DNA of 64,000 nucleotides. It comes from Aquabacterium olei. Lineage in GTDB: Bacteria > Pseudomonadota > Gammaproteobacteria > Burkholderiales > Burkholderiaceae_C. Both the position numbers and the translations under genes were made by a program. Numbering within the stretch: the stretch's first letter is position 1; every line of letters starts with the position of its first letter. The notes under the pieces were generated by a model. That model had not been told where the DNA came from. It searched no databases and saw only the letters and a program-made list of their open reading frames with translations. This document shows positions 1 to 64,000 of this stretch, piece by piece. The stretch lies in assembly GCF_003100395.1 (NCBI RefSeq), contig NZ_CP029210.1, positions 3,596,001 through 3,660,000 of the forward strand, written 5' to 3'.

Positions 1-1
1 C

Positions 2-223
2 ATCGACCGCTGGCAGAAGTGGGCCCTGGCCGGCGAGCTGCCGCCCCTGTTCGACGAACTGGCCCGCCTGCACTACGACCCGCAGTACGCCCGCTCGCAA
101 AGCCAGCACTTCCACCGCTGGCCGCAGCGCCAGACGGTGCCGGGTGACACGCTGGACGAGGCGGGCATCGACGCCCTGGCCGCCGCCGTGCTGGCCGTCG
201 AGGTGAACGACGATGTCCGCTGA
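2..223 (+). CDS. mnmH: tRNA 2-selenouridine synthase, C-terminal fragment
   Basis: Only the last 73 codons are inside the window; the gene starts upstream. The reading frame stays open from the first base to a TGA at 221-223. The fragment has the ending I recall for MnmH/SelU (YbbB): a helix-rich stretch and an HYDPQY segment (family pattern YYDPxY or HYDPxY) at about residues 24-29 of the visible part. MnmH replaces the sulfur of 2-thiouridine at the tRNA wobble position with selenium, using selenophosphate made by SelD. The stop overlaps the start of the following ABC ATPase gene by 11 bp, so the two are probably translated together; this is the main hint that the transporter concerns selenium. 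Identification from a fragment is moderately secure. Confidence 0.68.
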   Translation: MDRWQKWALAGELPPLFDELARLHYDPQYARSQSQHFHRWPQRQTVPGDTLDEAGIDALAAAVLAVEVNDDVR

Positions 224-968
224 GCTTCAACTGGAGGGCGTCAGCCGCCAGTGGGGCGGCAAGCCTGTGCTGCGCGACATCAGCCTGCGCGTGCAGCCCG
301 GTGAGCGCATCGCCCTGATCGGCCCCAGCGGCGCCGGCAAGTCCACCTTGATCCGCCTGATGGCCGGCGCGCTGCGCGCCACGGCGGGCCACGTGCGGGT
401 GGACGGCGTGGCGCTCGACGCGATGGGCTGGCGCGCGCTGCAGCGCCACCGCGCCCGCTGCCGCATCGTCGAGCAGCAGAACCTGCTGGTGCCGCAGGCG
501 ACGGTGCACCGCAATGTGGTGGCCGGGCTGCTGCCGCACTGGCCGTGGTGGCGCACGCTGGCCGCGGCCCTGTGGCCGCTGGAATCGGCGCGCGTGGCCA
601 CGCTGCTGCAGTCGCTCGACATGGGGGGGCACCAGTGGGCCCCGGCCAGCGCACTCAGTGGCGGGCAGATGCAGCGCGTGGCCATTGCCCGCGCCCTGAT
701 CGCCGAGCCCGACATCCTGCTGGCCGACGAGCCCACCGCCTCGCTCGACCCGCACACGGCCAAGGCCGTCACGCGGCTCATCACCGAACAGGCCCGCCAG
801 CGCGGCATGACGCTGGTGTTCTGCACGCACTGGTTCGACATCGCACGGCGCGACTGCACCCGGGTCATCGGCCTGCGCCGCGGCGACATCCTGTTCGACT
901 GCGCCCCCGAGGATGCCACCGAGGCCCGCCTGGAACAGCTCTATGCCGGCAGTGACGAGCGTCTCTGA
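213..968 (+). CDS. PhnC-like ABC transporter ATP-binding protein
   Basis: 251-residue ATPase subunit on the cytoplasmic side of an importer. Walker A GPSGAGKST lies at residues 37-45, the signature LSGGQMQR at 148-155, Walker B ILLADEP at 168-174, and the switch histidine in the THW motif near 206. Length and overall pattern match the phosphonate-type (PhnC) branch. It starts inside the end of mnmH and is followed by an overlapping permease gene and a PhnD-like binding protein, so it is the energy subunit of a three-gene importer. No C-P lyase or other phosphonate gene is visible nearby; the linkage to mnmH favours a selenium oxyanion, a substrate class annotated for PhnD-like systems found with selenium genes. 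The substrate is inferred. Confidence 0.86.
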   Translation: MSAELQLEGVSRQWGGKPVLRDISLRVQPGERIALIGPSGAGKSTLIRLMAGALRATAGHVRVDGVALDAMGWRALQRHRARCRIVEQQNLLVPQATVHRNVVAGLLPHWPWWRTLAAALWPLESARVATLLQSLDMGGHQWAPASALSGGQMQRVAIARALIAEPDILLADEPTASLDPHTAKAVTRLITEQARQRGMTLVFCTHWFDIARRDCTRVIGLRRGDILFDCAPEDATEARLEQLYAGSDERL

Positions 969-2664
969 CGCGCGGCGCCAAGCCAGGTGGCGCTTTGCGG
1001 GGTGGCTGGCGATCGCGCTCTCGGGCCTGCTGTGCCTGTCGCTGACCGGCGCCGACCTGCGCCGCCTGCTCGACGCCGACGGGCTGCGCAATGCCGGCGA
1101 GATCCTGTCGGGCTTTGCGCACCCAGACCTGTCGGCCGACTTCCTGGCCCGCGTGCTCGACCTCTCGGTCGAAAGCCTGCTGATCGGCATCCTAGGCACG
1201 GTACTGGCCGCGCTGCTGGGCACGGTGCTGGCCTTCTTTGCCACGCGCGTGCCCGAGCTGGACGACCCGCCGCGTGGCCCGCCCGCCTGGGCGCGCACGG
1301 GGCTGGCGGCCACTCGCAGCGCCGCGCGCGTGCTGCTGGGCGTGGGCCGCTCGGTGCCCGAGATCGTGTGGGCCTACCTGTTTGTGCAGCTGCTGGGCCT
1401 GGGCCCGGGCGCGGCGGTGCTGGCCATCGGCCTGACGGTGGGCGGCAACATCGGCAAGCTGTTTGCCGAACTGGCCGAAGCCGTGGACCCGCGCCCGGTT
1501 CAGGCCCTGCGGGCCGCCGGCGCCTCGCGCTGGGCGCTGTTCCTGCACGCCGTGCTGCCCCAGGTGGGCCGGCAGTGGACGGGCTACGCGCTGTTCTGCC
1601 TGGAGTGCAACATCCGCATCGGCACCATCCTGGGCGTGGTGGGCGCGGGTGGCCTGGGCAGCGAGATCGCGCTGAGTCTGCGCTACTTCCAGTACGACAA
1701 GCTGGCCACGACGCTGCTCGCCGTGCTGGCCTTCGTGGTCGCGCTCGAGCTGCTGAGCAACCGCCTGCGCCGCGCCGCCATCGGCTGGACGCTGGGCCTG
1801 AGCGCCGCCGGCACGCTGTGGGCCTGGGTGCGGCTCGACGTGCCGTGGGCCGACCTGTTCTCGGGCGCCGGCCTGGCGCTCATGCCGCGCATGGACACGC
1901 TGGCAATCGACCTGGCCTTTCTGAAGACCGCCGCGGGCCAGATTGGCGACACGCTGCTGATGGCCTGGGTGGCCACGCTGCTGTCGGCCGCGCTGGCCTT
2001 CGTGCTGGCGCCGCTGGGCGCAGCGCGGCTGAGCACCGGCAGCTACCTGCCCGACCCGCCCCGGCCGCGCGGCATCGGACGGTGGTTGCGCCCGCTGGCC
2101 GCCGCGCTGAGCCGGGTGGTGCAGCAGCTGACCCGCGTGATGCCCGAGCTGACGCTGGCCCTGGTCTTCGTGGTGTGGGTGGGCGGGGGCCCGCTGGCCG
2201 GCATCCTCGCGATTGCCGTGCACAACATCGGCGTGATGGGTCGCCTGTTTGCCGACGTGCTGGAAGAGGCCGAGCCCGGCCCGCCCGCCGCGCTGCAGAG
2301 CCTGGGCGCGGGCACGCTGGCCACCTTCCTGTTCGGGGTGCTGCCCCAGGTGCAGGCCCGGCTGGCGGCGCTCACGCTCTACCGTTTCGAAGTGAATGTG
2401 CGTGCCACGGCCATGGTCGGCTTCGTGGGCGCTGGCGGCATCGGCGACGCACTCAACACCGCCATCAGCCTGTTCCACCTGCATGACCTGGGCGTGCTGC
2501 TGCTGACCATGCTGCTGCTGGTGGCCGCTGTGGACGCCCTGGGCGACCGCGTGCGCGCCCGCATCCTGCGCGGCGATGGCACGCGCCTGCCGCTGCCCGG
2601 CTGCGCACCCGAAGCGCACCTGCCCGTCCCCCTTTCATCCTCAACCCGGAGCCTCACACCATGA
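943..2664 (+). CDS. ABC transporter permease, tandem PhnE-type fusion
   Basis: Integral membrane subunit containing two PhnE-like permease halves in one chain. Each half has a run of hydrophobic helices and an EAA-type coupling loop: EAVDPRPVQALRAAGAS at about residue 180 and EEAEPGPPAALQSLGAG at about residue 440, each followed by a conserved LPQ. About a dozen transmembrane helices can be picked out. I chose the ATG at 943, which has a weak GGA upstream; an in-frame ATG at 913 would overlap the ATPase gene further. The stop overlaps the next start as ATGA. Single-chain tandem permeases occur in the PhnE family, so the fusion is probably genuine. Confidence 0.83.
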   Translation: MPAVTSVSDARRQARWRFAGWLAIALSGLLCLSLTGADLRRLLDADGLRNAGEILSGFAHPDLSADFLARVLDLSVESLLIGILGTVLAALLGTVLAFFATRVPELDDPPRGPPAWARTGLAATRSAARVLLGVGRSVPEIVWAYLFVQLLGLGPGAAVLAIGLTVGGNIGKLFAELAEAVDPRPVQALRAAGASRWALFLHAVLPQVGRQWTGYALFCLECNIRIGTILGVVGAGGLGSEIALSLRYFQYDKLATTLLAVLAFVVALELLSNRLRRAAIGWTLGLSAAGTLWAWVRLDVPWADLFSGAGLALMPRMDTLAIDLAFLKTAAGQIGDTLLMAWVATLLSAALAFVLAPLGAARLSTGSYLPDPPRPRGIGRWLRPLAAALSRVVQQLTRVMPELTLALVFVVWVGGGPLAGILAIAVHNIGVMGRLFADVLEEAEPGPPAALQSLGAGTLATFLFGVLPQVQARLAALTLYRFEVNVRATAMVGFVGAGGIGDALNTAISLFHLHDLGVLLLTMLLLVAAVDALGDRVRARILRGDGTRLPLPGCAPEAHLPVPLSSSTRSLTP

Positions 2665-3557
2665 GCCACCCGTCTTCGCCATCCGTCCGTCCCCGTCGCA
2701 CCACGCTGGCTGCCCTGGCCGCGCTGGCCCTCGCGCCGCTGCTGCCTGCCATCGCGCAGGCGCAGGCTCAGGACGTGATCCGCGTCTCGGGCATCCCCGA
2801 CGAGAACCCCACCGAGCTGGCCCGCAAGTACCAGCCGCTGATCGACCACCTGCAGAAGCACCTGGGCGTCAAGGTCGTCTATGTGCCGGTCATCGACTAC
2901 GGCGCGGCCGTGTCGGCGCTGGCTGCGGGCAAGGTCGATTTCGCCTGGCTGGGCGGCTTCACCTTCGTGCAGGCCCGCGTGCTGGCCGGCGCGCGCCCGG
3001 TGGTGATGCGCGACATCGACCGCGAGTTCCACAGCGTGTTCATCGTCAACACGGCCTCGGGCATCAGCAAGCCGGAAGAGCTGCGCGGCAAGAGCTTTGC
3101 GTTCGGCGCCAAGAGCTCGACCTCGGGCCACCTGTTCCCGCGCCACTTCCTGAGCACGCGCTTCCACATCGATGCGGACAAGGACTTCGCCGGCGCGCCC
3201 ATCTACAGTGGGGCGCACGATGCGACGGTGAAGATGGTGGAGTCGGGCAAGGTGCAGGCGGGTGCGCTGAACATCGAGGTGTGGAACCGGCTGGTGGCGG
3301 GCGACAAGTTCGACAAGACCAAGGTGAAGGCGATCTGGACCACGCCGGCCTTTGTGGACTATGTGTGGGCGGCCCGCAAGGACCTGCCACCGGCCACGGT
3401 GCAGAAGTTCGCCAATGCCTTCATGACGCTGGAGGCGAGCGACCCGGCCGACCAGGCGGTGATGGCACTGCAGGGGGCCAAGCGCTTCGTGCCGGCCAAG
3501 GGCGAAGACTTCGATGTGATCGAGCAGGTGGGGCGGTCGACGGGGTTGCTGAAGTAA
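2661..3557 (+). CDS. PhnD-like periplasmic substrate-binding protein (putative selenium oxyanion)
   Basis: 298 residues with a Sec signal peptide: basic start, hydrophobic Ala/Leu core, likely cleavage after the AIAQAQA region near residue 36. The mature protein begins with the PhnD-type pattern IPDENPTELARKYQPL, then the family segments DYGAAVSALAAGKVDFAWLG (about 82-101) and KSFAFGAKSSTSGHLFP (about 146-162), which line the ligand pocket of phosphate- and phosphonate-like binding proteins. The start codon overlaps the permease stop by 4 bp, so the transporter genes form one translation-coupled operon. Based on what I recall of PhnD-like proteins linked to selenium genes, I infer selenate or selenite as ligand; phosphonate or phosphite cannot be excluded. 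Confidence 0.8.
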   Translation: MSHPSSPSVRPRRTTLAALAALALAPLLPAIAQAQAQDVIRVSGIPDENPTELARKYQPLIDHLQKHLGVKVVYVPVIDYGAAVSALAAGKVDFAWLGGFTFVQARVLAGARPVVMRDIDREFHSVFIVNTASGISKPEELRGKSFAFGAKSSTSGHLFPRHFLSTRFHIDADKDFAGAPIYSGAHDATVKMVESGKVQAGALNIEVWNRLVAGDKFDKTKVKAIWTTPAFVDYVWAARKDLPPATVQKFANAFMTLEASDPADQAVMALQGAKRFVPAKGEDFDVIEQVGRSTGLLK

Positions 3558-3671
3558 CGGCTGTTGGCTGGTGGCGTAAGGCTACCGCGACCGTGGCCCG
3601 CCACCAAGCGGGGCCAAGAAGGGCGCAGCCGGTCTCCGTGCCGGCGCTGCCTCGCAAAAGCGCCCGCTCGC

Positions 3672-3688
3672 CGCACCACATCCGTGCA
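3672..3688 (+). promoter_or_regulatory. Candidate NtrC binding site upstream of nirB
   Basis: The 17-bp site reads CGCAC, seven bases, then GTGCA. The NtrC consensus is TGCAC-N7-GTGCA, so nine of ten arm positions agree. It lies about 90-105 bp before the start site predicted from the sigma-54 element at 3751, a normal distance for an enhancer-binding activator. Seen in sequence; NtrC binding is inferred. Confidence 0.45.
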
Positions 3689-3750
3689 CGCCGCACCACC
3701 GCGGGTACGCCTCCCCCCTCGTCCACCCATTCTCCCAGGGCAAAGCCACC

Positions 3751-3766
3751 CGGCACACATATTGCG
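3751..3766 (+). promoter_or_regulatory. Sigma-54 promoter of nirBD
   Basis: The sequence CGGCACACATATTGCG matches the sigma-54 (RpoN) pattern TGGCAC-N5-TTGC at nine of ten fixed positions, with GG and GC exactly ten bases apart. The predicted start lies about 12 bases after the GC, near 3777, at the foot of the first leader hairpin. This fits nitrogen-limitation control of nitrite reductase genes. Confidence 0.65.
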
Positions 3767-3776
3767 TAAACCCCTC

Positions 3777-3901
3777 CGTGTGCCCCGAGTAGTGACGCTC
3801 CCGCACACCCCCATTCGTCTCCGCTAATGACGGCGGACAAGAGTCGGCCCCACCGAGGGTGCCCGCCGCTTATCCCACCCTCCCCCGTCGCAGGAGCACG
3901 C
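3777..3901 (+). promoter_or_regulatory. nirB leader: two-hexaloop ANTAR target overlapping an attenuator hairpin
   Basis: Hairpin P1: outer stem 3778-3783 with 3803-3808 (GTGTGC/GCACAC), inner stem 3787-3790 with 3797-3800, and hexaloop AGTGAC at 3791-3796. Hairpin P2: six-pair stem TCCGCT 3820-3825 with GGCGGA 3832-3837 and hexaloop AATGAC at 3826-3831. Both loops have A at position 1 and G at position 4, the rule for RNA targets of ANTAR proteins. The 3' arm of P2 also belongs to a competing hairpin, CGGCGG 3831-3836 with CCGCCG 3863-3868, which has an inner TCGG/CCGA stem and is followed by a short, poor T tract. Holding P2 together would prevent that hairpin. The AGGAG ribosome site lies at 3892-3896. 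A NIT-ANTAR protein is encoded at 7529-8839. Confidence 0.65.
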
Positions 3902-6427
3902 ATGAAGATCGTCGTCATTGGCCATGGCATGGTTGGCCACAAATTCCTGGAAAGCCTCGCCGAAGCCGGCGTGCGCGACGCGCAGGTCACCGTCCTGTGC
4001 GAAGAAGTCCGCCCCGCCTACGACCGGGTCCACCTCTCGGCCTACTTCTCAGGGCAGACCGCCGAAGACCTCTCCCTGGTCGAACCCGGCTTCTTCGAGC
4101 GCACCGGCTTCGACCTGCGCCTGGCCTGCCGCGCCGCCAGCATCGACCGCCGCCACCACACCGTCACCACCATCGACGGCGAAGTGCTGCCCTATGACAA
4201 GCTGGTGCTCGCCACCGGCTCCAACCCCTTCGTGCCACCCATCCCGGGCCGCGACCGCCCGCACTGCTTCGTCTACCGCACCATCGACGACCTCGACAAG
4301 ATGAAGGCCTCGGGCGCGAAGTCCCAGGTCGGTGTCGTCGTCGGCGGCGGCCTGCTGGGCCTGGAATGCGCCAAGGCGCTGTGCGACATGGGCCTCGAGA
4401 CCCACGTCATCGAGTTCGCGCCCCGCCTGATGGCCGTGCAGGTCGACGACCAGGGCGGCCGCGTGCTGCGCGCCAAGATCGAGGAACTCGGCGTGCACGT
4501 GCACACCAGCCACAGCACCGTGCGCATCGAGGACGGCGCCGAGCACCGCCACCGCATGATGTTCGAGGACGGCAGCCACCTCGACACCGACATGATCGTG
4601 TTCTCCGCCGGCATCCGCCCGCGTGACGAACTGGCCCGCCAGTGCGTGCTGGCCATCGGCCCGCGCGGCGGCGTCGTCATCGACGACCACTGCCGCACCA
4701 GCGACCGCAACGTCTACGCCATCGGCGAATGCGCCTCGTGGCAGGACCAGACCTTCGGCCTCGTGGCCCCAGGCTACGACATGGCCCGCGTGGCCGCCCG
4801 CCACATCGCCGGCGAGGCCGAGGCCGCCTTCACCGGCGCCGACATGAGCACCAAGCTCAAGCTCATGGGTGTGGACGTGGCCTCGATCGGCGATGCGCAC
4901 GCCCGCACGCCCGGCTGCCGTTCCTTTCAGTACGTGGACGAGGTCAAGCAGGTCTACAAGAAGATCGTGGTCAGCGCCGATGGCAAGAAGCTGCTGGGCG
5001 CGGTGCTGGTCGGCAATGCCGATGAATACGGCACGCTGCTGCAGATGGCGCTCAACGGCATCACGCTGCCTGCCGAGCCCGAGTTCCTCATCCTGCCCAG
5101 CAGCGACGGCAAGGCCAAGCCCGGCCTGGGCCCGGATGCCCTGCCCGACAGCGCCCAGATCTGCTCGTGCAACAGCGTGAGCAAGGGCCAGATCTGCGCG
5201 GCCGTGGGCGACGGCGCCACCACCATCGCGCAACTGAAGTCGTGCACCAAGGCGGGCGCCACCTGCGGCGGCTGCGTGCCCCTGGTCACCCAGGTGATGA
5301 AGGCCGAGATGGCCAAGCGCGGCATGGCGGTCAACAACCACCTGTGCGAGCACTTCCCCTACTCGCGCCAGGAGCTCTACCACCTGGTGCGCGTGGGCGA
5401 GATTCGCTCATTCGATGAGCTTCTGGCCCGCCACGGCAAGGGCCTGGGCTGCGACATCTGCAAGCCCACCGCGGCCTCCATCTTCGCGTCGGTGTGGAAC
5501 GAGTTCGTGCTCAAGAAGGACCTCGCCCGCCTGCAGGACAGCAACGACTACTACCTCGGCAACATTCAGAAGGACGGCACCTACAGCGTCGTGCCCCGCA
5601 TGCCGGGCGGCGAGGTCACGCCCGACGGCCTGATCGCCGTGGGTCAGGTTGCCAAGAAGTACGGCCTGTACACCAAGGTGACCGGCGGGCAGCGTGTGGA
5701 CCTGTTCGGCGCCCGCGTCGAGCAGCTGCCGCTGATCTGGGAAGAGCTGATTGCCGCCGGCTTCGAATCCGGCCACGCCTACGGCAAGAGCCTGCGCACC
5801 GTGAAGAGCTGCGTCGGCTCGACCTGGTGCCGCTACGGCGTGGGCGACTCGGTGGGCCTGGCCGTCGAGCTGGAGCACCGCTACAAGGGCCTGCGCGCGC
5901 CGCACAAGATCAAGTTCGGCGTCTCGGGCTGCACCCGCGAATGCGCCGAGGCCCAGGGCAAGGACATCGGCATCATCGCCACCGAGAAGGGCTGGAACCT
6001 GTACGTGTGCGGCAACGGCGGCATGAAGCCCCGCCATGCCGAACTGATCGCGTCCGATCTGAGCAAGGAAGAACTGGTCCGCCTGATCGACCGCGTCCTG
6101 ATGTTCTACGTGCGCACCGCCGACCGCCTGCAGCGCACCAGCACCTGGCGCGAAAACCTCGAAGGTGGGCTCGACTACCTGAAGGACGTGCTCATCAAGG
6201 ACTCGCTGGGCCTGTGCGCCGAACTCGAAGCGCAGATGCAGCACGTGGTGAACACCTACCAGTGCGAATGGAAGACCGCGGTGACCGACCCCGAGGTGCG
6301 CAAGCGCTTCCGCTCCTTCGTCAACTCCGAGGTGCCCGACGAGCGCATCGTGTTCGTCAAGGAACGCGGGCAGATCCGCCCGGCCACCGCCGACGAGCGG
6401 GACGGCGCCCCCACGACCACCGCCTGA
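3902..6427 (+). CDS. nirB: NADH-dependent nitrite reductase, large subunit
   Basis: Cytoplasmic flavo-siroheme enzyme reducing nitrite to ammonium with electrons from NADH. At 841 residues it is full length. Visible parts in order: an N-terminal FAD/NAD(P) domain starting KIVVIGHGMVGHKF with a second GGGLLGLE dinucleotide fold; a BFD-type [2Fe-2S] domain with Cys421, Cys423, Cys455 and Cys458; then the siroheme/[4Fe-4S] domain with Cys637, Cys643, Cys677 and Cys681 in CVGSTWC and SGCTREC. I chose the ATG at 3902, with AGGAG six bases upstream, over the in-frame ATG at 3827, because 3827 lies inside the regulatory hairpins and adds a non-conserved extension. nirD follows 16 bp downstream. Confidence 0.96.
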   Translation: MKIVVIGHGMVGHKFLESLAEAGVRDAQVTVLCEEVRPAYDRVHLSAYFSGQTAEDLSLVEPGFFERTGFDLRLACRAASIDRRHHTVTTIDGEVLPYDKLVLATGSNPFVPPIPGRDRPHCFVYRTIDDLDKMKASGAKSQVGVVVGGGLLGLECAKALCDMGLETHVIEFAPRLMAVQVDDQGGRVLRAKIEELGVHVHTSHSTVRIEDGAEHRHRMMFEDGSHLDTDMIVFSAGIRPRDELARQCVLAIGPRGGVVIDDHCRTSDRNVYAIGECASWQDQTFGLVAPGYDMARVAARHIAGEAEAAFTGADMSTKLKLMGVDVASIGDAHARTPGCRSFQYVDEVKQVYKKIVVSADGKKLLGAVLVGNADEYGTLLQMALNGITLPAEPEFLILPSSDGKAKPGLGPDALPDSAQICSCNSVSKGQICAAVGDGATTIAQLKSCTKAGATCGGCVPLVTQVMKAEMAKRGMAVNNHLCEHFPYSRQELYHLVRVGEIRSFDELLARHGKGLGCDICKPTAASIFASVWNEFVLKKDLARLQDSNDYYLGNIQKDGTYSVVPRMPGGEVTPDGLIAVGQVAKKYGLYTKVTGGQRVDLFGARVEQLPLIWEELIAAGFESGHAYGKSLRTVKSCVGSTWCRYGVGDSVGLAVELEHRYKGLRAPHKIKFGVSGCTRECAEAQGKDIGIIATEKGWNLYVCGNGGMKPRHAELIASDLSKEELVRLIDRVLMFYVRTADRLQRTSTWRENLEGGLDYLKDVLIKDSLGLCAELEAQMQHVVNTYQCEWKTAVTDPEVRKRFRSFVNSEVPDERIVFVKERGQIRPATADERDGAPTTTA

Positions 6428-6443
6428 GCCGAACGAGTACACC

Positions 6444-6803
6444 ATGCTGACCGACATGATCCAAGCCCGCCCCGACACCACCGCCTGGACGGACGTGTGC
6501 GCCGTCGACGACATCCTGCCCGACACCGGCGTGTGCGCCCGCATCGGAGACCGCCACGTCGCGGTGTTCCGCGTGGGCGCGAGCCGCTTCCATGCCATCG
6601 ACAACGTCGACCCCAAGAACGGGGCCAGCGTGCTGTCGCGTGGCCTGGTCGGCAACCTGGGCGACCGGGTGGTCGTCGCCTCGCCACTCTACAAGCACCA
6701 CTTCGACCTCGAGACCGGCGCCTGCCTCGAAGACCCTGCGCTCTCGGTGCAGGCCCATGCCGTGCAGGTGGAAGGCGGGCGGGTGCGGGTGCGCTGCGCC
6801 TGA
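6444..6803 (+). CDS. nirD: Nitrite reductase, small subunit
   Basis: 119-residue partner of NirB. The chain has the Rieske-like fold pattern (WTDVCAVDDILPDTGVCARI at about residues 14-33, then AVFRVG and LYKHHFDLETGACLED) but lacks the CxH...CxxH cluster ligands, as is normal for NirD. It follows nirB after 16 bp and ends shortly before a new promoter-like element, so nirB and nirD form a two-gene unit under the attenuated sigma-54 promoter. No nitrate reductase gene is in view; it would have to be elsewhere. Confidence 0.92.
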   Translation: MLTDMIQARPDTTAWTDVCAVDDILPDTGVCARIGDRHVAVFRVGASRFHAIDNVDPKNGASVLSRGLVGNLGDRVVVASPLYKHHFDLETGACLEDPALSVQAHAVQVEGGRVRVRCA

Positions 6804-6813
6804 AACCCGGCGT

Positions 6814-6842
6814 TTGCGGGCGGCATCGATCCTTCCTACAAT
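6814..6842 (+). promoter_or_regulatory. Sigma-70-type promoter before the rnk-like gene
   Basis: TTGCGG at 6814-6819 and TACAAT at 6837-6842 are separated by exactly 17 bases. The element sits 10 bp after nirD and about 205 bp before the next convincing start codon, so it could uncouple the downstream genes from the nirB attenuator. A short ORF (6849-6974) lies between; I see no support for it being translated. Confidence 0.4.
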
Positions 6843-7048
6843 GGGTTCATGACCGCCCTGCGCCACGCCCCTGCACGCACCACCGGCCGCCACGCCGTGG
6901 TGGGCCCGTGCGTGCCCCCGCGCGACGTGCCCGCCTGCAGGACGGTGCCCCGGATCACGGCCGCACATCACTGAGCCCGGCGACCGCCCTTTCCCCATCC
7001 TGCGCACACTGGTCTCCGGGCATTCCGCGCGATCCCCGGAGCACCCGT

Positions 7049-7456
7049 ATGTCGATCCCTGCCTCCCGCGTGGTCACCGAAGTCGACCACAGCCGCCTGT
7101 CCGCCCTGCTTGAACGCGCGGCACCCTGCCCGCCCGCCACCTGGACGCAACTGAACGAAGTCCTGGACTTCGCCGACCTCGTGCCGCCCGAAGCCGTTCC
7201 GGAACAGGTCGTCACCATGCGCTCGAGCGTGGTGCTGCTGGCCCACGAAGATGGCCGCACGCTCAAGGTCACGCTGAGTTACCCGCACGACACCCCACCC
7301 GACGGGCTGTCGGTGCTGACCCCGCTGGGCGCAGCCCTGATCGGGCAACGCGTCGGCGAGGCCGTGCGCTGGACGGGGCTCGATGGCGTGCCGCGGCAGG
7401 CCGTCCTCGCGGCCATCCCCTTCCAGCCCGAAGCGGCCGGGCAATTCCACCTCTGA
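7049..7456 (+). CDS. rnk: Rnk-type GreA/GreB C-terminal domain protein
   Basis: 135 residues. The second half has the GreA/GreB C-terminal pattern (VVTMRSSVVLLAHEDG at about residues 54-69, then LSVLTPLGAALIGQRVGEAV at about 88-107), while the N-terminal part is a short helical region rather than the long Gre coiled coil. This is the layout of Rnk, the regulator of nucleoside diphosphate kinase, which binds RNA polymerase near the secondary channel. The ATG at 7049 has GGAG about 9 bases upstream and follows a separate promoter-like element. Why it sits in the nitrite cluster is not evident from the sequence. Confidence 0.78.
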   Translation: MSIPASRVVTEVDHSRLSALLERAAPCPPATWTQLNEVLDFADLVPPEAVPEQVVTMRSSVVLLAHEDGRTLKVTLSYPHDTPPDGLSVLTPLGAALIGQRVGEAVRWTGLDGVPRQAVLAAIPFQPEAAGQFHL

Positions 7457-7528
7457 GGCCCAGGCAGGACCCCGTTGCGGGCTCAAATTGACGACAATCG
7501 GGGCCCGCCTTCCGTGCCCCGCTGTCCC

Positions 7529-8839
7529 ATGCCTTTGTCCGTCTCCCAACTCGTCCTGCGCGCCCGTCAACTCGAGATCGAGGCCCTGCGCCAGCTCGCA
7601 GGCCGCGTGGACCTGGCCGACGTCATCGGCCGTCTGGTGCACGCGCTGCAACGCGAACGGGGCGCGGCCAGCCTCCATCTCGCCTCGGGCGGGCAGCGCT
7701 TTGGCGCCGAGCGGCTGGCCGCCGTGGCGCAGGCCCAGCCGGTCGAAGCCGCGCTGCGTGAGCTCTTTGCGGCGCAACTGAACCCGGAAGCCGGCGCGTC
7801 AGCCCGCAGCCTGTCGCTGATGGCCTGGGTGATGCTCGACCTCGATGCCCTGCGCGCGCTGCGGGCCGCCATCGAACAGCGCGCGCCCTCGGCCCACGAT
7901 GTCGTGGCAGCGTACAGCCGCGTCATCGCCGGGCTGGTCGAGCTCGTTTTTCACCTGGCCGATGCCACCGCCCACCCGGCCATCTCGCGCCTGCTGGTGG
8001 CCTATGTCCATCTGGTGCAGGGCAAGGAATCGGCCGGGCAGGAGCGTGCCGTGGGCGCGCAGCTCTTCGGCTCCGGCGCCTGCGACGACACCGAACAGCA
8101 GCGCATCGTGCACCTGATCGACGCCCAGGAGCGCAGCCTGCGCGTGTTCGAAGAGTTCGCCGACGACGCCCTGCGCGCGCAATGGCAGCAGCACCAGCTC
8201 ACGCCCACCGTGGCCCAGCTGGAACGGCTGCGCCGCACGCTGTGCACGGCACGCCCCGGCGCTGCGCTGGACACGCAGCTCAGCGAAAGCTGGTTCGACG
8301 TCAGCAGCGCCCGCATCACCGACATGGGGCAGTTGCAGGACGACCTGGTGCGCGGGCTGCGGCAGGCCTGTGCCGACCAGATCGCGCACGCCGAACAGGC
8401 ACTGCACGATTCCGAAGGGCTGCTGCGCCATCTGCGTGACAACCCGCCGCCCCACACGCACGCGGTGGACCGCTTCTTCAACGCCCCCGGCCAGCCCGAT
8501 GCGGCGCCGGTGCTGTCGGCCGTGTCGGATGCATCCAGCCCGTCCGGCAGCGCAGCCATGAGCTCACTGGTCGAGCTTTTGCAGACCCAGTCGGCGCGCA
8601 TGGCCAGCATGGAGGCCGAGCTGGACAGCGCGCGCCGCGCGCTGCACGAGCGCAAGATCATCGAGCGCGCCAAGGGGGCGCTGATGTCGCGCCTGGGCCT
8701 GACCGAAGAGGCGGCCTTCCGCGCGCTGCAGAAGTCGGCCATGGACCACAACCGCCGCCTGCTGGATGTGGCCGAGGCCACACTCGCCCTGCCCGACCTG
8801 GCCTTTGCCGCCCGACCGGGCACGATGCACCAGAAGTGA
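7529..8839 (+). CDS. NIT-ANTAR nitrate/nitrite-responsive antiterminator (NasR-like)
   Basis: 436-residue cytoplasmic regulator. The N-terminal two thirds is the all-helical nitrate/nitrite-sensing (NIT) domain, recognisable by the early QRERGAASLHL segment (about 41-51) and long amphipathic helices. The last ~55 residues form an ANTAR domain (ERKIIERAKGALMSRLGLTE, then EAAFRALQKSAMD), which binds pairs of RNA hexaloop hairpins and prevents termination. The domain order is that of Klebsiella NasR. It lies between nirBD and a nitrite channel, and the leaders of both flanking transcripts contain candidate targets. The ATG at 7529 is chosen because an upstream in-frame start would add 18 non-conserved residues. 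Ligand nitrate versus nitrite cannot be told from sequence. Confidence 0.9.
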   Translation: MPLSVSQLVLRARQLEIEALRQLAGRVDLADVIGRLVHALQRERGAASLHLASGGQRFGAERLAAVAQAQPVEAALRELFAAQLNPEAGASARSLSLMAWVMLDLDALRALRAAIEQRAPSAHDVVAAYSRVIAGLVELVFHLADATAHPAISRLLVAYVHLVQGKESAGQERAVGAQLFGSGACDDTEQQRIVHLIDAQERSLRVFEEFADDALRAQWQQHQLTPTVAQLERLRRTLCTARPGAALDTQLSESWFDVSSARITDMGQLQDDLVRGLRQACADQIAHAEQALHDSEGLLRHLRDNPPPHTHAVDRFFNAPGQPDAAPVLSAVSDASSPSGSAAMSSLVELLQTQSARMASMEAELDSARRALHERKIIERAKGALMSRLGLTEEAAFRALQKSAMDHNRRLLDVAEATLALPDLAFAARPGTMHQK

Positions 8840-8925
8840 TCGAACCACCCCACGTGGCGCACCACGCAGGGGCGGAAACGGGCGATGCGGTGCACGACAT
8901 CGCGGCATGCTTCACGGCACCATTC

Positions 8926-8941
8926 CGGCACAGAACGTGCA
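8926..8941 (+). promoter_or_regulatory. Sigma-54-like promoter before the nitrite channel gene
   Basis: CGGCACAGAACGTGCA keeps the GG-N10-GC spacing and matches GGCAC-N5-TTGC at all but one of these nine positions. The implied start is near 8952. A weaker overlapping alternative with GG at 8916 and GC at 8928 also exists. An NtrC-like half site (TGCAC) lies at 8891. Confidence 0.4.
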
Positions 8942-9026
8942 TACAGACGGTGCACCTCAGGCCAAAGGCGGCCTGACGCGGCGCCGGCGCACCCGCCCGG
9001 CCCACCTCACACGCGGATGAAGGCGT
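8937..9026 (+). promoter_or_regulatory. Candidate ANTAR hairpins in the nitrite channel leader
   Basis: Two hairpins satisfy the A1/G4 hexaloop rule: 8937-8955 (stem GTGCA/TGCAC with a small bulge, loop ACAGAC at 8943-8948) and 8958-8975 (perfect six-pair stem CAGGCC/GGCCTG, loop AAAGGC at 8964-8969). If transcription starts near 8952, the first cannot form, and the partner would be a weaker hairpin at 9011-9026 (ACGC/GCGT, loop GATGAA inside a G-G mismatch). That hairpin overlaps the 5' arm of the terminator at 9020, as expected for antitermination, but lacks A1. Confidence 0.35.
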
Positions 9027-9076
9027 CCCGTCCTGCACCGGCCTCACGGTCGGCGCATGGAAGGGACGCCTTTTTT
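9020..9076 (+). terminator. Intrinsic terminator / probable attenuator upstream of the nitrite channel
   Basis: AAGGCGTCCC (9020-9029) pairs perfectly with GGGACGCCTT (9063-9072) and six T residues end at 9076. The 33-base loop holds a smaller hairpin ACCG/CGGT with loop GCCTCA. It lies 180 bp after the NIT-ANTAR gene and 50 bp before the channel start, in the channel's sense direction, so it can act as terminator of the former and attenuator of the latter. Confidence 0.75.
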
Positions 9077-9126
9077 CTTGCCCACGAGTTCCCTGCACCC
9101 GATTGCCCTTTCTGGAAGGACGCCCC

Positions 9127-9939
9127 ATGGCCTACCTCGCTCCCACCGAGTTCGTCACCAAGATGGTCGACGCCGGCGAATCCAAACTCCTGATGTCCAC
9201 CCGCGACACACTGATCCGCGCCTACATGGCGGGCGCCATCCTCGCGCTGGCCGCGGCCTTCGCCGTCTCGGTGTCGGTCAACACCGGCAACCCGCTGGTG
9301 GGCGCCCTGCTCTTCCCGGTGGGCTTCTGCATGCTCTACCTGCTGGGCTTCGACCTGCTGACCGGTGTGTTCACCCTGGCCCCGCTGGCCGTGCTCGACA
9401 AACGGCCCGGCGCCACCTGGGGCGGCGTCATGCGCAACTGGAGCCTCGTGTTCGTCGGCAACTTTACCGGCGCCATGACCGTGGCGGTGTTCATGGCCAT
9501 CATCTTCACCAACGGCTTCACCGAGGCGCCGAATGCCATCGGCCAGAAGATCGGGCACATCGGCGAGGGCCGCACGGTGGGCTACGCCGCACACGGTGCC
9601 GCCGGCATGCTCACGCTCTTCGTGCGCGCCGTGATGTGCAACTGGATGGTGTCCACCGGCGTGGTCGCCGCCATGATGTCGACCTCGGTCTCGGGCAAGG
9701 TCATCGCGATGTGGATGCCCATCCTCGTGTTCTTCTACATGGGCTTCGAGCACAGCATCGTCAACATGTACCTCTTCCCCTCGGGCCTGATGCTGGGCGG
9801 CAACTTCACCTTCATGGACTACATGATCTGGAACGAGATCCCGACCGTACTGGGCAACCTGGTGGGCGGCCTGACCTTCGTGGGCGCCACGCTGTACTCG
9901 ACCCATTACAAGACGGCGCCGAAGCGCGTGGCGGCCTGA
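9127..9939 (+). CDS. Formate/nitrite transporter family channel (NirC-like)
   Basis: 270-residue inner-membrane protein of the FNT family, pentameric channels for small monovalent anions. Six hydrophobic helices are visible. Family marks are TLIRAYMAGAILALAAAFA (about 27-45), FVRAVMCNWMVSTGV (with the conserved CN pair) and MGFEHSIVNMYLFP, which carries the pore histidine and the NMY motif. The ATG at 9127 has a strong GGAAGGA 4-10 bases upstream; the in-frame ATG at 9103 is less likely. Position between the NIT-ANTAR gene and the kinase fusion, and the leader terminator, argue for nitrite uptake or export coupled to NirBD rather than formate transport. Confidence 0.93.
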   Translation: MAYLAPTEFVTKMVDAGESKLLMSTRDTLIRAYMAGAILALAAAFAVSVSVNTGNPLVGALLFPVGFCMLYLLGFDLLTGVFTLAPLAVLDKRPGATWGGVMRNWSLVFVGNFTGAMTVAVFMAIIFTNGFTEAPNAIGQKIGHIGEGRTVGYAAHGAAGMLTLFVRAVMCNWMVSTGVVAAMMSTSVSGKVIAMWMPILVFFYMGFEHSIVNMYLFPSGLMLGGNFTFMDYMIWNEIPTVLGNLVGGLTFVGATLYSTHYKTAPKRVAA

Positions 9940-9946
9940 GCCGGCG

Positions 9947-11701
9947 GTGCACGCAGTGGCTCATGAGGTGAGCGCCTTGCAGGTGGCGGTGGGGCAACAC
10001 AGCCGCGCCGGCCGCAAGGCCCAGAACCAGGACTTCCACGGCGCCTGCGTGCCCACAGGCCCGCTGTTGCAGACCAAGGGCGTGGCGGTCGCCCTGGCCG
10101 ACGGCATCGGCAGCAGCGCAGTCAGCCAGATCGCGAGCGCCGCGGCGGTGCGCGGCTTTCTGGACGACTACTACGGCACGTCGGAAGCGTGGTCGGTGCG
10201 TCGGGCCGGGCAGCGTGTGCTCGAGGCCACGAACTCGTGGCTGCATGCACAGAGCCAGCGCACCGACGCGCGTTTCGACCGCGACCGCGGCTATGTCTGC
10301 ACTTTCAGCGCGCTGGTGTTCAAGGGGCGTGAGGCGCACCTGCTGCATGTGGGCGACACCCGGGTCTACCGGGTGCACCCTCAGGCGCTGGAGCAGCTGA
10401 GCGAGGACCACCGGGTGCGCGTCTCGTCCACCGAGACCTACCTCGGCCGGGCCCTGGGCGCCGGCCCCGCCGTCGAGATCGACTACCGGAGCTGGGACAC
10501 CGAACCTGGCGAGGTCTACCTGCTGGCGACCGACGGCGTGTGGGAGCACGTGGATGCGGCGGCCGTGCGCGCCGCCCTCGTCGCCCACCCTGACGACCTC
10601 GACGCCGCCGCCAGCGTGCTGGCCGACACGGCGCTGGCCCGCGGCAGCGACGACAACCTGACCGTGCAACTCGTGCGCGTGTTGGCCCTGCCCGCGGCCG
10701 ACGCCCATCCGCTGGGGGCGCAACGCGCCGCGCTGCAGTGGCCGCCCCCGCTGCAGGCGCGGGCCACGTTCGAGGGCTACACCCTGGTGCGCGAGCTGCA
10801 CACCAGCGCGCGCAGCCAGGTGTGGCTGGCCATCGACGAGGCCACAGGACGGCAGGTGGCCCTCAAGACACCGGCGGCCGAACTGCGCGAGCACCCTGCG
10901 CTGCTGGACCGCTTTCTGCTGGAAGAGTGGATCGCGCGCCGCATCGACAGCCCACATGTGCTCAAACCCTGCGCCACCGACCGGCCCCGCACGCACCTGC
11001 ACGTGGCCATGGAGTACGTCGAGGGTCAGACACTGAGCCAGTGGATGACCGACCACCCCGCGCCCGACCTCGACACCGTCCGCGACCTGCTCGGGCAGAT
11101 CGCCAAAGGGCTGCAGGCCTTTCACCGCAAGGAGATGCTGCACCAGGACCTGCGGCCCGAGAACCTCATGCTCGACCGCACGGGCACGGTGCGGCTCATC
11201 GACTTCGGCTCGGTGCATGTGGCCGGCCTCACCGAAGGCACGGTCGCTGCGCGCCCCGATGCCATCACCGGCTCGCTGCAGTACACCGCGCCCGAATACT
11301 TCACCGGGGGCGCGGGCACCCCGCAGTCCGAACTGTTCTCGCTGGCCGTGCTGGGCTACCAGATGCTGACCGGGCACCTGCCCTATGGGCTGCAGGTGCC
11401 GCGCGTGCGCACCCCGGCCGATGCACGGCGCCTGCGCTATGTGCCACTGCGCGAGCGGCGCCCGGATCTCCCGGCCTGGCTCGACGCCGTGCTGCGCCGC
11501 GCCCTGCACCCTGACCCGGCCCGGCGGCAGGAGGCGCTGTCCGAGTTCGTGCACGACCTGCACGCCCCGGGCGCGTCCTATCTGGGCCACCGCGCGCCGC
11601 CGCTGGTCGAGCGCAATCCGGTGGTGTTCTGGCAGACGCTGAGTGCGGTGCTGGGCGCCACCTGTCTGGTGCTGCTCGGCCTGCGCCTGACCGGGCACTG
11701 A
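9947..11701 (+). CDS. Fused PP2C phosphatase - Ser/Thr protein kinase, C-terminal membrane anchor
   Basis: 584 residues with two opposing activities. Residues 10-250 are a PP2C phosphatase with metal-site motifs LADGIGSS (D52-G53), VGDTRVYR (about 135-142), ATDGVWEHV (D196-G197) and SDDNLTV (D235-D236). Residues 275-545 are a eukaryotic-like kinase: VALK lysine K307, HQD in place of HRD at 399-401, N406, DFG 419-421 and APE 448-450. The glycine loop is degenerate (LHTSARSQV). A single hydrophobic helix at about 560-580 ends the chain. The start is GTG (9947), 7 bp after the channel gene. Pseudomonas aeruginosa also has a kinase gene (PA1782) in its nirBD cluster, supporting a real link to nitrite assimilation. 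Its targets are unknown. Confidence 0.87.
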   Translation: MHAVAHEVSALQVAVGQHSRAGRKAQNQDFHGACVPTGPLLQTKGVAVALADGIGSSAVSQIASAAAVRGFLDDYYGTSEAWSVRRAGQRVLEATNSWLHAQSQRTDARFDRDRGYVCTFSALVFKGREAHLLHVGDTRVYRVHPQALEQLSEDHRVRVSSTETYLGRALGAGPAVEIDYRSWDTEPGEVYLLATDGVWEHVDAAAVRAALVAHPDDLDAAASVLADTALARGSDDNLTVQLVRVLALPAADAHPLGAQRAALQWPPPLQARATFEGYTLVRELHTSARSQVWLAIDEATGRQVALKTPAAELREHPALLDRFLLEEWIARRIDSPHVLKPCATDRPRTHLHVAMEYVEGQTLSQWMTDHPAPDLDTVRDLLGQIAKGLQAFHRKEMLHQDLRPENLMLDRTGTVRLIDFGSVHVAGLTEGTVAARPDAITGSLQYTAPEYFTGGAGTPQSELFSLAVLGYQMLTGHLPYGLQVPRVRTPADARRLRYVPLRERRPDLPAWLDAVLRRALHPDPARRQEALSEFVHDLHAPGASYLGHRAPPLVERNPVVFWQTLSAVLGATCLVLLGLRLTGH

Positions 11702-11880
11702 GGGCCACCCCTGGGTTTTCCAGACAGGCGTCCGCCGGCAGATCCGGCCACACCGCACAAGTCGCACCATATCTGGCGGGATATCGGCGTTTTGCACGCG
11801 CCTGAACGTCGCACAATGGATGCCTCACGTTTTGCAGTACCCCGACCGGGAGACGGCCGCCCCCGTCGCCTGGCCCCACC

Positions 11881-14397
11881 ATGGCCTTGCCCCCCACCAG
11901 TCCGCCGCCACGCGCGCCTGCCGGACGCGCGACCACGCTCGACGGCTTTGCCGGCTTTGTCTGCCGGCAGCTGCAGGTTCCCCTGTCGGCGGTGTCGTTG
12001 CCACAGGGCAAGGGTCAGCACCTCGTCTGCGTGGTCTCGGCCGAGCACGGCCCGCAAACCGACGACCTCTCGCTCGACTTCCCCGCACGGCCTCATCCCT
12101 TTGCCGTGGCCGACCTGCGGACGGAGCCCGCTGTGGCGACCGCCTGGCAGCACGCGCCCTGGCTGGACGTGCGCGCCTGCGCGGCCGTGCCGCTGCGGGG
12201 CGACGACGGCGCCGTGATCGGCACCCTGTGGGCACTGGCGCAGCAGCCGCGCGCGTTCACGATCGAAGAGCTCGGGCTGCTGGACAACCTGGCCCCCCTG
12301 GTGGCCTCGGCGCTGCACGAGTCGGACCCGACCGAGCAGGCGCGGCTGCACCGGATCATCATGGACAACGCGCCGGTGGGCATCGCCGTGGTCAGCCTGG
12401 AGGGCCGCCTGCGCCGGTTCAATCCCGCCCTGTGCACCCTGTTGGGCCGCCCGCCCGAGCAGCTCCTGCAGGCGCACCTGCAGGACCTGACCCCGGCCCA
12501 GGACGCGGCCACCGAGCTGCAGCTGGCCCAACGCCTGCTGGACGGCGAGCAGGACACCTTCACCATCGAGAAGCGCTACATCCGCCCGGATGGCAGTCTG
12601 GTGTGGGGCGAGCTGAACGTGGCCCTGGTGCGCGACAAGGCCCACCGCCCGCGCCACTTCGTCATGGTGGTGGAGGACATCACCGAGCGGCACCGCGCCC
12701 AGGCGCACCTGCAAGAACTGCACGCTCAGCTGGAAGAGCGCGTGGCCGAGCGGACCGCCGAACTGCGCGCCGTGCTGGCCAATGCCTACGATGCCTACAT
12801 CTGCATGGACGCGTCGGGGGCGGTCGTGGAGTGGAACCGGCAGGCCGAGCGGACCTTCGGCTGGCAGCGCGAGGAGGCCATCGGCCGTCAGCTCGATGAA
12901 CTGGTCGTGCCGCCCGCCCACCGCGGACGCCATCGGCGTGGCATGGCCGACATGCAGGACGCGAGCATCGCCCGCGTGGTGGACCGGCGCCGCGAACTCC
13001 CCGCGGTGCGCCGCGATGGCACCATCTTTCCGTGCGAGGTCACGGTCACGACGCTGCAGTCTGCCACCCGGGGCACGCTGTACGCCGCCTTTCTGCACGA
13101 CATCTCGGAGCGGCAGGAAGCGCAGAAGCGCCTGGCCGAGTCCAAGCGCCACCTGGAAGACCTGTACGAGAACGCGCCCTGCGGCTACTACTCGCTGGAT
13201 GCGTCGGGCACCTTTGTCGACATCAACCGCATGGCCGCCGAAATCTACGGCGAAACGAAGGAAGCCCTGCTCGGGCGCCGCAGCCCGCGCGAGTTCTTCA
13301 CCGAGCAAGGCAAGGCCCGCTTCGCCGAGGTCTATCCGCGCTTCATCCGCGAAGGCCAGTTCGGCCCCGAAGAGTTCGACCTGCTGGCCGCAGACGGCCA
13401 GACCCGGCGCGTCAGCGTGATGGCGACCGCGCTGTACGACGACCAGGGCCAGTTCCTGCGCAGCCGCACCGTCATCATCGACGTGACCGAGCTGCACCGC
13501 ACCCGCCAGGCGCTGCAGGCGGCCAACCGGCAGCAGCACCTGATGCTGGACAACGAGATGGTCGGCATCGTCAAGATCGCTTCACTGCGCGTGACGTGGG
13601 CCAACCGCGCCTTCGAGAAGCTCTCGGGCTACGAGCTGGCCGAGCTGATCGGCAGGAACAGCGCCATGCTGTATGCCGATCCCACCGCGTTCCAGCGGGT
13701 GTCCACCGAGGCCTATCCGATCGTGCACAACGGCGGCATCTACCGCACGCAGGAGCAGATGCTGACCCGGGACGGGCGCCGCCTGTGGGTCGACATGAGC
13801 GGCACGCTGCTCACGGCCGATGAAAGCGAATCGGTGTGGATGATGCAGGACATCACCGCGATGAAGGCGTATCAGGAGAAGGTGGAAGAAATGGCCTTCC
13901 ACGATGCCCTGACCGGCCTGCCCAACCGGGCCCTGCTGCTCGACCGGCTGAAGCAGGCGATTGCCGGCACGGCGCGCAACGGCAAGCATGTGGCCGTGTG
14001 CTTTGGTGACCTCGACGGCTTCAAGGCGGTCAACGACCGGCACGGCCACGACGCCGGTGATCGCCTGCTGTGCGAGGTGGCCAACCGGCTGCAGGGCGTC
14101 ATCCGCGCCAACGACACGGCCGCGCGCCTGGGGGGCGACGAGTTCGTGCTGGTGCTCACGCAGCTGGCCTCACCGGAGGAGGTGCATCTGATCCTCGCGC
14201 GTGCCCGGCAGGTCGTGGCCCAGCCGGTCGCGCTGCCTGGCGGGCAGCAGGCCGCCGTGACGATCAGTTTCGGCGTCGCGTTCGCGCCGGACATGGGCAC
14301 CGATGCCCATCGCCTGCTCGACACCGCGGACCGGGCCATGTACGTGGCCAAGGGTGCGTTCAAGAGCCGGCAGGCACAGCAGCAGGCCGGCTCCTGA
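11881..14397 (+). CDS. GAF-PAS-GGDEF diguanylate cyclase
   Basis: 838-residue sensor enzyme making c-di-GMP. Order: N-terminal GAF-like domain (about 20-150); four PAS domains, each announced by a segment such as IIMDNAPVGIAVVSLEG, VLANAYDAYICMDASG, LYENAPCGYYSLDASG and LMLDNEMVGIVKIAS; then a GGDEF domain whose intact active site RLGGDEF has GGDEF at 751-755. An inhibitory I-site RAND is present at 742-745, five residues before it. No EAL domain and no transmembrane helix are seen, so it is probably cytosolic. Its last 38 bp overlap, tail to tail, the end of the PEP-CTERM gene on the other strand. No effector gene is nearby to suggest the output. Confidence 0.92.
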   Translation: MALPPTSPPPRAPAGRATTLDGFAGFVCRQLQVPLSAVSLPQGKGQHLVCVVSAEHGPQTDDLSLDFPARPHPFAVADLRTEPAVATAWQHAPWLDVRACAAVPLRGDDGAVIGTLWALAQQPRAFTIEELGLLDNLAPLVASALHESDPTEQARLHRIIMDNAPVGIAVVSLEGRLRRFNPALCTLLGRPPEQLLQAHLQDLTPAQDAATELQLAQRLLDGEQDTFTIEKRYIRPDGSLVWGELNVALVRDKAHRPRHFVMVVEDITERHRAQAHLQELHAQLEERVAERTAELRAVLANAYDAYICMDASGAVVEWNRQAERTFGWQREEAIGRQLDELVVPPAHRGRHRRGMADMQDASIARVVDRRRELPAVRRDGTIFPCEVTVTTLQSATRGTLYAAFLHDISERQEAQKRLAESKRHLEDLYENAPCGYYSLDASGTFVDINRMAAEIYGETKEALLGRRSPREFFTEQGKARFAEVYPRFIREGQFGPEEFDLLAADGQTRRVSVMATALYDDQGQFLRSRTVIIDVTELHRTRQALQAANRQQHLMLDNEMVGIVKIASLRVTWANRAFEKLSGYELAELIGRNSAMLYADPTAFQRVSTEAYPIVHNGGIYRTQEQMLTRDGRRLWVDMSGTLLTADESESVWMMQDITAMKAYQEKVEEMAFHDALTGLPNRALLLDRLKQAIAGTARNGKHVAVCFGDLDGFKAVNDRHGHDAGDRLLCEVANRLQGVIRANDTAARLGGDEFVLVLTQLASPEEVHLILARARQVVAQPVALPGGQQAAVTISFGVAFAPDMGTDAHRLLDTADRAMYVAKGAFKSRQAQQQAGS

Positions 14398-15235
14398 CGC
14401 GGCGACGCGCGGCCGCGCCCACCCACAGCGCACCGACCAGGGCCAGGACGCTGGGCGTCGGCTCCGGCACCGCGCTGGTCACCGACAGGGTGCCGGACAC
14501 CGCGGCCGCACCGCCGTAGCCCTGCCCCGCCAGCAGGGCCACGCCCGAGGTCGAATCGAGCATCACCCGCGTGAACGCCGACACCGTCACCAGGTCCCCG
14601 GCGCGGGCGTCGTAGGTCAGTTGCAGCGGCTGCTGTCCCTGGTACATCAGCACGTTCAGCACCGTGGTGTCGCCGATCTTCATCTCCAGGCCGCTGACGC
14701 TGCCCGCGTCCGGCGTCACCTGGACGATGTCCGAGAGGGAGAACATCTCGGCGAGCCCGTCGAAGTGCAGCTTCACGTGGCTGCCCAGCGGCTCGCCCTC
14801 GTCGCCCACGATGCGCCACTGCATGTTCAGCAGCGCCATCTCGCTGGACACCGCGGCGCCTTCCGAAGCCAGAGGCCGGGGCCCCTGGGCCGTCAGGCTC
14901 GCCGAGGTGTAGGTGGAGATGTAACCCTTGCCATTCGGCGCCTCACCACCGAAGAGCCCGCCGTCCCAGCTGACCTCGGCGCCATCGGCCACACTGCCCC
15001 CTGGCAGGGTTGCCCCCCCGGCGCCAGCCATCGCACGCTCGCGGGCCGACGACGTGTCGGTAAGGGCGCCGCTGAGCACCAGGTCATGCACCTGCCCCGC
15101 CACCTGGGCCGAGGCCAGCACCATGTCGAGGCTGTCGCCCAGCCCCACCAGCTCCAGGTGCACGGCGTGCGCGCCCGGCGCAAACAGGCCGGTGCTCAGG
15201 CTGGCCACCAGCACGGCCATCACATTGCGTGTCAT
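14360..15235 (-). CDS. PEP-CTERM sorting domain protein
   Basis: 291 residues with a signal peptide (MTRNVMAVLVASLSTGLFAP, likely cut after GAHA) and a C-terminal tripartite sorting signal: VPEP at about residue 257, a hydrophobic helix, and an RRRVRSRP basic end. Such proteins are handled by an exosortase and displayed or released with exopolysaccharide. The body is Gly/Ala/Ser-rich without a domain I recognise. It starts 26 bp after the UshA-like gene with GGAGAG upstream, so the two are probably one transcript. The exosortase itself is not in the window. The last 38 bp overlap the end of the cyclase gene on the opposite strand. Confidence 0.8.
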   Translation of the reverse strand: MTRNVMAVLVASLSTGLFAPGAHAVHLELVGLGDSLDMVLASAQVAGQVHDLVLSGALTDTSSARERAMAGAGGATLPGGSVADGAEVSWDGGLFGGEAPNGKGYISTYTSASLTAQGPRPLASEGAAVSSEMALLNMQWRIVGDEGEPLGSHVKLHFDGLAEMFSLSDIVQVTPDAGSVSGLEMKIGDTTVLNVLMYQGQQPLQLTYDARAGDLVTVSAFTRVMLDSTSGVALLAGQGYGGAAAVSGTLSVTSAVPEPTPSVLALVGALWVGAAARRRVRSRPAAVPAGS

Positions 15236-15261
15236 GTCGGTCTCTCCTGTGATGGCGCCGC

Positions 15262-17163
15262 TCAGGGCAGGCGCGTGATGCGGTTCTGGGCCCCGGGTGC
15301 CACCCCGGCCGGGTTGGCCTGCAGGTAGGCCTCGAAGGCATCGGTGTCGACCGCGCCACCCAGTCGGGCCTCGCCCTGCTGCAGCACGGCAAAGCCGTCG
15401 CCGCCATCGGCCAGGAAGCTGTTGACCGTCACGCGGTAGCGCGAGGCGGGCTGCACCGGCGTGCCGTTCAGCGTGATGGCGCTGACGCGCGCGCCGCAGG
15501 CGCCGCTGGCCGACCAGCTGTAGCTGAAGCCACGCGACACCTGCAGGATGCGATCCTGCGTCTGGCCGTTGCAGCCGGCGAACTGGGTCTCGAGCAGCGT
15601 GCGGATCTGCAGGCCGTCCAGCGTCATCGTCACCAGCGAATTGCCGAAGGGCTGCACGGTGAAGGCATCGCCATAGGTCACGATGCCGCCGGCGTTGTAG
15701 GGCAGGTCGGCGCGGATGCCGCCCGGGTTCATGAACGCGACCACCGCCTCGCCGAAGCCGGCGTCGTCGGTCGCGTCCAGCTGCGCGTCGGCGATCACAT
15801 CACCCAGAACCGACTCGCCCGCTGCGTTGGCGGTGCGGCTGATGGCCGCGGTGATCACGCCGATCGGGCGGGCCTTGGGCACGGCGGCGAGCGCGTCGTA
15901 ATGCGCCACCAGGTCAGTCAGGTAGGCGGCCTCGGCGGTGGTCGTGCCGGTGGCCACGTTGTTCGCCGTGGTCGACACCACATCGCGTGTGCGCGTGTCG
16001 ATCACCAGGTCGATGTCGGTGAGGTTGCGCGCATACTGGCCCGACGAGGTGACCCGCACCGGCTTGCCCGCGCTGTTGGGCAGCAGGCAGTTGTAGGCCG
16101 CATGCGTGTGACCCGACACCACCAGGTCGACCGCCGGATCGAGGCGCTTGACGATGTCCACGATGGGGCCCGACACGCCGGTGCAGCCGTTGATGCCGCC
16201 CGAGGCAAAGCCGCCTTCGTGGATCAGCACGACGATGGACTCGATGCCTTCGGCCTTCAGCTTGGGCACCAGGGCATTGACGGTGTCGGCCTCGTCGTCG
16301 AAGCGCAGGCCGGCCACACCGGCGGGCGACACGATGGTCGGTGTGGCTTCCAGCGTCATGCCGACAAAGGCCACCTGGTGCCCCAGGAAGCGCTTGACGC
16401 CATAGGCCGGGAACACGGTCTTGCCCGTGGCGGTGTCCACCACATTGGCCGACAGGAAGTCGAAGCGGGCGCCCGCGAATTCGCCATCGGCGCGCAGGTC
16501 CTTGTCCATGCCCTTGCCCGAGTACGGGTCGGTCGGGTGGTTGCCGCCCTGCTTGAGGCGCAGCAGCTCGGCCTTGCCTTCATCGAACTCATGGTTGCCG
16601 GTGGCGTTGAAATCGATGCCGATGCGGTTCATGGCCTCGATGGTCGGCTCGTCCTTGAACAGCGCCGAGGTCAGCGGGCTGGCGCCCACCATGTCGCCGG
16701 CCGACACCACGGCATTCAGCGGGTTCTTCGCGCGCAGCTCGTCGATGCGCGTCGCCATGCGGGCAATGCCCGGGTTGCTCGACGAGCCCTCGCCGGCCTT
16801 GATGTAGCCATGGAAATCGTTGAAGCCGATCACCTTGACGGTGATGGTGGTGCCGATCTTCGAGGCCTGCGCGGCCTGCAGCAGCCGGGCACGCTCGGTC
16901 ACGCTCAGGCGACCTTCGCGCATCAGACCGAACGTGACGTTGGAGACGTGGGTCAGGAAGCCGGCCTGGCTGCCCCACTGGACCTCGTCCTGGATCAAAT
17001 CATCTAGGCTGCAGCCCGACGGCAGCAGGCGGTTCGGCACGCCCGAATCGGCCGTGCCGAGCACCACGGTGGGCGACGGGTCGGCGGGGGAACAGGTCTG
17101 GGCGAACGCGGCGGGCGCGAACAGGGCGACGGCCGCGGCGGCGGCGATCAGGGTGGTGCGCAT
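15262..17163 (-). CDS. Periplasmic 5'-nucleotidase / metallophosphatase (UshA family)
   Basis: 633 residues. A signal peptide (MRTTLIAAAAAVALFAPAAF) is followed by a calcineurin-like metallophosphatase domain with NDFHG, SAGDMVG, TGNHEFDEG and SGHTHAAYN, the di-metal ligands in the usual order, and by the 5'-nucleotidase C-terminal domain (FMNPGGIRADL, then GDAFTVQPFGNSLVTMTL). Expected role: hydrolysis of extracellular nucleotides to nucleosides and phosphate in the periplasm. I chose the ATG at 17163, with GAGGAAG five bases upstream, since longer in-frame starts would bury the signal peptide. The adjoining PEP-CTERM gene suggests a shared role at the cell surface; that is inference. Confidence 0.9.
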   Translation of the reverse strand: MRTTLIAAAAAVALFAPAAFAQTCSPADPSPTVVLGTADSGVPNRLLPSGCSLDDLIQDEVQWGSQAGFLTHVSNVTFGLMREGRLSVTERARLLQAAQASKIGTTITVKVIGFNDFHGYIKAGEGSSSNPGIARMATRIDELRAKNPLNAVVSAGDMVGASPLTSALFKDEPTIEAMNRIGIDFNATGNHEFDEGKAELLRLKQGGNHPTDPYSGKGMDKDLRADGEFAGARFDFLSANVVDTATGKTVFPAYGVKRFLGHQVAFVGMTLEATPTIVSPAGVAGLRFDDEADTVNALVPKLKAEGIESIVVLIHEGGFASGGINGCTGVSGPIVDIVKRLDPAVDLVVSGHTHAAYNCLLPNSAGKPVRVTSSGQYARNLTDIDLVIDTRTRDVVSTTANNVATGTTTAEAAYLTDLVAHYDALAAVPKARPIGVITAAISRTANAAGESVLGDVIADAQLDATDDAGFGEAVVAFMNPGGIRADLPYNAGGIVTYGDAFTVQPFGNSLVTMTLDGLQIRTLLETQFAGCNGQTQDRILQVSRGFSYSWSASGACGARVSAITLNGTPVQPASRYRVTVNSFLADGGDGFAVLQQGEARLGGAVDTDAFEAYLQANPAGVAPGAQNRITRLP

Positions 17164-17317
17164 CTGGGCTTCCTCAGGGGGCGATGACGGAACAGGACCG
17201 GATGCACAGCGTAGAGACGAGACGTGACGCGCCGTCGGCCAACGCAACGGGCACCATGATCCGAACAGACCATGGCACACGGGCGCCCCTCGGGCATGCC
17301 GGTTGCCCGGCTTCCTC

Positions 17318-18640
17318 ATGTTCATGCAATGGTGCCTGGTCATCGGCGTGCTGCTGGTGGTCATCGGGCTGACCGATACGCTTCGGCGCAGGCTGCCCGT
17401 GGGCACCTCCGCCATCTACCTGCTGTGCGGCTACCTGCTCGGCCCGCACGGGCTCGGCTTCATCCGACTGGATCTGATGCGCGACGCCGCGCTGCTTGAG
17501 GTGCTGACCGAGATCGCCGTGCTCGTGTCGCTCTTTGCCGTGGGCCTGCGCCTGCGGGTGCCCTTGCGAGACGGCCTGTGGCGCGCCCCCGTGCTGATGG
17601 CCACCCTCGCCATGCTGGTGACCATCGCGCTGTTGACCGGCCTCGGCATGTGGCTGGGCCTGTCGCTGGGGGGCGCCGTGCTGATGGCCGCCGTGCTGGC
17701 GCCGACCGACCCGGTACTGGCCTCCGATGTGCAGGTGGCTCACCCGCAGGACCACGATGGCCTGCGCTTCAGCCTCACCGGCGAAGGCGGGCTCAACGAT
17801 GGCGCCGCGTTTCCCGTGGTGATGCTGGCCCTCGGCCTGATGCGCCTGCATGACCTGGGCAGCTGGGGCCTGCACTGGGTCGCTGTCGACCTCGTGTGGG
17901 CCACCGCCGGTGGGCTGACCCTGGGCTGGCTCACCGGCCTGCTCTTCAGCCGCATCGTCGTCTACCTGCGGCGCGAGCAATCCCAGGCCTTCGGCATGGA
18001 GAGCTTCTTCACGCTCGGCCTGATTGCCCTCACCTACGGTCTGGCGCTGCTGCTGCACACCTACGGCTTTCTGGCGGTGTTCGCCGCCGGCCTGGCCATG
18101 CGCCAGTTCGAACGGACGGACAGCGACAGCCACCGGCACGAGCGCACGGAGGTCGACCTCGCCAGCACGCCGGACGATGGCGTCGAGAACCTGGGACCGT
18201 CGGCCCAGGCCAGCCCGGCGATGGCCTCGGCCTACATGGCCAAAGAGGTGCTCGATTTCACGCTCGATCTCGAAAGAATTGCCGAACTGGCGGTGATGCT
18301 GATCATCGGCAGCCTGCTGTCGCTGGCCACCTTCGATGCCTTCAGCCTGCCGGTGGCCCTGGGTCTGATCTTCGTGGTGCGTCCGGTCGCCATCTACCTG
18401 ATCACCCTGCGGTCCGTGTTCACCTCGGCACAACGTCGCTTTGCAGCATGGTTCGGGGTGCGGGGCGTGGGATCGATGTACTACCTGATGTTCGCGGTGA
18501 CGCACGGGGCCAACACGCGGGAGTTGCCTGCAGTCGCCGATGCGGTGCTGGCCACCATCGCCCTGTCGGTCCTGTTGCACGGATCGTCGGCGACACCGGC
18601 CATGCGCGCGTACCAGCAGGCCCTGGCGCGGCGGCGATGA
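17318..18640 (+). CDS. Cation/proton antiporter (CPA1 / NhaP type)
   Basis: About 440 residues with roughly 12 hydrophobic helices. The ion-site segment VLAPTDPVLASDVQ lies near residue 130, and a second conserved stretch SLTGEGGLNDGAAFPVVML follows, as in CPA1 exchangers that swap Na+ or K+ for H+. A hydrophilic, charged loop (about 265-300) interrupts the helices, and a conserved RGVGSMYYL-like stretch lies near residue 385. The start is uncertain: ATG 17318, ATG 17324 or TTG 17303 are all in frame. It is divergent from the nucleotidase gene, with about 150 bp between them. Ion specificity cannot be told. Confidence 0.88.
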   Translation: MFMQWCLVIGVLLVVIGLTDTLRRRLPVGTSAIYLLCGYLLGPHGLGFIRLDLMRDAALLEVLTEIAVLVSLFAVGLRLRVPLRDGLWRAPVLMATLAMLVTIALLTGLGMWLGLSLGGAVLMAAVLAPTDPVLASDVQVAHPQDHDGLRFSLTGEGGLNDGAAFPVVMLALGLMRLHDLGSWGLHWVAVDLVWATAGGLTLGWLTGLLFSRIVVYLRREQSQAFGMESFFTLGLIALTYGLALLLHTYGFLAVFAAGLAMRQFERTDSDSHRHERTEVDLASTPDDGVENLGPSAQASPAMASAYMAKEVLDFTLDLERIAELAVMLIIGSLLSLATFDAFSLPVALGLIFVVRPVAIYLITLRSVFTSAQRRFAAWFGVRGVGSMYYLMFAVTHGANTRELPAVADAVLATIALSVLLHGSSATPAMRAYQQALARRR

Positions 18641-18831
18641 CACCCCGTGGGTCACCCGCGTGATCCACGCCCTCAGCGTTGACAGGGTCAGCAGCGCACT
18701 GGACACTGAATGCTGCTTTTGAACGCACCGGCCACCCTCCGGTGGTGCAGCGGTGCGCCCGCCGGCATCAGAACAAGCTCACTGCATGAGCCTGCGTGCC
18801 ATCCACATCCCCCTCTGAAGGAGCAAGCACC

Positions 18832-19194
18832 ATGAGCTACATCGACGGCTTCATCATCCCCGTGCCCTCTGGCGATCGCGAGCGCTACCGCGCCGCCGCA
18901 CAGCAGTTTCACGAAAAATTCAAGGACTGCGGGGCGCTGCGCCAGGTCGAGTGCTGGGGCGACGACGTACCCGACGGCAAGGTCACGGATTTCAAGCGCG
19001 CGGTGGCCGCCAAGCCGGACGAGACGGTGGTGTTCGCCTGGATCGAATGGCCATCGAAAGAGGTGCGCGATGCCGCCAACAAGAAGATGATGGAAGACCC
19101 CGAGATGGAAAAGCTCGACATGCCCTTTGACGGCAAGCGCATGGTCTTCGGCGGCTTCCTGCCCATCTTCGACACCGCGGAACCCAAGGGCTGA
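18832..19194 (+). CDS. DUF1428 family protein (YbaA-like)
   Basis: 120-residue small cytosolic protein matching the DUF1428 pattern from end to end: SYIDGFIIPVPSGDRERYR at the start, ECWGDDVPDGKVTDF in the middle, then VFAWIEWPSK and a FDGKRMVFGGF ending. The family has a ferredoxin-like alpha/beta barrel fold; its biochemical role is not established. The ATG at 18832 has AAGGAG nine bases upstream. The gene ends 7 bp from the convergent sensor kinase gene. Confidence 0.85.
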   Translation: MSYIDGFIIPVPSGDRERYRAAAQQFHEKFKDCGALRQVECWGDDVPDGKVTDFKRAVAAKPDETVVFAWIEWPSKEVRDAANKKMMEDPEMEKLDMPFDGKRMVFGGFLPIFDTAEPKG

Positions 19195-19201
19195 GGCGTT
19201 C

Positions 19202-21655
<2,454 letters not shown>

Positions 21656-21885
21656 CTGGAACCATGTCGATCGATGGAACCCCGCCGGGACGCGTGGCGA
21701 TCGTCAGGGCGAGTCGTGCGCTACATCCGCGTGCTCAACCATCCCGTTCTAACAGAAATCGGGGGACGGGCCGCTGCGGGTTTGCAGGGACGTGCGCCGG
21801 GGCGTAAAGCCCACCGCGCTAGTGGCTAACCCTATTGAGGATTCCACTGGTATGTTTGCACGCCGCATTCTTGAACCATATCCAG

Positions 21886-22767
21886 ATGCCGGTCCTGATC
21901 TCGCCTCCCGACCTGCCCAAATGGGTGCCCGGCCGCATCCTGTCTGCGAGCGACGGACTCGGGTGGAAGGACGTTTCGCACCGTTCCTACCGGTACACCG
22001 GCCTCGACGTGCCCATCCCTCCGATCGACCACGTCATGATCGTTCGCTACCGGTCGGGTCAGACGCCCATGGAGCGCTGCCTCGACGGCAAGTGGAGCAA
22101 GGCCGCCTGTGAACCGGGCGTCTTCTCGCTGTTGACACACTGCGAGCCGTCACATTGGCACTGGACGCAGTGCATCGACGTGTCTCACACCTATCTGTCA
22201 GAAGCGCTCATGTGCCGGGTGGCGTCAGACGTCATGGATCGGCCGGTCGCAGCGGTACGCCTCCGTGACCTGCTGAGCGCACAGGACCCGATCGTCACGA
22301 GCATCGCCGATGCAATCACGCTCGAGGCCCAACAGCAGGGATTGGGTGGCGCGCTGTACGCAGAGGCGCTGGCCATGCAGCTCACCGTGCACCTGCTGCG
22401 TTGCCATGCTGCTGTGACGTACAAGGACGGCCTCGTGTCGGGCGCGCTCTCGCCCGGCCGTTTGCGCCGAATCGATGAGTACATCGAAGCGCACCTGCAG
22501 GGGAGCATCACCATCGAGCAATTGGCCAAGGTGGCAGAGCTCGGTGTGTGGACCTTCACCAAACACTTCAAGTCGACCACCGGGCGCTCGGCCCATGCGT
22601 ATGTGATGGACCGACGGGTCGAACGCGCCCGTCGCCTTCTGTCTCAAGGGCAGATGGCCATCAAGGAAGTGGCGTTTGCTTGCGGGTTTGCGGATCAGGC
22701 GCACATGACGCGCGTCTTCCGTACCCGGCTGGGCGTCACCCCGGCACGACTGAAGAAGTGCGACTAG
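21886..22767 (+). CDS. AraC/XylS-family transcriptional regulator
   Basis: 293 residues. The C-terminal ~100 residues contain the two helix-turn-helix motifs of the AraC family: IDEYIEAHLQGSITIEQLAK, then FTKHFKSTTGRS, and the second-motif consensus IKEVAFACGFADQAHMTRVF ending in GVTPARLKK. The N-terminal half has no clear cupin signature and may hold the effector site. The ATG at 21886 is chosen; an in-frame TTG at 21835 would add 17 residues. The gene lies 161 bp upstream of, and in line with, the monooxygenase-hydrolase pair, so it probably controls them. The inducer is unknown, perhaps a ketone. Confidence 0.88.
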   Translation: MPVLISPPDLPKWVPGRILSASDGLGWKDVSHRSYRYTGLDVPIPPIDHVMIVRYRSGQTPMERCLDGKWSKAACEPGVFSLLTHCEPSHWHWTQCIDVSHTYLSEALMCRVASDVMDRPVAAVRLRDLLSAQDPIVTSIADAITLEAQQQGLGGALYAEALAMQLTVHLLRCHAAVTYKDGLVSGALSPGRLRRIDEYIEAHLQGSITIEQLAKVAELGVWTFTKHFKSTTGRSAHAYVMDRRVERARRLLSQGQMAIKEVAFACGFADQAHMTRVFRTRLGVTPARLKKCD

Positions 22768-22928
22768 CCGGATCACCGTCCGGTACAAGAAATCGCCCGA
22801 AATCGACAAGACCCGCACAGCGGGCGTCTCCAAGATTCGTTCACGGTAGCGCACGACCTCTCCTGAGGCAGCGATACCGAATTCGCCGGCCAGCCATGCC
22901 GGTCCACATGAACGTCACAGGAGACAAG

Positions 22929-24581
22929 ATGGGCACCCTCACTTCGGAAAAGGCCGGACAAGGCCAGTCGGAATCCGCCGTTGCAAGCTACGACGCGGTC
23001 GTCATCGGAGCCGGCGTGGCCGGCCTGTATCAACTGCACCGCCTTCGCGAAATGGGCCTGTCGGTGCGGGCGTATGACACCGCCTCCGGCGTGGGGGGCA
23101 CGTGGTACTGGAACCGCTACCCCGGCGCGCGCTTCGACTCCCAGGCCGAGATCTACCAGTACTGGTTCTCGGAGGAGCTGTACAAGTCGTGGCAACCGTC
23201 GGAGCGGTTTCCGGCACAACCGGAAACGGAGCGCTGGCTCAACCATGTCGCCGACAAGCTCGACTTGAAGAAGGACATCCAGTTCAACACCCGTATTGCT
23301 TCGGCCCACTACGATGAAGCAAGCCACCGCTGGCACATCACTACCGACCAGGGCGAGAAGGTCGAGGCACAGTTCCTGATCGCCTGTTGCGGCATGTTGT
23401 CCGCGCCCCTGACGAACCGCTTTCAGGGACAGGCCGACTTCAAGGGCGAGATCTACCACACGGGCCTGTGGCCCAAGACGCCTGTGGACTTCAAGGGCAA
23501 GCGTGTGGCGGTGGTGGGCACGGGCGCGACGGGCATCCAGGTCATCCAGACCATCGCACCCGAGGTGGGGTCGATGAAGGTCTTCGTGCGCACGCCGCAG
23601 TACGTGCTCCCGATGAAGAACCCCAAGTACAGCGCTGAAGACTGGGCCAAGTGGGGCGCACAGTTCCACCAGCTCAAGAAGCGGGTGCGCGAAACCTTTG
23701 CCGGTTTCGACTACGACTTCGAAGCCGGTCCGTGGGCCGACAAGACCCCTGAAGAGCGCACGGCCATACTGGAGAAGTTCTGGAACGACGGCTCTCTGGC
23801 GCTGTGGCTGGCGTCCTTCTCCGAGATGTTCTTCGACGAACAGGTGAGCGAAGAAGTGTCGGAATTCGTTCGCGCCAAGTTGCGCGCACGCCTCCAGCAC
23901 CGCCCGGATCTGTGCAAGCTGCTGATCCCGACGGACTACGGGTTCGGCACCCACCGCGTGCCGCTGGAAAACAAGTACCTGGAGGTGTACCTCCAGCCCA
24001 ACGTCGAGGCGGTGGACTGCCGAGAGACCCCGATCGAACGCATCGTGCCCGAAGGCATCCAGACGGCCGACGGCAAGGTGCACGAGGTTGACATCATCGT
24101 GCTGGCCGTGGGCTTTGACGCGGGCTCCGGTGCGCTCAGCCGCATCGACATCCGTGGCCGCGGTGGCCGATCGCTGAAGGAGCAGTGGTCACAGGAAATC
24201 CGCACCGCCATGGGCCTTCAAGTGCATGGCTATCCCAACCTGTTCACCACGGGCGCGCCGCTCGCCCCCTCTGCCGCGCTGTGCAACATGCCCACCTGCC
24301 TGCAGCAGCAGGTGGACTGGATCAGCGACTTCATTGCCCACGTGCGCAGGCAAGGCAAGACCGTGGTCGAAGCGACCCAGGAATTCGAGGACGCCTGGGT
24401 GCAGCACCACGATGAGACCGCAGCCAAGACGCTGGTGGTCAAGACCGACTCCTGGTACATGGGCTCGAACGTCGAGGGCAAGCCACGTCGCCTGGTGTCG
24501 TACATCGGTGGGGCAGGCACCTACCACGCGAAGTGCGATGAACTGGCACGCACCGGCTATCCCGGCTTCGACATTCGCTGA
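22929..24581 (+). CDS. Baeyer-Villiger flavin monooxygenase
   Basis: 550 residues, typical for class B flavoprotein monooxygenases that insert oxygen next to a ketone carbonyl using FAD and NADPH. The FAD fold GAGVAG is at 27-32, the class-defining fingerprint FKGEIYHTGLWP at 171-182, the NADP fold GTGATG at 197-202, and a GVGGTWYWNRYPGARFDS segment as in cyclohexanone and phenylacetone monooxygenases. AGGAG lies 6-10 bases before the ATG at 22929; a longer open frame upstream overlaps the regulator gene and is not used. The next gene encodes a hydrolase that could open the ester or lactone product. Natural substrate unknown. Confidence 0.93.
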   Translation: MGTLTSEKAGQGQSESAVASYDAVVIGAGVAGLYQLHRLREMGLSVRAYDTASGVGGTWYWNRYPGARFDSQAEIYQYWFSEELYKSWQPSERFPAQPETERWLNHVADKLDLKKDIQFNTRIASAHYDEASHRWHITTDQGEKVEAQFLIACCGMLSAPLTNRFQGQADFKGEIYHTGLWPKTPVDFKGKRVAVVGTGATGIQVIQTIAPEVGSMKVFVRTPQYVLPMKNPKYSAEDWAKWGAQFHQLKKRVRETFAGFDYDFEAGPWADKTPEERTAILEKFWNDGSLALWLASFSEMFFDEQVSEEVSEFVRAKLRARLQHRPDLCKLLIPTDYGFGTHRVPLENKYLEVYLQPNVEAVDCRETPIERIVPEGIQTADGKVHEVDIIVLAVGFDAGSGALSRIDIRGRGGRSLKEQWSQEIRTAMGLQVHGYPNLFTTGAPLAPSAALCNMPTCLQQQVDWISDFIAHVRRQGKTVVEATQEFEDAWVQHHDETAAKTLVVKTDSWYMGSNVEGKPRRLVSYIGGAGTYHAKCDELARTGYPGFDIR

Positions 24582-24606
24582 AGCGCCCCCGCACACGGAG
24601 ACAAGC

Positions 24607-25665
24607 ATGAACACCTACTACACACAAGAAAACCACGGCCCCTTTCAGCTGATCGACATCGGGCGACTGGAACTCGAAGAGGGCGGCGTGCTGCCGCACT
24701 GCGAGCTGGCCGTGGCCACCCATGGCCAGCTCAACGCGGCCAAGGACAACGCCATCCTGGTCCCCACGTGGTACTCGGGCACCAGCAAGATCATGGAGCA
24801 GGTCTACATCGGGCCCGGGCGCGCCCTGGATCCGACCAAGTACTTCATCGTCGTGGTCAACCAGATTGGCAACGGCCTGTCTGTCTCACCGCACAACACC
24901 ACCGGTGACCAGGGCGGGCCGAACTTTCCGAAGGTGCGCATCGGCGACGATGTGCGTGCTCAGCACCGCCTGTTGACGGAGCACTTCGGCATACGGCGCC
25001 TGGCGCTGGTTGTCGGCGGCTCCATGGGCGCCCAGCAGACCTACGAATGGGCCGTGCGCTACCCCGACATGGTGGAACGCGCCGCCCCCATCGCCGGCAC
25101 GGCCTGCAACACCGAGCACGACTTTCTCTTCGCAGAAACACTGGTCGAGGCCATCACCACCGACCCGGGCTTCCAGGAAGGCCGCTATCAATCGCCGGCC
25201 GATGTCGCAGCCGGCCTCAAGCGCCACGCCAAGCTCTGGACCGTGATGGGTTGGAGCACCGAGTTCTTTCGATGTGGACGCCATCGGGTGCTGGGCTTCG
25301 AGTCCGTGCAGGCCTTCGTGGACGGCTTCATGACCGGCTACTTCGGCCCGATGGACCCCAATAACCTGTTGTGCATGGCGTGGAAGTGGCAGCGCGGCGA
25401 CATCAGCCGGCACACCGACGGGGACAAGGCTGCGGCGCTGGGGCGCATCCGCGCAAGAACCTATGTCATGCCCATCGCGACCGACATGTTCTTCCCTCCG
25501 TCCGACTGCCAGGCCGAGCAGCAGTTGATTCCCAACAGCGCGTTCAGGCCGATCGACAGCCTGGATGGGCACCTCGCGCTGTTCGGCACAGACGCGGATG
25601 CGATCGGCCAGATCGATGTCCATCTGAAGGCGTTGCTGGCAGAGCCGGCGCCCGACTTGGGCTGA
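24607..25665 (+). CDS. Alpha/beta hydrolase of the MetX (homoserine O-acetyltransferase-like) fold
   Basis: 352 residues. The nucleophile elbow GGSMGAQQ places Ser139, with Asp293 in ATDMFFPPSD and His322 in DSLDGHLAL completing the triad at the spacing seen in MetX-like proteins. MetX itself acylates homoserine, but many relatives are hydrolases. The gene begins 25 bp after the monooxygenase, with the same GGAGACAAG context before the ATG, so both are co-expressed. In that setting hydrolysis of a Baeyer-Villiger ester or lactone is more plausible than methionine synthesis; this is an inference. It is the last host gene before the island. Confidence 0.84.
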   Translation: MNTYYTQENHGPFQLIDIGRLELEEGGVLPHCELAVATHGQLNAAKDNAILVPTWYSGTSKIMEQVYIGPGRALDPTKYFIVVVNQIGNGLSVSPHNTTGDQGGPNFPKVRIGDDVRAQHRLLTEHFGIRRLALVVGGSMGAQQTYEWAVRYPDMVERAAPIAGTACNTEHDFLFAETLVEAITTDPGFQEGRYQSPADVAAGLKRHAKLWTVMGWSTEFFRCGRHRVLGFESVQAFVDGFMTGYFGPMDPNNLLCMAWKWQRGDISRHTDGDKAAALGRIRARTYVMPIATDMFFPPSDCQAEQQLIPNSAFRPIDSLDGHLALFGTDADAIGQIDVHLKALLAEPAPDLG

Positions 25666-26094
25666 CACATTTGCCGCAAGCCGCGCGGCTCCTGAGTGGC
25701 GCGGAGTTGAGCCCCGCTCTGCTGTTGACGTAGGGTCCGCAACAGCGGAGTTGGGCATTGAAGTACTTATGCTCGACTGCAATAGTCAACGTTGAGTTGG
25801 CTGCGCTCGGTGAGCGACCGTACTGCAGAGGTTGCTGCCAGTCGCCTCAACAAGCCTTATGACCGCTGCCGGCCAGAAACGGTCAATGTTGAGTGGCCGC
25901 TTTCCGACGGATTACTTCGCCCGCTCTGCGTCTATTTCAGACTTTGGCGGAGAGCCTCGCCAGCGTCACATACTATTGAAAGCATGAGTTGCTCTGCCCC
26001 AGGCGCTCACGCATCTGCGTTAGTGGGAGGGAACAGGCTGCACATGAATGCACGTCAAAATTTCATCCAATCCAAGAGGGGGTAGATAAGAGAA
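25666..26094. other. Gene-free stretch at the left border of the island
   Basis: About 430 bp without a convincing coding region. It contains a diverged direct repeat, GTCAACGTTGAGTTGG at 25785-25800 and GTCAATGTTGAGTGG at 25882-25896. GC content drops visibly here compared with the host genes. No transposon end matching those at 27200 or 61207 was found, so the true left border of foreign DNA is not defined. Confidence 0.4.
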
Positions 26095-26850
26095 ATGGGA
26101 AAGAATGCAGCCGTCGTGAACGTGTTCGCCACGCCGTACGAATTTTGGACCAGACGCAAGACAACCAGCGAGGAGGCATTGGATCTCCACAAAAACCATG
26201 GCATGTCCATCATTGACGCCCTTGAGGTGAAGGACAAGCTTATCGAAGTGGTTTCGACGCACACTGAAGCAGCCACCCGCATGCTCCGCGTGCGTGCTGA
26301 CAATGGCCTAGAGTTCCATATCGACGCTGCACTCAACACGAGCGCCGAGTATCGCGACCTACGCGACTTGATGCCGCCGAATGTGCCCGAGGCGCTTGGT
26401 TCGTACCAAAGTGAGTTCTCGGAAGACGGTTTAGCATCTGCGGATGAGGCCATCAAAGCTCATGGTGTAGAGGTCGCAGAGGGCCAGTTGTTGTTCCACG
26501 GCGGCCATTGGGCCGGCGACAGCCCGACGCTCACCACTTCTCGTCCCTTCTCCACATCCTTCTGTCCCCAGGTGGCCTTGAGGAATGCTGAATGGAGGGG
26601 GAAAGCCTTCGACGCTGGCCGGGTTGACCTTATGGTGGTTCGTGTGACGCAGCCTGAGACTAAGGCGTACGTCTACAGCCAAGAAGGCGATCATGGCAAC
26701 GAGAAGGAAGTTGTTTTCGCGAGCGGCGCAAGGTTAACTCGTGTGCGCGAAACCTACATTACCGACATTCCCGTGTCTAAGATGACTTCGGGCTTGCAGC
26801 AGGAAGACAAGTTCGTGCCTGCCTACTTGGTTGAAGTCGAGATCAGTTGA
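26095..26850 (+). CDS. ADP-ribosyltransferase-like protein
   Basis: 251 residues. The C-terminal half shows the three landmarks of a mono-ADP-ribosyltransferase fold in the right order: LLFHGGHW at about 132-139 (equivalent of the first NAD-binding strand, with His where many have Arg), STS at 153-155 after TTSRP, and the catalytic-type ExE as E203-K-E205. The N-terminal ~125 residues have no recognised domain. Such enzymes act as toxins or phage-defence effectors by modifying host proteins or nucleic acids. No neighbouring immunity or antitoxin gene is visible, and codon use is less GC-biased than in the host genes, suggesting acquisition. It lies outside the left end of the main transposon, next to an isolated end-like repeat. 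Family assignment is by motif only. Confidence 0.55.
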   Translation: MGKNAAVVNVFATPYEFWTRRKTTSEEALDLHKNHGMSIIDALEVKDKLIEVVSTHTEAATRMLRVRADNGLEFHIDAALNTSAEYRDLRDLMPPNVPEALGSYQSEFSEDGLASADEAIKAHGVEVAEGQLLFHGGHWAGDSPTLTTSRPFSTSFCPQVALRNAEWRGKAFDAGRVDLMVVRVTQPETKAYVYSQEGDHGNEKEVVFASGARLTRVRETYITDIPVSKMTSGLQQEDKFVPAYLVEVEIS

Positions 26851-27172
26851 TCCCCCTGGCCTTAACTCGACAGATTGGGCGGGCCAGTTGCGCAGGAACC
26901 TGAATCGGGTTGCACTACTGTCCGCTTTGCGGCCACGAGATTTGCGTAGCGAAAGGCCGCAATGGGTCGGGAGCTGCCAGACGCGGTGCCCAACGTGAAC
27001 GGCAGCAACCAGCCTTTCACAGTCATTGACGCCGACCGCCCAAGCGGCTGCGGAGGAGTACAGCCCGCGCAAAACAGTCATCCGCGGGCGCCGCGCATAC
27101 GCCTTCACAATTGGCATTGAACGAGCTCGATAATTGCCAGCACGCTGCACTTGGCCGTCACGACGAAGTTCG
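26851..27172. other. Non-coding segment between the ADP-ribosyltransferase gene and transposon ends
   Basis: About 320 bp. No open frame with recognisable similarity is seen. It contains short GC-rich inverted segments such as TTTGCGGCC and AAAGGCCGCAA but no T-tract terminator. It may be a remnant of another mobile element. Confidence 0.35.
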
Positions 27173-27199
27173 ATACTTTGTTATCAGCTCCCTAGGGAG
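27173..27199 (+). repeat. Lone right-end-like repeat abutting the transposon, plus 12-bp palindrome
   Basis: ATACTTTGTTATCA (27173-27186) matches the outermost part of the right end at 61192-61207 (ACTTTGTTATCCA) and faces the left end. The next 13 bases contain the perfect palindrome CTCCCTAGGGAG (27188-27199). With the left terminus it makes a 38-bp near palindrome, 27175-27212. It may be the right end of a second, older element. Confidence 0.45.
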
Positions 27200-27334
27200 T
27201 GCATAACAAAGTCTTGAAGACGCCTCCCAGTGTCGGGCATGACTATTTGTCACCCCAGGGGGCTGCGAAGTTTTAAAAAAACGCTGCCGTCCGCCGTCCG
27301 TGGCGGCTTCTGCCGCAAAACATAGTCTGAAAAG
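27200..27334. repeat. Left transposon end with TnsB-binding-type repeats
   Basis: Outer repeat ATAACAAAGTCTTGAAGA at 27203-27220, preceded by TGC from 27200. Inner repeat AAAACATAGTCTGAAAAG at 27317-27334, identical at most positions to the right-end repeats read in reverse. Between them is a short AT-rich tract (TTTTAAAAAAAC near 27272) that may hide a degenerate copy. Several spaced binding sites per end are usual for Tn7-like transposases. Confidence 0.7.
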
Positions 27335-27349
27335 CCCCTGTCAGCACTC

Positions 27350-28273
27350 ATGATTCCCACCTTTCCGAGGGGCGCGACCATCGCGTCGTTGCAGATCGCC
27401 TTTGCGCAGGCTGGACATTCGGTGTCCAGTCAACGTACAGCGTCGGGAGAGAAGTCCAGGGCTACATGGCACTGGCGCATGCCGCGCATCCTGACCCAAG
27501 AGGTCTTCGGGAACACGCTCACGGAGGAAGAACTACTCCTGCATCACACACTGGCTCCGGTGAGACTCAGCCTCTTGGCCCCGGCATACCAAGCTCTGGC
27601 GCGGCAAAATCCTTGCTGTTATCTCAGCTTACGAGAAGACTTCATTCAGAGGTCTATGTTGCGGAAGCTGTGCCCGCAATGTGTCCAAGATGACATCACG
27701 AACTTTGGCTGCGGACACTGGCGGCGTGAACATCAGATCGAGGGTGTCGCCATCTGCACGAAGCACCACACACTCCTGCACGACCGGTGCGCCGAGCCAG
27801 ATTGCGGAAAGTCATTCTTCTCCCCCCCGCCTTTCTTGCCAGGGCAACCTTGCCCTTACTGCCACGGAACGGCAACATCGAGCGGTAAAGCCGCCCCTAT
27901 CAGCGAAGGCTATGCCGCTTACTGCAAGCTTTATGTTGATGCCTTGCACACCCCCATTCCAGAGATCAGCATAGGCAATCGAAGAAAGCTGTGGGCACTG
28001 CCTCACGCGCTTTATGGCGGGGACATCGCCGCCTTCAACATGGACATAGGCTACTGGCTCGGCCACCACTGGGCGGATGCCTTCTTGGCATACGATCTCG
28101 CGGGAAAATTCCTGTATGACCCGATTGCGGCGATGAGTCAGCATCACCTTGAATCGGGGCTGATTCTCCTCACGGCGTTCAAGAGATTCCTGCTTGGGCA
28201 TCACAAAGAAGGCGTGGCTGAACGCTGGGACTGCGAACATGCAGGAGCCCCGGATTCCCAGGGGCGCCTGTAG
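27350..28273 (+). CDS. TniQ/TnsD-family target-selection protein (short)
   Basis: 307 residues starting 16 bp inside the last left-end repeat. Two zinc-ribbon-like pairs are visible: CPQC at 108-111 with CTKHH (C136, H139), and CAEPDC (C147, C152) with CPYC (C168, C171). The spacing of the first, with the intervening GHWRREHQIEG, is typical of TniQ/TnsD. The stretch EEELLLHHTLAPVRLSLLAP resembles the N-terminal part of TnsD-like proteins, but the protein is shorter than Tn7 TnsD (about 500 residues) and lacks a recognisable C-terminal DNA-binding half. It may choose the attachment site, while the TniQ at 45894 serves the core or another pathway. Being at the element edge, it could also be a truncated relic. 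Confidence 0.68.
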   Translation: MIPTFPRGATIASLQIAFAQAGHSVSSQRTASGEKSRATWHWRMPRILTQEVFGNTLTEEELLLHHTLAPVRLSLLAPAYQALARQNPCCYLSLREDFIQRSMLRKLCPQCVQDDITNFGCGHWRREHQIEGVAICTKHHTLLHDRCAEPDCGKSFFSPPPFLPGQPCPYCHGTATSSGKAAPISEGYAAYCKLYVDALHTPIPEISIGNRRKLWALPHALYGGDIAAFNMDIGYWLGHHWADAFLAYDLAGKFLYDPIAAMSQHHLESGLILLTAFKRFLLGHHKEGVAERWDCEHAGAPDSQGRL

Positions 28274-28275
28274 CT

Positions 28276-28992
28276 TCAGTAGCCCCAGTCCTCGTGCCTC
28301 ACCGGAAGCCTGTTCAGCTGTTTCCTCAACTGCTGCCAGTCCGGCATGAATCGATCCATTAGCGCAACGAATCGATCGTTATGCGTCGGCTCAATCAAGT
28401 GCATCAGTTCGTGAACCACGATGTACTCAAGGCACTCCACCGGCTTCTTGGCCAAGTCCGTGTTCAACCGAATGTAGCCCGCGTCTGGCGTGCAACTACC
28501 CCACTTGGTTTTCATGCGCTGCACAAACACGCGCTGCGCCTTCACTTGCAACAAGGGCTCCCACTTGGCAAGTAGTACGGGCACCGCGTCCCTGACCTGC
28601 TGCCGATACCACGCATCAAGCACTTCTTCGCAGCGAGCCTGACCTGCACCAGGTCGAATCTGAAGCGTGAGCTTGCGAGGCGAGACACTCACAGCAGGCG
28701 CTGCATCAGCATGACTGATCTCCAGCAGATATCGCTTGCCCCACAGGTAATGACTTTCCTTGTTCAGGAACTCGCGGGGTGTCTCCCGCTCCTGCGCCTG
28801 CAGTTTGCGTTGTTGCGCGCGAATCCATGGCAGCTTCGACACGACAAACAGCCGAATGGTATCCAGCGACATTCCTTGGGGCGCGGCCACTCGCACCTTA
28901 CCCGCGGGAGGAAGCACGCTCAAGTGAACATGCTTGATCGCCTTGCGTGTCACCTCCGCGCGCAACTCGCCCAGGTCGAGCACGTCATGCAT
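28276..28992 (-). CDS. YgjP-like zinc metallopeptidase domain protein
   Basis: 238 residues. The zinc-peptidase motif is HELMHLIEPTHNDRF (HExxH, third ligand His), preceded by KWGSCTPDAGYIRLN, the arrangement of the YgjP/DUF45 (WLM-like) family. These genes are frequent at the end of type I restriction operons; their role there is unknown. The ATG overlaps the hsdR stop (TGATG), so it is translation-coupled as the last gene of the operon. It ends 2 bp from the convergent tniQ-like gene. Confidence 0.85.
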   Translation of the reverse strand: MHDVLDLGELRAEVTRKAIKHVHLSVLPPAGKVRVAAPQGMSLDTIRLFVVSKLPWIRAQQRKLQAQERETPREFLNKESHYLWGKRYLLEISHADAAPAVSVSPRKLTLQIRPGAGQARCEEVLDAWYRQQVRDAVPVLLAKWEPLLQVKAQRVFVQRMKTKWGSCTPDAGYIRLNTDLAKKPVECLEYIVVHELMHLIEPTHNDRFVALMDRFMPDWQQLRKQLNRLPVRHEDWGY

Positions 28993-31900
28993 CAGTACTC
29001 CTTCTGCGCGAACACGATGGGAAAAAGCCGGTTCACTTCCTTGATGTCCTTGAGCACATCAAACATCGCCTGCTTGACCATCTGCTCTCTCGCCACGACA
29101 CCGCGCCACCCGTCAGGGCGCTTGGCCTTGATGGCCGCATCCAGCAGCATCGCCGTGTTCAACGCCGTGTTGGCATCTCCGTACTGCACCGCGGGCTGCT
29201 GAACCTCGCCCGAGACGACATGGTCCTTCAGGTTGTTGTACAAGGCTAGCTGTCCCGCCGTCTTCACTTGCTGAGGCGTGTCGTCGGCCTTGCCTGCGCT
29301 CACCTTCTTGGCCACCTCGGCGATACGCGCCAGGTAGTCCTCGTACTCGACGGCCCTTTCCTTGCGCAGGCGGATGATCTCGTCCAGCAGGGCCGACATC
29401 TTGGCGAAGTAGGCCGGGTCGGTCAGCTGTTCCTTCAGGATCTTGCTGCGAATGTTGTTCTCAATGGTCTCGGCGATGGATTCCTGGTTGCCCTTCATGT
29501 CGCTCAGGCGCTCGGCAATCGCGTCTGCAATGCCGGTCTTCACGATCAGGTCGAGCAAGCCAATGCCATCGAAGGGCGAAATCTTTCGAGGCGCCTGGGC
29601 CTCGATATAGGTGTCGATGAGGTGGCGCATGTCCGCCTCATAGGGCTTCAGGTCCAGCGTTTCGCCCGATGCCTTGCGGATGATCTCTCGCAGGTTCAGG
29701 TAGTGCTTCTGCAAGGCCTTCAGGTTTTCGATCTGCTCTGGCGTGTAGCCTGCGGCCTCCAGTTCATCGGCAATGCCCGCAAAGGCCCGCACCAGGGCCA
29801 CCACGGCCTTGTACAGCGCCACACGGTGAGGTTCACGGGCCTTCAGATCATCAGCAATCTCGGTGTTGCCGCAGAAGTAGTGGATGTGCTCCAGGTCACC
29901 CTTGGGGGGGGCTACTGGCTCACACAGCAGGGCCAGCGCTTCGACCGCGTCATCCAGACGGGTGCGGCCAGCTTCCAGCCGGTCTTTCACCATGATTTCC
30001 GGGTCAGAGCCGCCGGCGCTGTGGTCCAGCTCGGCGGTGTACACGGCAATGGCCTTTTCGACCTTCTTGAACAAGTCCTTGTAGTCAACGATGTAGCCGA
30101 AGTCCTTGTCTTCACCGTCCAGGCGGTTGGTGCGGCAAATGGCCTGGAACAGACCATGGTCCTGCATCGACTTGTCGATGTACAGGTAGGTGCACGGCGG
30201 TGCATCGAAGCCCGTCAGCAGCTTGTCCACCACGATCAACAGCTTCATCTGCGCGGGCGTCTTGATGAAGCGTTCCTTCACGTGCTGCTCGTAGGCTTCG
30301 GTCTTGTTCATGCCCGGGCTGGACGTCACGTCTTTCAGCAGCTCGGTGTACGTGTTGTAAATGAACTGCTTGTCACTCTCGGTGTTGGCGCCAGTCTCTT
30401 CCTTGCTGATGTCAGCGGCCTGCGGGTTGTACGAGGTGACGATGGCGCACCGACCTTTGAACACCGTCTTGCCGAACAGCACGAAGTACTTGCAGGCCTC
30501 ATAGATGCTGGAGGCCACGAGGATGGCGTTGCCCCGCTCGCTCGAAAGCCGAGGCTTGACGGCGAAATCGAACACGATGTCGGCCACCACGCGGTCCATG
30601 CGCGCGCGCGAGCTGAGCACGTTCTGCATCGTGCCCCATTGCTTCTTCAGCTCGTCCTTCTGCCAGTCGTTCAAGCCCTTGGTCTTGGCCTCGAACCACT
30701 GGTCAATCTGCTCAGTGTTACCCAGCTTCTGATCTATGTCCCGGGCCTCGTAAACCAGATCCAGCACCACGCCATCTGCCACAGCCTCGGCGAACTTGTA
30801 GGTGTGGATGTAGCCACCAAACACCTCCAGGCTGGTCTGCGCGTCTTGTTTCAGCAGCGGCGTGCCCGTGAAGCCGATGAATACGGCATTGGGCATCATG
30901 GCCTTCATCAGCCTATGCAGCTTGCCGCCCTGGGTGCGGTGGCATTCGTCCACGAACACGTAGATCTCGCCTTGGGTGGGGCTCGGCTGGGCAGCCAGGT
31001 CTCGAAGGAAGGCTTCGAAATCATCCACATCGCGGCGGCCGAACTTGTGCACCAGTGAGCACAGCAGGCGCGGGTTGGGCTGCGCCAGTTGCGCCATCAG
31101 GTCGTGGCCACTCTGGCTTCGGTGGATGGTTTCGCCCGCGTCTTTGAACACGCGCTCGATCTGGCGATCCAGCTCGTCGCGGTCAGTGATGATGGCTACG
31201 CGGGCGGCGGGCTTGTTCTCCAGAATCCAGCGGGCCAGTAGCACCATCAGGATGCTTTTTCCCGCACCCTGGGTGTGCCAGATGATGCCGCCGCGTTTCT
31301 GGTCAACATGCTTCTGCGCAGCTTTGATGCCGAAGTACTGGTGCACGCGGGGCAGCTTCTTCACGCCGCCGTCAAACAGCACGAAGTCGTGGATCAGCTC
31401 CAGCAGGCGGTGCTTGCTGCACAACTTGGTCAGGTACTTGTCGAGCTTGTAGCCGGTGTTATCGGACTCGTCTTCCTTCCAGGTGAGGAAGTACTTTTCC
31501 TGCGTCTCGATGGTGCCGTAGCGAAGGCCTTCCGAATCATTGCCCGCAAGCACCAGTTGCACCGTGCTGAAGAACCAGTCGTTGAACTCCGGCTGCTGGT
31601 TCGACAGGCACTGGCGGATGCCTTCACCCAAACCGACACGGCTGTTCTTCAGCTCCAGCACGCCCACGGCAATGCCGTTGACGTACAGCACGATGTCCGG
31701 TCGGCGCTCGTGGCCACCTTTGAGGGTGACCTCTTCGGCGATAGCGAAGTCGTTCTTGGTGGGCTCAGCCCAGTTCATCAGGTGCACGGTTTCGGTGGCC
31801 TGGCCCGCCTCGACACGCACCGATACGCCGTAGCGCAGCAATTCATAAACCGCCTGGTTGGCAGCATACAGGGTGCGCCCGTGCAGCGAGGCTTCAGACC

Positions 31901-32102
31901 TGAGCTTGTGCAGCGCCGCGCTGATGTGCGCGGGGCTGTAGCCGCTGCGGGCCAAGAAGGCGCTCAGCAACCCCTCCTCAATGCAGTGGTTGCCTGCACG
32001 TTCGGACCAATCACCCAGGTGTTGGTACTTCAGCGTGTCCGTGAACAGACGGATCACCCGGTCTTGGGTGTCGCGCTCTGGCTTGTTGATGCTGTCACTC
32101 AC
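28992..32102 (-). CDS. hsdR: Type I restriction enzyme, R subunit
   Basis: 1036 residues. The N-terminal nuclease domain has D136 and E150-L-K152 (PD-ExK type). Two RecA-like motor domains follow, with Walker A TQGAGKS at 277-283 and DECH at 385-388, then further helicase segments (GFTGTPL, later LLTGFDAPPC). The R subunit translocates DNA and cuts it far from the recognition site when the S subunit meets unmethylated DNA. It lies after hsdM, hsdS and two accessory genes on the same strand. The reading frame is intact, so restriction should be functional. Confidence 0.95.
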   Translation of the reverse strand: MSDSINKPERDTQDRVIRLFTDTLKYQHLGDWSERAGNHCIEEGLLSAFLARSGYSPAHISAALHKLRSEASLHGRTLYAANQAVYELLRYGVSVRVEAGQATETVHLMNWAEPTKNDFAIAEEVTLKGGHERRPDIVLYVNGIAVGVLELKNSRVGLGEGIRQCLSNQQPEFNDWFFSTVQLVLAGNDSEGLRYGTIETQEKYFLTWKEDESDNTGYKLDKYLTKLCSKHRLLELIHDFVLFDGGVKKLPRVHQYFGIKAAQKHVDQKRGGIIWHTQGAGKSILMVLLARWILENKPAARVAIITDRDELDRQIERVFKDAGETIHRSQSGHDLMAQLAQPNPRLLCSLVHKFGRRDVDDFEAFLRDLAAQPSPTQGEIYVFVDECHRTQGGKLHRLMKAMMPNAVFIGFTGTPLLKQDAQTSLEVFGGYIHTYKFAEAVADGVVLDLVYEARDIDQKLGNTEQIDQWFEAKTKGLNDWQKDELKKQWGTMQNVLSSRARMDRVVADIVFDFAVKPRLSSERGNAILVASSIYEACKYFVLFGKTVFKGRCAIVTSYNPQAADISKEETGANTESDKQFIYNTYTELLKDVTSSPGMNKTEAYEQHVKERFIKTPAQMKLLIVVDKLLTGFDAPPCTYLYIDKSMQDHGLFQAICRTNRLDGEDKDFGYIVDYKDLFKKVEKAIAVYTAELDHSAGGSDPEIMVKDRLEAGRTRLDDAVEALALLCEPVAPPKGDLEHIHYFCGNTEIADDLKAREPHRVALYKAVVALVRAFAGIADELEAAGYTPEQIENLKALQKHYLNLREIIRKASGETLDLKPYEADMRHLIDTYIEAQAPRKISPFDGIGLLDLIVKTGIADAIAERLSDMKGNQESIAETIENNIRSKILKEQLTDPAYFAKMSALLDEIIRLRKERAVEYEDYLARIAEVAKKVSAGKADDTPQQVKTAGQLALYNNLKDHVVSGEVQQPAVQYGDANTALNTAMLLDAAIKAKRPDGWRGVVAREQMVKQAMFDVLKDIKEVNRLFPIVFAQKEY

Positions 32103-32159
32103 ACTGCACTCCCGGGGATGTATGTCTTCTTACGTCTATTGTCGCAAGCGTGCGAGGTA

Positions 32160-33157
32160 TCAGATCAACCGAGCCTTTCTGTGACGCCAGACAGCGAGGA
32201 TGGCGCGCCGTTCTTCGGCATTTGCCATGCGGGAGCGCCCCCCCCCCTCACCCAGAAAGTTGTCCAGTAGTCCATCCATGGCGGCTCGAAATTCGTCCAG
32301 CGGCATTTCATCCCAGCTCTTGATGGTCGCCGTGGCGATCACGTGTTCGTCTTTGCCTCGCACCTTGCGTGTGGCCACTACCCGAGCCCATGGCTCCACG
32401 GTTTCTTCTGCGGCTTTCCTGTCGGTCGAGCGGGCAAGGACCAGATCTCCCACCTGGAATCGGCATCGCGCGCCGGGCCAAACGAAAGTATTGATTTCTG
32501 CCCGAACCGACGCGTTCACCCGGGCACGCCCTTGGGCTTCGGCCTTCTCAGATGCACTTTCCTGGGCGGCCGAATAGGTGGCCGTGTAAAGCCTCAACAA
32601 GTGCAGCGGTGCCTCGTCCTGTTCCCGCTCACTGGTTTTGGGCTTATCGGCCGCCGCCTGACCTGGCCGAGGCTCACCTTGCAGAGGGTAGGTAGTGGGC
32701 GGGCGGTAGGCTTCAGCCAGCTCAGCAAGGAAATGTTCGTCAACCTCTTCGAGGCAGTGCGTCTCCACAAACTGCCAGGCGGCTGCAGCCATCGCTTTGT
32801 CTGTGGACCACACGCCCGCTTCCAGCAGGCGGTCGCGACTGGTCTCGGAGGCGTTGCTGGAGCCGATGAGCGCAGCGCCCGAAAAGGCAAATACCTTGGC
32901 GTGCAAGGACTGCAGGGTGAAGATCCGAACGCCTCGCTTGTGCCACGCCAGGAGGTCTTTGCCAGAGACCTGGCCCGCCCTGGCAGATTTCAGATCACAC
33001 CGTGTGAGCACCCAGCTGCCGGGTGCGGGCTTGATCCACCGACTCACCCCAAGCCAATGTACGGCACCGCAATGCGGGCAGGCTTTCCGGCCTTCAGGGC
33101 CTGCTGGATGTTTTGCCAGATGGCCTCATTGGTCAACAACTCGAACTTCGCAGCCAT
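32160..33157 (-). pseudogene. PLD-like nuclease-type gene split by a frameshift
   Basis: Two overlapping frames together make one PLD-superfamily protein. The first (ATG at 33157, 37 codons) gives MAAKFELLTNEAIW to IAVPYIGLG and stops at 33044. The second starts at GTG 33047 and continues RWIKPAPGSWVLT to LHAKVFAF and GSSNAS, the single HKD-type motif, then about 200 more residues. The join AVPYIGxG-xxLxPxxGS is continuous in related proteins, so one base appears to be missing at the GGGG run near 33048. Stop and start overlap as GTGA, so coupled translation of two chains is an alternative. It sits between the NucS-like gene and hsdR. Confidence 0.6.
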
Positions 33158-33190
33158 GTGCGGCATCCTTCACTGCCTTTGAGAAAACTG

Positions 33191-34150
33191 TCAGTGCCCC
33201 GTCTCAACGGGAATGAGCTTGAACTTCACTTCGTAGCGGTAGAAGCTGATCTGCGGCACCGCCAGCAGGGCCCAGCGCAGTTTCTTGTCATCGTCCAGCG
33301 CAATGATGGCGCCCTCGACCGTTTGATGCGGTTCGGCGATCTGCTCCTTCACGAAGCCCATGTAGCGCAGGATCTGTCCCACCACCACGTCCGACGCGCG
33401 GCCGCGCTTGAGTTCGACCACCAGCAGGCGCTGGCCGTCTTTGCTCACAGCCAGGATGTCGATAGGGCCGGCGTCGGTGGCGTATTGCTGGCCCACCAGT
33501 TCGCCGTCTTCCTCATAGATCTTGAAATGCTGCGCCAGCTCGGTCTGCGCCCAGTTCTTCACCAGGAAGTCTTCCAGGTGCTTCTCCATTGCGAAGGCCA
33601 CCGGGTCTTCCACCACGGGGTCGGTGGCCACGATGTTGGGTGCGGCCTGACCCGGCAGGGTGGAGAGGAACTGCTCGATTTCCGGGTGGTGGTCGGTGAT
33701 GTTGCTGACCGTGCCGATGGAGCCTGTGGAGTTGCGCAAGGCCTCGCTCATGGCCGCGCGGGCGATGGTCAGGGGCAGCCAGTTCACGCTGCGGCGATGG
33801 GGCAGCACCTGGCCAGGTGCGTAGGTGTAGCCGTCTTGCACTTCGCCAACGAAGTAGCTTCCCGTGCCATCCGGGCACAGCACGATGTCGCCCACTTCGA
33901 TGCCTTTGGCCACTGTCCACAGCGCACCGCAAGCCAGGCCTGCGGCGATCTTGCTTTTGTCGGGGTGGCCGGTCAGGAACACGGGGATGAAGGCAGCGTT
34001 GAACTGCCGCCATTCATCGGGCAACTTGCCGGTGAGGTCCTCATGGATGTCGAAATCGGCACCGATGAAACCGCCTGCACGGCACTCGGCGGCGTGGGCG
34101 CTCTGACGGCCCAGCATGACGCGGTAGTAGCGCTTGGAGGGCTGGCTCAT
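33191..34150 (-). CDS. NucS-like (DUF91) endonuclease-domain protein in the restriction operon
   Basis: 319 residues. The C-terminal part shows a PD-ExK nuclease core: GPIDILAVSKDG with the Asp, then LLVVELKRGRASD with ExK, and QILRYMG after it, the pattern of NucS/DUF91 proteins. The N-terminal ~140 residues resemble an EVE/PUA-like reader (GDIVLCPDGTGSYFVGEVQD), perhaps for modified DNA. It overlaps hsdS by 4 bp and is followed by the PLD-like gene. An accessory restriction function is likely but inferred. Confidence 0.75.
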   Translation of the reverse strand: MSQPSKRYYRVMLGRQSAHAAECRAGGFIGADFDIHEDLTGKLPDEWRQFNAAFIPVFLTGHPDKSKIAAGLACGALWTVAKGIEVGDIVLCPDGTGSYFVGEVQDGYTYAPGQVLPHRRSVNWLPLTIARAAMSEALRNSTGSIGTVSNITDHHPEIEQFLSTLPGQAAPNIVATDPVVEDPVAFAMEKHLEDFLVKNWAQTELAQHFKIYEEDGELVGQQYATDAGPIDILAVSKDGQRLLVVELKRGRASDVVVGQILRYMGFVKEQIAEPHQTVEGAIIALDDDKKLRWALLAVPQISFYRYEVKFKLIPVETGH

Positions 34151-35385
34151 GCGGAGGGCTCCACGAGGCGGATGCGGCCCGTCAGTAGGGCTTGGGCCAT
34201 GGCTTGTTTGAGGGCGCGGGCTTTGGTGAGGCGCTCCTCGAGAGCTACGATATTCACTTCAAGGTCGGAAAGTACCTCGACGATTGCTGTTTGCTCAGCT
34301 ACGGTAGGCGGGAGTCGAACCTCGAAGGTCATGAACGTCGGCAGCCGCAAGGAATCAACAGTTGCTTTGACCGAGTTCTCCATCGCGTGGGGGCCGAAGA
34401 AGACGCGCATGAAGAAATACACGAAGCGGCCTAGGACACTTTCACTAAAGTCAGTGATGCCATAGACGCGCTGATGCAGGGCAAATCGGCCATGGAAGTA
34501 GTGAAAGATGCTGCCGATTCCACCTTCGCCCGGAATCAGAATTGCCTCACAGTCATGCGTGTAGGTGTCAATCCTCTCAACACTTTGCGATCTGACAAAG
34601 AACGGGAATTCGCCATCCTCGACCTTGTCTTGGTTGTTCATCGATCCTGTTTTGATTCTTGCTATCTCTCCCAGTGGGGCGCAAGTCCAATCGCCAGCGA
34701 AGCCCGGCAATCGCCGATTGCCAGTGAGCAGTTCCTGCATGGCGCCTTGCTTGATCTGGCGCCTCTTGGTCAGCAGTTGCTCCAGCGAGTCGATCAGGGC
34801 ATCGGCGTTGTCTATAGCCTTTGCGATTTCCCGCTGTTCCTGCTCTGTAGGCGGAACGGCAACGGTCAGCTCACCCAGTGAGGTCTTATTGATTGATGCC
34901 AAATTGGTGGTTTGTCGACCAGCCAACATGAAGTACCGACGAGCTTGCGTAGTCGATGTCCAAGCATTCAGGTACTCGGGCACCAGTCCTTTTTTGCACC
35001 TCACGACAAAGACATGGTTTTGGTGAACGCATGGGTTGATCTGCCCGCGCCACAAAGCACCACGCCCAAGTTTGTCTAGATCGCCGCCCTCATTCATGAG
35101 AACGTCACCGGGTAGCACTGCGTAGCGACTCAGATCCGCGCGCTCGATGTCGATCAAACTGACCTCGTCAAGATCCAAGTAGCCGTCTTGAACGTTTGCT
35201 ACACGTAGGTAGGGAACCGACACCGGGTCGCGGAACATCGCGCTGGAGTTCTTGGCAATGCCTGACTGAATTGAGGCTCTGGAGGCTAGCTTGATGACTG
35301 CCCAGTCTCCGGGGATCGACCCGATCTCACTCTCGCGATATGCAGGATTCGTAAGGTACTTCGCGTTTGGCTGCCTCACTTCCAT
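34147..35385 (-). CDS. hsdS: Type I restriction enzyme, specificity subunit
   Basis: 412 residues with two target-recognition domains and the conserved helical spacers between them: IGSIPGDWAVIKL opens TRD1 and LPGFAGDWTCAPLGEIARI opens TRD2, each followed later by a coiled-coil spacer (EIAKAIDNADALIDSLEQLL and EVNIVALEERLTKARALKQA). It determines the bipartite DNA site. The ATG at 35385 overlaps the hsdM end by 10 bp, with the conserved NPAYRESEIGSIP start; the longer in-frame start at 35562 is rejected as it would run far inside hsdM. The recognised sequence cannot be predicted from the protein here. Confidence 0.93.
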   Translation of the reverse strand: MEVRQPNAKYLTNPAYRESEIGSIPGDWAVIKLASRASIQSGIAKNSSAMFRDPVSVPYLRVANVQDGYLDLDEVSLIDIERADLSRYAVLPGDVLMNEGGDLDKLGRGALWRGQINPCVHQNHVFVVRCKKGLVPEYLNAWTSTTQARRYFMLAGRQTTNLASINKTSLGELTVAVPPTEQEQREIAKAIDNADALIDSLEQLLTKRRQIKQGAMQELLTGNRRLPGFAGDWTCAPLGEIARIKTGSMNNQDKVEDGEFPFFVRSQSVERIDTYTHDCEAILIPGEGGIGSIFHYFHGRFALHQRVYGITDFSESVLGRFVYFFMRVFFGPHAMENSVKATVDSLRLPTFMTFEVRLPPTVAEQTAIVEVLSDLEVNIVALEERLTKARALKQAMAQALLTGRIRLVEPSA

Positions 35386-37814
35386 GTGAACCCCATCTTC
35401 GCCAGATGCCCCGCCACTCGCTCCTCCAGGTCGTCCACCTGCTGCAGCAGCTCCGACATGGTCCGCCCATAGCGCTCGGCCAACTCTTTCACTCGACCGG
35501 TCAAAGCTTGGCTCACCCGGTCCAGCTCGCCATGCACAGCCGTGCTCAGCGTAGTCATCCACTTATGGTCTACCACCAGGGCCTTCACTTCATCGGCATT
35601 CAGCGTGGCATAACGCGCCAAGGCCTTGGCATCCAACTCTGCATCCAGCGTCGTGATGCTCTTTTTCAGGCCGCTCGCCTTCTCTGACAATTTCAACCAA
35701 CGCTTCAGCACGGCCAGCTCTTCAGCCGCGTCCGACTCAGACCCAATCTCCTTGATGCGTGACTTCACTTCCTTGTCGTTGATCTTGTCGAAGCCATTGA
35801 ACACGGCGTCATTTCCGCTGTGTTCTTCTTCCAGTTCGTTCTGGGCCACCTGGGTGCTTTCCAGCTCGGCCGTCAGCTTGTCCAGCTCAGCCTGTTCGGC
35901 GACAAAGTGGTACTGCACCAGCAGGGCCTTGGGCACCAGGTCACAGGCCCAGCCTTTATCCACTGTCTTGCCGGGTGTGCCGTCTTTGTTCTTCTTGGTT
36001 TCCAACACACGGTAAGGCTCGGCCTTCCAGCCATCTTCGGCAATCAGGTAGGCGTCGTCCTGCATGGTGTCGGCCCAGTAGTCCATCAGGTGCTGGTACA
36101 CGGCATAGGGGTCGATCAGGGCTTTGGCTGTGGGTTGGTGCGCGTAGTGCGCCAGCAGGCCTTCGGCCAGCTCATGGATCAGTTCTTTGGGGTGAAAGCC
36201 GGGCGCCAGCGCTTTCAGGCGTTGGGCCACGGGTGTACGCCAGGCCTCGAAGTGGCCGTTCATGGCCTGGGTGAAGGCCTGGAACTCGGCGTGCTGGTGA
36301 ATGGTTGGCTTGATGGCCGAAGGCGCCACCGTCAGGTCCACATAGCCGGGGCGGCGATGCCTGAACAGCGCTGCTTGCAATTGCGGGCACACGGCCCAAT
36401 AGCGGCCCAACGTGTCGGGCGCCTGCACATCGGCCTCAGGAATGCCGCCGTTCAGGTGGGCGTCAATGTCCTGCTGGTCTTCGGGCGTGCTGCTGTCGAT
36501 GTAGCGCGGCAGGTTGAGGTTGAAGTCGTTCTTCTCGATCTCATCCAGCCCCACCATGCGGGCGTAACGCGGGTAGCTGTCGTCCTGCTGGGTGAAGGTG
36601 TCCACGATGCGGTGGATGTCGCGCTCGCGCAGGCGGTTCTTGGGGCCGTCTTTCATGAAGCCTTGAGAGGCATCGATCATGAAGATGCCCTTGCGTGCTG
36701 CCGCACCGCCCTTGTCGATGACGATGATGCAGGCCGGAATGCCGGTGCCGTAGAACAGGTTGGCGGGCAGGCCGATGATCGCCTGGATCAAGCCACGCCG
36801 CACCAGGCTCTTGCGGATTTCGGCTTCGGCATTGCCTCGGAACAGCACGCCGTGCGGCAGGATGCACGCGCCCCGGCCTGTGCTCTTGAGAGAGCGGATG
36901 ATGTGCAGCAGGTAAGCGTAGTCGCCTTGTTTGTCCGGCGGGATGCCGTATCCATCAAAGCGCCCGAAGGGATCTGCCTGGGGGGAGAGCCCGGTGCTCC
37001 AGCGCTTGTCTGAGAACGGTGGGTTGGCCACCACGTAGTCGAAGGTCTTGAGCTGGTCGCCATCCAGGAACTTGGGGTCGGCCAGGGTGTTGCCTTGCTC
37101 GATCACGGCACCGGGGTTGTGGTGCAGGATCATGTTCATGCGGGCGAGGCCACTGGTGACCTCTTCCCGCTCTTGCCCATACACCGTCACATTGGTTGGC
37201 GCGGCCTCGGCCACCTTCAGCAGCAGCGAACCCGAGCCACATGTTGGGTCGTACACGGTGGTGTCCGGGCTGGTGTTGGCCTTGGCAATGCCCAACACCT
37301 GGGCCATCACGCGGCTGACTTCTGCCGGGGTGTAGAACTGCCCCTTGCTTTTGCCACTTTCGGTGGCGAAATGCCGCATCAGGTATTCGTAAGCATCGCC
37401 GAGGATGTCGTCGCCATCGGCGCGGTGCTTCGAGAAGTCCAGGTCTTTGGACTCGAAGATGCCGATCAGGTTGTCGAGCTTCTGGACCTTCTCTTTGCCA
37501 GAGCCCAGGAGTGCGTCGTCATTGAAGTCGGCCTTGATGCGCAGGCGGTTGGCTTCTTCCAGCGGGCGAACGATCTTCTTGTTGATCTGGTCGCCAATGT
37601 CAGGCTTGCCCTTGAGGGCCACCATGTCGGCAAAGCTCGCGCCTTCGGGGATCTGGATGGGCGCAAACGGCTCGCCGGCGTACTTGTCGCTGATGTACTT
37701 GATGAACAGCAGGACCAGCACGTAGTCCTTGTACTGGCTGGCGTCCATTCCGCCGCGCAGTTCGTCGCATGAGGCCCAGAGTTTGGAATACAGGTCTGAC
37801 TTCTTGATGGGCAT
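35376..37814 (-). CDS. hsdM: Type I restriction enzyme, DNA methyltransferase subunit
   Basis: 812 residues, an N6-adenine methyltransferase. The N-terminal HsdM helical domain (SDLYSKLWASCDELRGGMD) precedes the AdoMet motif I DPTCGSGS at 189-196 and catalytic motif IV NPPF at 264-267. The C-terminal ~300 residues, longer than in EcoKI HsdM, end in coiled-coil segments, as in the longer HsdM branch. With HsdS it forms the protective methylase. The gene is complete and heads the hsdM-hsdS-nuclease-PLD-hsdR-peptidase block. Confidence 0.95.
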   Translation of the reverse strand: MPIKKSDLYSKLWASCDELRGGMDASQYKDYVLVLLFIKYISDKYAGEPFAPIQIPEGASFADMVALKGKPDIGDQINKKIVRPLEEANRLRIKADFNDDALLGSGKEKVQKLDNLIGIFESKDLDFSKHRADGDDILGDAYEYLMRHFATESGKSKGQFYTPAEVSRVMAQVLGIAKANTSPDTTVYDPTCGSGSLLLKVAEAAPTNVTVYGQEREEVTSGLARMNMILHHNPGAVIEQGNTLADPKFLDGDQLKTFDYVVANPPFSDKRWSTGLSPQADPFGRFDGYGIPPDKQGDYAYLLHIIRSLKSTGRGACILPHGVLFRGNAEAEIRKSLVRRGLIQAIIGLPANLFYGTGIPACIIVIDKGGAAARKGIFMIDASQGFMKDGPKNRLRERDIHRIVDTFTQQDDSYPRYARMVGLDEIEKNDFNLNLPRYIDSSTPEDQQDIDAHLNGGIPEADVQAPDTLGRYWAVCPQLQAALFRHRRPGYVDLTVAPSAIKPTIHQHAEFQAFTQAMNGHFEAWRTPVAQRLKALAPGFHPKELIHELAEGLLAHYAHQPTAKALIDPYAVYQHLMDYWADTMQDDAYLIAEDGWKAEPYRVLETKKNKDGTPGKTVDKGWACDLVPKALLVQYHFVAEQAELDKLTAELESTQVAQNELEEEHSGNDAVFNGFDKINDKEVKSRIKEIGSESDAAEELAVLKRWLKLSEKASGLKKSITTLDAELDAKALARYATLNADEVKALVVDHKWMTTLSTAVHGELDRVSQALTGRVKELAERYGRTMSELLQQVDDLEERVAGHLAKMGFTWK

Positions 37815-37873
37815 GAAAGTTTTCTTCGATCTTCAATCGGAATGGGGGCGATGACCGCAAAGCGATCGCCCGT

Positions 37874-38491
37874 TCACGTGCGCTGGAAATCTGCAGCGTG
37901 AACCTTGGCTGGTACGCGACCCAAGCTCGACGCCACGGCCTCCACTGCCGCGCCAGAGCGTTTGATGGCCGCGTTGGCCCGAGTCGTGTAAAGGGCAAAA
38001 CCTCGCCAGAACCACCAGAACAACAAGGTGATCACCAACAGTGAAGCGAGCTTGGCCCACACAGGCGCAGAAGCCAGCATGACCAGCGCGGAGAGACGCG
38101 CCCAGTTCAACACCACGACTGCTGCAGCAAGGGGCGTCAGCAGCTTGCCCCACCAGTTTCGGCGCACTTTGACGGTGTTGCCCACAACGCGAAGATCCCT
38201 GTTCAGCGCAAGCATCTGCAGATCATCTACCGGGATACCGGCGCGCTGCCCAGCCTCGAGCGCTTCCAAGACAAGCGGTGGAGAAGCTCGCAAGAAACGC
38301 TTACTGCGCTCAAGCACACGGTACTGCTCGGTGACACGACGCGTGATCAGCGATTGTTCGCCGGTCTCTTCCAGCGCTGTGGCCAGCTTTCGCTCTTGCC
38401 ACCATTGGCGTAACGCAAGCCACCAAACCCCGGACCAGAATCGATCGACCGCAGCCAGCACTGCTGCCGCAGTGGGGATCCTCTTCTTCAT
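37874..38491 (-). CDS. Unknown protein with a central membrane hairpin
   Basis: 205 residues, not recognised. The N-terminal half is charged and helical (QERKLATALEETGEQSLITR). Two hydrophobic segments follow at about residues 118-132 (LTPLAAAVVVLNWAR region) and 145-165 (LASLLVITLLFWWFWRG), then a basic C-terminus. It lies between the XRE regulator and hsdM on the same strand, 59 bp before hsdM, so it is probably co-transcribed with the restriction genes. A role in membrane-linked defence or in regulation is possible, but nothing in the sequence decides it. Confidence 0.6.
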   Translation of the reverse strand: MKKRIPTAAAVLAAVDRFWSGVWWLALRQWWQERKLATALEETGEQSLITRRVTEQYRVLERSKRFLRASPPLVLEALEAGQRAGIPVDDLQMLALNRDLRVVGNTVKVRRNWWGKLLTPLAAAVVVLNWARLSALVMLASAPVWAKLASLLVITLLFWWFWRGFALYTTRANAAIKRSGAAVEAVASSLGRVPAKVHAADFQRT

Positions 38492-38516
38492 GTTCGACTA
38501 CTGCCTACCTGTGACG

Positions 38517-39014
38517 TCATGTTCCTGCAAAGCGAGCAAACTCGTTGCGCAGAGCCTCCAAGCTTGATGAGCCAGCGTCTTGCCCCTTCATGGATGCACA
38601 AAGCAGCTGGAAGACGCGCAGGCGGCTCTCTAAAGGCAGCAGCCTGCCATCCACGTCTACACACACTTCATCCACCACCCGGTAGATGTTGGAGAGCGCC
38701 GAGCGACTGATGGTCATGACATCGTCTCCCTGCGCTGGCTGCCTCACGCCAAGAACCAGGTAACCCAGATCCGCGCCCGCATCGCGCACCCTCGTCAGGT
38801 AGTGCAGGTCCGGGACGCGGATGTCGGACTCATAGATGTGTTGGCTGGTTCGCTTCACACCGCCGATCTCCGCCATCTCTGCCTGGGTCAGCCCAAGTCT
38901 CAGCCGCTCCTCACGCAAGCGGGCCCCGAACTTCGGAGGGTTGACCAGCGCAACCGGCTCGCTATCATGTTTAGAATTATGAACACTCTCGCCGTTTTTT
39001 TGAACAGGACGCAT
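38517..39014 (-). CDS. XRE-family transcriptional regulator
   Basis: 165 residues. A Cro/C1-type helix-turn-helix lies at about residues 27-80: FGARLREERLRLGLTQAEMA, then GGVKRTSQHIYESDIRVPDL. The C-terminal part is helical and without a known domain. The ATG at 39014 is one base from the start of the divergent gp16-like gene, so each gene's promoter must lie inside the other or overlap it. As first gene of the minus-strand block it probably controls itself and perhaps the restriction genes, like a C protein. A palindrome inside its own 5' end is a candidate operator. Confidence 0.82.
   Translation of the reverse strand: MRPVQKNGESVHNSKHDSEPVALVNPPKFGARLREERLRLGLTQAEMAEIGGVKRTSQHIYESDIRVPDLHYLTRVRDAGADLGYLVLGVRQPAQGDDVMTISRSALSNIYRVVDEVCVDVDGRLLPLESRLRVFQLLCASMKGQDAGSSSLEALRNEFARFAGT
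38941..38984 (+). promoter_or_regulatory. Promoter and palindromic operator for the gp16-like gene
   Basis: TTGACC (38941-38946) and TATCAT (38963-38968) are 16 bases apart, a fair sigma-70 promoter pointing at the gene at 39016. Immediately downstream, GTTTAGAATTATGAAC (38969-38984) is a 16-bp imperfect palindrome (12 of 16 positions symmetric), placed to block transcription. The divergent XRE protein is the obvious candidate to bind it. Confidence 0.42.
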
Positions 39015-39015
39015 C

Positions 39016-39315
39016 ATGGTGAACAACATAGTACCTGTTTGTACTGTTGAAGAAGTGCGCGAGGAGTTCCGTCGTCGGGGCATCTCGGTGAGCGACTGGG
39101 CGAGGCGTCAAGGTGTGTCTGCCCAGCTGACGTACCGGATCCTGTCGGGGCGCACCTTGGGCCTGAGGGGCCAGAGTCACACGATTTGCGTTCTTCTGGG
39201 ACTGAAGCCCGGCGTGATCTGCTCAGCAAACGATCTGAAGTTTGCCCATGCGAGAGGGGCCAGTGCCGATGCCCCCCGCGAGAAAGACGACGACCGGCCA
39301 ACGCAACCGTGCTGA
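39016..39315 (+). CDS. BcepMu gp16-family DNA-binding protein
   Basis: 99 residues. The pattern VREEFRRRGISVSDWARRQG, then TYRILSGRTLGLRGQSH and a VLLGLKPG ending is that of the phage-associated BcepMu gp16 family, small helix-turn-helix proteins found next to the repressor in Mu-like phages and in transposable elements. AGGACG precedes the ATG. It faces the XRE gene head to head, resembling a phage-style switch in front of the tns operon, but no phage structural gene is present. Direct control of tnsABC is an inference. Confidence 0.75.
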   Translation: MVNNIVPVCTVEEVREEFRRRGISVSDWARRQGVSAQLTYRILSGRTLGLRGQSHTICVLLGLKPGVICSANDLKFAHARGASADAPREKDDDRPTQPC

Positions 39316-39380
39316 TGCAGCCAGAGGCCACAGGTGTTCACGCCGTCATAGCAAAGAGAGCGACATGATCAACTGACGCA

Positions 39381-39500
39381 ACAAACAAAAACGCCGCAAG
39401 GGAGAACCCGTGCGGCGCATTCGTACTGGGGAGAACCCACAGATTTCGGCGTGGAAACTGAAATCTACACGCGTCCAATGGACGCGTCAACTCCCCACGT
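39381..39500 (-). ncRNA. Structured RNA candidate: three-way junction followed by a terminator
   Basis: Read on the minus strand, a closing stem (39491-39497 with 39427-39433, TGGGGAG/CTCCCCA) encloses two hairpins: ACGCGTCC/GGACGCGT (39480-39487 with 39469-39476, three-base loop) and AGATTTC/GAAATCT (39460-39466 with 39441-39447, 12-base loop). Nine bases downstream is a strong hairpin, 39392-39417, with a seven-pair outer and three-pair inner stem, followed by TTTTTGTTTGTTG, a clear intrinsic terminator for this strand. No protein gene on this strand ends here. The 10-mer GGGAGAACCC occurs at 39400 and 39429. The 5' end is not defined; another perfect hairpin lies at 39536-39553. Confidence 0.48.
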
Positions 39501-39793
39501 CCAGCAATGGTGAACGTCAGGTGACGGGCACTGGATTCGCACGCTCGTGCGAACGGGGAGAGATCGATGACTCCGAGCTGACGCCACCGTTACCCGTGGT
39601 GCATGCGGCCCGATGAGCACGAATCAGCACAGCGCAAGGCGCTGATGCTCGACCGCGCACGCCCGCAAAACCCAAACAGGCCCATTCGCTTCAGGACGAG
39701 GCCATCCTCCGCCGCGCGTGCCTCCGCTATGCCACGTGGACATGCGCGCGCCGTCCAGTTTCATCCCTGCGCAAACCGCAGAAAGGCAGCGTC
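39501..39793. other. Non-coding leader region before tnsA
   Basis: About 290 bp with no supported gene. It contains the perfect inverted repeat TTCGCACG/CGTGCGAA (39536-39553, two-base loop), which could be an operator or part of the upstream RNA transcript. No convincing sigma-70 promoter for tnsA was identified. Confidence 0.35.
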
Positions 39794-40825
39794 ATGCCTC
39801 CCAATTTCCCTGATCGCTTAAGCGCAAACAGCATCGCTGTCCAAGCGGGCTACAGCGTCCCCTATCTCCACCTTCTGAATGAGGAGGACGGACCACGGTC
39901 ACGCAGCTCGTCTGAACCCACCGCCTACACCCGCCGCAAGCTGAACCAGGTCGCCCGAGCCATCCGACTGGGTCACGGTCAAGGGCGTGGCGACTCATAC
40001 CAGCCGTGGATCCGTATCCGCAAGAACTTCAGCTCGCCCACCAGCCACCAGGTCTTTGACAGCGTGGGAATTCAAGCGCGCAACCACCACTTCCTGAGCA
40101 AGCTGGAGTTCCACACGGCGCTACTGATCAGCTATCTGGGCGCAACCGAGTTGAGGGAGTGCCTGCCACTCTGGCCATTCGAGCACCCACACCCTGACGC
40201 CGGGCTGGATAGCGAGTGGGTTGAGCGACAGGATTCCGTTCCAGGCCTGCTGGAAATCGCGTCAAACGCTGGCATCGATCACGGCACCTACGCAGGAACG
40301 ACGGTCCCATACATCGCGTCTATCGACCTCATGTTCAGGCTTCAGCAGGGCCCGCGCTGGCGCCTGCTCGGCATCAGCTGCAAACCCAAGGACGTCACCG
40401 AAAAAAGTGCCCGAGCACAGGAGCGCATCGAGCTAGACCGCCTCTACTGCAGCGCCGTGGGCGCGCACCATGTCCACGAGGACGGCGCCTCCTTGAACAC
40501 CGAGCTGATCCAGCAGCTCATCGTCATGCGTCCTGCCGTGACCTTTATGCGACTGAACCGGCAAACCGCGCGCTTTCATGATTTTTTGGGCTCATTCAAT
40601 GAGCTAGCGGATGTTTGCCCTCTCGCGGATGCCGCGCTGGCTGCAGGCCGCAAGGTTGGCGTCGGTCAAGAGGAGTCATTCGCATTCTTCCGACTGGGAG
40701 CATGGCTCCACCTCATCGACATCGATCTGAGTCAGCGGGTGCAGATGCGCAAGCCCATCAAACGGGGCGGCACGTCAGTCATCGAGTGGTTGAGGTCAAG
40801 GTATTGGGGGGTGAACCATGACTGA
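39794..40825 (+). CDS. tnsA: TnsA-type transposase endonuclease
   Basis: 343 residues. The restriction-enzyme-like core is recognisable by Glu105 in SKLEFHTALLISYLG, the ELRECLPLWPF strand, Asp178 in VPYIASIDLMF and Lys197 in LLGISCKPKD, matching the E-D-K catalytic set of Tn7 TnsA. TnsA cuts the 5' strands at the transposon ends while TnsB cuts the 3' strands, allowing clean cut-and-paste. The N-terminal ~95 residues are extra compared with the core. The stop overlaps the tnsB start by 8 bp. The open frame is intact. Confidence 0.8.
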   Translation: MPPNFPDRLSANSIAVQAGYSVPYLHLLNEEDGPRSRSSSEPTAYTRRKLNQVARAIRLGHGQGRGDSYQPWIRIRKNFSSPTSHQVFDSVGIQARNHHFLSKLEFHTALLISYLGATELRECLPLWPFEHPHPDAGLDSEWVERQDSVPGLLEIASNAGIDHGTYAGTTVPYIASIDLMFRLQQGPRWRLLGISCKPKDVTEKSARAQERIELDRLYCSAVGAHHVHEDGASLNTELIQQLIVMRPAVTFMRLNRQTARFHDFLGSFNELADVCPLADAALAAGRKVGVGQEESFAFFRLGAWLHLIDIDLSQRVQMRKPIKRGGTSVIEWLRSRYWGVNHD

Positions 40826-41625
40826 GATCTCGATTGGCCGAGCGTTGTGTGTGCAAAGGCCCGATGGTGAGCCGAGTCTTTACGGCCGGATCGTGCATCT
40901 GGACATTCGGAACAACTGCGTGGTCATCGCAAAGTTTCCGGGCAACGACAAACACGGACATCGAAAGAACTATGTACCCAAACCCACGACCCACGACCTC
41001 TCCGCCCTTGAGATGCGGATTCAAAAGGGCGAGTACATCCTCGTGGATTTTGATATGCCATCCCACTGGCTGCTGACTTCAGATCAACTCCGAAGCAATG
41101 CCCTCACAGGCATGACGCGCCTTTCCCGCCGCAACCTCCGATCATGGCTCAAACGGCGATCTGAGGCCTACCGACTGATCCGACCCTTCGTCCACGGTAG
41201 GACGGTTGATGAAATCGTGACGGATCCTGCGTTTGCCGGTTGGGCAGATAGACGCGCTAGAGAACTAAACATGAGGGGAGGGGCGCGCATCCAGCGAGCC
41301 CTGAACGCCTACATCCTGGCACTCGGCAACCGCAATGGACTACTGCCTTGGTACAGCCGCTGCGGCAACCCTGGCACCCAGAAGTTGAGCAAGGTGAAGA
41401 CCGGACGGCCAGTCGACGCCTGGGAAGTCACCCGTGGCAGAGATCCAGGCGCGAACTGCGACGAATTCGCGCGCGTGCACTTCGCTCTGGGCTGGAAGAA
41501 GTACAAGGTGCGGGGGGTATCGGTGAGAACAGCGTTCAACAGGACGCTGGAAACATGGTTTGTCCAATCAGTGCGTTGGGACGGATTGAACCGCCCCGGC
41601 TTCTGCGGAGGCCAGTTGCTTTGAG

Positions 41626-42851
<1,226 letters not shown>

Positions 42852-44418
42852 CTTGGCTCCATCATCTCAAACGAGGGAGCCTCCTTCAAAGCCGGGGCGG
42901 TTCAGATCGGGCGCAAACGTCACCCTGCGGCCCGACGCGCTCAAATACAACGTGAGTCAGTTTGAATACTGGGGCAGACATGGCAACGAAGCACTCTCCG
43001 CGATCGCGATCAGCAGGGGTGAAACGCCTGAAAGGCGCAACTACTTGCGTCGACAAGGAAAGGCGAAAGATCGCCACCTGACGGTCAACGGAGAGGCCTT
43101 CCTCGACAGCACCAGTTGCGACCAAACCTTGGTCTCGGGCGCCTCGCGACTGAAGGTGCTTTCATCGCCCTGGCGAACCGACGTGCAGGGAGCAGCGACC
43201 GACTACATCTTTGGTCACCATGTTGGGTTTGAAAGTCCCAGCCAGACCACCGCATTGATGGCCATTCTTCACGCAGCAGAAGACAAGGTGGCGTACTGCG
43301 AAAGATTCGGGATCAAGATCCAGCCGGGCGAATGGCATGCGATGACTTTCCGCCAGTTCGTCATGGATAACGGGGAAGGCAAAGGCCAACTTGCCATGCG
43401 CGCTCTTGAAGAGATGGAAGTCGGCGCCAGCTTCGGCGCGGCCTACGATGCCATCAACAAGTCGCCCCTAGAGTCAAGACACGCCAGTACCCAAACGCAT
43501 GTCGATCACCTTATGCCCGGCTCAACGATGGGTAAAAGAGCGGCAAGAGGTGAGCCGTGTCGCGCAAGCCTGGCTCGATTGAACTTCTTCGAGTACATGC
43601 CCAGACTCATCAGGCATGTCCTGTACCACAACAACGAGGAAATCATCACGTTGCCAACGATCGAGATGCGCCGAGACGGGGTTGAACCAACAAGGCGCGG
43701 GGTCGTTGAATGGATGGTGGCGAACGGGTACACGACCTCTGCGCCCACAGATCTGCAGGCGTTACGAATTCGATGCTTGCCCCGCCTTCAGGCCTGCATT
43801 CAACCCGACGGCATACACCTCTACGACCCCACGTACAGCGGCAAGCGAATCATCAGACAGCTGGTCTACAGCAGCGACTGGCTGCAGCGCTCAGGGTCCC
43901 TTGCTAGAAGCAGGCGCTGGACTCTTGAAGCGCACATCAATCCGTCCGACCTCTCTCGAATCTGGGTCAATCTTGGCGGACTCAAGTGCATGTCACTGAA
44001 GTCACCGGATCCGGACCTGAAGGAGCTGACGCTGATGGACTGGCTCACCATCAGCGGCGACGACCGACTTCGTCTCTTTCTTGACAAGGCAAACAAGGTC
44101 CAAGAGGGGGTCGACGCAGTCGCATCGCTGAAGCGCGTCATCAAGGTCGCAAACAAGGAGCGAAACGCTGAGATCAAGGCTACAGGCACCAAGCCGACCC
44201 GATCGGAACTGAAGCGCGAACGGCGCAGTAATACCGTCTTGGAGAGGGTGGCTATGACAGGCATACCCACCGGGTCAAAACATACGCGGCCTCACGCCGA
44301 GTCGCATGCCAAAGAAGACTGGGGAACTGAGCCAACCATGCAGCCTGCAGGTCTCGGGCTGGATCTCATGCAGGCGATCCGCGCATCCCGCAAGCAATGA
44401 CAGGGTCGCCTGCCGAAC

Positions 44419-45897
44419 ATGAGCACTACAGAAAACCCGCTACGCAAGGCGCTAGATCGCTTCAATCGCAACCCACTTATTGCGGCTCTTCCCAAGCGGG
44501 CCACACCCGTTGAGTTGGCCTCGAAACTACGCTTCTGTCCCATCACGCCAGAGAACCTTGAAGGCATACCTATCCATGACCGCTTCACGCTGCTGAAGAG
44601 CTACAAGAACACGTTCGTCCCGACCACCCAGAGCCTCTCCATCTGCCTATCGCTGCAGCAGATGATTTTCGACGGGTACGCCCAACGCGACCCCACGTTG
44701 GTCGAATCCAAGAAGTTCATCTACTCGGGCGGGCAGCTCAAGGGACTCAAGCTTGCCGAAACGGAATGGTGGCCCTCATTCGCCTCCGGCATGGTGATTG
44801 ATGGAATCACGGGCGTGGGCAAGTCTCAGATCATTGACAGGTTCCTCAGTCTCTATCCTGAGACCGTCGAGCACCACCACAACGAAGATTGCGGCTGGAG
44901 ATCACTCAAGCAACTCTGCTGGCTCAAGATCCATATGCCTTCAGACGGGTCACGTGGTGGGTTCCTCGAGGGGGCGTTCAGAGCACTGGATCAGGCCCTG
45001 GGCACGAACTACAGCCAGCAATACTCGTCGCGCTCGTGGTCCGTTGAGAAGTTGCTGGTCGTTTTTCTGCATCTTCTCGCAGTGCATCGATGTGGTCTCT
45101 TGGTGATTGAAGAGGCACAGGAAAAGACCCTCAGTCAGTCGCCCGTCAGCCGAGATTTCGTAACGTTTTTCCTGCGCTTGCTCAACTGGGGCACCCCAAC
45201 TTTGTTGATCGGCAACCCACTTGCATTTGGCAACTTACGGGACTTTTCTCAAGACGTCGATCGATTCTCAGATGGAGGGTGGCATCACTTGCTTCCTACG
45301 CTTGACCCGGCATCAGAGGAGTGGCGAGAGGACTGGATACCTGGCCTCTGGTCTCCCACGCTTCTGGAACATCCGGATGCGGAGTACACCCCCTTCTCGT
45401 CCGACCCAATCGACCAGTCGTTGGCTGGATTCGTGTGGAGAAGGACCGGGGGCGTACCTCGTTACCTCGCGAGACTGCGCGCCGAGGTTCAGGAGGCAGC
45501 GCTACGCAGTGGCCTGCAACGGGTAACCCCCGCGCTGGTTGATGCTGTGTACCGATCGAGTCCCAAGATGATCGAAATTCATGCGCGCATCGATGCCCTT
45601 GCGCTCAAAGACTGGCGTGCCTTGGAGCGCTTCAGCGACATCCCATCGAACGTGTTCCAGAAGCTCTGGCCGCCCTTCTCTACTGCAGATGAAGAGGTGC
45701 ATCACATGGCGCCTGTGAAGGCGACTAAGAAGGAAGGTGGATCAACCAACCGGCACACAGCCAGACGCAAGCCAATGGCAACCAAAAGCATGCCGATCCC
45801 ACCCGCAAAGCTCTCCGCCGCGGAGATCAAGGCGAACGAGTTTCAGCAAGACACGATTGAACGTCTCGCAAAGGCAGCGGGCATCGCATCGAAATGA
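44419..45897 (+). CDS. tnsC: TnsC-type AAA+ ATPase, transposition regulator
   Basis: 492 residues. Walker A is DGITGVGKS around 128-136 and Walker B is LLVIEEAQE at 227-235, followed by TLLIGNPLAF, a sensor-I-like strand typical of TnsC/TniB. TnsC forms ATP-dependent filaments on target DNA and connects TniQ/TnsD to the TnsAB transposase. It starts 18 bp after tnsB and its stop overlaps the tniQ start by 4 bp. The Lys-rich C-terminus (about 425-492) may be the TnsAB-contacting tail. The frame is intact. Confidence 0.88.
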   Translation: MSTTENPLRKALDRFNRNPLIAALPKRATPVELASKLRFCPITPENLEGIPIHDRFTLLKSYKNTFVPTTQSLSICLSLQQMIFDGYAQRDPTLVESKKFIYSGGQLKGLKLAETEWWPSFASGMVIDGITGVGKSQIIDRFLSLYPETVEHHHNEDCGWRSLKQLCWLKIHMPSDGSRGGFLEGAFRALDQALGTNYSQQYSSRSWSVEKLLVVFLHLLAVHRCGLLVIEEAQEKTLSQSPVSRDFVTFFLRLLNWGTPTLLIGNPLAFGNLRDFSQDVDRFSDGGWHHLLPTLDPASEEWREDWIPGLWSPTLLEHPDAEYTPFSSDPIDQSLAGFVWRRTGGVPRYLARLRAEVQEAALRSGLQRVTPALVDAVYRSSPKMIEIHARIDALALKDWRALERFSDIPSNVFQKLWPPFSTADEEVHHMAPVKATKKEGGSTNRHTARRKPMATKSMPIPPAKLSAAEIKANEFQQDTIERLAKAAGIASK

Positions 45898-47240
45898 ACA
45901 AGCACGCCGGGAAAGAACTCCCTTACGTACCAGACTGGCGTGCCGATGAAACGTTGTACTCATGGGCGGCCGGCTATCACGCCATTCATGGGAATGGCTC
46001 AGCACGCGACACAGGCGCTTTGTTGTTTGACTCGGAGCACGCGTGCAGAGACCGAGATGCCACCAGGAACCTGATTCACTTCGCAAAGACCACCCAGTTC
46101 GCGCTCGGGTCGGTTCAGTGGATTCTGTTCAATCGAACGGCAATCGGTTCTTTCACCCCCTTCCTGGCTGAATCGCGCAAACAGAAGCTGTACGAACAGT
46201 TGGAATGCTGCACCGGCCCAGGATGGCGACAGCTATGTGGCATGCCAGCCAGCGGGTTGCACGACAGCAGCTCGATGCACTACTGTGATGTCTGTGTTGC
46301 AGAGGATCTAGCCAACTGGGGGTTGCCACGTTGGCGTTTACCACACCAACTTCCTGGATCGTGGGTGTGCCTCGAGCACGGCCTCACTCTGCTCACGTTC
46401 AGGTCGCATGTCTCCCATTGGGTCCTTCCGCCGATAGACCGATCGGCGACCAGAAGTTCAGTCATCACGTGCGACGAGCGAGTTGCCCTGGAACGGATCG
46501 CATCGCTCGCCTTGCAGCTGGTCGGAACGGAATCCTTGGATGTCGATGCTATCCGCCAGGCCCTCCTGGTTGGACTCCGGGATCGAGGCATCACCTCCTG
46601 GCGTTACCCATTGAACAACGCGCAGCTCTCTTCTTGGTTTTCTGGATCTGCAGTATCTGGCTGGCTGCGTCGTTCAGACGGACCTTGGCAACGATTGGCA
46701 GATGGCGGATGGATTCATGATCTCCTTCGCAATCGGGTTGGCGATCATCCACTCAAGTGGATGGTCTTGTGGTGCACCTTGTTTGCAGATGAAGAGGGCA
46801 CTGCCTGCCATCAGCGATTCATCAATCCTGTTGCCGCGCCTCATTGGGATGCAAGTGGGCAGGCCACCATCTGGGGCGCAACGCCCCCCTCCATCCCCGC
46901 AGACATACACGATGTCATTGCCAACGCGTCAACTCTGAAGGAGGCCGCCCAGGCACTCGGCGTTTCTGTTTCCACCCTTCGCCAACGTCTGACTGAGCTG
47001 GGAACCAACCCTCGATCCTTTCGACAAGACGCAGGCTTCGAGCAGCGCAAGCGAAAGGCAATCTCCGCCATACGCTCGTTCATCGAGGCCCATCCGTCAT
47101 GCTCACGGGCTGAGATCCATCGGAAATGCAAAGCCGCTGTTGAGTGGATGCGCTTGAATGCGCCGGAGGCCTACACCGAGGCTGTCGAGTCACTGGATGA
47201 CCTGCGCTCACGGCAAATGCCCTTGCCGACATATCATTGA
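45894..47240 (+). CDS. tniQ: TniQ-family target-selection protein
   Basis: 448 residues. The N-terminal TniQ domain starts PDWRADETLYSWAAGYHAIH and contains a zinc site: C131 and C134 in YCDVCVAEDL, C159 and H162 in WVCLEHG, separated by WGLPRWRLPHQLPGS, a very typical TniQ pattern. The C-terminal half has a helix-turn-helix-like segment (LKEAAQALGVSVSTLRQRL, about 345-363), so it may bind DNA itself, as TnsD does. It is the last gene of the tns operon, overlapping tnsC by 4 bp. No CRISPR or Cas gene is present, so guide-RNA targeting is not suggested. Confidence 0.88.
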   Translation: MNKHAGKELPYVPDWRADETLYSWAAGYHAIHGNGSARDTGALLFDSEHACRDRDATRNLIHFAKTTQFALGSVQWILFNRTAIGSFTPFLAESRKQKLYEQLECCTGPGWRQLCGMPASGLHDSSSMHYCDVCVAEDLANWGLPRWRLPHQLPGSWVCLEHGLTLLTFRSHVSHWVLPPIDRSATRSSVITCDERVALERIASLALQLVGTESLDVDAIRQALLVGLRDRGITSWRYPLNNAQLSSWFSGSAVSGWLRRSDGPWQRLADGGWIHDLLRNRVGDHPLKWMVLWCTLFADEEGTACHQRFINPVAAPHWDASGQATIWGATPPSIPADIHDVIANASTLKEAAQALGVSVSTLRQRLTELGTNPRSFRQDAGFEQRKRKAISAIRSFIEAHPSCSRAEIHRKCKAAVEWMRLNAPEAYTEAVESLDDLRSRQMPLPTYH

Positions 47241-47457
47241 GCCGATCGATGCGGTCAGTTCAGGTCTGCCTAAAGCGACTGAGGCAAGTCCGGATCATGT
47301 GGGCACGTTCCGCGGACTGATAGGCGCGCTTGTCATGGGGAAATCCTCGTGAAGAGCAGTTCGCCAACTACATTGCTACGGCAAGCGCCAAAGAACGCAA
47401 AAGCAAGAAGTGATGGCGCGCGCGGACGCGCTCAAGCACCTCCAGCGCTGAGGTCGC
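47241..47457. other. Spacer between tniQ and umuC with a possible gene remnant
   Basis: About 215 bp. A short + strand frame ending at about 47413 reads REEQFANYIATASAKERKSKK before a stop and looks like the tail of a lost gene, but has no start. No terminator with a T tract is seen on either strand. Confidence 0.3.
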
Positions 47458-48762
47458 TCAAGCTCTTGCCACCGGCACCTCAGTCCAGTCGGTCGTGTAC
47501 CGGGGCGTGCGCCTGACCTGCTTCATGCCCCAGGTGTCAGCACCCTGGTTCATGCCTGAGCTGCCTAACAACAGGGTTCGCTTCCCGAAGCGGCCATTGA
47601 CCTGATCCAGCGCCTCCATCAGTCGCGTGCGGTCGCGCTGCTCGGTGGGCTCTTCATCCCACAGCAGCTCGCATTGCACCTGGCTGTCTGGCACTAAGTC
47701 CAGCAGCATCACCCCGGCCTTGGCCAGCTGGTAGCCCGGCTGATAGATCGAGCTCAAGCCCTTCAGCGCGGCTGCCGTCAGCGCTGTCGTGTCAGCAGAG
47801 GGGCGCGCCAGCGGTACAACCACGCTCTTGGAAAACCTCGGCCCATCTCTGAACGGTGATGTTCTGGCAAACACCATCACCTGCCCTGAGCGGTGCTTCT
47901 GCCGGCGCAATTTCTCGGCCGCCCGGGTGGTGAACTCGCTGATCGCCTCCTGCAAGGGCGGCAGATCGCTTACTGGCTGACCAAAGCTGCGCGTGCAGGC
48001 GATCTGCTGTTTTGGCGGCGGGTTATCGGCCAGCTCGATACAGGGCTCGCCCCGCAGTTCACGCCAGGTGCGTTCCAGAACCACGCCCCACTTGCCGCGC
48101 ACCACATCACCGGGTAGTGCTACGAAGTCGTGCACCGTGTGCACGCCCATGGCCTGCAACTGCTGGGCAATCTGCCGTCCGATGCCCCACACGGTACCCA
48201 CCTCTGTGGCCTGCAAGATGACTGCCAGCTCTGCCGCGCTCAAGCTGGCTAGGTTGCAGACCGTAGCCAGCTCGCTCGGATAGCTGCCCGCTTTGCGCTC
48301 AGCAGTCTTGGCGATGTGATTGGCCAGCTTGGCCAGGGTTTTGGTGGGTGCGAGGCCGATGCCGCACGGAATGCCAATCCACTGGTGGATGCGGGCGCGG
48401 ATCTTCCAAGCCCGCTCCATCAGGTCACCCCGCACGCCATGCAGGCTGATAAAGCTCTCGTCGATGCTGTAGATCTCCTGGGTCGGCCCCAGGCCTGCGG
48501 CCAAGCTCATCATCCGGTCACTCATGTCACCGTACAGAGTGAAGTTGGCGGACAGTGCAACCAACCCGGCCTGCTCTTCCAGATGCCGGATCTTGAACCA
48601 CGGCTCGCCCATCGTGATGCCCAGCGCCTTGGCCTCGTTAGAGCGGGCAATGGCACACCCGTCGTTGTTGGACAACACAACCACAGGGCGGCCGTTCAAG
48701 CTGGGCCGGAACACCCTCTCGCAACTCACGTAGAAGTTGTTGCCATCGACCAGCGCGTACAT
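47458..48762 (-). CDS. umuC: DNA polymerase V catalytic subunit
   Basis: 434 residues, a Y-family translesion polymerase. Catalytic residues are in [17 protein letters not shown] at the N-terminus and EIYSIDESF (about 94-102). The helix-hairpin-helix region ([20 protein letters not shown]) and little-finger domain follow, and a UmuC C-terminal DUF4113-type end is present ([15 protein letters not shown]). The ATG at 48762 begins with the conserved MYALVDGNN. It follows umuD after 8 bp, under the same LexA-type operator. Mobile-element copies of umuDC (as in mucAB or rumAB) raise mutagenesis and survival after DNA damage. Confidence 0.95.
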
Positions 48763-48770
48763 GCGCCACC

Positions 48771-49211
48771 TCAGACCGGGAAGCGTTTGATGCTCGCTGT
48801 CACCACTCCCCACACCTCCAGGGTCTGGCCTTCTTTGGGCGTGATGTCGGGGTAGGTCGCGTTGGCGGCTCGAAGCTTCACACGCCCTGCGCGGTGGTAC
48901 AAATGTTTGACGGTGAACTCGCCATCCACCACCGCCACAACCACTTGGCCATGCCTGGGCTTGAGCGCCTTGTTAACTACCAGCATGTCGCCGTCGAAGA
49001 TGCCAGCCTCGCGCATGGAATCACCACTGACGCGCAACAAGAAGGTGGCTTGGGGGTGCGTCACCAACTCCTGCGTCAGATCGATGCGCTTGACGGTGAA
49101 GTCTTCCGCCGGAGAAGGAAAGCCGGCACGCACCTTGTCCCCAGCCAACGGCAACACCAAGTTGCGCTCGGACAGGGCGACGGGTCGTCGGAAATCCTTT
49201 TCACTGTACAT
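48771..49211 (-). CDS. umuD: Pol V subunit, LexA-type autoprotease
   Basis: 146 residues. RecA-stimulated self-cleavage should occur at Ala29-Gly30 in [13 protein letters not shown]; the catalytic pair is Ser65 in SGDSMREAG and Lys102 in FTVKHL. Cleavage makes UmuD', which activates UmuC. The likely ATG at 49211 sits inside the LexA box and has no recognisable ribosome site, and a -10-like TATACT lies just upstream, so the mRNA may be leaderless; an ATG at 49244 is an alternative that would add 11 residues. umuC follows 8 bp later. Confidence 0.93.
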
Positions 49212-49219
49212 GCATACAG
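49204..49219 (-). promoter_or_regulatory. LexA box of the umuDC operon
   Basis: CTGTACATGCATACAG is an exact CTGT-N8-ACAG match to the LexA operator. It overlaps the predicted umuD start codon and abuts a -10-like TATACT (minus strand, 49223-49218), so LexA bound here would block the promoter. Confidence 0.85.
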
Positions 49220-49353
49220 TATAACGATGGTGAGCGCCCGACATGTGCGGGCAATGCCCAGCCGTCTGGAAACCAGAACGTTTGCACGACGTTGACGGCG
49301 GCCATGCCGCAACGCCCGGTTGCCGACGGCCGGCCGGAGTGAACCCGACTTTC

Positions 49354-51804
49354 TCACACCATCGGTGGATCGGTTTCCCGGTGGAAGTGTCGGTGCTGAG
49401 CTACGGCGTGAATGAATGCTTCAGCACCGCTCTCCGCATCGTCGGCTAGCACGATGCCAGGGTCCGGCTCCTCGCTGGCTGCATTCGCGGGAATGCCTGC
49501 CGCTTGCAGCAATTTCAGCCCGCTGCCCAGGGCGAGGATGGCTTTGCAATGGCGGTACTGGTCGCGGACGTGTTCAGCCGCATGACCGTCGCGCAAAAGG
49601 TCCCTCACCGCGGCCTCGCCGTCCGGCAGGACCAAGGCATCGAACAGGAAGCCCGGTTCATTCTCCAACGAAACGTCAGCCTGCAACTCCACGCCGTCGG
49701 CTGTCTGCACCGGCCCGATGCGTGGCGCGGCGACCCGCGGCACCGCACCGTGCTCGAACAACGCCGCATGTACCGCAAGGAGCGACTCGCCCATCACACC
49801 ATCAGCAGCCATGAGCATGATCTTGCGGCCAGCGATGGAGCCGTCGCCTGGTCGCGCGAACAGCGACAGCCCAGCTGACACCGTGACTTCCGGCTTGGGC
49901 GCGCGCTCCAGCACTGGGGGCATAGGCTCGGGGAGCGGCATGTTGAGCCCCACTGCCACCCGGTTAGCCAGTTCTTCCGAAGCGCTACGCAACATGGCCA
50001 GCGTGCGCTCGCGGATGGCAGGCACTGTGACCTTGCTCAACTCGAAGCGAAAGGCTGCGGCGATGTGGCTCTTCTCTACTGGGGACTGGCTCTCATAGAA
50101 CAGCCTGGCCTGGTTGTAATGCTCGGCGAACAGCTCCGGCTTGGCGCGCACCTTGGCTGAGTCCTCCCGGCTACGCAGCCGCGCCGCGACTGACACGAAG
50201 CCCTGCCCAGCCGCGCCGGCCTGGAAAGGGCAGCCGCCCGCCAGCGAGTTGGGCTCGTAGGAGACTCGGCCACGGTGAATGGCCTGGCGGTGGAAGCCGT
50301 CGCGCTGGTTGTTGTGCACCGTCGCGATGGGCGCGTTGATAGGAATCTCGTGAAAGTTGGGGCCGCCCAGCCGCGTGATCTGCGTGTCCACGTAAGAGTG
50401 AATGCGGCCGGCCAGCAAGGGATCGTTGGTGAAGTCCAGCCCCGGGATGATGTGGGCGGTGCAAAACGCCACTTGCTCGGTCTCGGCGAAGAAGTTGTCC
50501 GGGTTGCGGTTGAGCACCATGCGGCCGATGGGGCGGATGGGCACCAACTCCTCGGGCACGATCTTGGTCGCATCGAGGATGTCGAAGCTGAATTTGGCTG
50601 CTTCGTCCTCGGTGAACACCTGAATTCCGAGCTCGTACTCCGGGTAGGCGCCGCTCTCGATGCGCTCCCACAGGTCGCGGCGGTGGTAGTCCGGGTCGGC
50701 ACCGGAAATCTTCACGGCCTCGTCCCAAGTCAGCGAATGCGTGCCAGCCTTGGGCGTCCAATGGAACTTGACCAGCACCGACTCGCCCGCGGCATTGACC
50801 AACCGGAAGGTGTGAACGCCGAAGCCCTGCATGGTGGCATAGCTGCGCGGGATGGCTCGGTCGCTCATCACCCACATGAGCATGTGGGTGGACTCGGGCA
50901 TCAGCGACACGAAGTCCCAGAAGGTGTCGTGGGCGCTGGCGGCCTGAGGCATCTGGTGGTGCGGCTCGGGCTTGACGGCGTGAACGAGGTCGGGAAACTT
51001 CATCGCATCTTGGATGAAGAACACCGGCATGTTGTTGCCCACCAGATCCCAGTTGCCCTCGTCGGTGTAGAACTTGACGGCAAAGCCGCGTACGTCGCGC
51101 GCAGTGTCCTTACTGCCGCGCTCTCCCTGCACGGTGGAGAAGCGCACGAACACGGGTGTGCGCTTTCCGGCGGCCTTAAAGGGCGCGGCCATCGTCAGCG
51201 CGCTGAGGTCCTCGTACGCCTCGAAGTAACCGTGCGCCGCTGAACCGCGAGCGTGCACGATGCGCTCAGGGATACGTTCATGGTCAAAGTGGGTGATCTT
51301 CTCGCGGAGGATGAAGTCCTCCAGCAGGACCGGGCCGCGCGTGCCGGCCTTGAGCGAATTCTGGTTATCTGCAACACGCACGCCTTGGTTCGTGGTGAGC
51401 ACTTGGCCGGAGGAATCTACCCGCACGCGGTCGAGCGGCGCGATGGTTGCGTTGACTCCCTCGGGTGCCTGCGTGCCCACCTTCTGGTCGGTGTTTGCCT
51501 CTGACAACGTGCTGCCGGTGACCAGCCGCGAGGGCGGCGTGACATGCTGGCCGGCGGCGGGTGCCATGCCCGTAACAGCTCCATGCTCGCCGGCCTTCGT
51601 CGCGTTGTAGGCCATAGCAGCCGCCGTATCCTGCACATGTTGCATGCGCTGGGCTGCCGAGTCGTCGCCAGCAGCAGGCGGCGCATACGACGGACCGCTG
51701 TCGGTGTTCCGGGCGGCCGCCTTGGCCGCAACAGACTTCTTCGCATCGGGAGAAGACCTGGCAGCCTTCTTTGCTGCCGTGGGAGTCGGGGGAGTCTTGG
51801 GCAT
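49354..51804 (-). CDS. katE: Large-subunit (clade 2) catalase, HPII type
   Basis: About 816 residues, the long catalase form. An Ala/Lys/Pro-rich N-terminal tail (about 100 residues) leads to the catalase barrel: catalytic His191 in [15 protein letters not shown], heme-pocket segments such as [18 protein letters not shown], Asn in [12 protein letters not shown] and the proximal-side [15 protein letters not shown] with the heme-ligating Tyr. The C-terminal ~150 residues form the flavodoxin-like domain special to clade 2 ([17 protein letters not shown]). It decomposes hydrogen peroxide in the cytoplasm. ATG 51804 is preferred because an upstream start at 51849 adds a poorly supported 15 residues. 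The gene is intact cargo of the transposon. Confidence 0.94.
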
Positions 51805-52419
51805 GAACGTCCTGGGCGAGTGAAGTGGGATAAGCCCGACAAGCGGCAATCGGCGTGCCCATATTTACCGACTGAGAACCTCGCACCAACCAAACGGTGA
51901 AAGGATGTCGCTGGCGGCCCCCTGGCAACGAAGAAATCCTCGGCCACCGGGCAAGGTCGGTGGCCGGGCGGCGGGGCTGCCGATGTGCATTGATCGACGT
52001 CGCGGCCCAGAACGCGTGGCATGTACCGAGAACGGGGCAGTGTCTGGCTGCCGACCACCCCAATGCTGACGACAGCCAGCTACGACCGACGGTTTACAGG
52101 GGGCGACGGGCTATACGCGGGGCGCCGGGAACGGCCCTTCGAGGAGGCCAGGCCAGCCGAGCGATCAGTACCAGGCGGGGTAATCCGCGAGCCACTCCTT
52201 TCAATCAGCATCGCCGAATTCTTCTCAATGAGACGCCACCTCTACGTGGCAGACTCCCGGCAAAGCACGGGTCTTACAAGTGCTGCTTGTGCATGAAGTG
52301 GCCTGTGTACTCACGCCAGCCGAGTGATGAACTCCAGGGGGGCGAGCCATGTCGCTCAAGGAGTGAAATTTGCTCCGGACTGTGTGGTTTCTTGGTCGAC
52401 TAGGACGCGCCCTACCTGT
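51805..52419. other. Intergenic region between katE and the sensor kinase
   Basis: About 615 bp between divergent genes. It must hold the katE promoter (minus) and that of the kinase (+), but I cannot single out a strong sigma-70 pair. An in-frame ATG at 52324 would extend the kinase upstream. No RNA gene, repeat or coding fragment is recognisable. Confidence 0.35.
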
Positions 52420-54234
52420 ATGGACACCCTCCCGCTGCGATTCGCGCTCCACCACTTTCTCGATAGCTTGCTGCGAGAAGGTCTGTGCGTGTATGCCGAG
52501 TTGTGGAGTCGTGAAGCGCTCGTTGCCAGCCGGGGTGATCCAACCAACGCTGCAGAGCCCGAAGTGGTGCAGCAGGTCGACCTTGGCGGCAAACCTTACA
52601 CGGTGCTCGCTCGACGCGATGACAACCCGTTCTTGCCGCCGTTGGATGTTGCAGCCGTTCGACGCTGCGCGGAGGCTTGTCAAGAAGCCACATCGCCTCA
52701 GGGTGCAAAGACACCGCCTTCCGACACACTGGCGAGGACGTTGGACTTCGTCACCGACGCATTTGTGCTCGTCGGACATGGTTGGGAAATCCTCCACTGC
52801 AATCTGGCGTTTGAGCGCCTTAGCGGCTTCCCTGACAGCGCGTTGTTGGGACAGTCCCTCTGGACGCGCTGTGGGGTCTTCAAGCTGCCAGCGATCCGGA
52901 CTCAGTTGCTGAGCGCGCTTGCCAACGGGCAAGCAAGCGAGATCGAATGCTGGAACTCGGATTCTGACCGGTGGCTCTACGTCCGGGTCTTTCCCTGTAC
53001 CGAGGGCCTGAGCGTCTTTGTCCAAGACATCACGGCGCGCAAAAAGGTCGAGGAGACCAAGTTAGACCTCGAGCGGCAATTGAGCCAGGGGCGACGCATG
53101 GAATCCCTCGGCACGCTGGCGGCCGGAATTGCTCATGACTTCAACAATGTCCTCTCCGCGGTGATCGGCCACGCAGGAATGCTCCGGGAAAAACTGGACG
53201 CTCACCACGCGGCCCGCCTGCATGCCGACGAGATATGGGTGGCAGCTTCTCGCGCACGAGACCTCACCGGGCGCATTCTTGCCTACAGTCGCTCATCCCG
53301 GGGGGAAACAGACAAGCAGCCTCTCAAAGCACTCACGCGAGAGAGTGTGAACTTGCTCAAAGCAACATTGCCAACCACAGTGCGGCTCAATGCCCAGCTT
53401 GATGGTCAGGAGGTGTGCGCCCGGATCTTGCCCTCTGAAGTCCAGCAGATCGTCGTCAATCTGTGCACCAACGCGTGGCAAGCGATGCCGAACGGGAAAG
53501 GGCACTTACACGTCAATGTGAGCCATGTTGACATTCGAGAGGAAATGCCCGTTGACACTGGCGTCCTCCAACCCGGCTCCTATGTCATGTTGACGGTGGA
53601 GGACGATGGAGCCGGGATGAGCCCCGACGTCCGGGCACACCTGTTCGAGCCTTTTTTTACGACGAAAGCACGCGGTGAAGGGACCGGCCTAGGTCTTTAC
53701 GTTGTATCAGGAATCACGTCTGCGAGAGAGGGCGGGATACGAGTATCCGCGGCGGAAGGAAAGGGGGCGCGTTTCGATGTTTTCATTCCAGCGTGTGATG
53801 ACGAGCATACCGATCCCACGTTCTCTTCCGTTCCGACTCTTAAGGGCCACTCCGAACGGGTGGCCTACATTGACGATGATCCCGTGGTGTGTGTCATGGT
53901 GGAGCAACTCCTGAACACTCGAGGGTTCGTCACGACCACCTTCGCTGATCCGGAGTCAGCACTTCAAGCGCTGCTGACAGAGCACTTCGATATCGTGGTT
54001 ACCGATCAGAACATGCCCGATGTCTCAGGCGTAGAAGTAGCCAACATCTTGCGGACGCGTGGTGTCGAACTGCCCATCGTGCTGAGTACGGGGCTCATTT
54101 CCGAAGAGCTTCGCAAGACAGCGAAAGACGCCGGGATATGCGAGGTGTTCCCAAAGGAACGCTCTTTCGAAGATCTCCCTACGCTGCTGATTGAATGTCT
54201 TGCGCGATCCCCTCGTGCAGGCGCGGCGTCATAA
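52420..54234 (+). CDS. PAS-containing histidine kinase with C-terminal receiver domain
   Basis: About 604 residues, no membrane helix seen. A PAS domain (about 105-215; FVTDAFVLVGHGWEILHCNL) precedes a histidine phosphotransfer site in GTLAAGIAHDFNNVLSAVIG, a HATPase domain (N-box NLCTNAWQAM, G boxes VEDDGAGM and GEGTGLGLYVV) and a receiver domain with phospho-acceptor Asp in VVTDQNMPDVSG. This HDFNN-type kinase architecture is common in soluble hybrid sensors. It is convergent with the large multi-PAS kinase. No dedicated response regulator gene is adjacent. ATG 52420 is preferred to 52324, which would add 32 residues of low-complexity sequence. Confidence 0.85.
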   Translation: MDTLPLRFALHHFLDSLLREGLCVYAELWSREALVASRGDPTNAAEPEVVQQVDLGGKPYTVLARRDDNPFLPPLDVAAVRRCAEACQEATSPQGAKTPPSDTLARTLDFVTDAFVLVGHGWEILHCNLAFERLSGFPDSALLGQSLWTRCGVFKLPAIRTQLLSALANGQASEIECWNSDSDRWLYVRVFPCTEGLSVFVQDITARKKVEETKLDLERQLSQGRRMESLGTLAAGIAHDFNNVLSAVIGHAGMLREKLDAHHAARLHADEIWVAASRARDLTGRILAYSRSSRGETDKQPLKALTRESVNLLKATLPTTVRLNAQLDGQEVCARILPSEVQQIVVNLCTNAWQAMPNGKGHLHVNVSHVDIREEMPVDTGVLQPGSYVMLTVEDDGAGMSPDVRAHLFEPFFTTKARGEGTGLGLYVVSGITSAREGGIRVSAAEGKGARFDVFIPACDDEHTDPTFSSVPTLKGHSERVAYIDDDPVVCVMVEQLLNTRGFVTTTFADPESALQALLTEHFDIVVTDQNMPDVSGVEVANILRTRGVELPIVLSTGLISEELRKTAKDAGICEVFPKERSFEDLPTLLIECLARSPRAGAAS

Positions 54235-54293
54235 CAGTAACACTGTCTTCCGTGGAACGCTTCGGCGTCCTTCGAGGACGTGTGAGTGGAGAG

Positions 54294-57200
54294 TCACTGA
54301 CTGTTGTGGGCGTCAGTGCCCAATGGAATCTGAACCACGAACTTCGCTCCAGTGCCCGGGCCTTGGCTCTCGGCCCATACTCGACCCCCATGCAGCTCGA
54401 CCAGACGTCGCACCATCGCAAGTCCGATGCCGAACCCCAGGGCCGCATGTCGATCCTGAGTCTTTTGCTGGTGAAACAAGTCAAATACCTTATCGAGTTC
54501 GTCGACCTGGATACCCATCCCGTTGTCGGAGATGGTGACCTCCGCATACTCCGCGCTGCTGGTCAATGTGACTTCTATGGCGCCCCCTTCCGGCGTGTAC
54601 TTGACCGCGTTGCCAAGCAGGTTGTCTAGGACTTGAGACAACCGTGTGGGGTCCACATTGGCAACAACGTCTTGCTCCGGAACATTGATCGTCAGACGTT
54701 GCCGTCTTGCCTGGGCTCGGATCAGGGCTGGATCACACGCATAGAGCAGTACCTGGCGGATCGAAGTCGGCGCAGTCTTCAGAGTAAAGCTGTCTCTGGA
54801 TATCCGAGACACCTCGAGCAGGTCGTCGACCAAACATTGCAATTGCTTGCTTTGCCTCGTGATCACGCCTCGAGCAAAAGTCGAGGGCTCACTGAGATGG
54901 GCGTCACGCGACAAGATGTGGTTGGCGTTAGAGATGGCCCCGAGCGGATTGCGGATTTCATGCGCCAGCATGGCGAAGAACTGTTCCTTCCTCGCGTCTG
55001 CCTCTTTCAGGACCTCCAAAGTGCGGCGCTCCGCATCAATGTCGACGCACACCATCACCGCTCCGGCAGGCCGGTCCTGCTGCACAACAGGGGAGGCGAT
55101 CAGACGGAGCCATAGACTGCGTCCGTCGCGGCTTGTGACGTGTTGAACTTCGACCTCGGAGCGAATCGATCCGTCGAGGACTTGAAGTACAGGGTACCGA
55201 GCTTGTGCAAGTCGTGTTCCATCCGCGCAGTAGCTTTCCCACCGTTGTGACTCATCGCGAACTTGAGCGCCGCGCCCCAAAGGTCCGAACAACGAGTCCA
55301 TGAGCGGATTTGAGCGGGTGATGTGCCCAGCCTCGTCGACACTCAGAATGCCCACCGGTGCAGTCCGCAGTAGCGCTTCGACGTATGCGCCCTTGTCCTG
55401 GAGCGTTCGCCACATCGTGCGCGTTTCGGTGGTGTCCCACAGAACGCCGCTGAATCGAGTGGCTTGGCGACCTGAGTCTCGATGCTCAAACCTGACTCTG
55501 CCAATGGCTTCCACATCGCGAAGCGAACCGTCCCGCCATAGGACGCGATAGCTTTCATGAAAGATACCGTCCGCGTGGGAAGCCATCGCTGACTCGATCG
55601 CAAGCCGCACTCGGGGCAGATCTTCTTTGTAGACGCGTACCAGCACCTCATCGAGGTGCACATCCCCCTCCTCCGGCATGTCGAACAGGCGTCGCGCGCT
55701 GCCGCTCCAGACGATGCGGGTACTGGGGACATCCATGTCCCACCACCCGAGCGATGATGACTCCATGGCCAGCCGCATTCGCTCTTCGCTTTCCGCCAAA
55801 GCACTGAGGCTTTTTCGCAGCGCTCCCTCACTCGCCGCCAAACGCTCCGCGGTTTCGACTTCCGCGGTTACATCGGTGACGAGCCCAATAAATCGCATGG
55901 GTCTGCGGGGGGTCTCGTTTTCAGTGAACATCACCCGGCCCTGACTCTCCAGCCACCGCAGGGTGCCATCCGGTTGAAGGACGCGATAGCGCTCAGACCA
56001 TATTCCGTCGGACTGAGAACCATCCAGTTGCGCTCCCACCCTTGCTGCAAGCCGCACGCGGTCGTCTGGATGTAGCCGGGACAAGAAATGGTCGTACGAC
56101 GGCTCCTGTCCTGCGGGCAAATGAAACAACGCACGGGTTCGAGCATCCCACTTGAGTTCTCCAGTCGCAAGGTCCCAGTCATATCGACCAGCGTCCACTG
56201 CGTCCACTGCAAGTCGCAAGCTCTCTTCGCTGTCTCGTAAGCGCTGCTGAGCTTTACGCTCTTCGGTCAGATCAAAGGTGACGCCAGCGATGTGCGAGGC
56301 TCCTCCGTCTACTGTGTCATGTGGGACATGCCGCCCCGCAGCTCTGACCCAACGCCAGTGTCCGCTATCGTCCTGAACCCGATAGGTCTCGTCGTAGTCG
56401 ACCTTATCGTGCGCACATCGAAGGAGACTCTGTTGAACGCGTTCGACATCGTCGCGGTGAATGCCGCAAAAAGCATCAGCCCAGCAGACCCTGTCCGAGT
56501 CACCCCTTATCGCATGTTGCCGGCGCGTACTGACGGGCACCAGAAACACGTTCTCCCCTATCAGGTAAGTCCATGTCTGCAGCTTCCCGGCGCTCAACGC
56601 AGCCGCAAGCCGGGCCTCTCGCTCGCGAACCAAGGCCTGCTGAGCTTTGAGTTCGGTCACTTCGTATGCCACAGCCACTAAGGTCGACGGCTTGCCGTGC
56701 CCATCCTTCTCTGCACTGAGCAGGGAGCGGAAGACACGCTGCTTCTCGTCTGGCCCTGCGTAAGAGAATTCGATCTCGCGGGGGCATCCATCTGCCAGGA
56801 CCGCGTGCATCACGTTGTCCCATTGATCGCATAGGTGCGACGGCATCCCGAGGTCCCGGTTCGATTTCCCGAAAAATGTCGCCGGCGGCATGCCCGTGAT
56901 CGTCTCTATCGCTGGGCTCACATAGAGGTGCTTGAGATCCTTGTCAAAACGGCTTACAACAATGGGCGTCGCATGGTGGAGTTTGGCAAACTCCGGGTTC
57001 CATTGAGAACGAATGCGAGCTTCGTTGGTGACGTTGATCGAGACACCGACAAGCCCGACAACGGAACCTGCACGGTCCCGCCACGGCGTCTTGCAAGAAA
57101 GATAGACGCGGTGCGGATCGTGCAAGATCTCTTCGGTTAAGAGGGCCCGACCTTCATTGACCACTTGCATGTCATGCAGCGTGACATGGTGGGCGTCCCG

Positions 57201-57800
57201 ATCCTCGCGCATGTAGGCCGTGGCAAGGTGACCGAGGGCCTCGATACGGTTCTTGCCCAACACGTCGAGCACGGCGTCGTTGCACCACACGAGCCGACCT
57301 TCCCGATCCTTCAGATACAAAAGGCCGTCTCCACACCGCTCAAGCGCGTTGAGGACCTCTAGCGCTTTGATGAATTCGGTTTCTCGGAGCTTTTGGTCGT
57401 GGATGTCCCGCGCTGTGCCAACCCAGGAAACGAGTTCGCCGCGAATGTCGCACACGGGGGCAGCGCTGACTCTGTGCCACCGTGAGCCGCCCTCGCCGGT
57501 CAAGATGCGTGCTTCACATGTCAGTACCGTTCCTGCCGCCCGAGCTGCGGACCACGCCGCGAGCACCTGGACTTGGTCCAGGGGATCTACGAACGATGTC
57601 CAATCGGTATTGAGTACAGTGTTTGTATCTAAGCCGGAGGCGTTATGTCCCCGTGCGGTGAAAGAGGTCACTCGGCCCTTGGCGTCGGTCTCCCACAGAA
57701 GCGACTGCCCACGAACAAGCAAGTCTTGCAGCGCAACCGCTCGCCGCATCTCCATCTCGGGAAGCGACATCGTATTCAGGACGTCGAGTTGACTTGGCAT
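54294..57800 (-). CDS. Multi-PAS histidine kinase
   Basis: About 1168 residues, predicted soluble. Seven PAS/PAC repeats precede the kinase, opening with segments such as SLLWETDAKGRV, CGDGLLYLKDREGRLVWCN, ATPIVVSRFDKDLKHLYVS, LSAGKLQTWTYL, VDAVDAGRYDWDLATGEL, MESSSLGWWDMD and LRTAPVGILSVDEAGHITRS. The HisKA box is QFFAMLAHEIRNPLGAIS; the ATPase boxes are NLLGNAVKYT, ISDNGMGI and GFGIGLAMVRRL. No receiver domain. The start is uncertain: ATG 57800 or GTG 57875. It is convergent with the PAS-receiver kinase and divergent from a small unknown gene. The many PAS domains suggest combined sensing, perhaps redox or light, but no cofactor site is evident. Confidence 0.86.
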   Translation of the reverse strand: MPSQLDVLNTMSLPEMEMRRAVALQDLLVRGQSLLWETDAKGRVTSFTARGHNASGLDTNTVLNTDWTSFVDPLDQVQVLAAWSAARAAGTVLTCEARILTGEGGSRWHRVSAAPVCDIRGELVSWVGTARDIHDQKLRETEFIKALEVLNALERCGDGLLYLKDREGRLVWCNDAVLDVLGKNRIEALGHLATAYMREDRDAHHVTLHDMQVVNEGRALLTEEILHDPHRVYLSCKTPWRDRAGSVVGLVGVSINVTNEARIRSQWNPEFAKLHHATPIVVSRFDKDLKHLYVSPAIETITGMPPATFFGKSNRDLGMPSHLCDQWDNVMHAVLADGCPREIEFSYAGPDEKQRVFRSLLSAEKDGHGKPSTLVAVAYEVTELKAQQALVREREARLAAALSAGKLQTWTYLIGENVFLVPVSTRRQHAIRGDSDRVCWADAFCGIHRDDVERVQQSLLRCAHDKVDYDETYRVQDDSGHWRWVRAAGRHVPHDTVDGGASHIAGVTFDLTEERKAQQRLRDSEESLRLAVDAVDAGRYDWDLATGELKWDARTRALFHLPAGQEPSYDHFLSRLHPDDRVRLAARVGAQLDGSQSDGIWSERYRVLQPDGTLRWLESQGRVMFTENETPRRPMRFIGLVTDVTAEVETAERLAASEGALRKSLSALAESEERMRLAMESSSLGWWDMDVPSTRIVWSGSARRLFDMPEEGDVHLDEVLVRVYKEDLPRVRLAIESAMASHADGIFHESYRVLWRDGSLRDVEAIGRVRFEHRDSGRQATRFSGVLWDTTETRTMWRTLQDKGAYVEALLRTAPVGILSVDEAGHITRSNPLMDSLFGPLGRGAQVRDESQRWESYCADGTRLAQARYPVLQVLDGSIRSEVEVQHVTSRDGRSLWLRLIASPVVQQDRPAGAVMVCVDIDAERRTLEVLKEADARKEQFFAMLAHEIRNPLGAISNANHILSRDAHLSEPSTFARGVITRQSKQLQCLVDDLLEVSRISRDSFTLKTAPTSIRQVLLYACDPALIRAQARRQRLTINVPEQDVVANVDPTRLSQVLDNLLGNAVKYTPEGGAIEVTLTSSAEYAEVTISDNGMGIQVDELDKVFDLFHQQKTQDRHAALGFGIGLAMVRRLVELHGGRVWAESQGPGTGAKFVVQIPLGTDAHNSQ

Positions 57801-57898
57801 GTGATGCGGATGCGGCAGTGAATCGGGTTTGACCAGGTCCGTCAGAGTAACAACGTTCTCATGATGGCGATACACACAGTTAAAGATTGTTTCACTCG

Positions 57899-58255
57899 AT
57901 GGAATCGGTTGAGCGACTCCCCGAACGAAGTGCGACGCTGTTCGACCGCCGAAGTGACCCGCTTGGCGTCAAAATTGACTCCGTCAAAGGAGGTGAAGTG
58001 ACAGTACATCCTTCATGCGAACGGGAACTCAGTTGTGCTTTGAGCGCAGAGGAGGTGAGCGCCTTGATCTCCCTCCTTGCGCCATTTGGCTGGGCTGACG
58101 CACAAGCGGTAAGCGAGGACGATGACGTCCGTGCACATCTGCTGCTCTCTGCAGTAGTCAAGCTCCGTGGGAGCTTAGAGGCTGCGCGAACGAAAGCCAT
58201 CGCAGGTCCTTCACAGGCCGAAGCGCCCGGCACAACAATCATTCAGTCGATCTAA
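57899..58255 (+). CDS. Small unknown protein
   Basis: 118 residues, not recognised. The chain is acidic in the middle (VSEDDDVRAHLLLSAVVKL) with a helical C-terminal part and no membrane segment. ATG 57899 is chosen; the frame is open from TTG 57887. It is divergent from the multi-PAS kinase and 113 bp before the TIR-like gene on the same strand, so it might be a partner or regulator of either. Codon bias supports it being coding, weakly. Confidence 0.45.
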   Translation: MESVERLPERSATLFDRRSDPLGVKIDSVKGGEVTVHPSCERELSCALSAEEVSALISLLAPFGWADAQAVSEDDDVRAHLLLSAVVKLRGSLEAARTKAIAGPSQAEAPGTTIIQSI

Positions 58256-58368
58256 TGACGCAAGGTAGGCGCGGCATGTCGGACTTCTGGATGTCCTTCT
58301 TTGCCAGGGCAGAAGGTTGCCTATATGCTGAGAAGTTTGACGCCTTCGGGAAATGTTGAGGAAGTGGC

Positions 58369-58875
58369 ATGTTCATAGCGTCCACCAGTGAAGGGATGGC
58401 CGTTTCTTTGGCTTTGCATCGCAAGCTGGAAACATCGCTCGGTGTCACTTTATGGTCTTGGGATGTCGGCAACATGAACCGCTTCTCGATCGACCGCGCA
58501 AAAACGCTCATTTCAACGTCCGACATCGCCGTTTTAGTCTCGTCCCCTGCGGACGTGGCGTGCCTTCGAACACCAAACAGGGAAGCCGGTCTCAGAACAG
58601 AGGAGACTCTGTTTCTGCTCGGGATCATGGTAGGAGCGCTCGGTCCGAACAGGGTTTTCTGGGTCTTGCCTGACGAGGAGGGAGCTCCCGCTGCCGTCGC
58701 TCATCGCCTAGGAATTCACAAGTTCTATTTCGACGGGCATCGCCGCGATATCAATGCGGCGATCTCGGACGCATCTTTTTCATTGCAGGAGGCCGTGAAA
58801 GAGATCGGGCTACGAACTCCGCTTGGTCCACCCGAAGGTGGACTCGACATGGTTCGAGCGTGGTTGGGAAAATAG
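58369..58875 (+). CDS. TIR-like nucleotide-binding domain protein
   Basis: 168 residues forming one domain: FIASTSEGMAVSLALHRKLE at the start, VTLWSWDV, DIAVLVSSPADVACLRT, then a LGIMVGALGPNRVFWVLP segment and LGIHKFYFDG. This follows the predicted nucleotide-binding TIR-like family (CAP12/Pfam10137 type) used in cyclic-nucleotide defence systems. In that family the helix after the Arg usually reads NVIFELG; here it reads ETLFLLG, so the conserved Glu is replaced by Leu. No SAVED, STING or cyclase gene is adjacent. It may therefore be an inactive or adapted relative. A small unknown gene precedes it. Confidence 0.62.
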   Translation: MFIASTSEGMAVSLALHRKLETSLGVTLWSWDVGNMNRFSIDRAKTLISTSDIAVLVSSPADVACLRTPNREAGLRTEETLFLLGIMVGALGPNRVFWVLPDEEGAPAAVAHRLGIHKFYFDGHRRDINAAISDASFSLQEAVKEIGLRTPLGPPEGGLDMVRAWLGK

Positions 58876-59353
58876 GGACCAGCACAATGCAAGACACGTT
58901 CAAGGCCATGCCATAAGTCAAGGTCAAAGATGTCTCACCGTGTCACGTCGGCATTTTCATTCGCTGAGGCAGGGACGAGCAACAGGGTGATGGGCTCTTG
59001 CCAAGGTAGGAAGCGCTTGCAGGTTCCGTCGGCCTGCGCCAAGCGACTTTAGAGTCCGGCGACGGACGCTCCCCAGCTCGGGGTGAACCTTGAAAAGGTG
59101 CCGGTAGAACGGTTCTCCAGAAGCAGTCGCCGAACGCCAGGGCGGTACCGTCCAAGCAAGCTCGATGCTAAGGAGGCGACCTGTACTTCGCTATTACGGT
59201 TCTCCGGCGAACACGGCGGGTATCTGACGGCGGTCCGTCGAACGGCTTTGGCTCCCCTCGCCGGCGGTGGTCTTGTGACTTGTTCGAGAGACCGGACCAC
59301 CCGGCCGAGCAAAATGTCTGGAAGGTCTCGCTATCAGCGACCACAATTGCCCA
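58876..59353. other. Non-coding region before the Fic gene
   Basis: About 480 bp with no supported open frame on either strand. No terminator with a T tract, no repeat shared with the transposon ends and no tRNA-like structure were noticed. The texture (mixed GC, frequent stops) resembles decayed sequence within the element. Confidence 0.35.
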
Positions 59354-60484
59354 ATGAAGAGCTGCGACGACAGGTACATCTGGCAAGCCCCGGACTGGCC
59401 CAACTGGCGCTTCGACTTGGAAGTGCTGGTCGGGCCCATGGCCGAGGTACGTCGCTCACTCGACCTGTTGCTTGCGCGGATGACCGCCGCGAGCCCTGTT
59501 CAGCGCGATCAACTGATGCTGACGGCCGTGGCAGAAGAGGTGGTCAAGACCAGTGAGATCGAGAGCGAACAACTTGACGTCGCATTGGTGCGGTCGAGCG
59601 TAGCGCGCCAATTGGGCACTGAGGTGAGCCGCACGGGCAGGATGGACCCGCACGTGGATGGCGTGGTCAAGATGGTGCTCGACGCCTCCATCAGATGCAC
59701 CGATGCTGTTTCGCAGGAGCGGCTAGTTGGCTGGCAAGCCGCGCTGTTTCCCTTGAACCGCTCGTTCCTCGCCAGGATCAAAATCGGAGACTGGCGAGAT
59801 GATGTCGCAGGACCGATGCAAGTAGTGTCTGGACCAGTCGGTCGACAGCGAGTGCATTTCGAGGCCCCGCCAGCAGACCGACTGGCGACCGAGATGCGTC
59901 AACTCCTGGACTGGCTCAACAGCGCATCGAATGAACCGCCGCTCATCAAAGCAGGCATCGCTCACTTATGGTTCGTGACACTGCACCCCTTTGAAGATGG
60001 CAACGGTCGGGTAGGCCGTGCGATCTGCGATCTACTCCTGGCCCGCGCGGACAATAGCCCCCAACGCTTCTATAGCCTGTCGGCGCAGATCCGACGTGAG
60101 CGCAACGCCTATTACGAACTGCTGGAGCGCAGCCAGAAGGGCTCGATGGACGTGACGGAGTGGCTGATCTGGTTCCTCGACATGGTCCATCGAGCAGTGG
60201 ATCAGGCCCATCGAACGCATGATGGGATCCTCACCAAGGCGCATTTCTGGCAGAAGTGCGCTGACATGCCGTTGAATGATCGGCAAGTGAAGGTACTGAA
60301 CCGTTTGGTGGACGGCTTTGATGGCAAGCTCACATGCAGGAAGTGGGCAGCCATCGCCAAGTGCTCGACGGTAACAGCGCTGAGCGATATCAGCGACTTG
60401 GTGACGCGAGGCCTACTCTTGGAATCAGCTACTGACGGTCGAAGTACGAGCTACGTACTGCCTAACAAGCGACAGGCGGACTAG
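59354..60484 (+). CDS. Fic-family protein with N-terminal inhibitory helix
   Basis: 376 residues. The catalytic loop HPFEDGNGRVGR lies at 211-222 and matches HxFx[D/E]GNGRxxR completely, so AMP (or UMP/phosphocholine) transfer to a hydroxyl side chain should be possible. An inhibition-helix-like motif TSEIES is at 66-71 (consensus [S/T]xxxE[G/N], here ending S), making it class II with built-in control by Glu70. A C-terminal winged-helix-like segment (CRKWAAIAKCSTVTALSDIS) is typical of stand-alone bacterial Fic proteins. No separate antitoxin of the FicA type is adjacent. Targets unknown. Confidence 0.92.
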   Translation: MKSCDDRYIWQAPDWPNWRFDLEVLVGPMAEVRRSLDLLLARMTAASPVQRDQLMLTAVAEEVVKTSEIESEQLDVALVRSSVARQLGTEVSRTGRMDPHVDGVVKMVLDASIRCTDAVSQERLVGWQAALFPLNRSFLARIKIGDWRDDVAGPMQVVSGPVGRQRVHFEAPPADRLATEMRQLLDWLNSASNEPPLIKAGIAHLWFVTLHPFEDGNGRVGRAICDLLLARADNSPQRFYSLSAQIRRERNAYYELLERSQKGSMDVTEWLIWFLDMVHRAVDQAHRTHDGILTKAHFWQKCADMPLNDRQVKVLNRLVDGFDGKLTCRKWAAIAKCSTVTALSDISDLVTRGLLLESATDGRSTSYVLPNKRQAD

Positions 60485-60605
60485 CCACTCGACCGTCTCC
60501 ATCCGAGTTCCGGTCTGAAACGGTATTGCTTCAGGCTGATTGCCGGGAGAATCATGTTGACTGATAGCCATCGTCACCGCCTGCTGGCATCCTGTTCTGT
60601 GTACG

Positions 60606-60968
60606 ATGGCGCGCAGAGCATTCGACCAAGCAACGGACCAAGCTGCGGTCACGCTGGCTCACCGTGCACGATTCTGGCCCGGGATAGAGGAGGCTTTCAT
60701 GCATGCAATGAGGCGGAGGCGAAGACTGCGGACAGAGGCTGCGTTTCGGTCACGACACGCGCTACTTCGCACCCAAGTTCGAAGCAGGGACCTGCTGGCA
60801 CTTGCTCAGACGGTCTTCATGAACGAAAAAGCCGCCTCCGTATGGATGAATCGGCCGCACGTGCTGCTCGGTGGCGCCTCCCCTCGTGAGGCCGCCAGAA
60901 AATCGAAAACGGGCGCGACCCGCGTTCAAGAGATATTGGTCGCCATCAAGCACGGCGGTGTCGTGTGA
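60606..60968 (+). CDS. DUF2384 (MbcA/ParS/Xre) antitoxin-like protein, no toxin adjacent
   Basis: 120 residues. The C-terminal ~50 residues follow the toxin-binding domain of Xre-MbcA-ParS antitoxins: TVFMNEKAASVWMNRPHVLL, then GGASPREAARKSKTGATRVQ and EILVAIKHGGV. The N-terminal part is very basic (AMRRRRRLRTEAAFRSRH) and may bind DNA. The usual RES-domain toxin would follow directly, but only ~220 bp separate this gene from the transposon end and contain no open frame for it. It is thus an orphan or a relic, perhaps acting against a toxin elsewhere. Confidence 0.68.
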   Translation: MARRAFDQATDQAAVTLAHRARFWPGIEEAFMHAMRRRRRLRTEAAFRSRHALLRTQVRSRDLLALAQTVFMNEKAASVWMNRPHVLLGGASPREAARKSKTGATRVQEILVAIKHGGVV

Positions 60969-61122
60969 TTTGCCTCAGCGCCCTCAATAAAGGCGCATGA
61001 CCGCGAACGACGGATCGCCGCTACAGCTCGCCCGCCAGTCCCCGTGCCTCACTGCACGCTGTCGCACCTGCCCTGCGGCGGGCTCGACTCCCCACGCGCC
61101 ACAGAGTCCTTCTAGATCAATG

Positions 61123-61207
61123 CTTTTTGAGACTATGTTTTCGGCATGAGACAGCACAGAAAAGTCGTTTTGAAACTATGTTTTGACTTTTAAGACTTTG
61201 TTATCCA
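61123..61207. repeat. Right transposon end with three TnsB-binding-type repeats
   Basis: Outer repeat CTTTTAAGACTTTGTTAT at 61187-61204, ending CCA at 61207. Two inner repeats are CGTTTTGAAACTATGTTTT at 61166-61184 and CTTTTTGAGACTATGTTTT at 61123-61141. Spacings are 21 and 43 bp between starts. Their common core (GAxACTATGTTTT) is the inverse of the left-end inner repeat at 27317. The terminus lies 18 bp before the next host gene. Confidence 0.75.
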
Positions 61208-61225
61208 CTTCCTTCCCTCCACCCC

Positions 61226-61855
61226 ATGCTCCACCGCCTCACCCTCCCCGTCACCGCCTTCCAGCAGAACTGCTCGCTGATCTGGTGTAGCGACACGAAC
61301 GAAGCCGCCCTCATCGACCCGGGCGGCGACATCCCGGTGCTGATGCAGGCCGTTGAATCGCGGGGGCTCAAGCTGGTGGCGCTGTGGCTCACGCACGCCC
61401 ACATCGATCACGCCGGGGCCACCGGCACGCTGGCGCGCGAACACAACCTCCCGATCGTGGGCCCGCATCCGGGAGACCAGTTCTGGATCGACGGGCTGCC
61501 GCAGCAGAGCAGCATGTTCGGCTTTCCGAAGGCCGAGCCCTTTGCGCCCACGCGCTGGCTGCATGAAGGCGACACGGTGCAACTGGGCGGGCACACACTC
61601 CAGGTGCTGCATTGCCCCGGCCACACGCCGGGCCACGTGGTGTTCTACTCGCCGGAATTGAAGCACGCCTTCGTGGGCGACGTGCTGTTTGCCGGCAGCA
61701 TCGGCCGCACCGACTTTCCGGGCGGCAACCATGCCGAGTTGATCGCGGCCATCAAGGGCAAGCTGCTGCCGCTGGGCGACGACGTGACCTTCACGCCGGG
61801 CCATGGCCCCGAGAGCACGCTCGGGGAAGAACGGCGCCACAACCCCTATCTGTGA
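61226..61855 (+). CDS. Metallo-beta-lactamase-fold hydrolase (YcbL/GloB-like)
   Basis: 209 residues. The zinc motif is LTHAHIDHAGATG (HxHxDH), with the later ligands in HCPGHTPGHVVFY, FVGDVLFAGSIGR and TPGHGPEST. Size and pattern match the small type II glyoxalase-like branch (YcbL) that hydrolyses glutathione thioesters or related compounds; the exact substrate is not known. The ATG lies only 18 bp after the right transposon end, and no Shine-Dalgarno sequence is visible in between, so its original promoter and perhaps ribosome site have been displaced by the insertion. High-GC codon use marks the return to host DNA. Confidence 0.9.
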   Translation: MLHRLTLPVTAFQQNCSLIWCSDTNEAALIDPGGDIPVLMQAVESRGLKLVALWLTHAHIDHAGATGTLAREHNLPIVGPHPGDQFWIDGLPQQSSMFGFPKAEPFAPTRWLHEGDTVQLGGHTLQVLHCPGHTPGHVVFYSPELKHAFVGDVLFAGSIGRTDFPGGNHAELIAAIKGKLLPLGDDVTFTPGHGPESTLGEERRHNPYL

Positions 61856-61873
61856 GCCGTGGCGCCCGCCTGA

Positions 61874-62311
61874 TTACTTCGTGACGGCCAGCTGGCTTTC
61901 CATCACGCCGGCTTGGCCTTGCGCATCGCTCACCTGCTGCAGCTTGTTGCGGGCGTACATGACGCCCATCTTCACTTCCTGCCAGATGTAGTACAGCATG
62001 CCGGGCTTGGTCTCAAGCTCGAGCACCGAGGTGTTCTCGGCCTCTGACACGATGGTGTGCTTGCCCGGCTCGACCTGCTTGAACAGGTAGGTCTTGGCCT
62101 TGGTGGCGCCCACGGGCTGGCCGTCGATGGACACGTCCATCTTCACGGCGCCGCCCAGCAGTTCATTGCGGTAGATGTAGATGCCGGACTTGGCCGCGTC
62201 GGCCTTGAACGTCTTGGCGGCCTGGTCCTGGGGCGCGTCGGCCATCGGCACCGACGAGCAACCCGCCAGGGCAGACACCACGGCGAGCGACAGGAACAAC
62301 TTCTTCAACAT
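61874..62311 (-). CDS. DUF2846 lipoprotein
   Basis: 145 residues. A lipoprotein signal MLKKLFLSLAVVSALAGC with a clear LAGC lipobox (Cys18) is followed by a DUF2846 domain: GIYIYRNELLGGAVKMDVSI near residues 44-63, then LFKQVEPGKHTIVSE and MLYYIWQEVKMG. It should be anchored in the outer or inner membrane on the periplasmic side. Function unknown. ATG 62311 is chosen since the longer in-frame start at 62422 would place the signal internally. It is convergent with the hydrolase gene, 18 bp away. Confidence 0.86.
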   Translation of the reverse strand: MLKKLFLSLAVVSALAGCSSVPMADAPQDQAAKTFKADAAKSGIYIYRNELLGGAVKMDVSIDGQPVGATKAKTYLFKQVEPGKHTIVSEAENTSVLELETKPGMLYYIWQEVKMGVMYARNKLQQVSDAQGQAGVMESQLAVTK

Positions 62312-62683
62312 GGGAGACCCTTCCGATGGAGGTGAAGCGGCCGAAGGCGGCCCCCTGCCCCCTGTCGGTCTCGTTTCTTTTTGTGAGGATCCCAGCGTAT
62401 CGACACACTTCCACGTCGGCAAGCGGGCCAGTTACCCTCGGGGGAGACACCCGGACACCGCGTCGCGCCGCGCCGACAGGAAAGCGGCACCCCACCCTTT
62501 CAGCCGATGTGACGGGCCGATGTCACCGCAGTGAAATCTGGCAAGCGCAGCGTGCGCCTGCGCACAGATTCGCCCGAACAATTTCCGTGCGCGGGCCATT
62601 CAGCGTCGGGGGTAAACGCCGATATCCCCCGGAGGGCGCCCCTCCCGAAGTTGTACCCCGGCGCCCTGCCACGGAAGCCGCTC
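62312..62683. other. Divergent promoter region before lipoprotein and chemoreceptor genes
   Basis: About 370 bp between divergent starts. The GC-rich segment contains GGGGGTAAACGCCGATATCCCCC (62608-62630), with CCCCC/GGGGG arms, which may be a regulatory hairpin. A sigma-28-like GCCGATAT lies within it but lacks a matching upstream element at the right distance. Confidence 0.35.
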
Positions 62684-64000
62684 ATGCTGAACGCCCTCTC
62701 CATTCGCGCCCGTTTGATCGCCCTCGGCCTGCTGGCCGTCGGCGCCCTGATTCTGGTCGGCAGCCTCGGCGCCCTTTCGGTCTCGCACCTGCGCAACCAG
62801 TTCGGCGCCTTTGCCGAGCACGAATTCATCACGCAGGGCCGGCTCACCACCTTGCGCATGGCGATGGGCGACATCCGCCGCTATGAAAAGGACGTGCTGC
62901 TCAGCATCGACGAGGTCGACAAGGCCCAGCAGTACCAGGCCAAGTGGACGAAGGCCGTCCACGCCACCCAGGCCGTGTTGCAGCAGTTGCAGGCCGGTGG
63001 CCAGTGCGCCGACTGCCCGAAGATCGCCGCGCACCTGAAGGACTACGAGACCGCCGCGGCCGAGGTGATCCAGCGCACCATCAACGGGCAGATCGTCACC
63101 GCCCCCGACGCGAACCAGCAGATGGGGCCGGCCAAGAAGGCGATGTACGACGCCGATCCGCTGCTGGACGCCCTCGCCAGCCGGGTGCAGAAGGCCGCCG
63201 AAGACCGCACCGCCGACGTCCGCCAGATCGCGACCACACAGCTGACCCTGACCGCCGGCCTGGCGCTGCTCGTGTTGGGCGTGCTGGTGCCCGCCCTGTG
63301 GATGACGGTGCGCTCCATCCTCCAGCCGCTGGAGCAGGCCATCGACATTGCGCACCGCGTGGCCGACGGCGACCTCTCGCAGCGCATTGCGGTGCAGGGC
63401 AGCCGCGAGGTGGCCGCCCTGCTGCGGGCGCTGTCCAGCATGCAGGCCAGCCTGCGGGCGCTGGTGGCCGACGTGCAGCAGGCCGCCGAGGCCATCGACA
63501 CCGCCAGCGCCGAGGTGGCGCAGGGCAGCCTCGACCTGTCGCAGCGATCCGAGCAGGCCGCCGCCGACCTGCAGGAAACGGCCTCGGCCGTGGCGCAGCT
63601 CACCGAAGCGGTGGGCGATTCGGAACGCACCGCCAGCGAGGTGGCCGGTCTGGCCCAGCAGTCTGCCCAGGCCGCGCACAAGGGCGGCGAGATCGTGTTC
63701 AGCGTGGTCGACAGCATGTCGCACATCGCCAAGGGCTCCACCCAGATCGCCCAGATCACCGGCGTGATCGACGCCATCGCCTTTCAGACGAACCTGCTGG
63801 CCCTCAATGCGGCGGTGGAAGCCGCCCGCGCGGGCGAACAGGGGCGCGGCTTTGCCGTGGTGGCGGCGGAAGTGCGCCAGCTGGCCCAGCGCTCGGCCGA
63901 GGCCGCCCGTGAGATCAACCAGCTGGTGCGCAGCGCGACCCAACAGGTGGACAACGGTGGGCAACTGGCCCGCGATGCCGGCGCCGAGATGAAGTCCATC
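62684..64000 (+). CDS. Methyl-accepting chemotaxis protein (3' end beyond window)
   Basis: 439 codons are visible and the frame is open at the window edge. An N-terminal membrane helix ([20 protein letters not shown]) is followed by a helical periplasmic domain of about 160 residues, a second helix ([20 protein letters not shown]), a HAMP domain (about 210-265) and the coiled-coil signalling domain with the conserved tip [20 protein letters not shown]. It senses a ligand and controls the CheA kinase. Two cysteines (CADC, near residue 110) in the sensor domain are unusual and could bind a metal or form a disulfide. Ligand unknown. Confidence 0.95.

Follow-up and report, generated by a model that had tools for sequence, protein, structure and literature searches.

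A Tn7-like transposon with defence and stress cargo before a gloB-like gene in Aquabacterium

Comparison with described Tn7-like elements

Tn7 of E. coli inserts on the far side of the gene glmS, that is, after it, and its termini read TG/CA. The corresponding attachment site, attTn7, lies at glmS, as given in the main text of PMC10293859. The same main text describes dual TniQ-TnsD Tn7-like transposons, in which the two selectors are encoded by tandem genes (Faure et al. 2023, PMC10293859), and Tn6022, which inserts inside comM and uses TnsF. With regard to cargo, the main text of a further study describes restriction-modification as the commonest defence cargo of Tn7-like elements, and reports insertion sequences, particularly of the IS3 family, in about 30% of Tn7-like transposons (Benler et al. 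2021, PMC8649781).

We analysed a stretch of 64,000 nucleotides of the Aquabacterium olei genome (NZ_CP029210.1, positions 3,596,001 to 3,660,000), here called the window, within which all positions are counted. At 27194-61213 the window holds a Tn7-like transposon whose cargo comprises defence and stress genes. A preliminary description of the locus, made without database searches, had proposed an element of this kind, and the proposal is borne out: the core proteins are homologous to those of Tn7, and the cargo genes are confirmed.

Like Tn7, the element encodes homologous TnsA, TnsB, TnsC and TnsD proteins, carries arrays of TnsB-type sites, is flanked by a 5-bp duplication and occupies one chromosomal site. 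However, Tn7 uses attTn7 at glmS, after the gene, whereas the window element lies in front of a gloB-like gene, ahead of its start codon. The termini also differ, being TG/CA in Tn7 and starting with RGG in 10 of the 12 termini of the clade described here (TG in one of the 12); TG/CA termini are not counted as a requirement of the Tn7-like family. Unlike in Tn7, the core genes are not beside the right end, tnsB is split by an insertion sequence, and a second, small TniQ is encoded far from the core. With the dual TniQ-TnsD transposons, as the main text presents them, the element shares one selector of more than 400 aa and one clearly smaller TniQ. There the two genes are tandem, whereas here the small TniQ gene lies 11.5 kb before tnsA, with no CRISPR effector among the scanned ORFs. 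Tn6022, again as given in that main text, likewise combines a small TniQ with a target gene on the chromosome in a Tn7-like element, but uses TnsF inside comM, whereas the window element has a TnsD-type protein and leaves the gloB-like frame uninterrupted. Restriction-modification cargo and an IS3-family insertion are shared with the elements in the main text of Benler et al. A word search of the main texts of PMC8649781 and PMC10293859 found no mention of a gloB-like attachment site, and literature searches linking Tn7-like elements with genes of this kind, or Tn7 with Aquabacterium, brought up only unrelated papers.

Boundaries and terminal repeats

The edges at 27194 and 61213, which give a length of 34,020 bp, were set by the target duplication and by uninterrupted relatives. 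The sequence TCCCT lies immediately outside the element on both sides, with identical copies at 27189-27193 and 61214-61218. Two relatives carry uninterrupted sites (locus L033 in genome G007 and L103 in G409) that agree with the window as far as 27193, beyond which they continue with the gloB side. Their right flanks differ from that of the window by small indels, and the right edge rests on the target duplication. A third near relative, G406, had no stretch matching the left flank of the window at 27193.

The terminal repeats at 27194-27217 (plus strand) and 61190-61213 (minus strand, 61213 being the last base of the element) read AGGGAGTGCATAACAAAGTCTTGA on the left and AGGAAGTGGATAACAAAGTCTTAA on the right, and agree at 21 of 24 bases. 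TnsB-type sites are arrayed at both ends: two on the left, on the minus strand (27202-27219, outermost, and 27316-27333), and three on the right, on the plus strand, with spacings of 43 and 20 (61125-61142, inner; 61168-61185, middle; 61188-61205, outer). Inside the end repeats there is thus one further site at the left end and two at the right end; the pattern of these inner sites matches 4 times in the window, where shuffles predict 0.04. The shared outer repeats, and the inner repeats at both ends, that the preliminary description reported are confirmed. The exact end pattern was absent from the rest of the genome outside the two element edges.

The search for empty sites and sister elements that had been suggested was fruitful on both counts, with the empty sites in G007 and G409 and sister elements in A. 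lacunae, G322, Rhodoferax BLA1 and Rhodoferax U2-2l. From the elements of the window and A. lacunae we derived an end rule, namely RGG and six variable bases followed by a TnsB-type site, with a 5-bp duplication outside; the rule then fitted three of four further elements. Altogether, five of the six elements with both ends read (the window element and four of five sisters) follow the rule with an exact duplication: TCCCT in the window, TCAAG in A. lacunae, TATAA in G322, CTTTT in Rhodoferax BLA1 and TTTTT, which is weak evidence, in Rhodoferax U2-2l. In both Rhodoferax elements the two ends were read from different contigs. The sixth element, 6.7 kb long and located in G108, contains a fragment of TniQ2 but no detected tns genes. 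Its flanks (CCGAG/CTCGA) do not form an exact duplication when the rule is kept fixed; it may have decayed, or its register may be off by one base. No left end was found for G092, nor in the stretches retrieved from G019, G018 and G020. This end rule departs from the TG/CA pattern.

Core and cargo genes

The core begins with tnsA (39794-40825, plus strand), encoding an endonuclease whose profile matches Tn7 TnsA (1t0f, E 9e-12). Its residues E105, D178 and K197, which we take to be catalytic, are invariant in all six aligned sequences. The tnsB gene is in two pieces on the plus strand, a 5′ piece (40818-41586) that is colinear with intact homologues (L043, L051 and L035) and a 3′ piece encoding the catalytic part (42908-44400). 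Between them lies an IS3-family insertion sequence of 1318 bp (41587-42904, minus strand), with the target repeat GAT on both sides, which interrupts tnsB near codon 256 of some 753. This insertion sequence has at least nine matches at 100% (rounded) identity in its own genome, including the copy in tnsB, among the 40 of 146 candidates that were scored. Three intact TnsB homologues of 753-761 aa, aligned with the final residue of each left off, gave a profile that matches Tn7 TnsB (E 8e-24). We rejected the reading of the ORF at 41656-44400 as an intact TnsB of 914 aa, nearly half of which is antisense insertion sequence. Also rejected was the argument that proteins lacking a Pfam hit are not TnsA and TnsB, as PDB profile searches match both to their Tn7 counterparts. 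The remaining core genes, both on the plus strand, are tnsC (44419-45897), encoding an AAA+ regulator whose profile matches Tn7 TnsC (8glu, E 5e-39) and for which a search of the genome found no second match, and tnsD (45894-47240). The latter encodes a TniQ core with a C-terminal helical part, is homologous to the solved Tn7 TnsD (profile search, E 7e-16) and is the proposed selector of the gloB site.

Since tnsB is split by the IS3-family element, the copy in the window should not move alone, and is probably unable to jump by itself. The insertion sequence would have arrived later, leaving the transposon immobile except where another source provides a matching TnsB in trans. The preliminary description had placed a TnsA-TnsB-TnsC-TniQ core in the middle of the element; this position was correct and recurs in A. 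lacunae. That description had missed the break in tnsB and the fixed attachment site before the gloB-like gene.

The small second TniQ (307 aa; 27350-28273, plus strand; Pfam TniQ) is encoded just inside the left end. Its AlphaFold model (10 sequences, pLDDT 78) has Tn7 TnsD as best match (E 9e-4), and a protein search found nine relatives besides itself. Three PADLOC TniQ models, some of them named after CASTs, match this protein; no cas families were found among the 26 ORFs of the element that were scanned with Pfam, and no cas model matched in the PADLOC scans.

The cargo is ordinary, and every item that had been named beforehand (type I restriction, nucleases, TIR, Fic, antitoxin, umuDC, catalase and two PAS kinases) is present. 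On the minus strand, a YgjP-like metallopeptidase (28276-28992) is followed by the type I restriction genes hsdR (28992-32102), hsdS (34147-35562) and hsdM (35376-37814). Among these are a weak PLD/DrmC-like protein that scores below curated cut-offs (32160-33047) and a PDC-S02 candidate defence protein with a NucS-like nuclease end (33191-34150; PADLOC 503 bits, Pfam NucS_C). A 205-aa protein and an Xre-like regulator (37874-39083, minus strand) also precede tnsA in the sister element L054, at 63 and 70% identity. Beyond the core lie umuC and umuD (47458-49244, minus strand), which adjoin tnsD in A. parvum too, and an HPII-type catalase (49354-51849, minus strand; 1019 bits against a cut-off of 1102). 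These are followed by a PAS histidine kinase with a receiver domain (52324-54234, plus strand) and a multi-PAS histidine kinase (54294-57875, minus strand). Near the right end, on the plus strand, are genes for a TIR-domain protein that is Cap12/Pycsar-like (58369-58875), a SoFic-like Fic protein (59354-60484) and an Xre/MbcA/ParS antitoxin-like protein (60606-60968).

The gloB attachment site and its right-end box

The host gene marking the attachment site encodes a gloB-like MBL-fold hydrolase (61226-61855, plus strand), with its ATG 12 bp from the right edge; clade insertions lie 7-12 bp before this start codon. In all seven genomes with clade tnsD and gloB on one contig (that of the window, G024, G410, G366, G092, G322 and G217), a right end stands directly before gloB. 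Clade-type ends likewise precede gloB in all four clade members whose tnsC and gloB are on different contigs (G033, G035, G018 and G411). More broadly, 41 of 42 Aquabacterium genomes have a gloB match, and dropping G032 and G036, where the gene is partial, and G006, where it meets a contig edge, left 38 upstream stretches; five stretches from other genera, chosen for holding tnsD, belong to a set of 43 and are not part of the 38. Among the 38, 19 have a clade-type end, seven an end of a second type and 12 neither, compared with 6 of 3000 random stretches for the clade type and 0 of 3000 for the second. Because the main end-site matrix was built partly from loci that were scored, we also used a matrix from the window's five sites only (threshold 14), which matched 22 of 37 other genomes versus 4 of 2000 random stretches. 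Outside the genus, 28 of 39 matching genomes were looked at, and the matrix picks out an end-like site in two of these 28. Three loci (L140, L144 and L145) resemble second-type ends by eye only. Clade TnsC (at least 53% identity) occurs in 5 of 37 Aquabacterium genomes; broader surveys gave matches in 1 of 399 genomes of the order (that of the window, at E 1e-50) and in 5 of 349 of the family (including the same genome, at E 1e-40).

A second-type end (GTTCGATACTTTGTTATCAG; 27168-27193, plus strand) lies just left of the 34-kb element and probably goes back to an earlier Tn7-like element of another kind. Such ends stand directly before gloB in G007 and G409, and no complete element with them was seen. 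The stacked ends offer natural material for studies of target immunity.

We consider it very likely that the element belongs to a Tn7-like clade in which TnsD leads TnsA-TnsB-TnsC to a site before the gloB-like start codon, and that the window copy is now stuck through the insertion sequence in tnsB. By analogy with Tn7, and judging from the junctions, TnsA and TnsB would excise the element, and insertion would leave the 5-bp duplication, with the right end facing gloB 7-12 bp before its ATG. Movement would be by cut and paste, and the single site would be chosen by TnsD, not by the small TniQ, through reading of the gloB 5′ end. The locus adds a well-delimited Tn7-like clade whose attachment site precedes a start codon, and such a position makes one ask how expression of the target gene is maintained. 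The TnsD/gloB pair could be useful for protein-guided DNA insertion, if TnsD reads gloB as proposed.

Three other readings of the locus were weighed. The ends had initially been placed at 27200 and 61207, where a TG and a CA are indeed present, 6 bases inside the edges given here. A Tn7-like element ending there is very improbable: no 5-bp direct repeat adjoins these positions, TG is not conserved in the sisters, the duplication register lies 6 bases further out, and comparison with uninterrupted loci contradicts the proposed junction, since G007 and G409 match the window to 27193 and the left junction therefore lies 6 bases outside the proposed end. We also regard it as very unlikely that the central tnsABCD genes are a second, nested element and that other proteins, such as ones acting with the small TniQ, mobilise the outer ends. 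Such nesting would agree with cargo flanking the core on both sides, a second TniQ just inside the left end, the core of Rhodoferax BLA1 abutting the right end and the G108 element being without detected tns genes. However, the element contains no additional end-type sites at the thresholds used (looser matches are single and scattered), A. lacunae shares the layout, its core being separated from the left edge by 12.6 kb and from the right edge by about 25 kb, and ends of the same type adjoin the BLA1 core. Finally, repeats of either type precede gloB in 26 of 38 Aquabacterium genomes, yet clade TnsC occurs in just 5 of 37, which could suggest that the repeats are native regulatory sites and that the island arrived another way. 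This is extremely unlikely, and the pairing of inverted ends, together with the target duplications, largely refutes it: six elements carry the same repeats in inverted orientation at their far edge, five of them with exact 5-bp duplications, 12 of the 38 stretches have neither repeat type, and in the genome of the window the exact end pattern is restricted to the two element edges.

A promoter-like box lies inside 12 of the 19 clade-type right ends before gloB in Aquabacterium and may bear on the expression of this gene. The pattern was first spotted by eye in the same loci, so these counts are not an independent test, and the background pool also contains gloB loci and overlapping loci. The box was found in none of the 28 genomes of other genera looked at and in none of the five tnsD-holding stretches. 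One hypothesis is that the box drives gloB expression. Elements would then land between the promoter and the gloB start codon and bring their own right-end promoter, leaving the host gene dependent on the transposon end; we hold this to be less likely than not. If true, it would explain why shortened, box-bearing right ends persist before gloB without visible core genes, and why different end types are stacked there. We find it about evenly balanced whether the box instead binds a factor of transposition or of the host, as would fit the conservation of the stretch that separates the box from the first TnsB-type site, the lack of a -35-like hexamer at a fixed distance, and the right end of the window element, which has no box and in which a promoter scan finds nothing. 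Against such a binding site, the same box occurs 6-36 bp before the ATG in 5 of the 12 Aquabacterium loci classed without end sites, three of which have no visible end trace, and it is kept in ends reduced to a single TnsB-type site (L030, L099 and L104).

Edges of the element

A 5-bp direct repeat, TCCCT, occurs at 27189-27193 and 61214-61218 of the window, nine bases outward of the outermost TnsB-type site at both ends, and the left and right terminal repeats are identical at 21 of 24 bases. Two genomes carry an uninterrupted site: G409 has flanks 91 and 96% identical to those of the window and G007 has flanks 89-92% identical, and in both the match runs up to 27193 and then resumes on the gloB side. 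(In G406, a third near relative, the left flank at 27193 has no match.) Because of the duplication and these two relatives, the element is placed, on sequence grounds, at 27194-61213. The preliminary description had set the edges at 27200 and 61207; the element it proposed is real, but its exact positions must be moved. The comparison with strains lacking the island that it recommended yields a left junction, at 27193, outside 27200. Since the first bases of the right flank differ from the relatives by small indels, the right edge rests on the target duplication; the match begins at 61223 in G007 and at 61195 in G409, the latter because the G409 end before gloB resembles the element's right end.

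From the window and the A. lacunae KMB7 element (127577-170916 of its contig, ~43.3 kb, duplication TCAAG) we derived an end rule, namely a site ending in ATAAC/GTTAT, then nine bases, then the 5-bp repeat, which we afterwards tried on four further elements. Three fit exactly: G322 (TATAA, 23.6 kb), Rhodoferax BLA1 (CTTTT) and Rhodoferax U2-2l (TTTTT), the two ends lying on separate contigs in both Rhodoferax genomes. The element in G108 has no exact duplication under the rule (CCGAG/CTCGA). Among the 12 termini read in this way, 10 begin with RGG and one each with TGG and ACG, so that the TG proposed earlier as terminal dinucleotide starts a single terminus.

An attachment site before gloB and its probable successive users

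What raises the element above the routine is its attachment site before a start codon, together with the stacked ends found there and the question of a promoter; its cargo combination is by itself unsurprising. The gene to the right (61226-61855, plus strand) encodes an MBL-fold relative of GloB, scoring 102 bits against TIGR03413, under the cut-off of 200.8, and a gloB match is present in 41 of 42 Aquabacterium genomes. Wherever the clade's tnsD and gloB share a contig, gloB is directly preceded by the right end (7/7: the window, A. lacunae, Rhodoferax BLA1, G366, G092, G322 and G217). In four genomes with tnsD and gloB on separate contigs (G033, G035, G018 and G411), clade-type ends precede gloB in all four. 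Distant TnsC relatives (25-35% identity, from G005, G011, G014, G017, G018, G031, G033 and G034) are on a contig other than that of the best gloB match in all seven genomes where gloB was found, three of their contigs being 120-403 kb long and others short.

In 20 listed loci, the transposon edge is 7-12 bp from the gloB ATG. The 144 bases before gloB contain clade end sites in 19 of 38 Aquabacterium stretches, an end of a second type (GTTCGAWACWTTG-like sequence) in 7, and neither in 12, compared with 6 and 0 among 3000 random stretches, using an end-site matrix partly built from the same loci that it scored. With a matrix from the window's five sites only (threshold 14), the counts are 22 of 37 other genomes versus 4 of 2000 random stretches.

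Just left of the element, at 27168-27193, is an end of the second type, probably from an older, different Tn7-like element; this end also stands directly before gloB in G007 and G409. Behind it, 25750-27010 is mostly without match in G007, G406 and G409, which have unrelated DNA (~0.2-6 kb) or almost nothing in its place, as expected of remains from older insertions. (This region holds a 251-aa ORF, 26095-26850, with no Pfam or PADLOC match.) In G322, two nearly identical right ends stand one after the other (L080 10340-10570 and L081 13920-14163). TATAA follows each of them, as though members of one family had inserted twice at a single base. A TTGTTYTCAG-like sequence, judged by eye, also adjoins the element on its far side in the two Rhodoferax genomes. 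These stacked ends therefore suggest that different elements have used the gloB site in turn, and we saw no complete element with second-type ends. Tn7 confers target immunity, and by analogy elements whose ends differ in their TnsB sites should not be subject to one another's immunity.

A promoter-like box in the right end

After insertion, gloB keeps 7-12 bp of its original upstream sequence, and transcription of the gene should therefore begin within the right end or further into the element. A box, TGCTA[CG][GC]CT, which we spotted by eye in the same loci in which it was then counted, lies inward of the innermost detected site in 12 of the 19 Aquabacterium loci that have the clade end type, ~26 bases from that site in 10 and 46 in two, which seem to have lost a site. 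Conservation drops at its cargo side. Of 12 Aquabacterium loci classed as without end sites, five also have the box, 6-36 bp before the ATG; among these five, L110 resembles a worn end and L029 possibly does too. The box is absent from the seven second-type loci and from 28 loci of other genera, and background sequence has 30 occurrences in 2.02 Mb. Several points speak against a promoter role: the way the box was found, the lack of a fixed -35 hexamer relative to it, and the right end in the window itself, which has no box and gives nothing in a sigma-70 scan. That the box could be a promoter for gloB is a hypothesis.

Core genes, small TniQ and cargo

The core genes tnsA (start 39794), tnsB (40818, split), tnsC (44419) and tnsD (45894) run in the same direction. 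Pfam assigns tnsC to AAA/TniB families and tnsD to the TniQ family, with no family for the tnsA or tnsB products; profiles of homologues match solved Tn7 proteins in all four cases (TnsA 1t0f, E 9e-12; TnsB 7pik, E 8e-24; TnsC 8glu, E 5e-39; TnsD 8glu, E 7e-16). The AlphaFold model of TnsD (mean pLDDT 83) best matches Tn7 TnsD 1-318 (E 5e-7) and has an extra helical region of ~95 residues toward the C-terminus, which we infer to be the DNA reader. Aquabacterium parvum and A. lacunae are among the relatives that the TnsC profile picked up. In Rhodoferax BLA1, two tnsA-like stretches stand in a row before tnsBCD (L058 5097-7717).

Three intact tnsB homologues encode 753-761 aa. In the window, a 1318-bp insertion stands after codon 256, and the part of tnsB beyond it is colinear with the homologues. 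The insertion has 16-bp inverted ends, a 3-bp repeat (GAT) and, on the strand opposite tnsB, an IS3-type transposase with rve and HTH_21 domains. At least nine copies at 100% (rounded) identity occur in the window genome (4.26 Mb, 2 contigs), so this IS is probably recent and active. Those parts of the tnsB product that align with the catalytic region of Tn7 TnsB are encoded behind the IS, in the 3′ piece. The genome has one TnsC match only, so this search revealed no sister copy able to help the split tnsB. The element is real, well-bounded and apparently immobilised.

Just inside the left end, at 27350, a small TniQ of 307 aa, separate from tnsD, has nine relatives besides itself in a protein search. 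Across 399 family genomes there are two other matches, one within the G092 element at gloB and one in G108, a fragment close to the left end, on its inner side, of a 6.7-kb element that also lies at gloB (L134 15132 to L135 5867). The latter has two ends and no detected tnsABCD, and is possibly a non-autonomous derivative; one of its ORFs is MFS transporter-like by eye. Faure et al. (PMC10293859) interpret small TniQs as adaptors that serve an additional target selector.

Pfam and PADLOC matches bear out the defence and stress cargo named in the preliminary description. Left of the core are type I restriction genes, with PDC-S02/NucS-like (33191-34150, a candidate defence protein with 503 bits in PADLOC) and weak PLD/DrmC-like genes between hsdS and hsdR, and a YgjP-like gene; to the right are umuDC, an HPII-type catalase, two PAS kinases, TIR, Fic and an Xre/ParS antitoxin. 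According to Benler et al. (PMC8649781), the defence cargo met most often in Tn7-like elements is restriction genes, and IS3-family elements are among their commonest passengers. At 58239-58875, the TIR ORF (plus strand) overlaps a 129-aa ORF (minus strand), and likely only one is real. A pair comprising a 205-aa protein and an Xre-like regulator (37874-39083) precedes tnsA both here and in locus L054, and could belong to the backbone of the transposon. In A. parvum, too, umuDC is next to tnsD (86-92% identity), and umuC-like pieces lie 1.4 kb within the right end in Rhodoferax U2-2l (L127 231-1519), so umuC recurs as a passenger in another genus.
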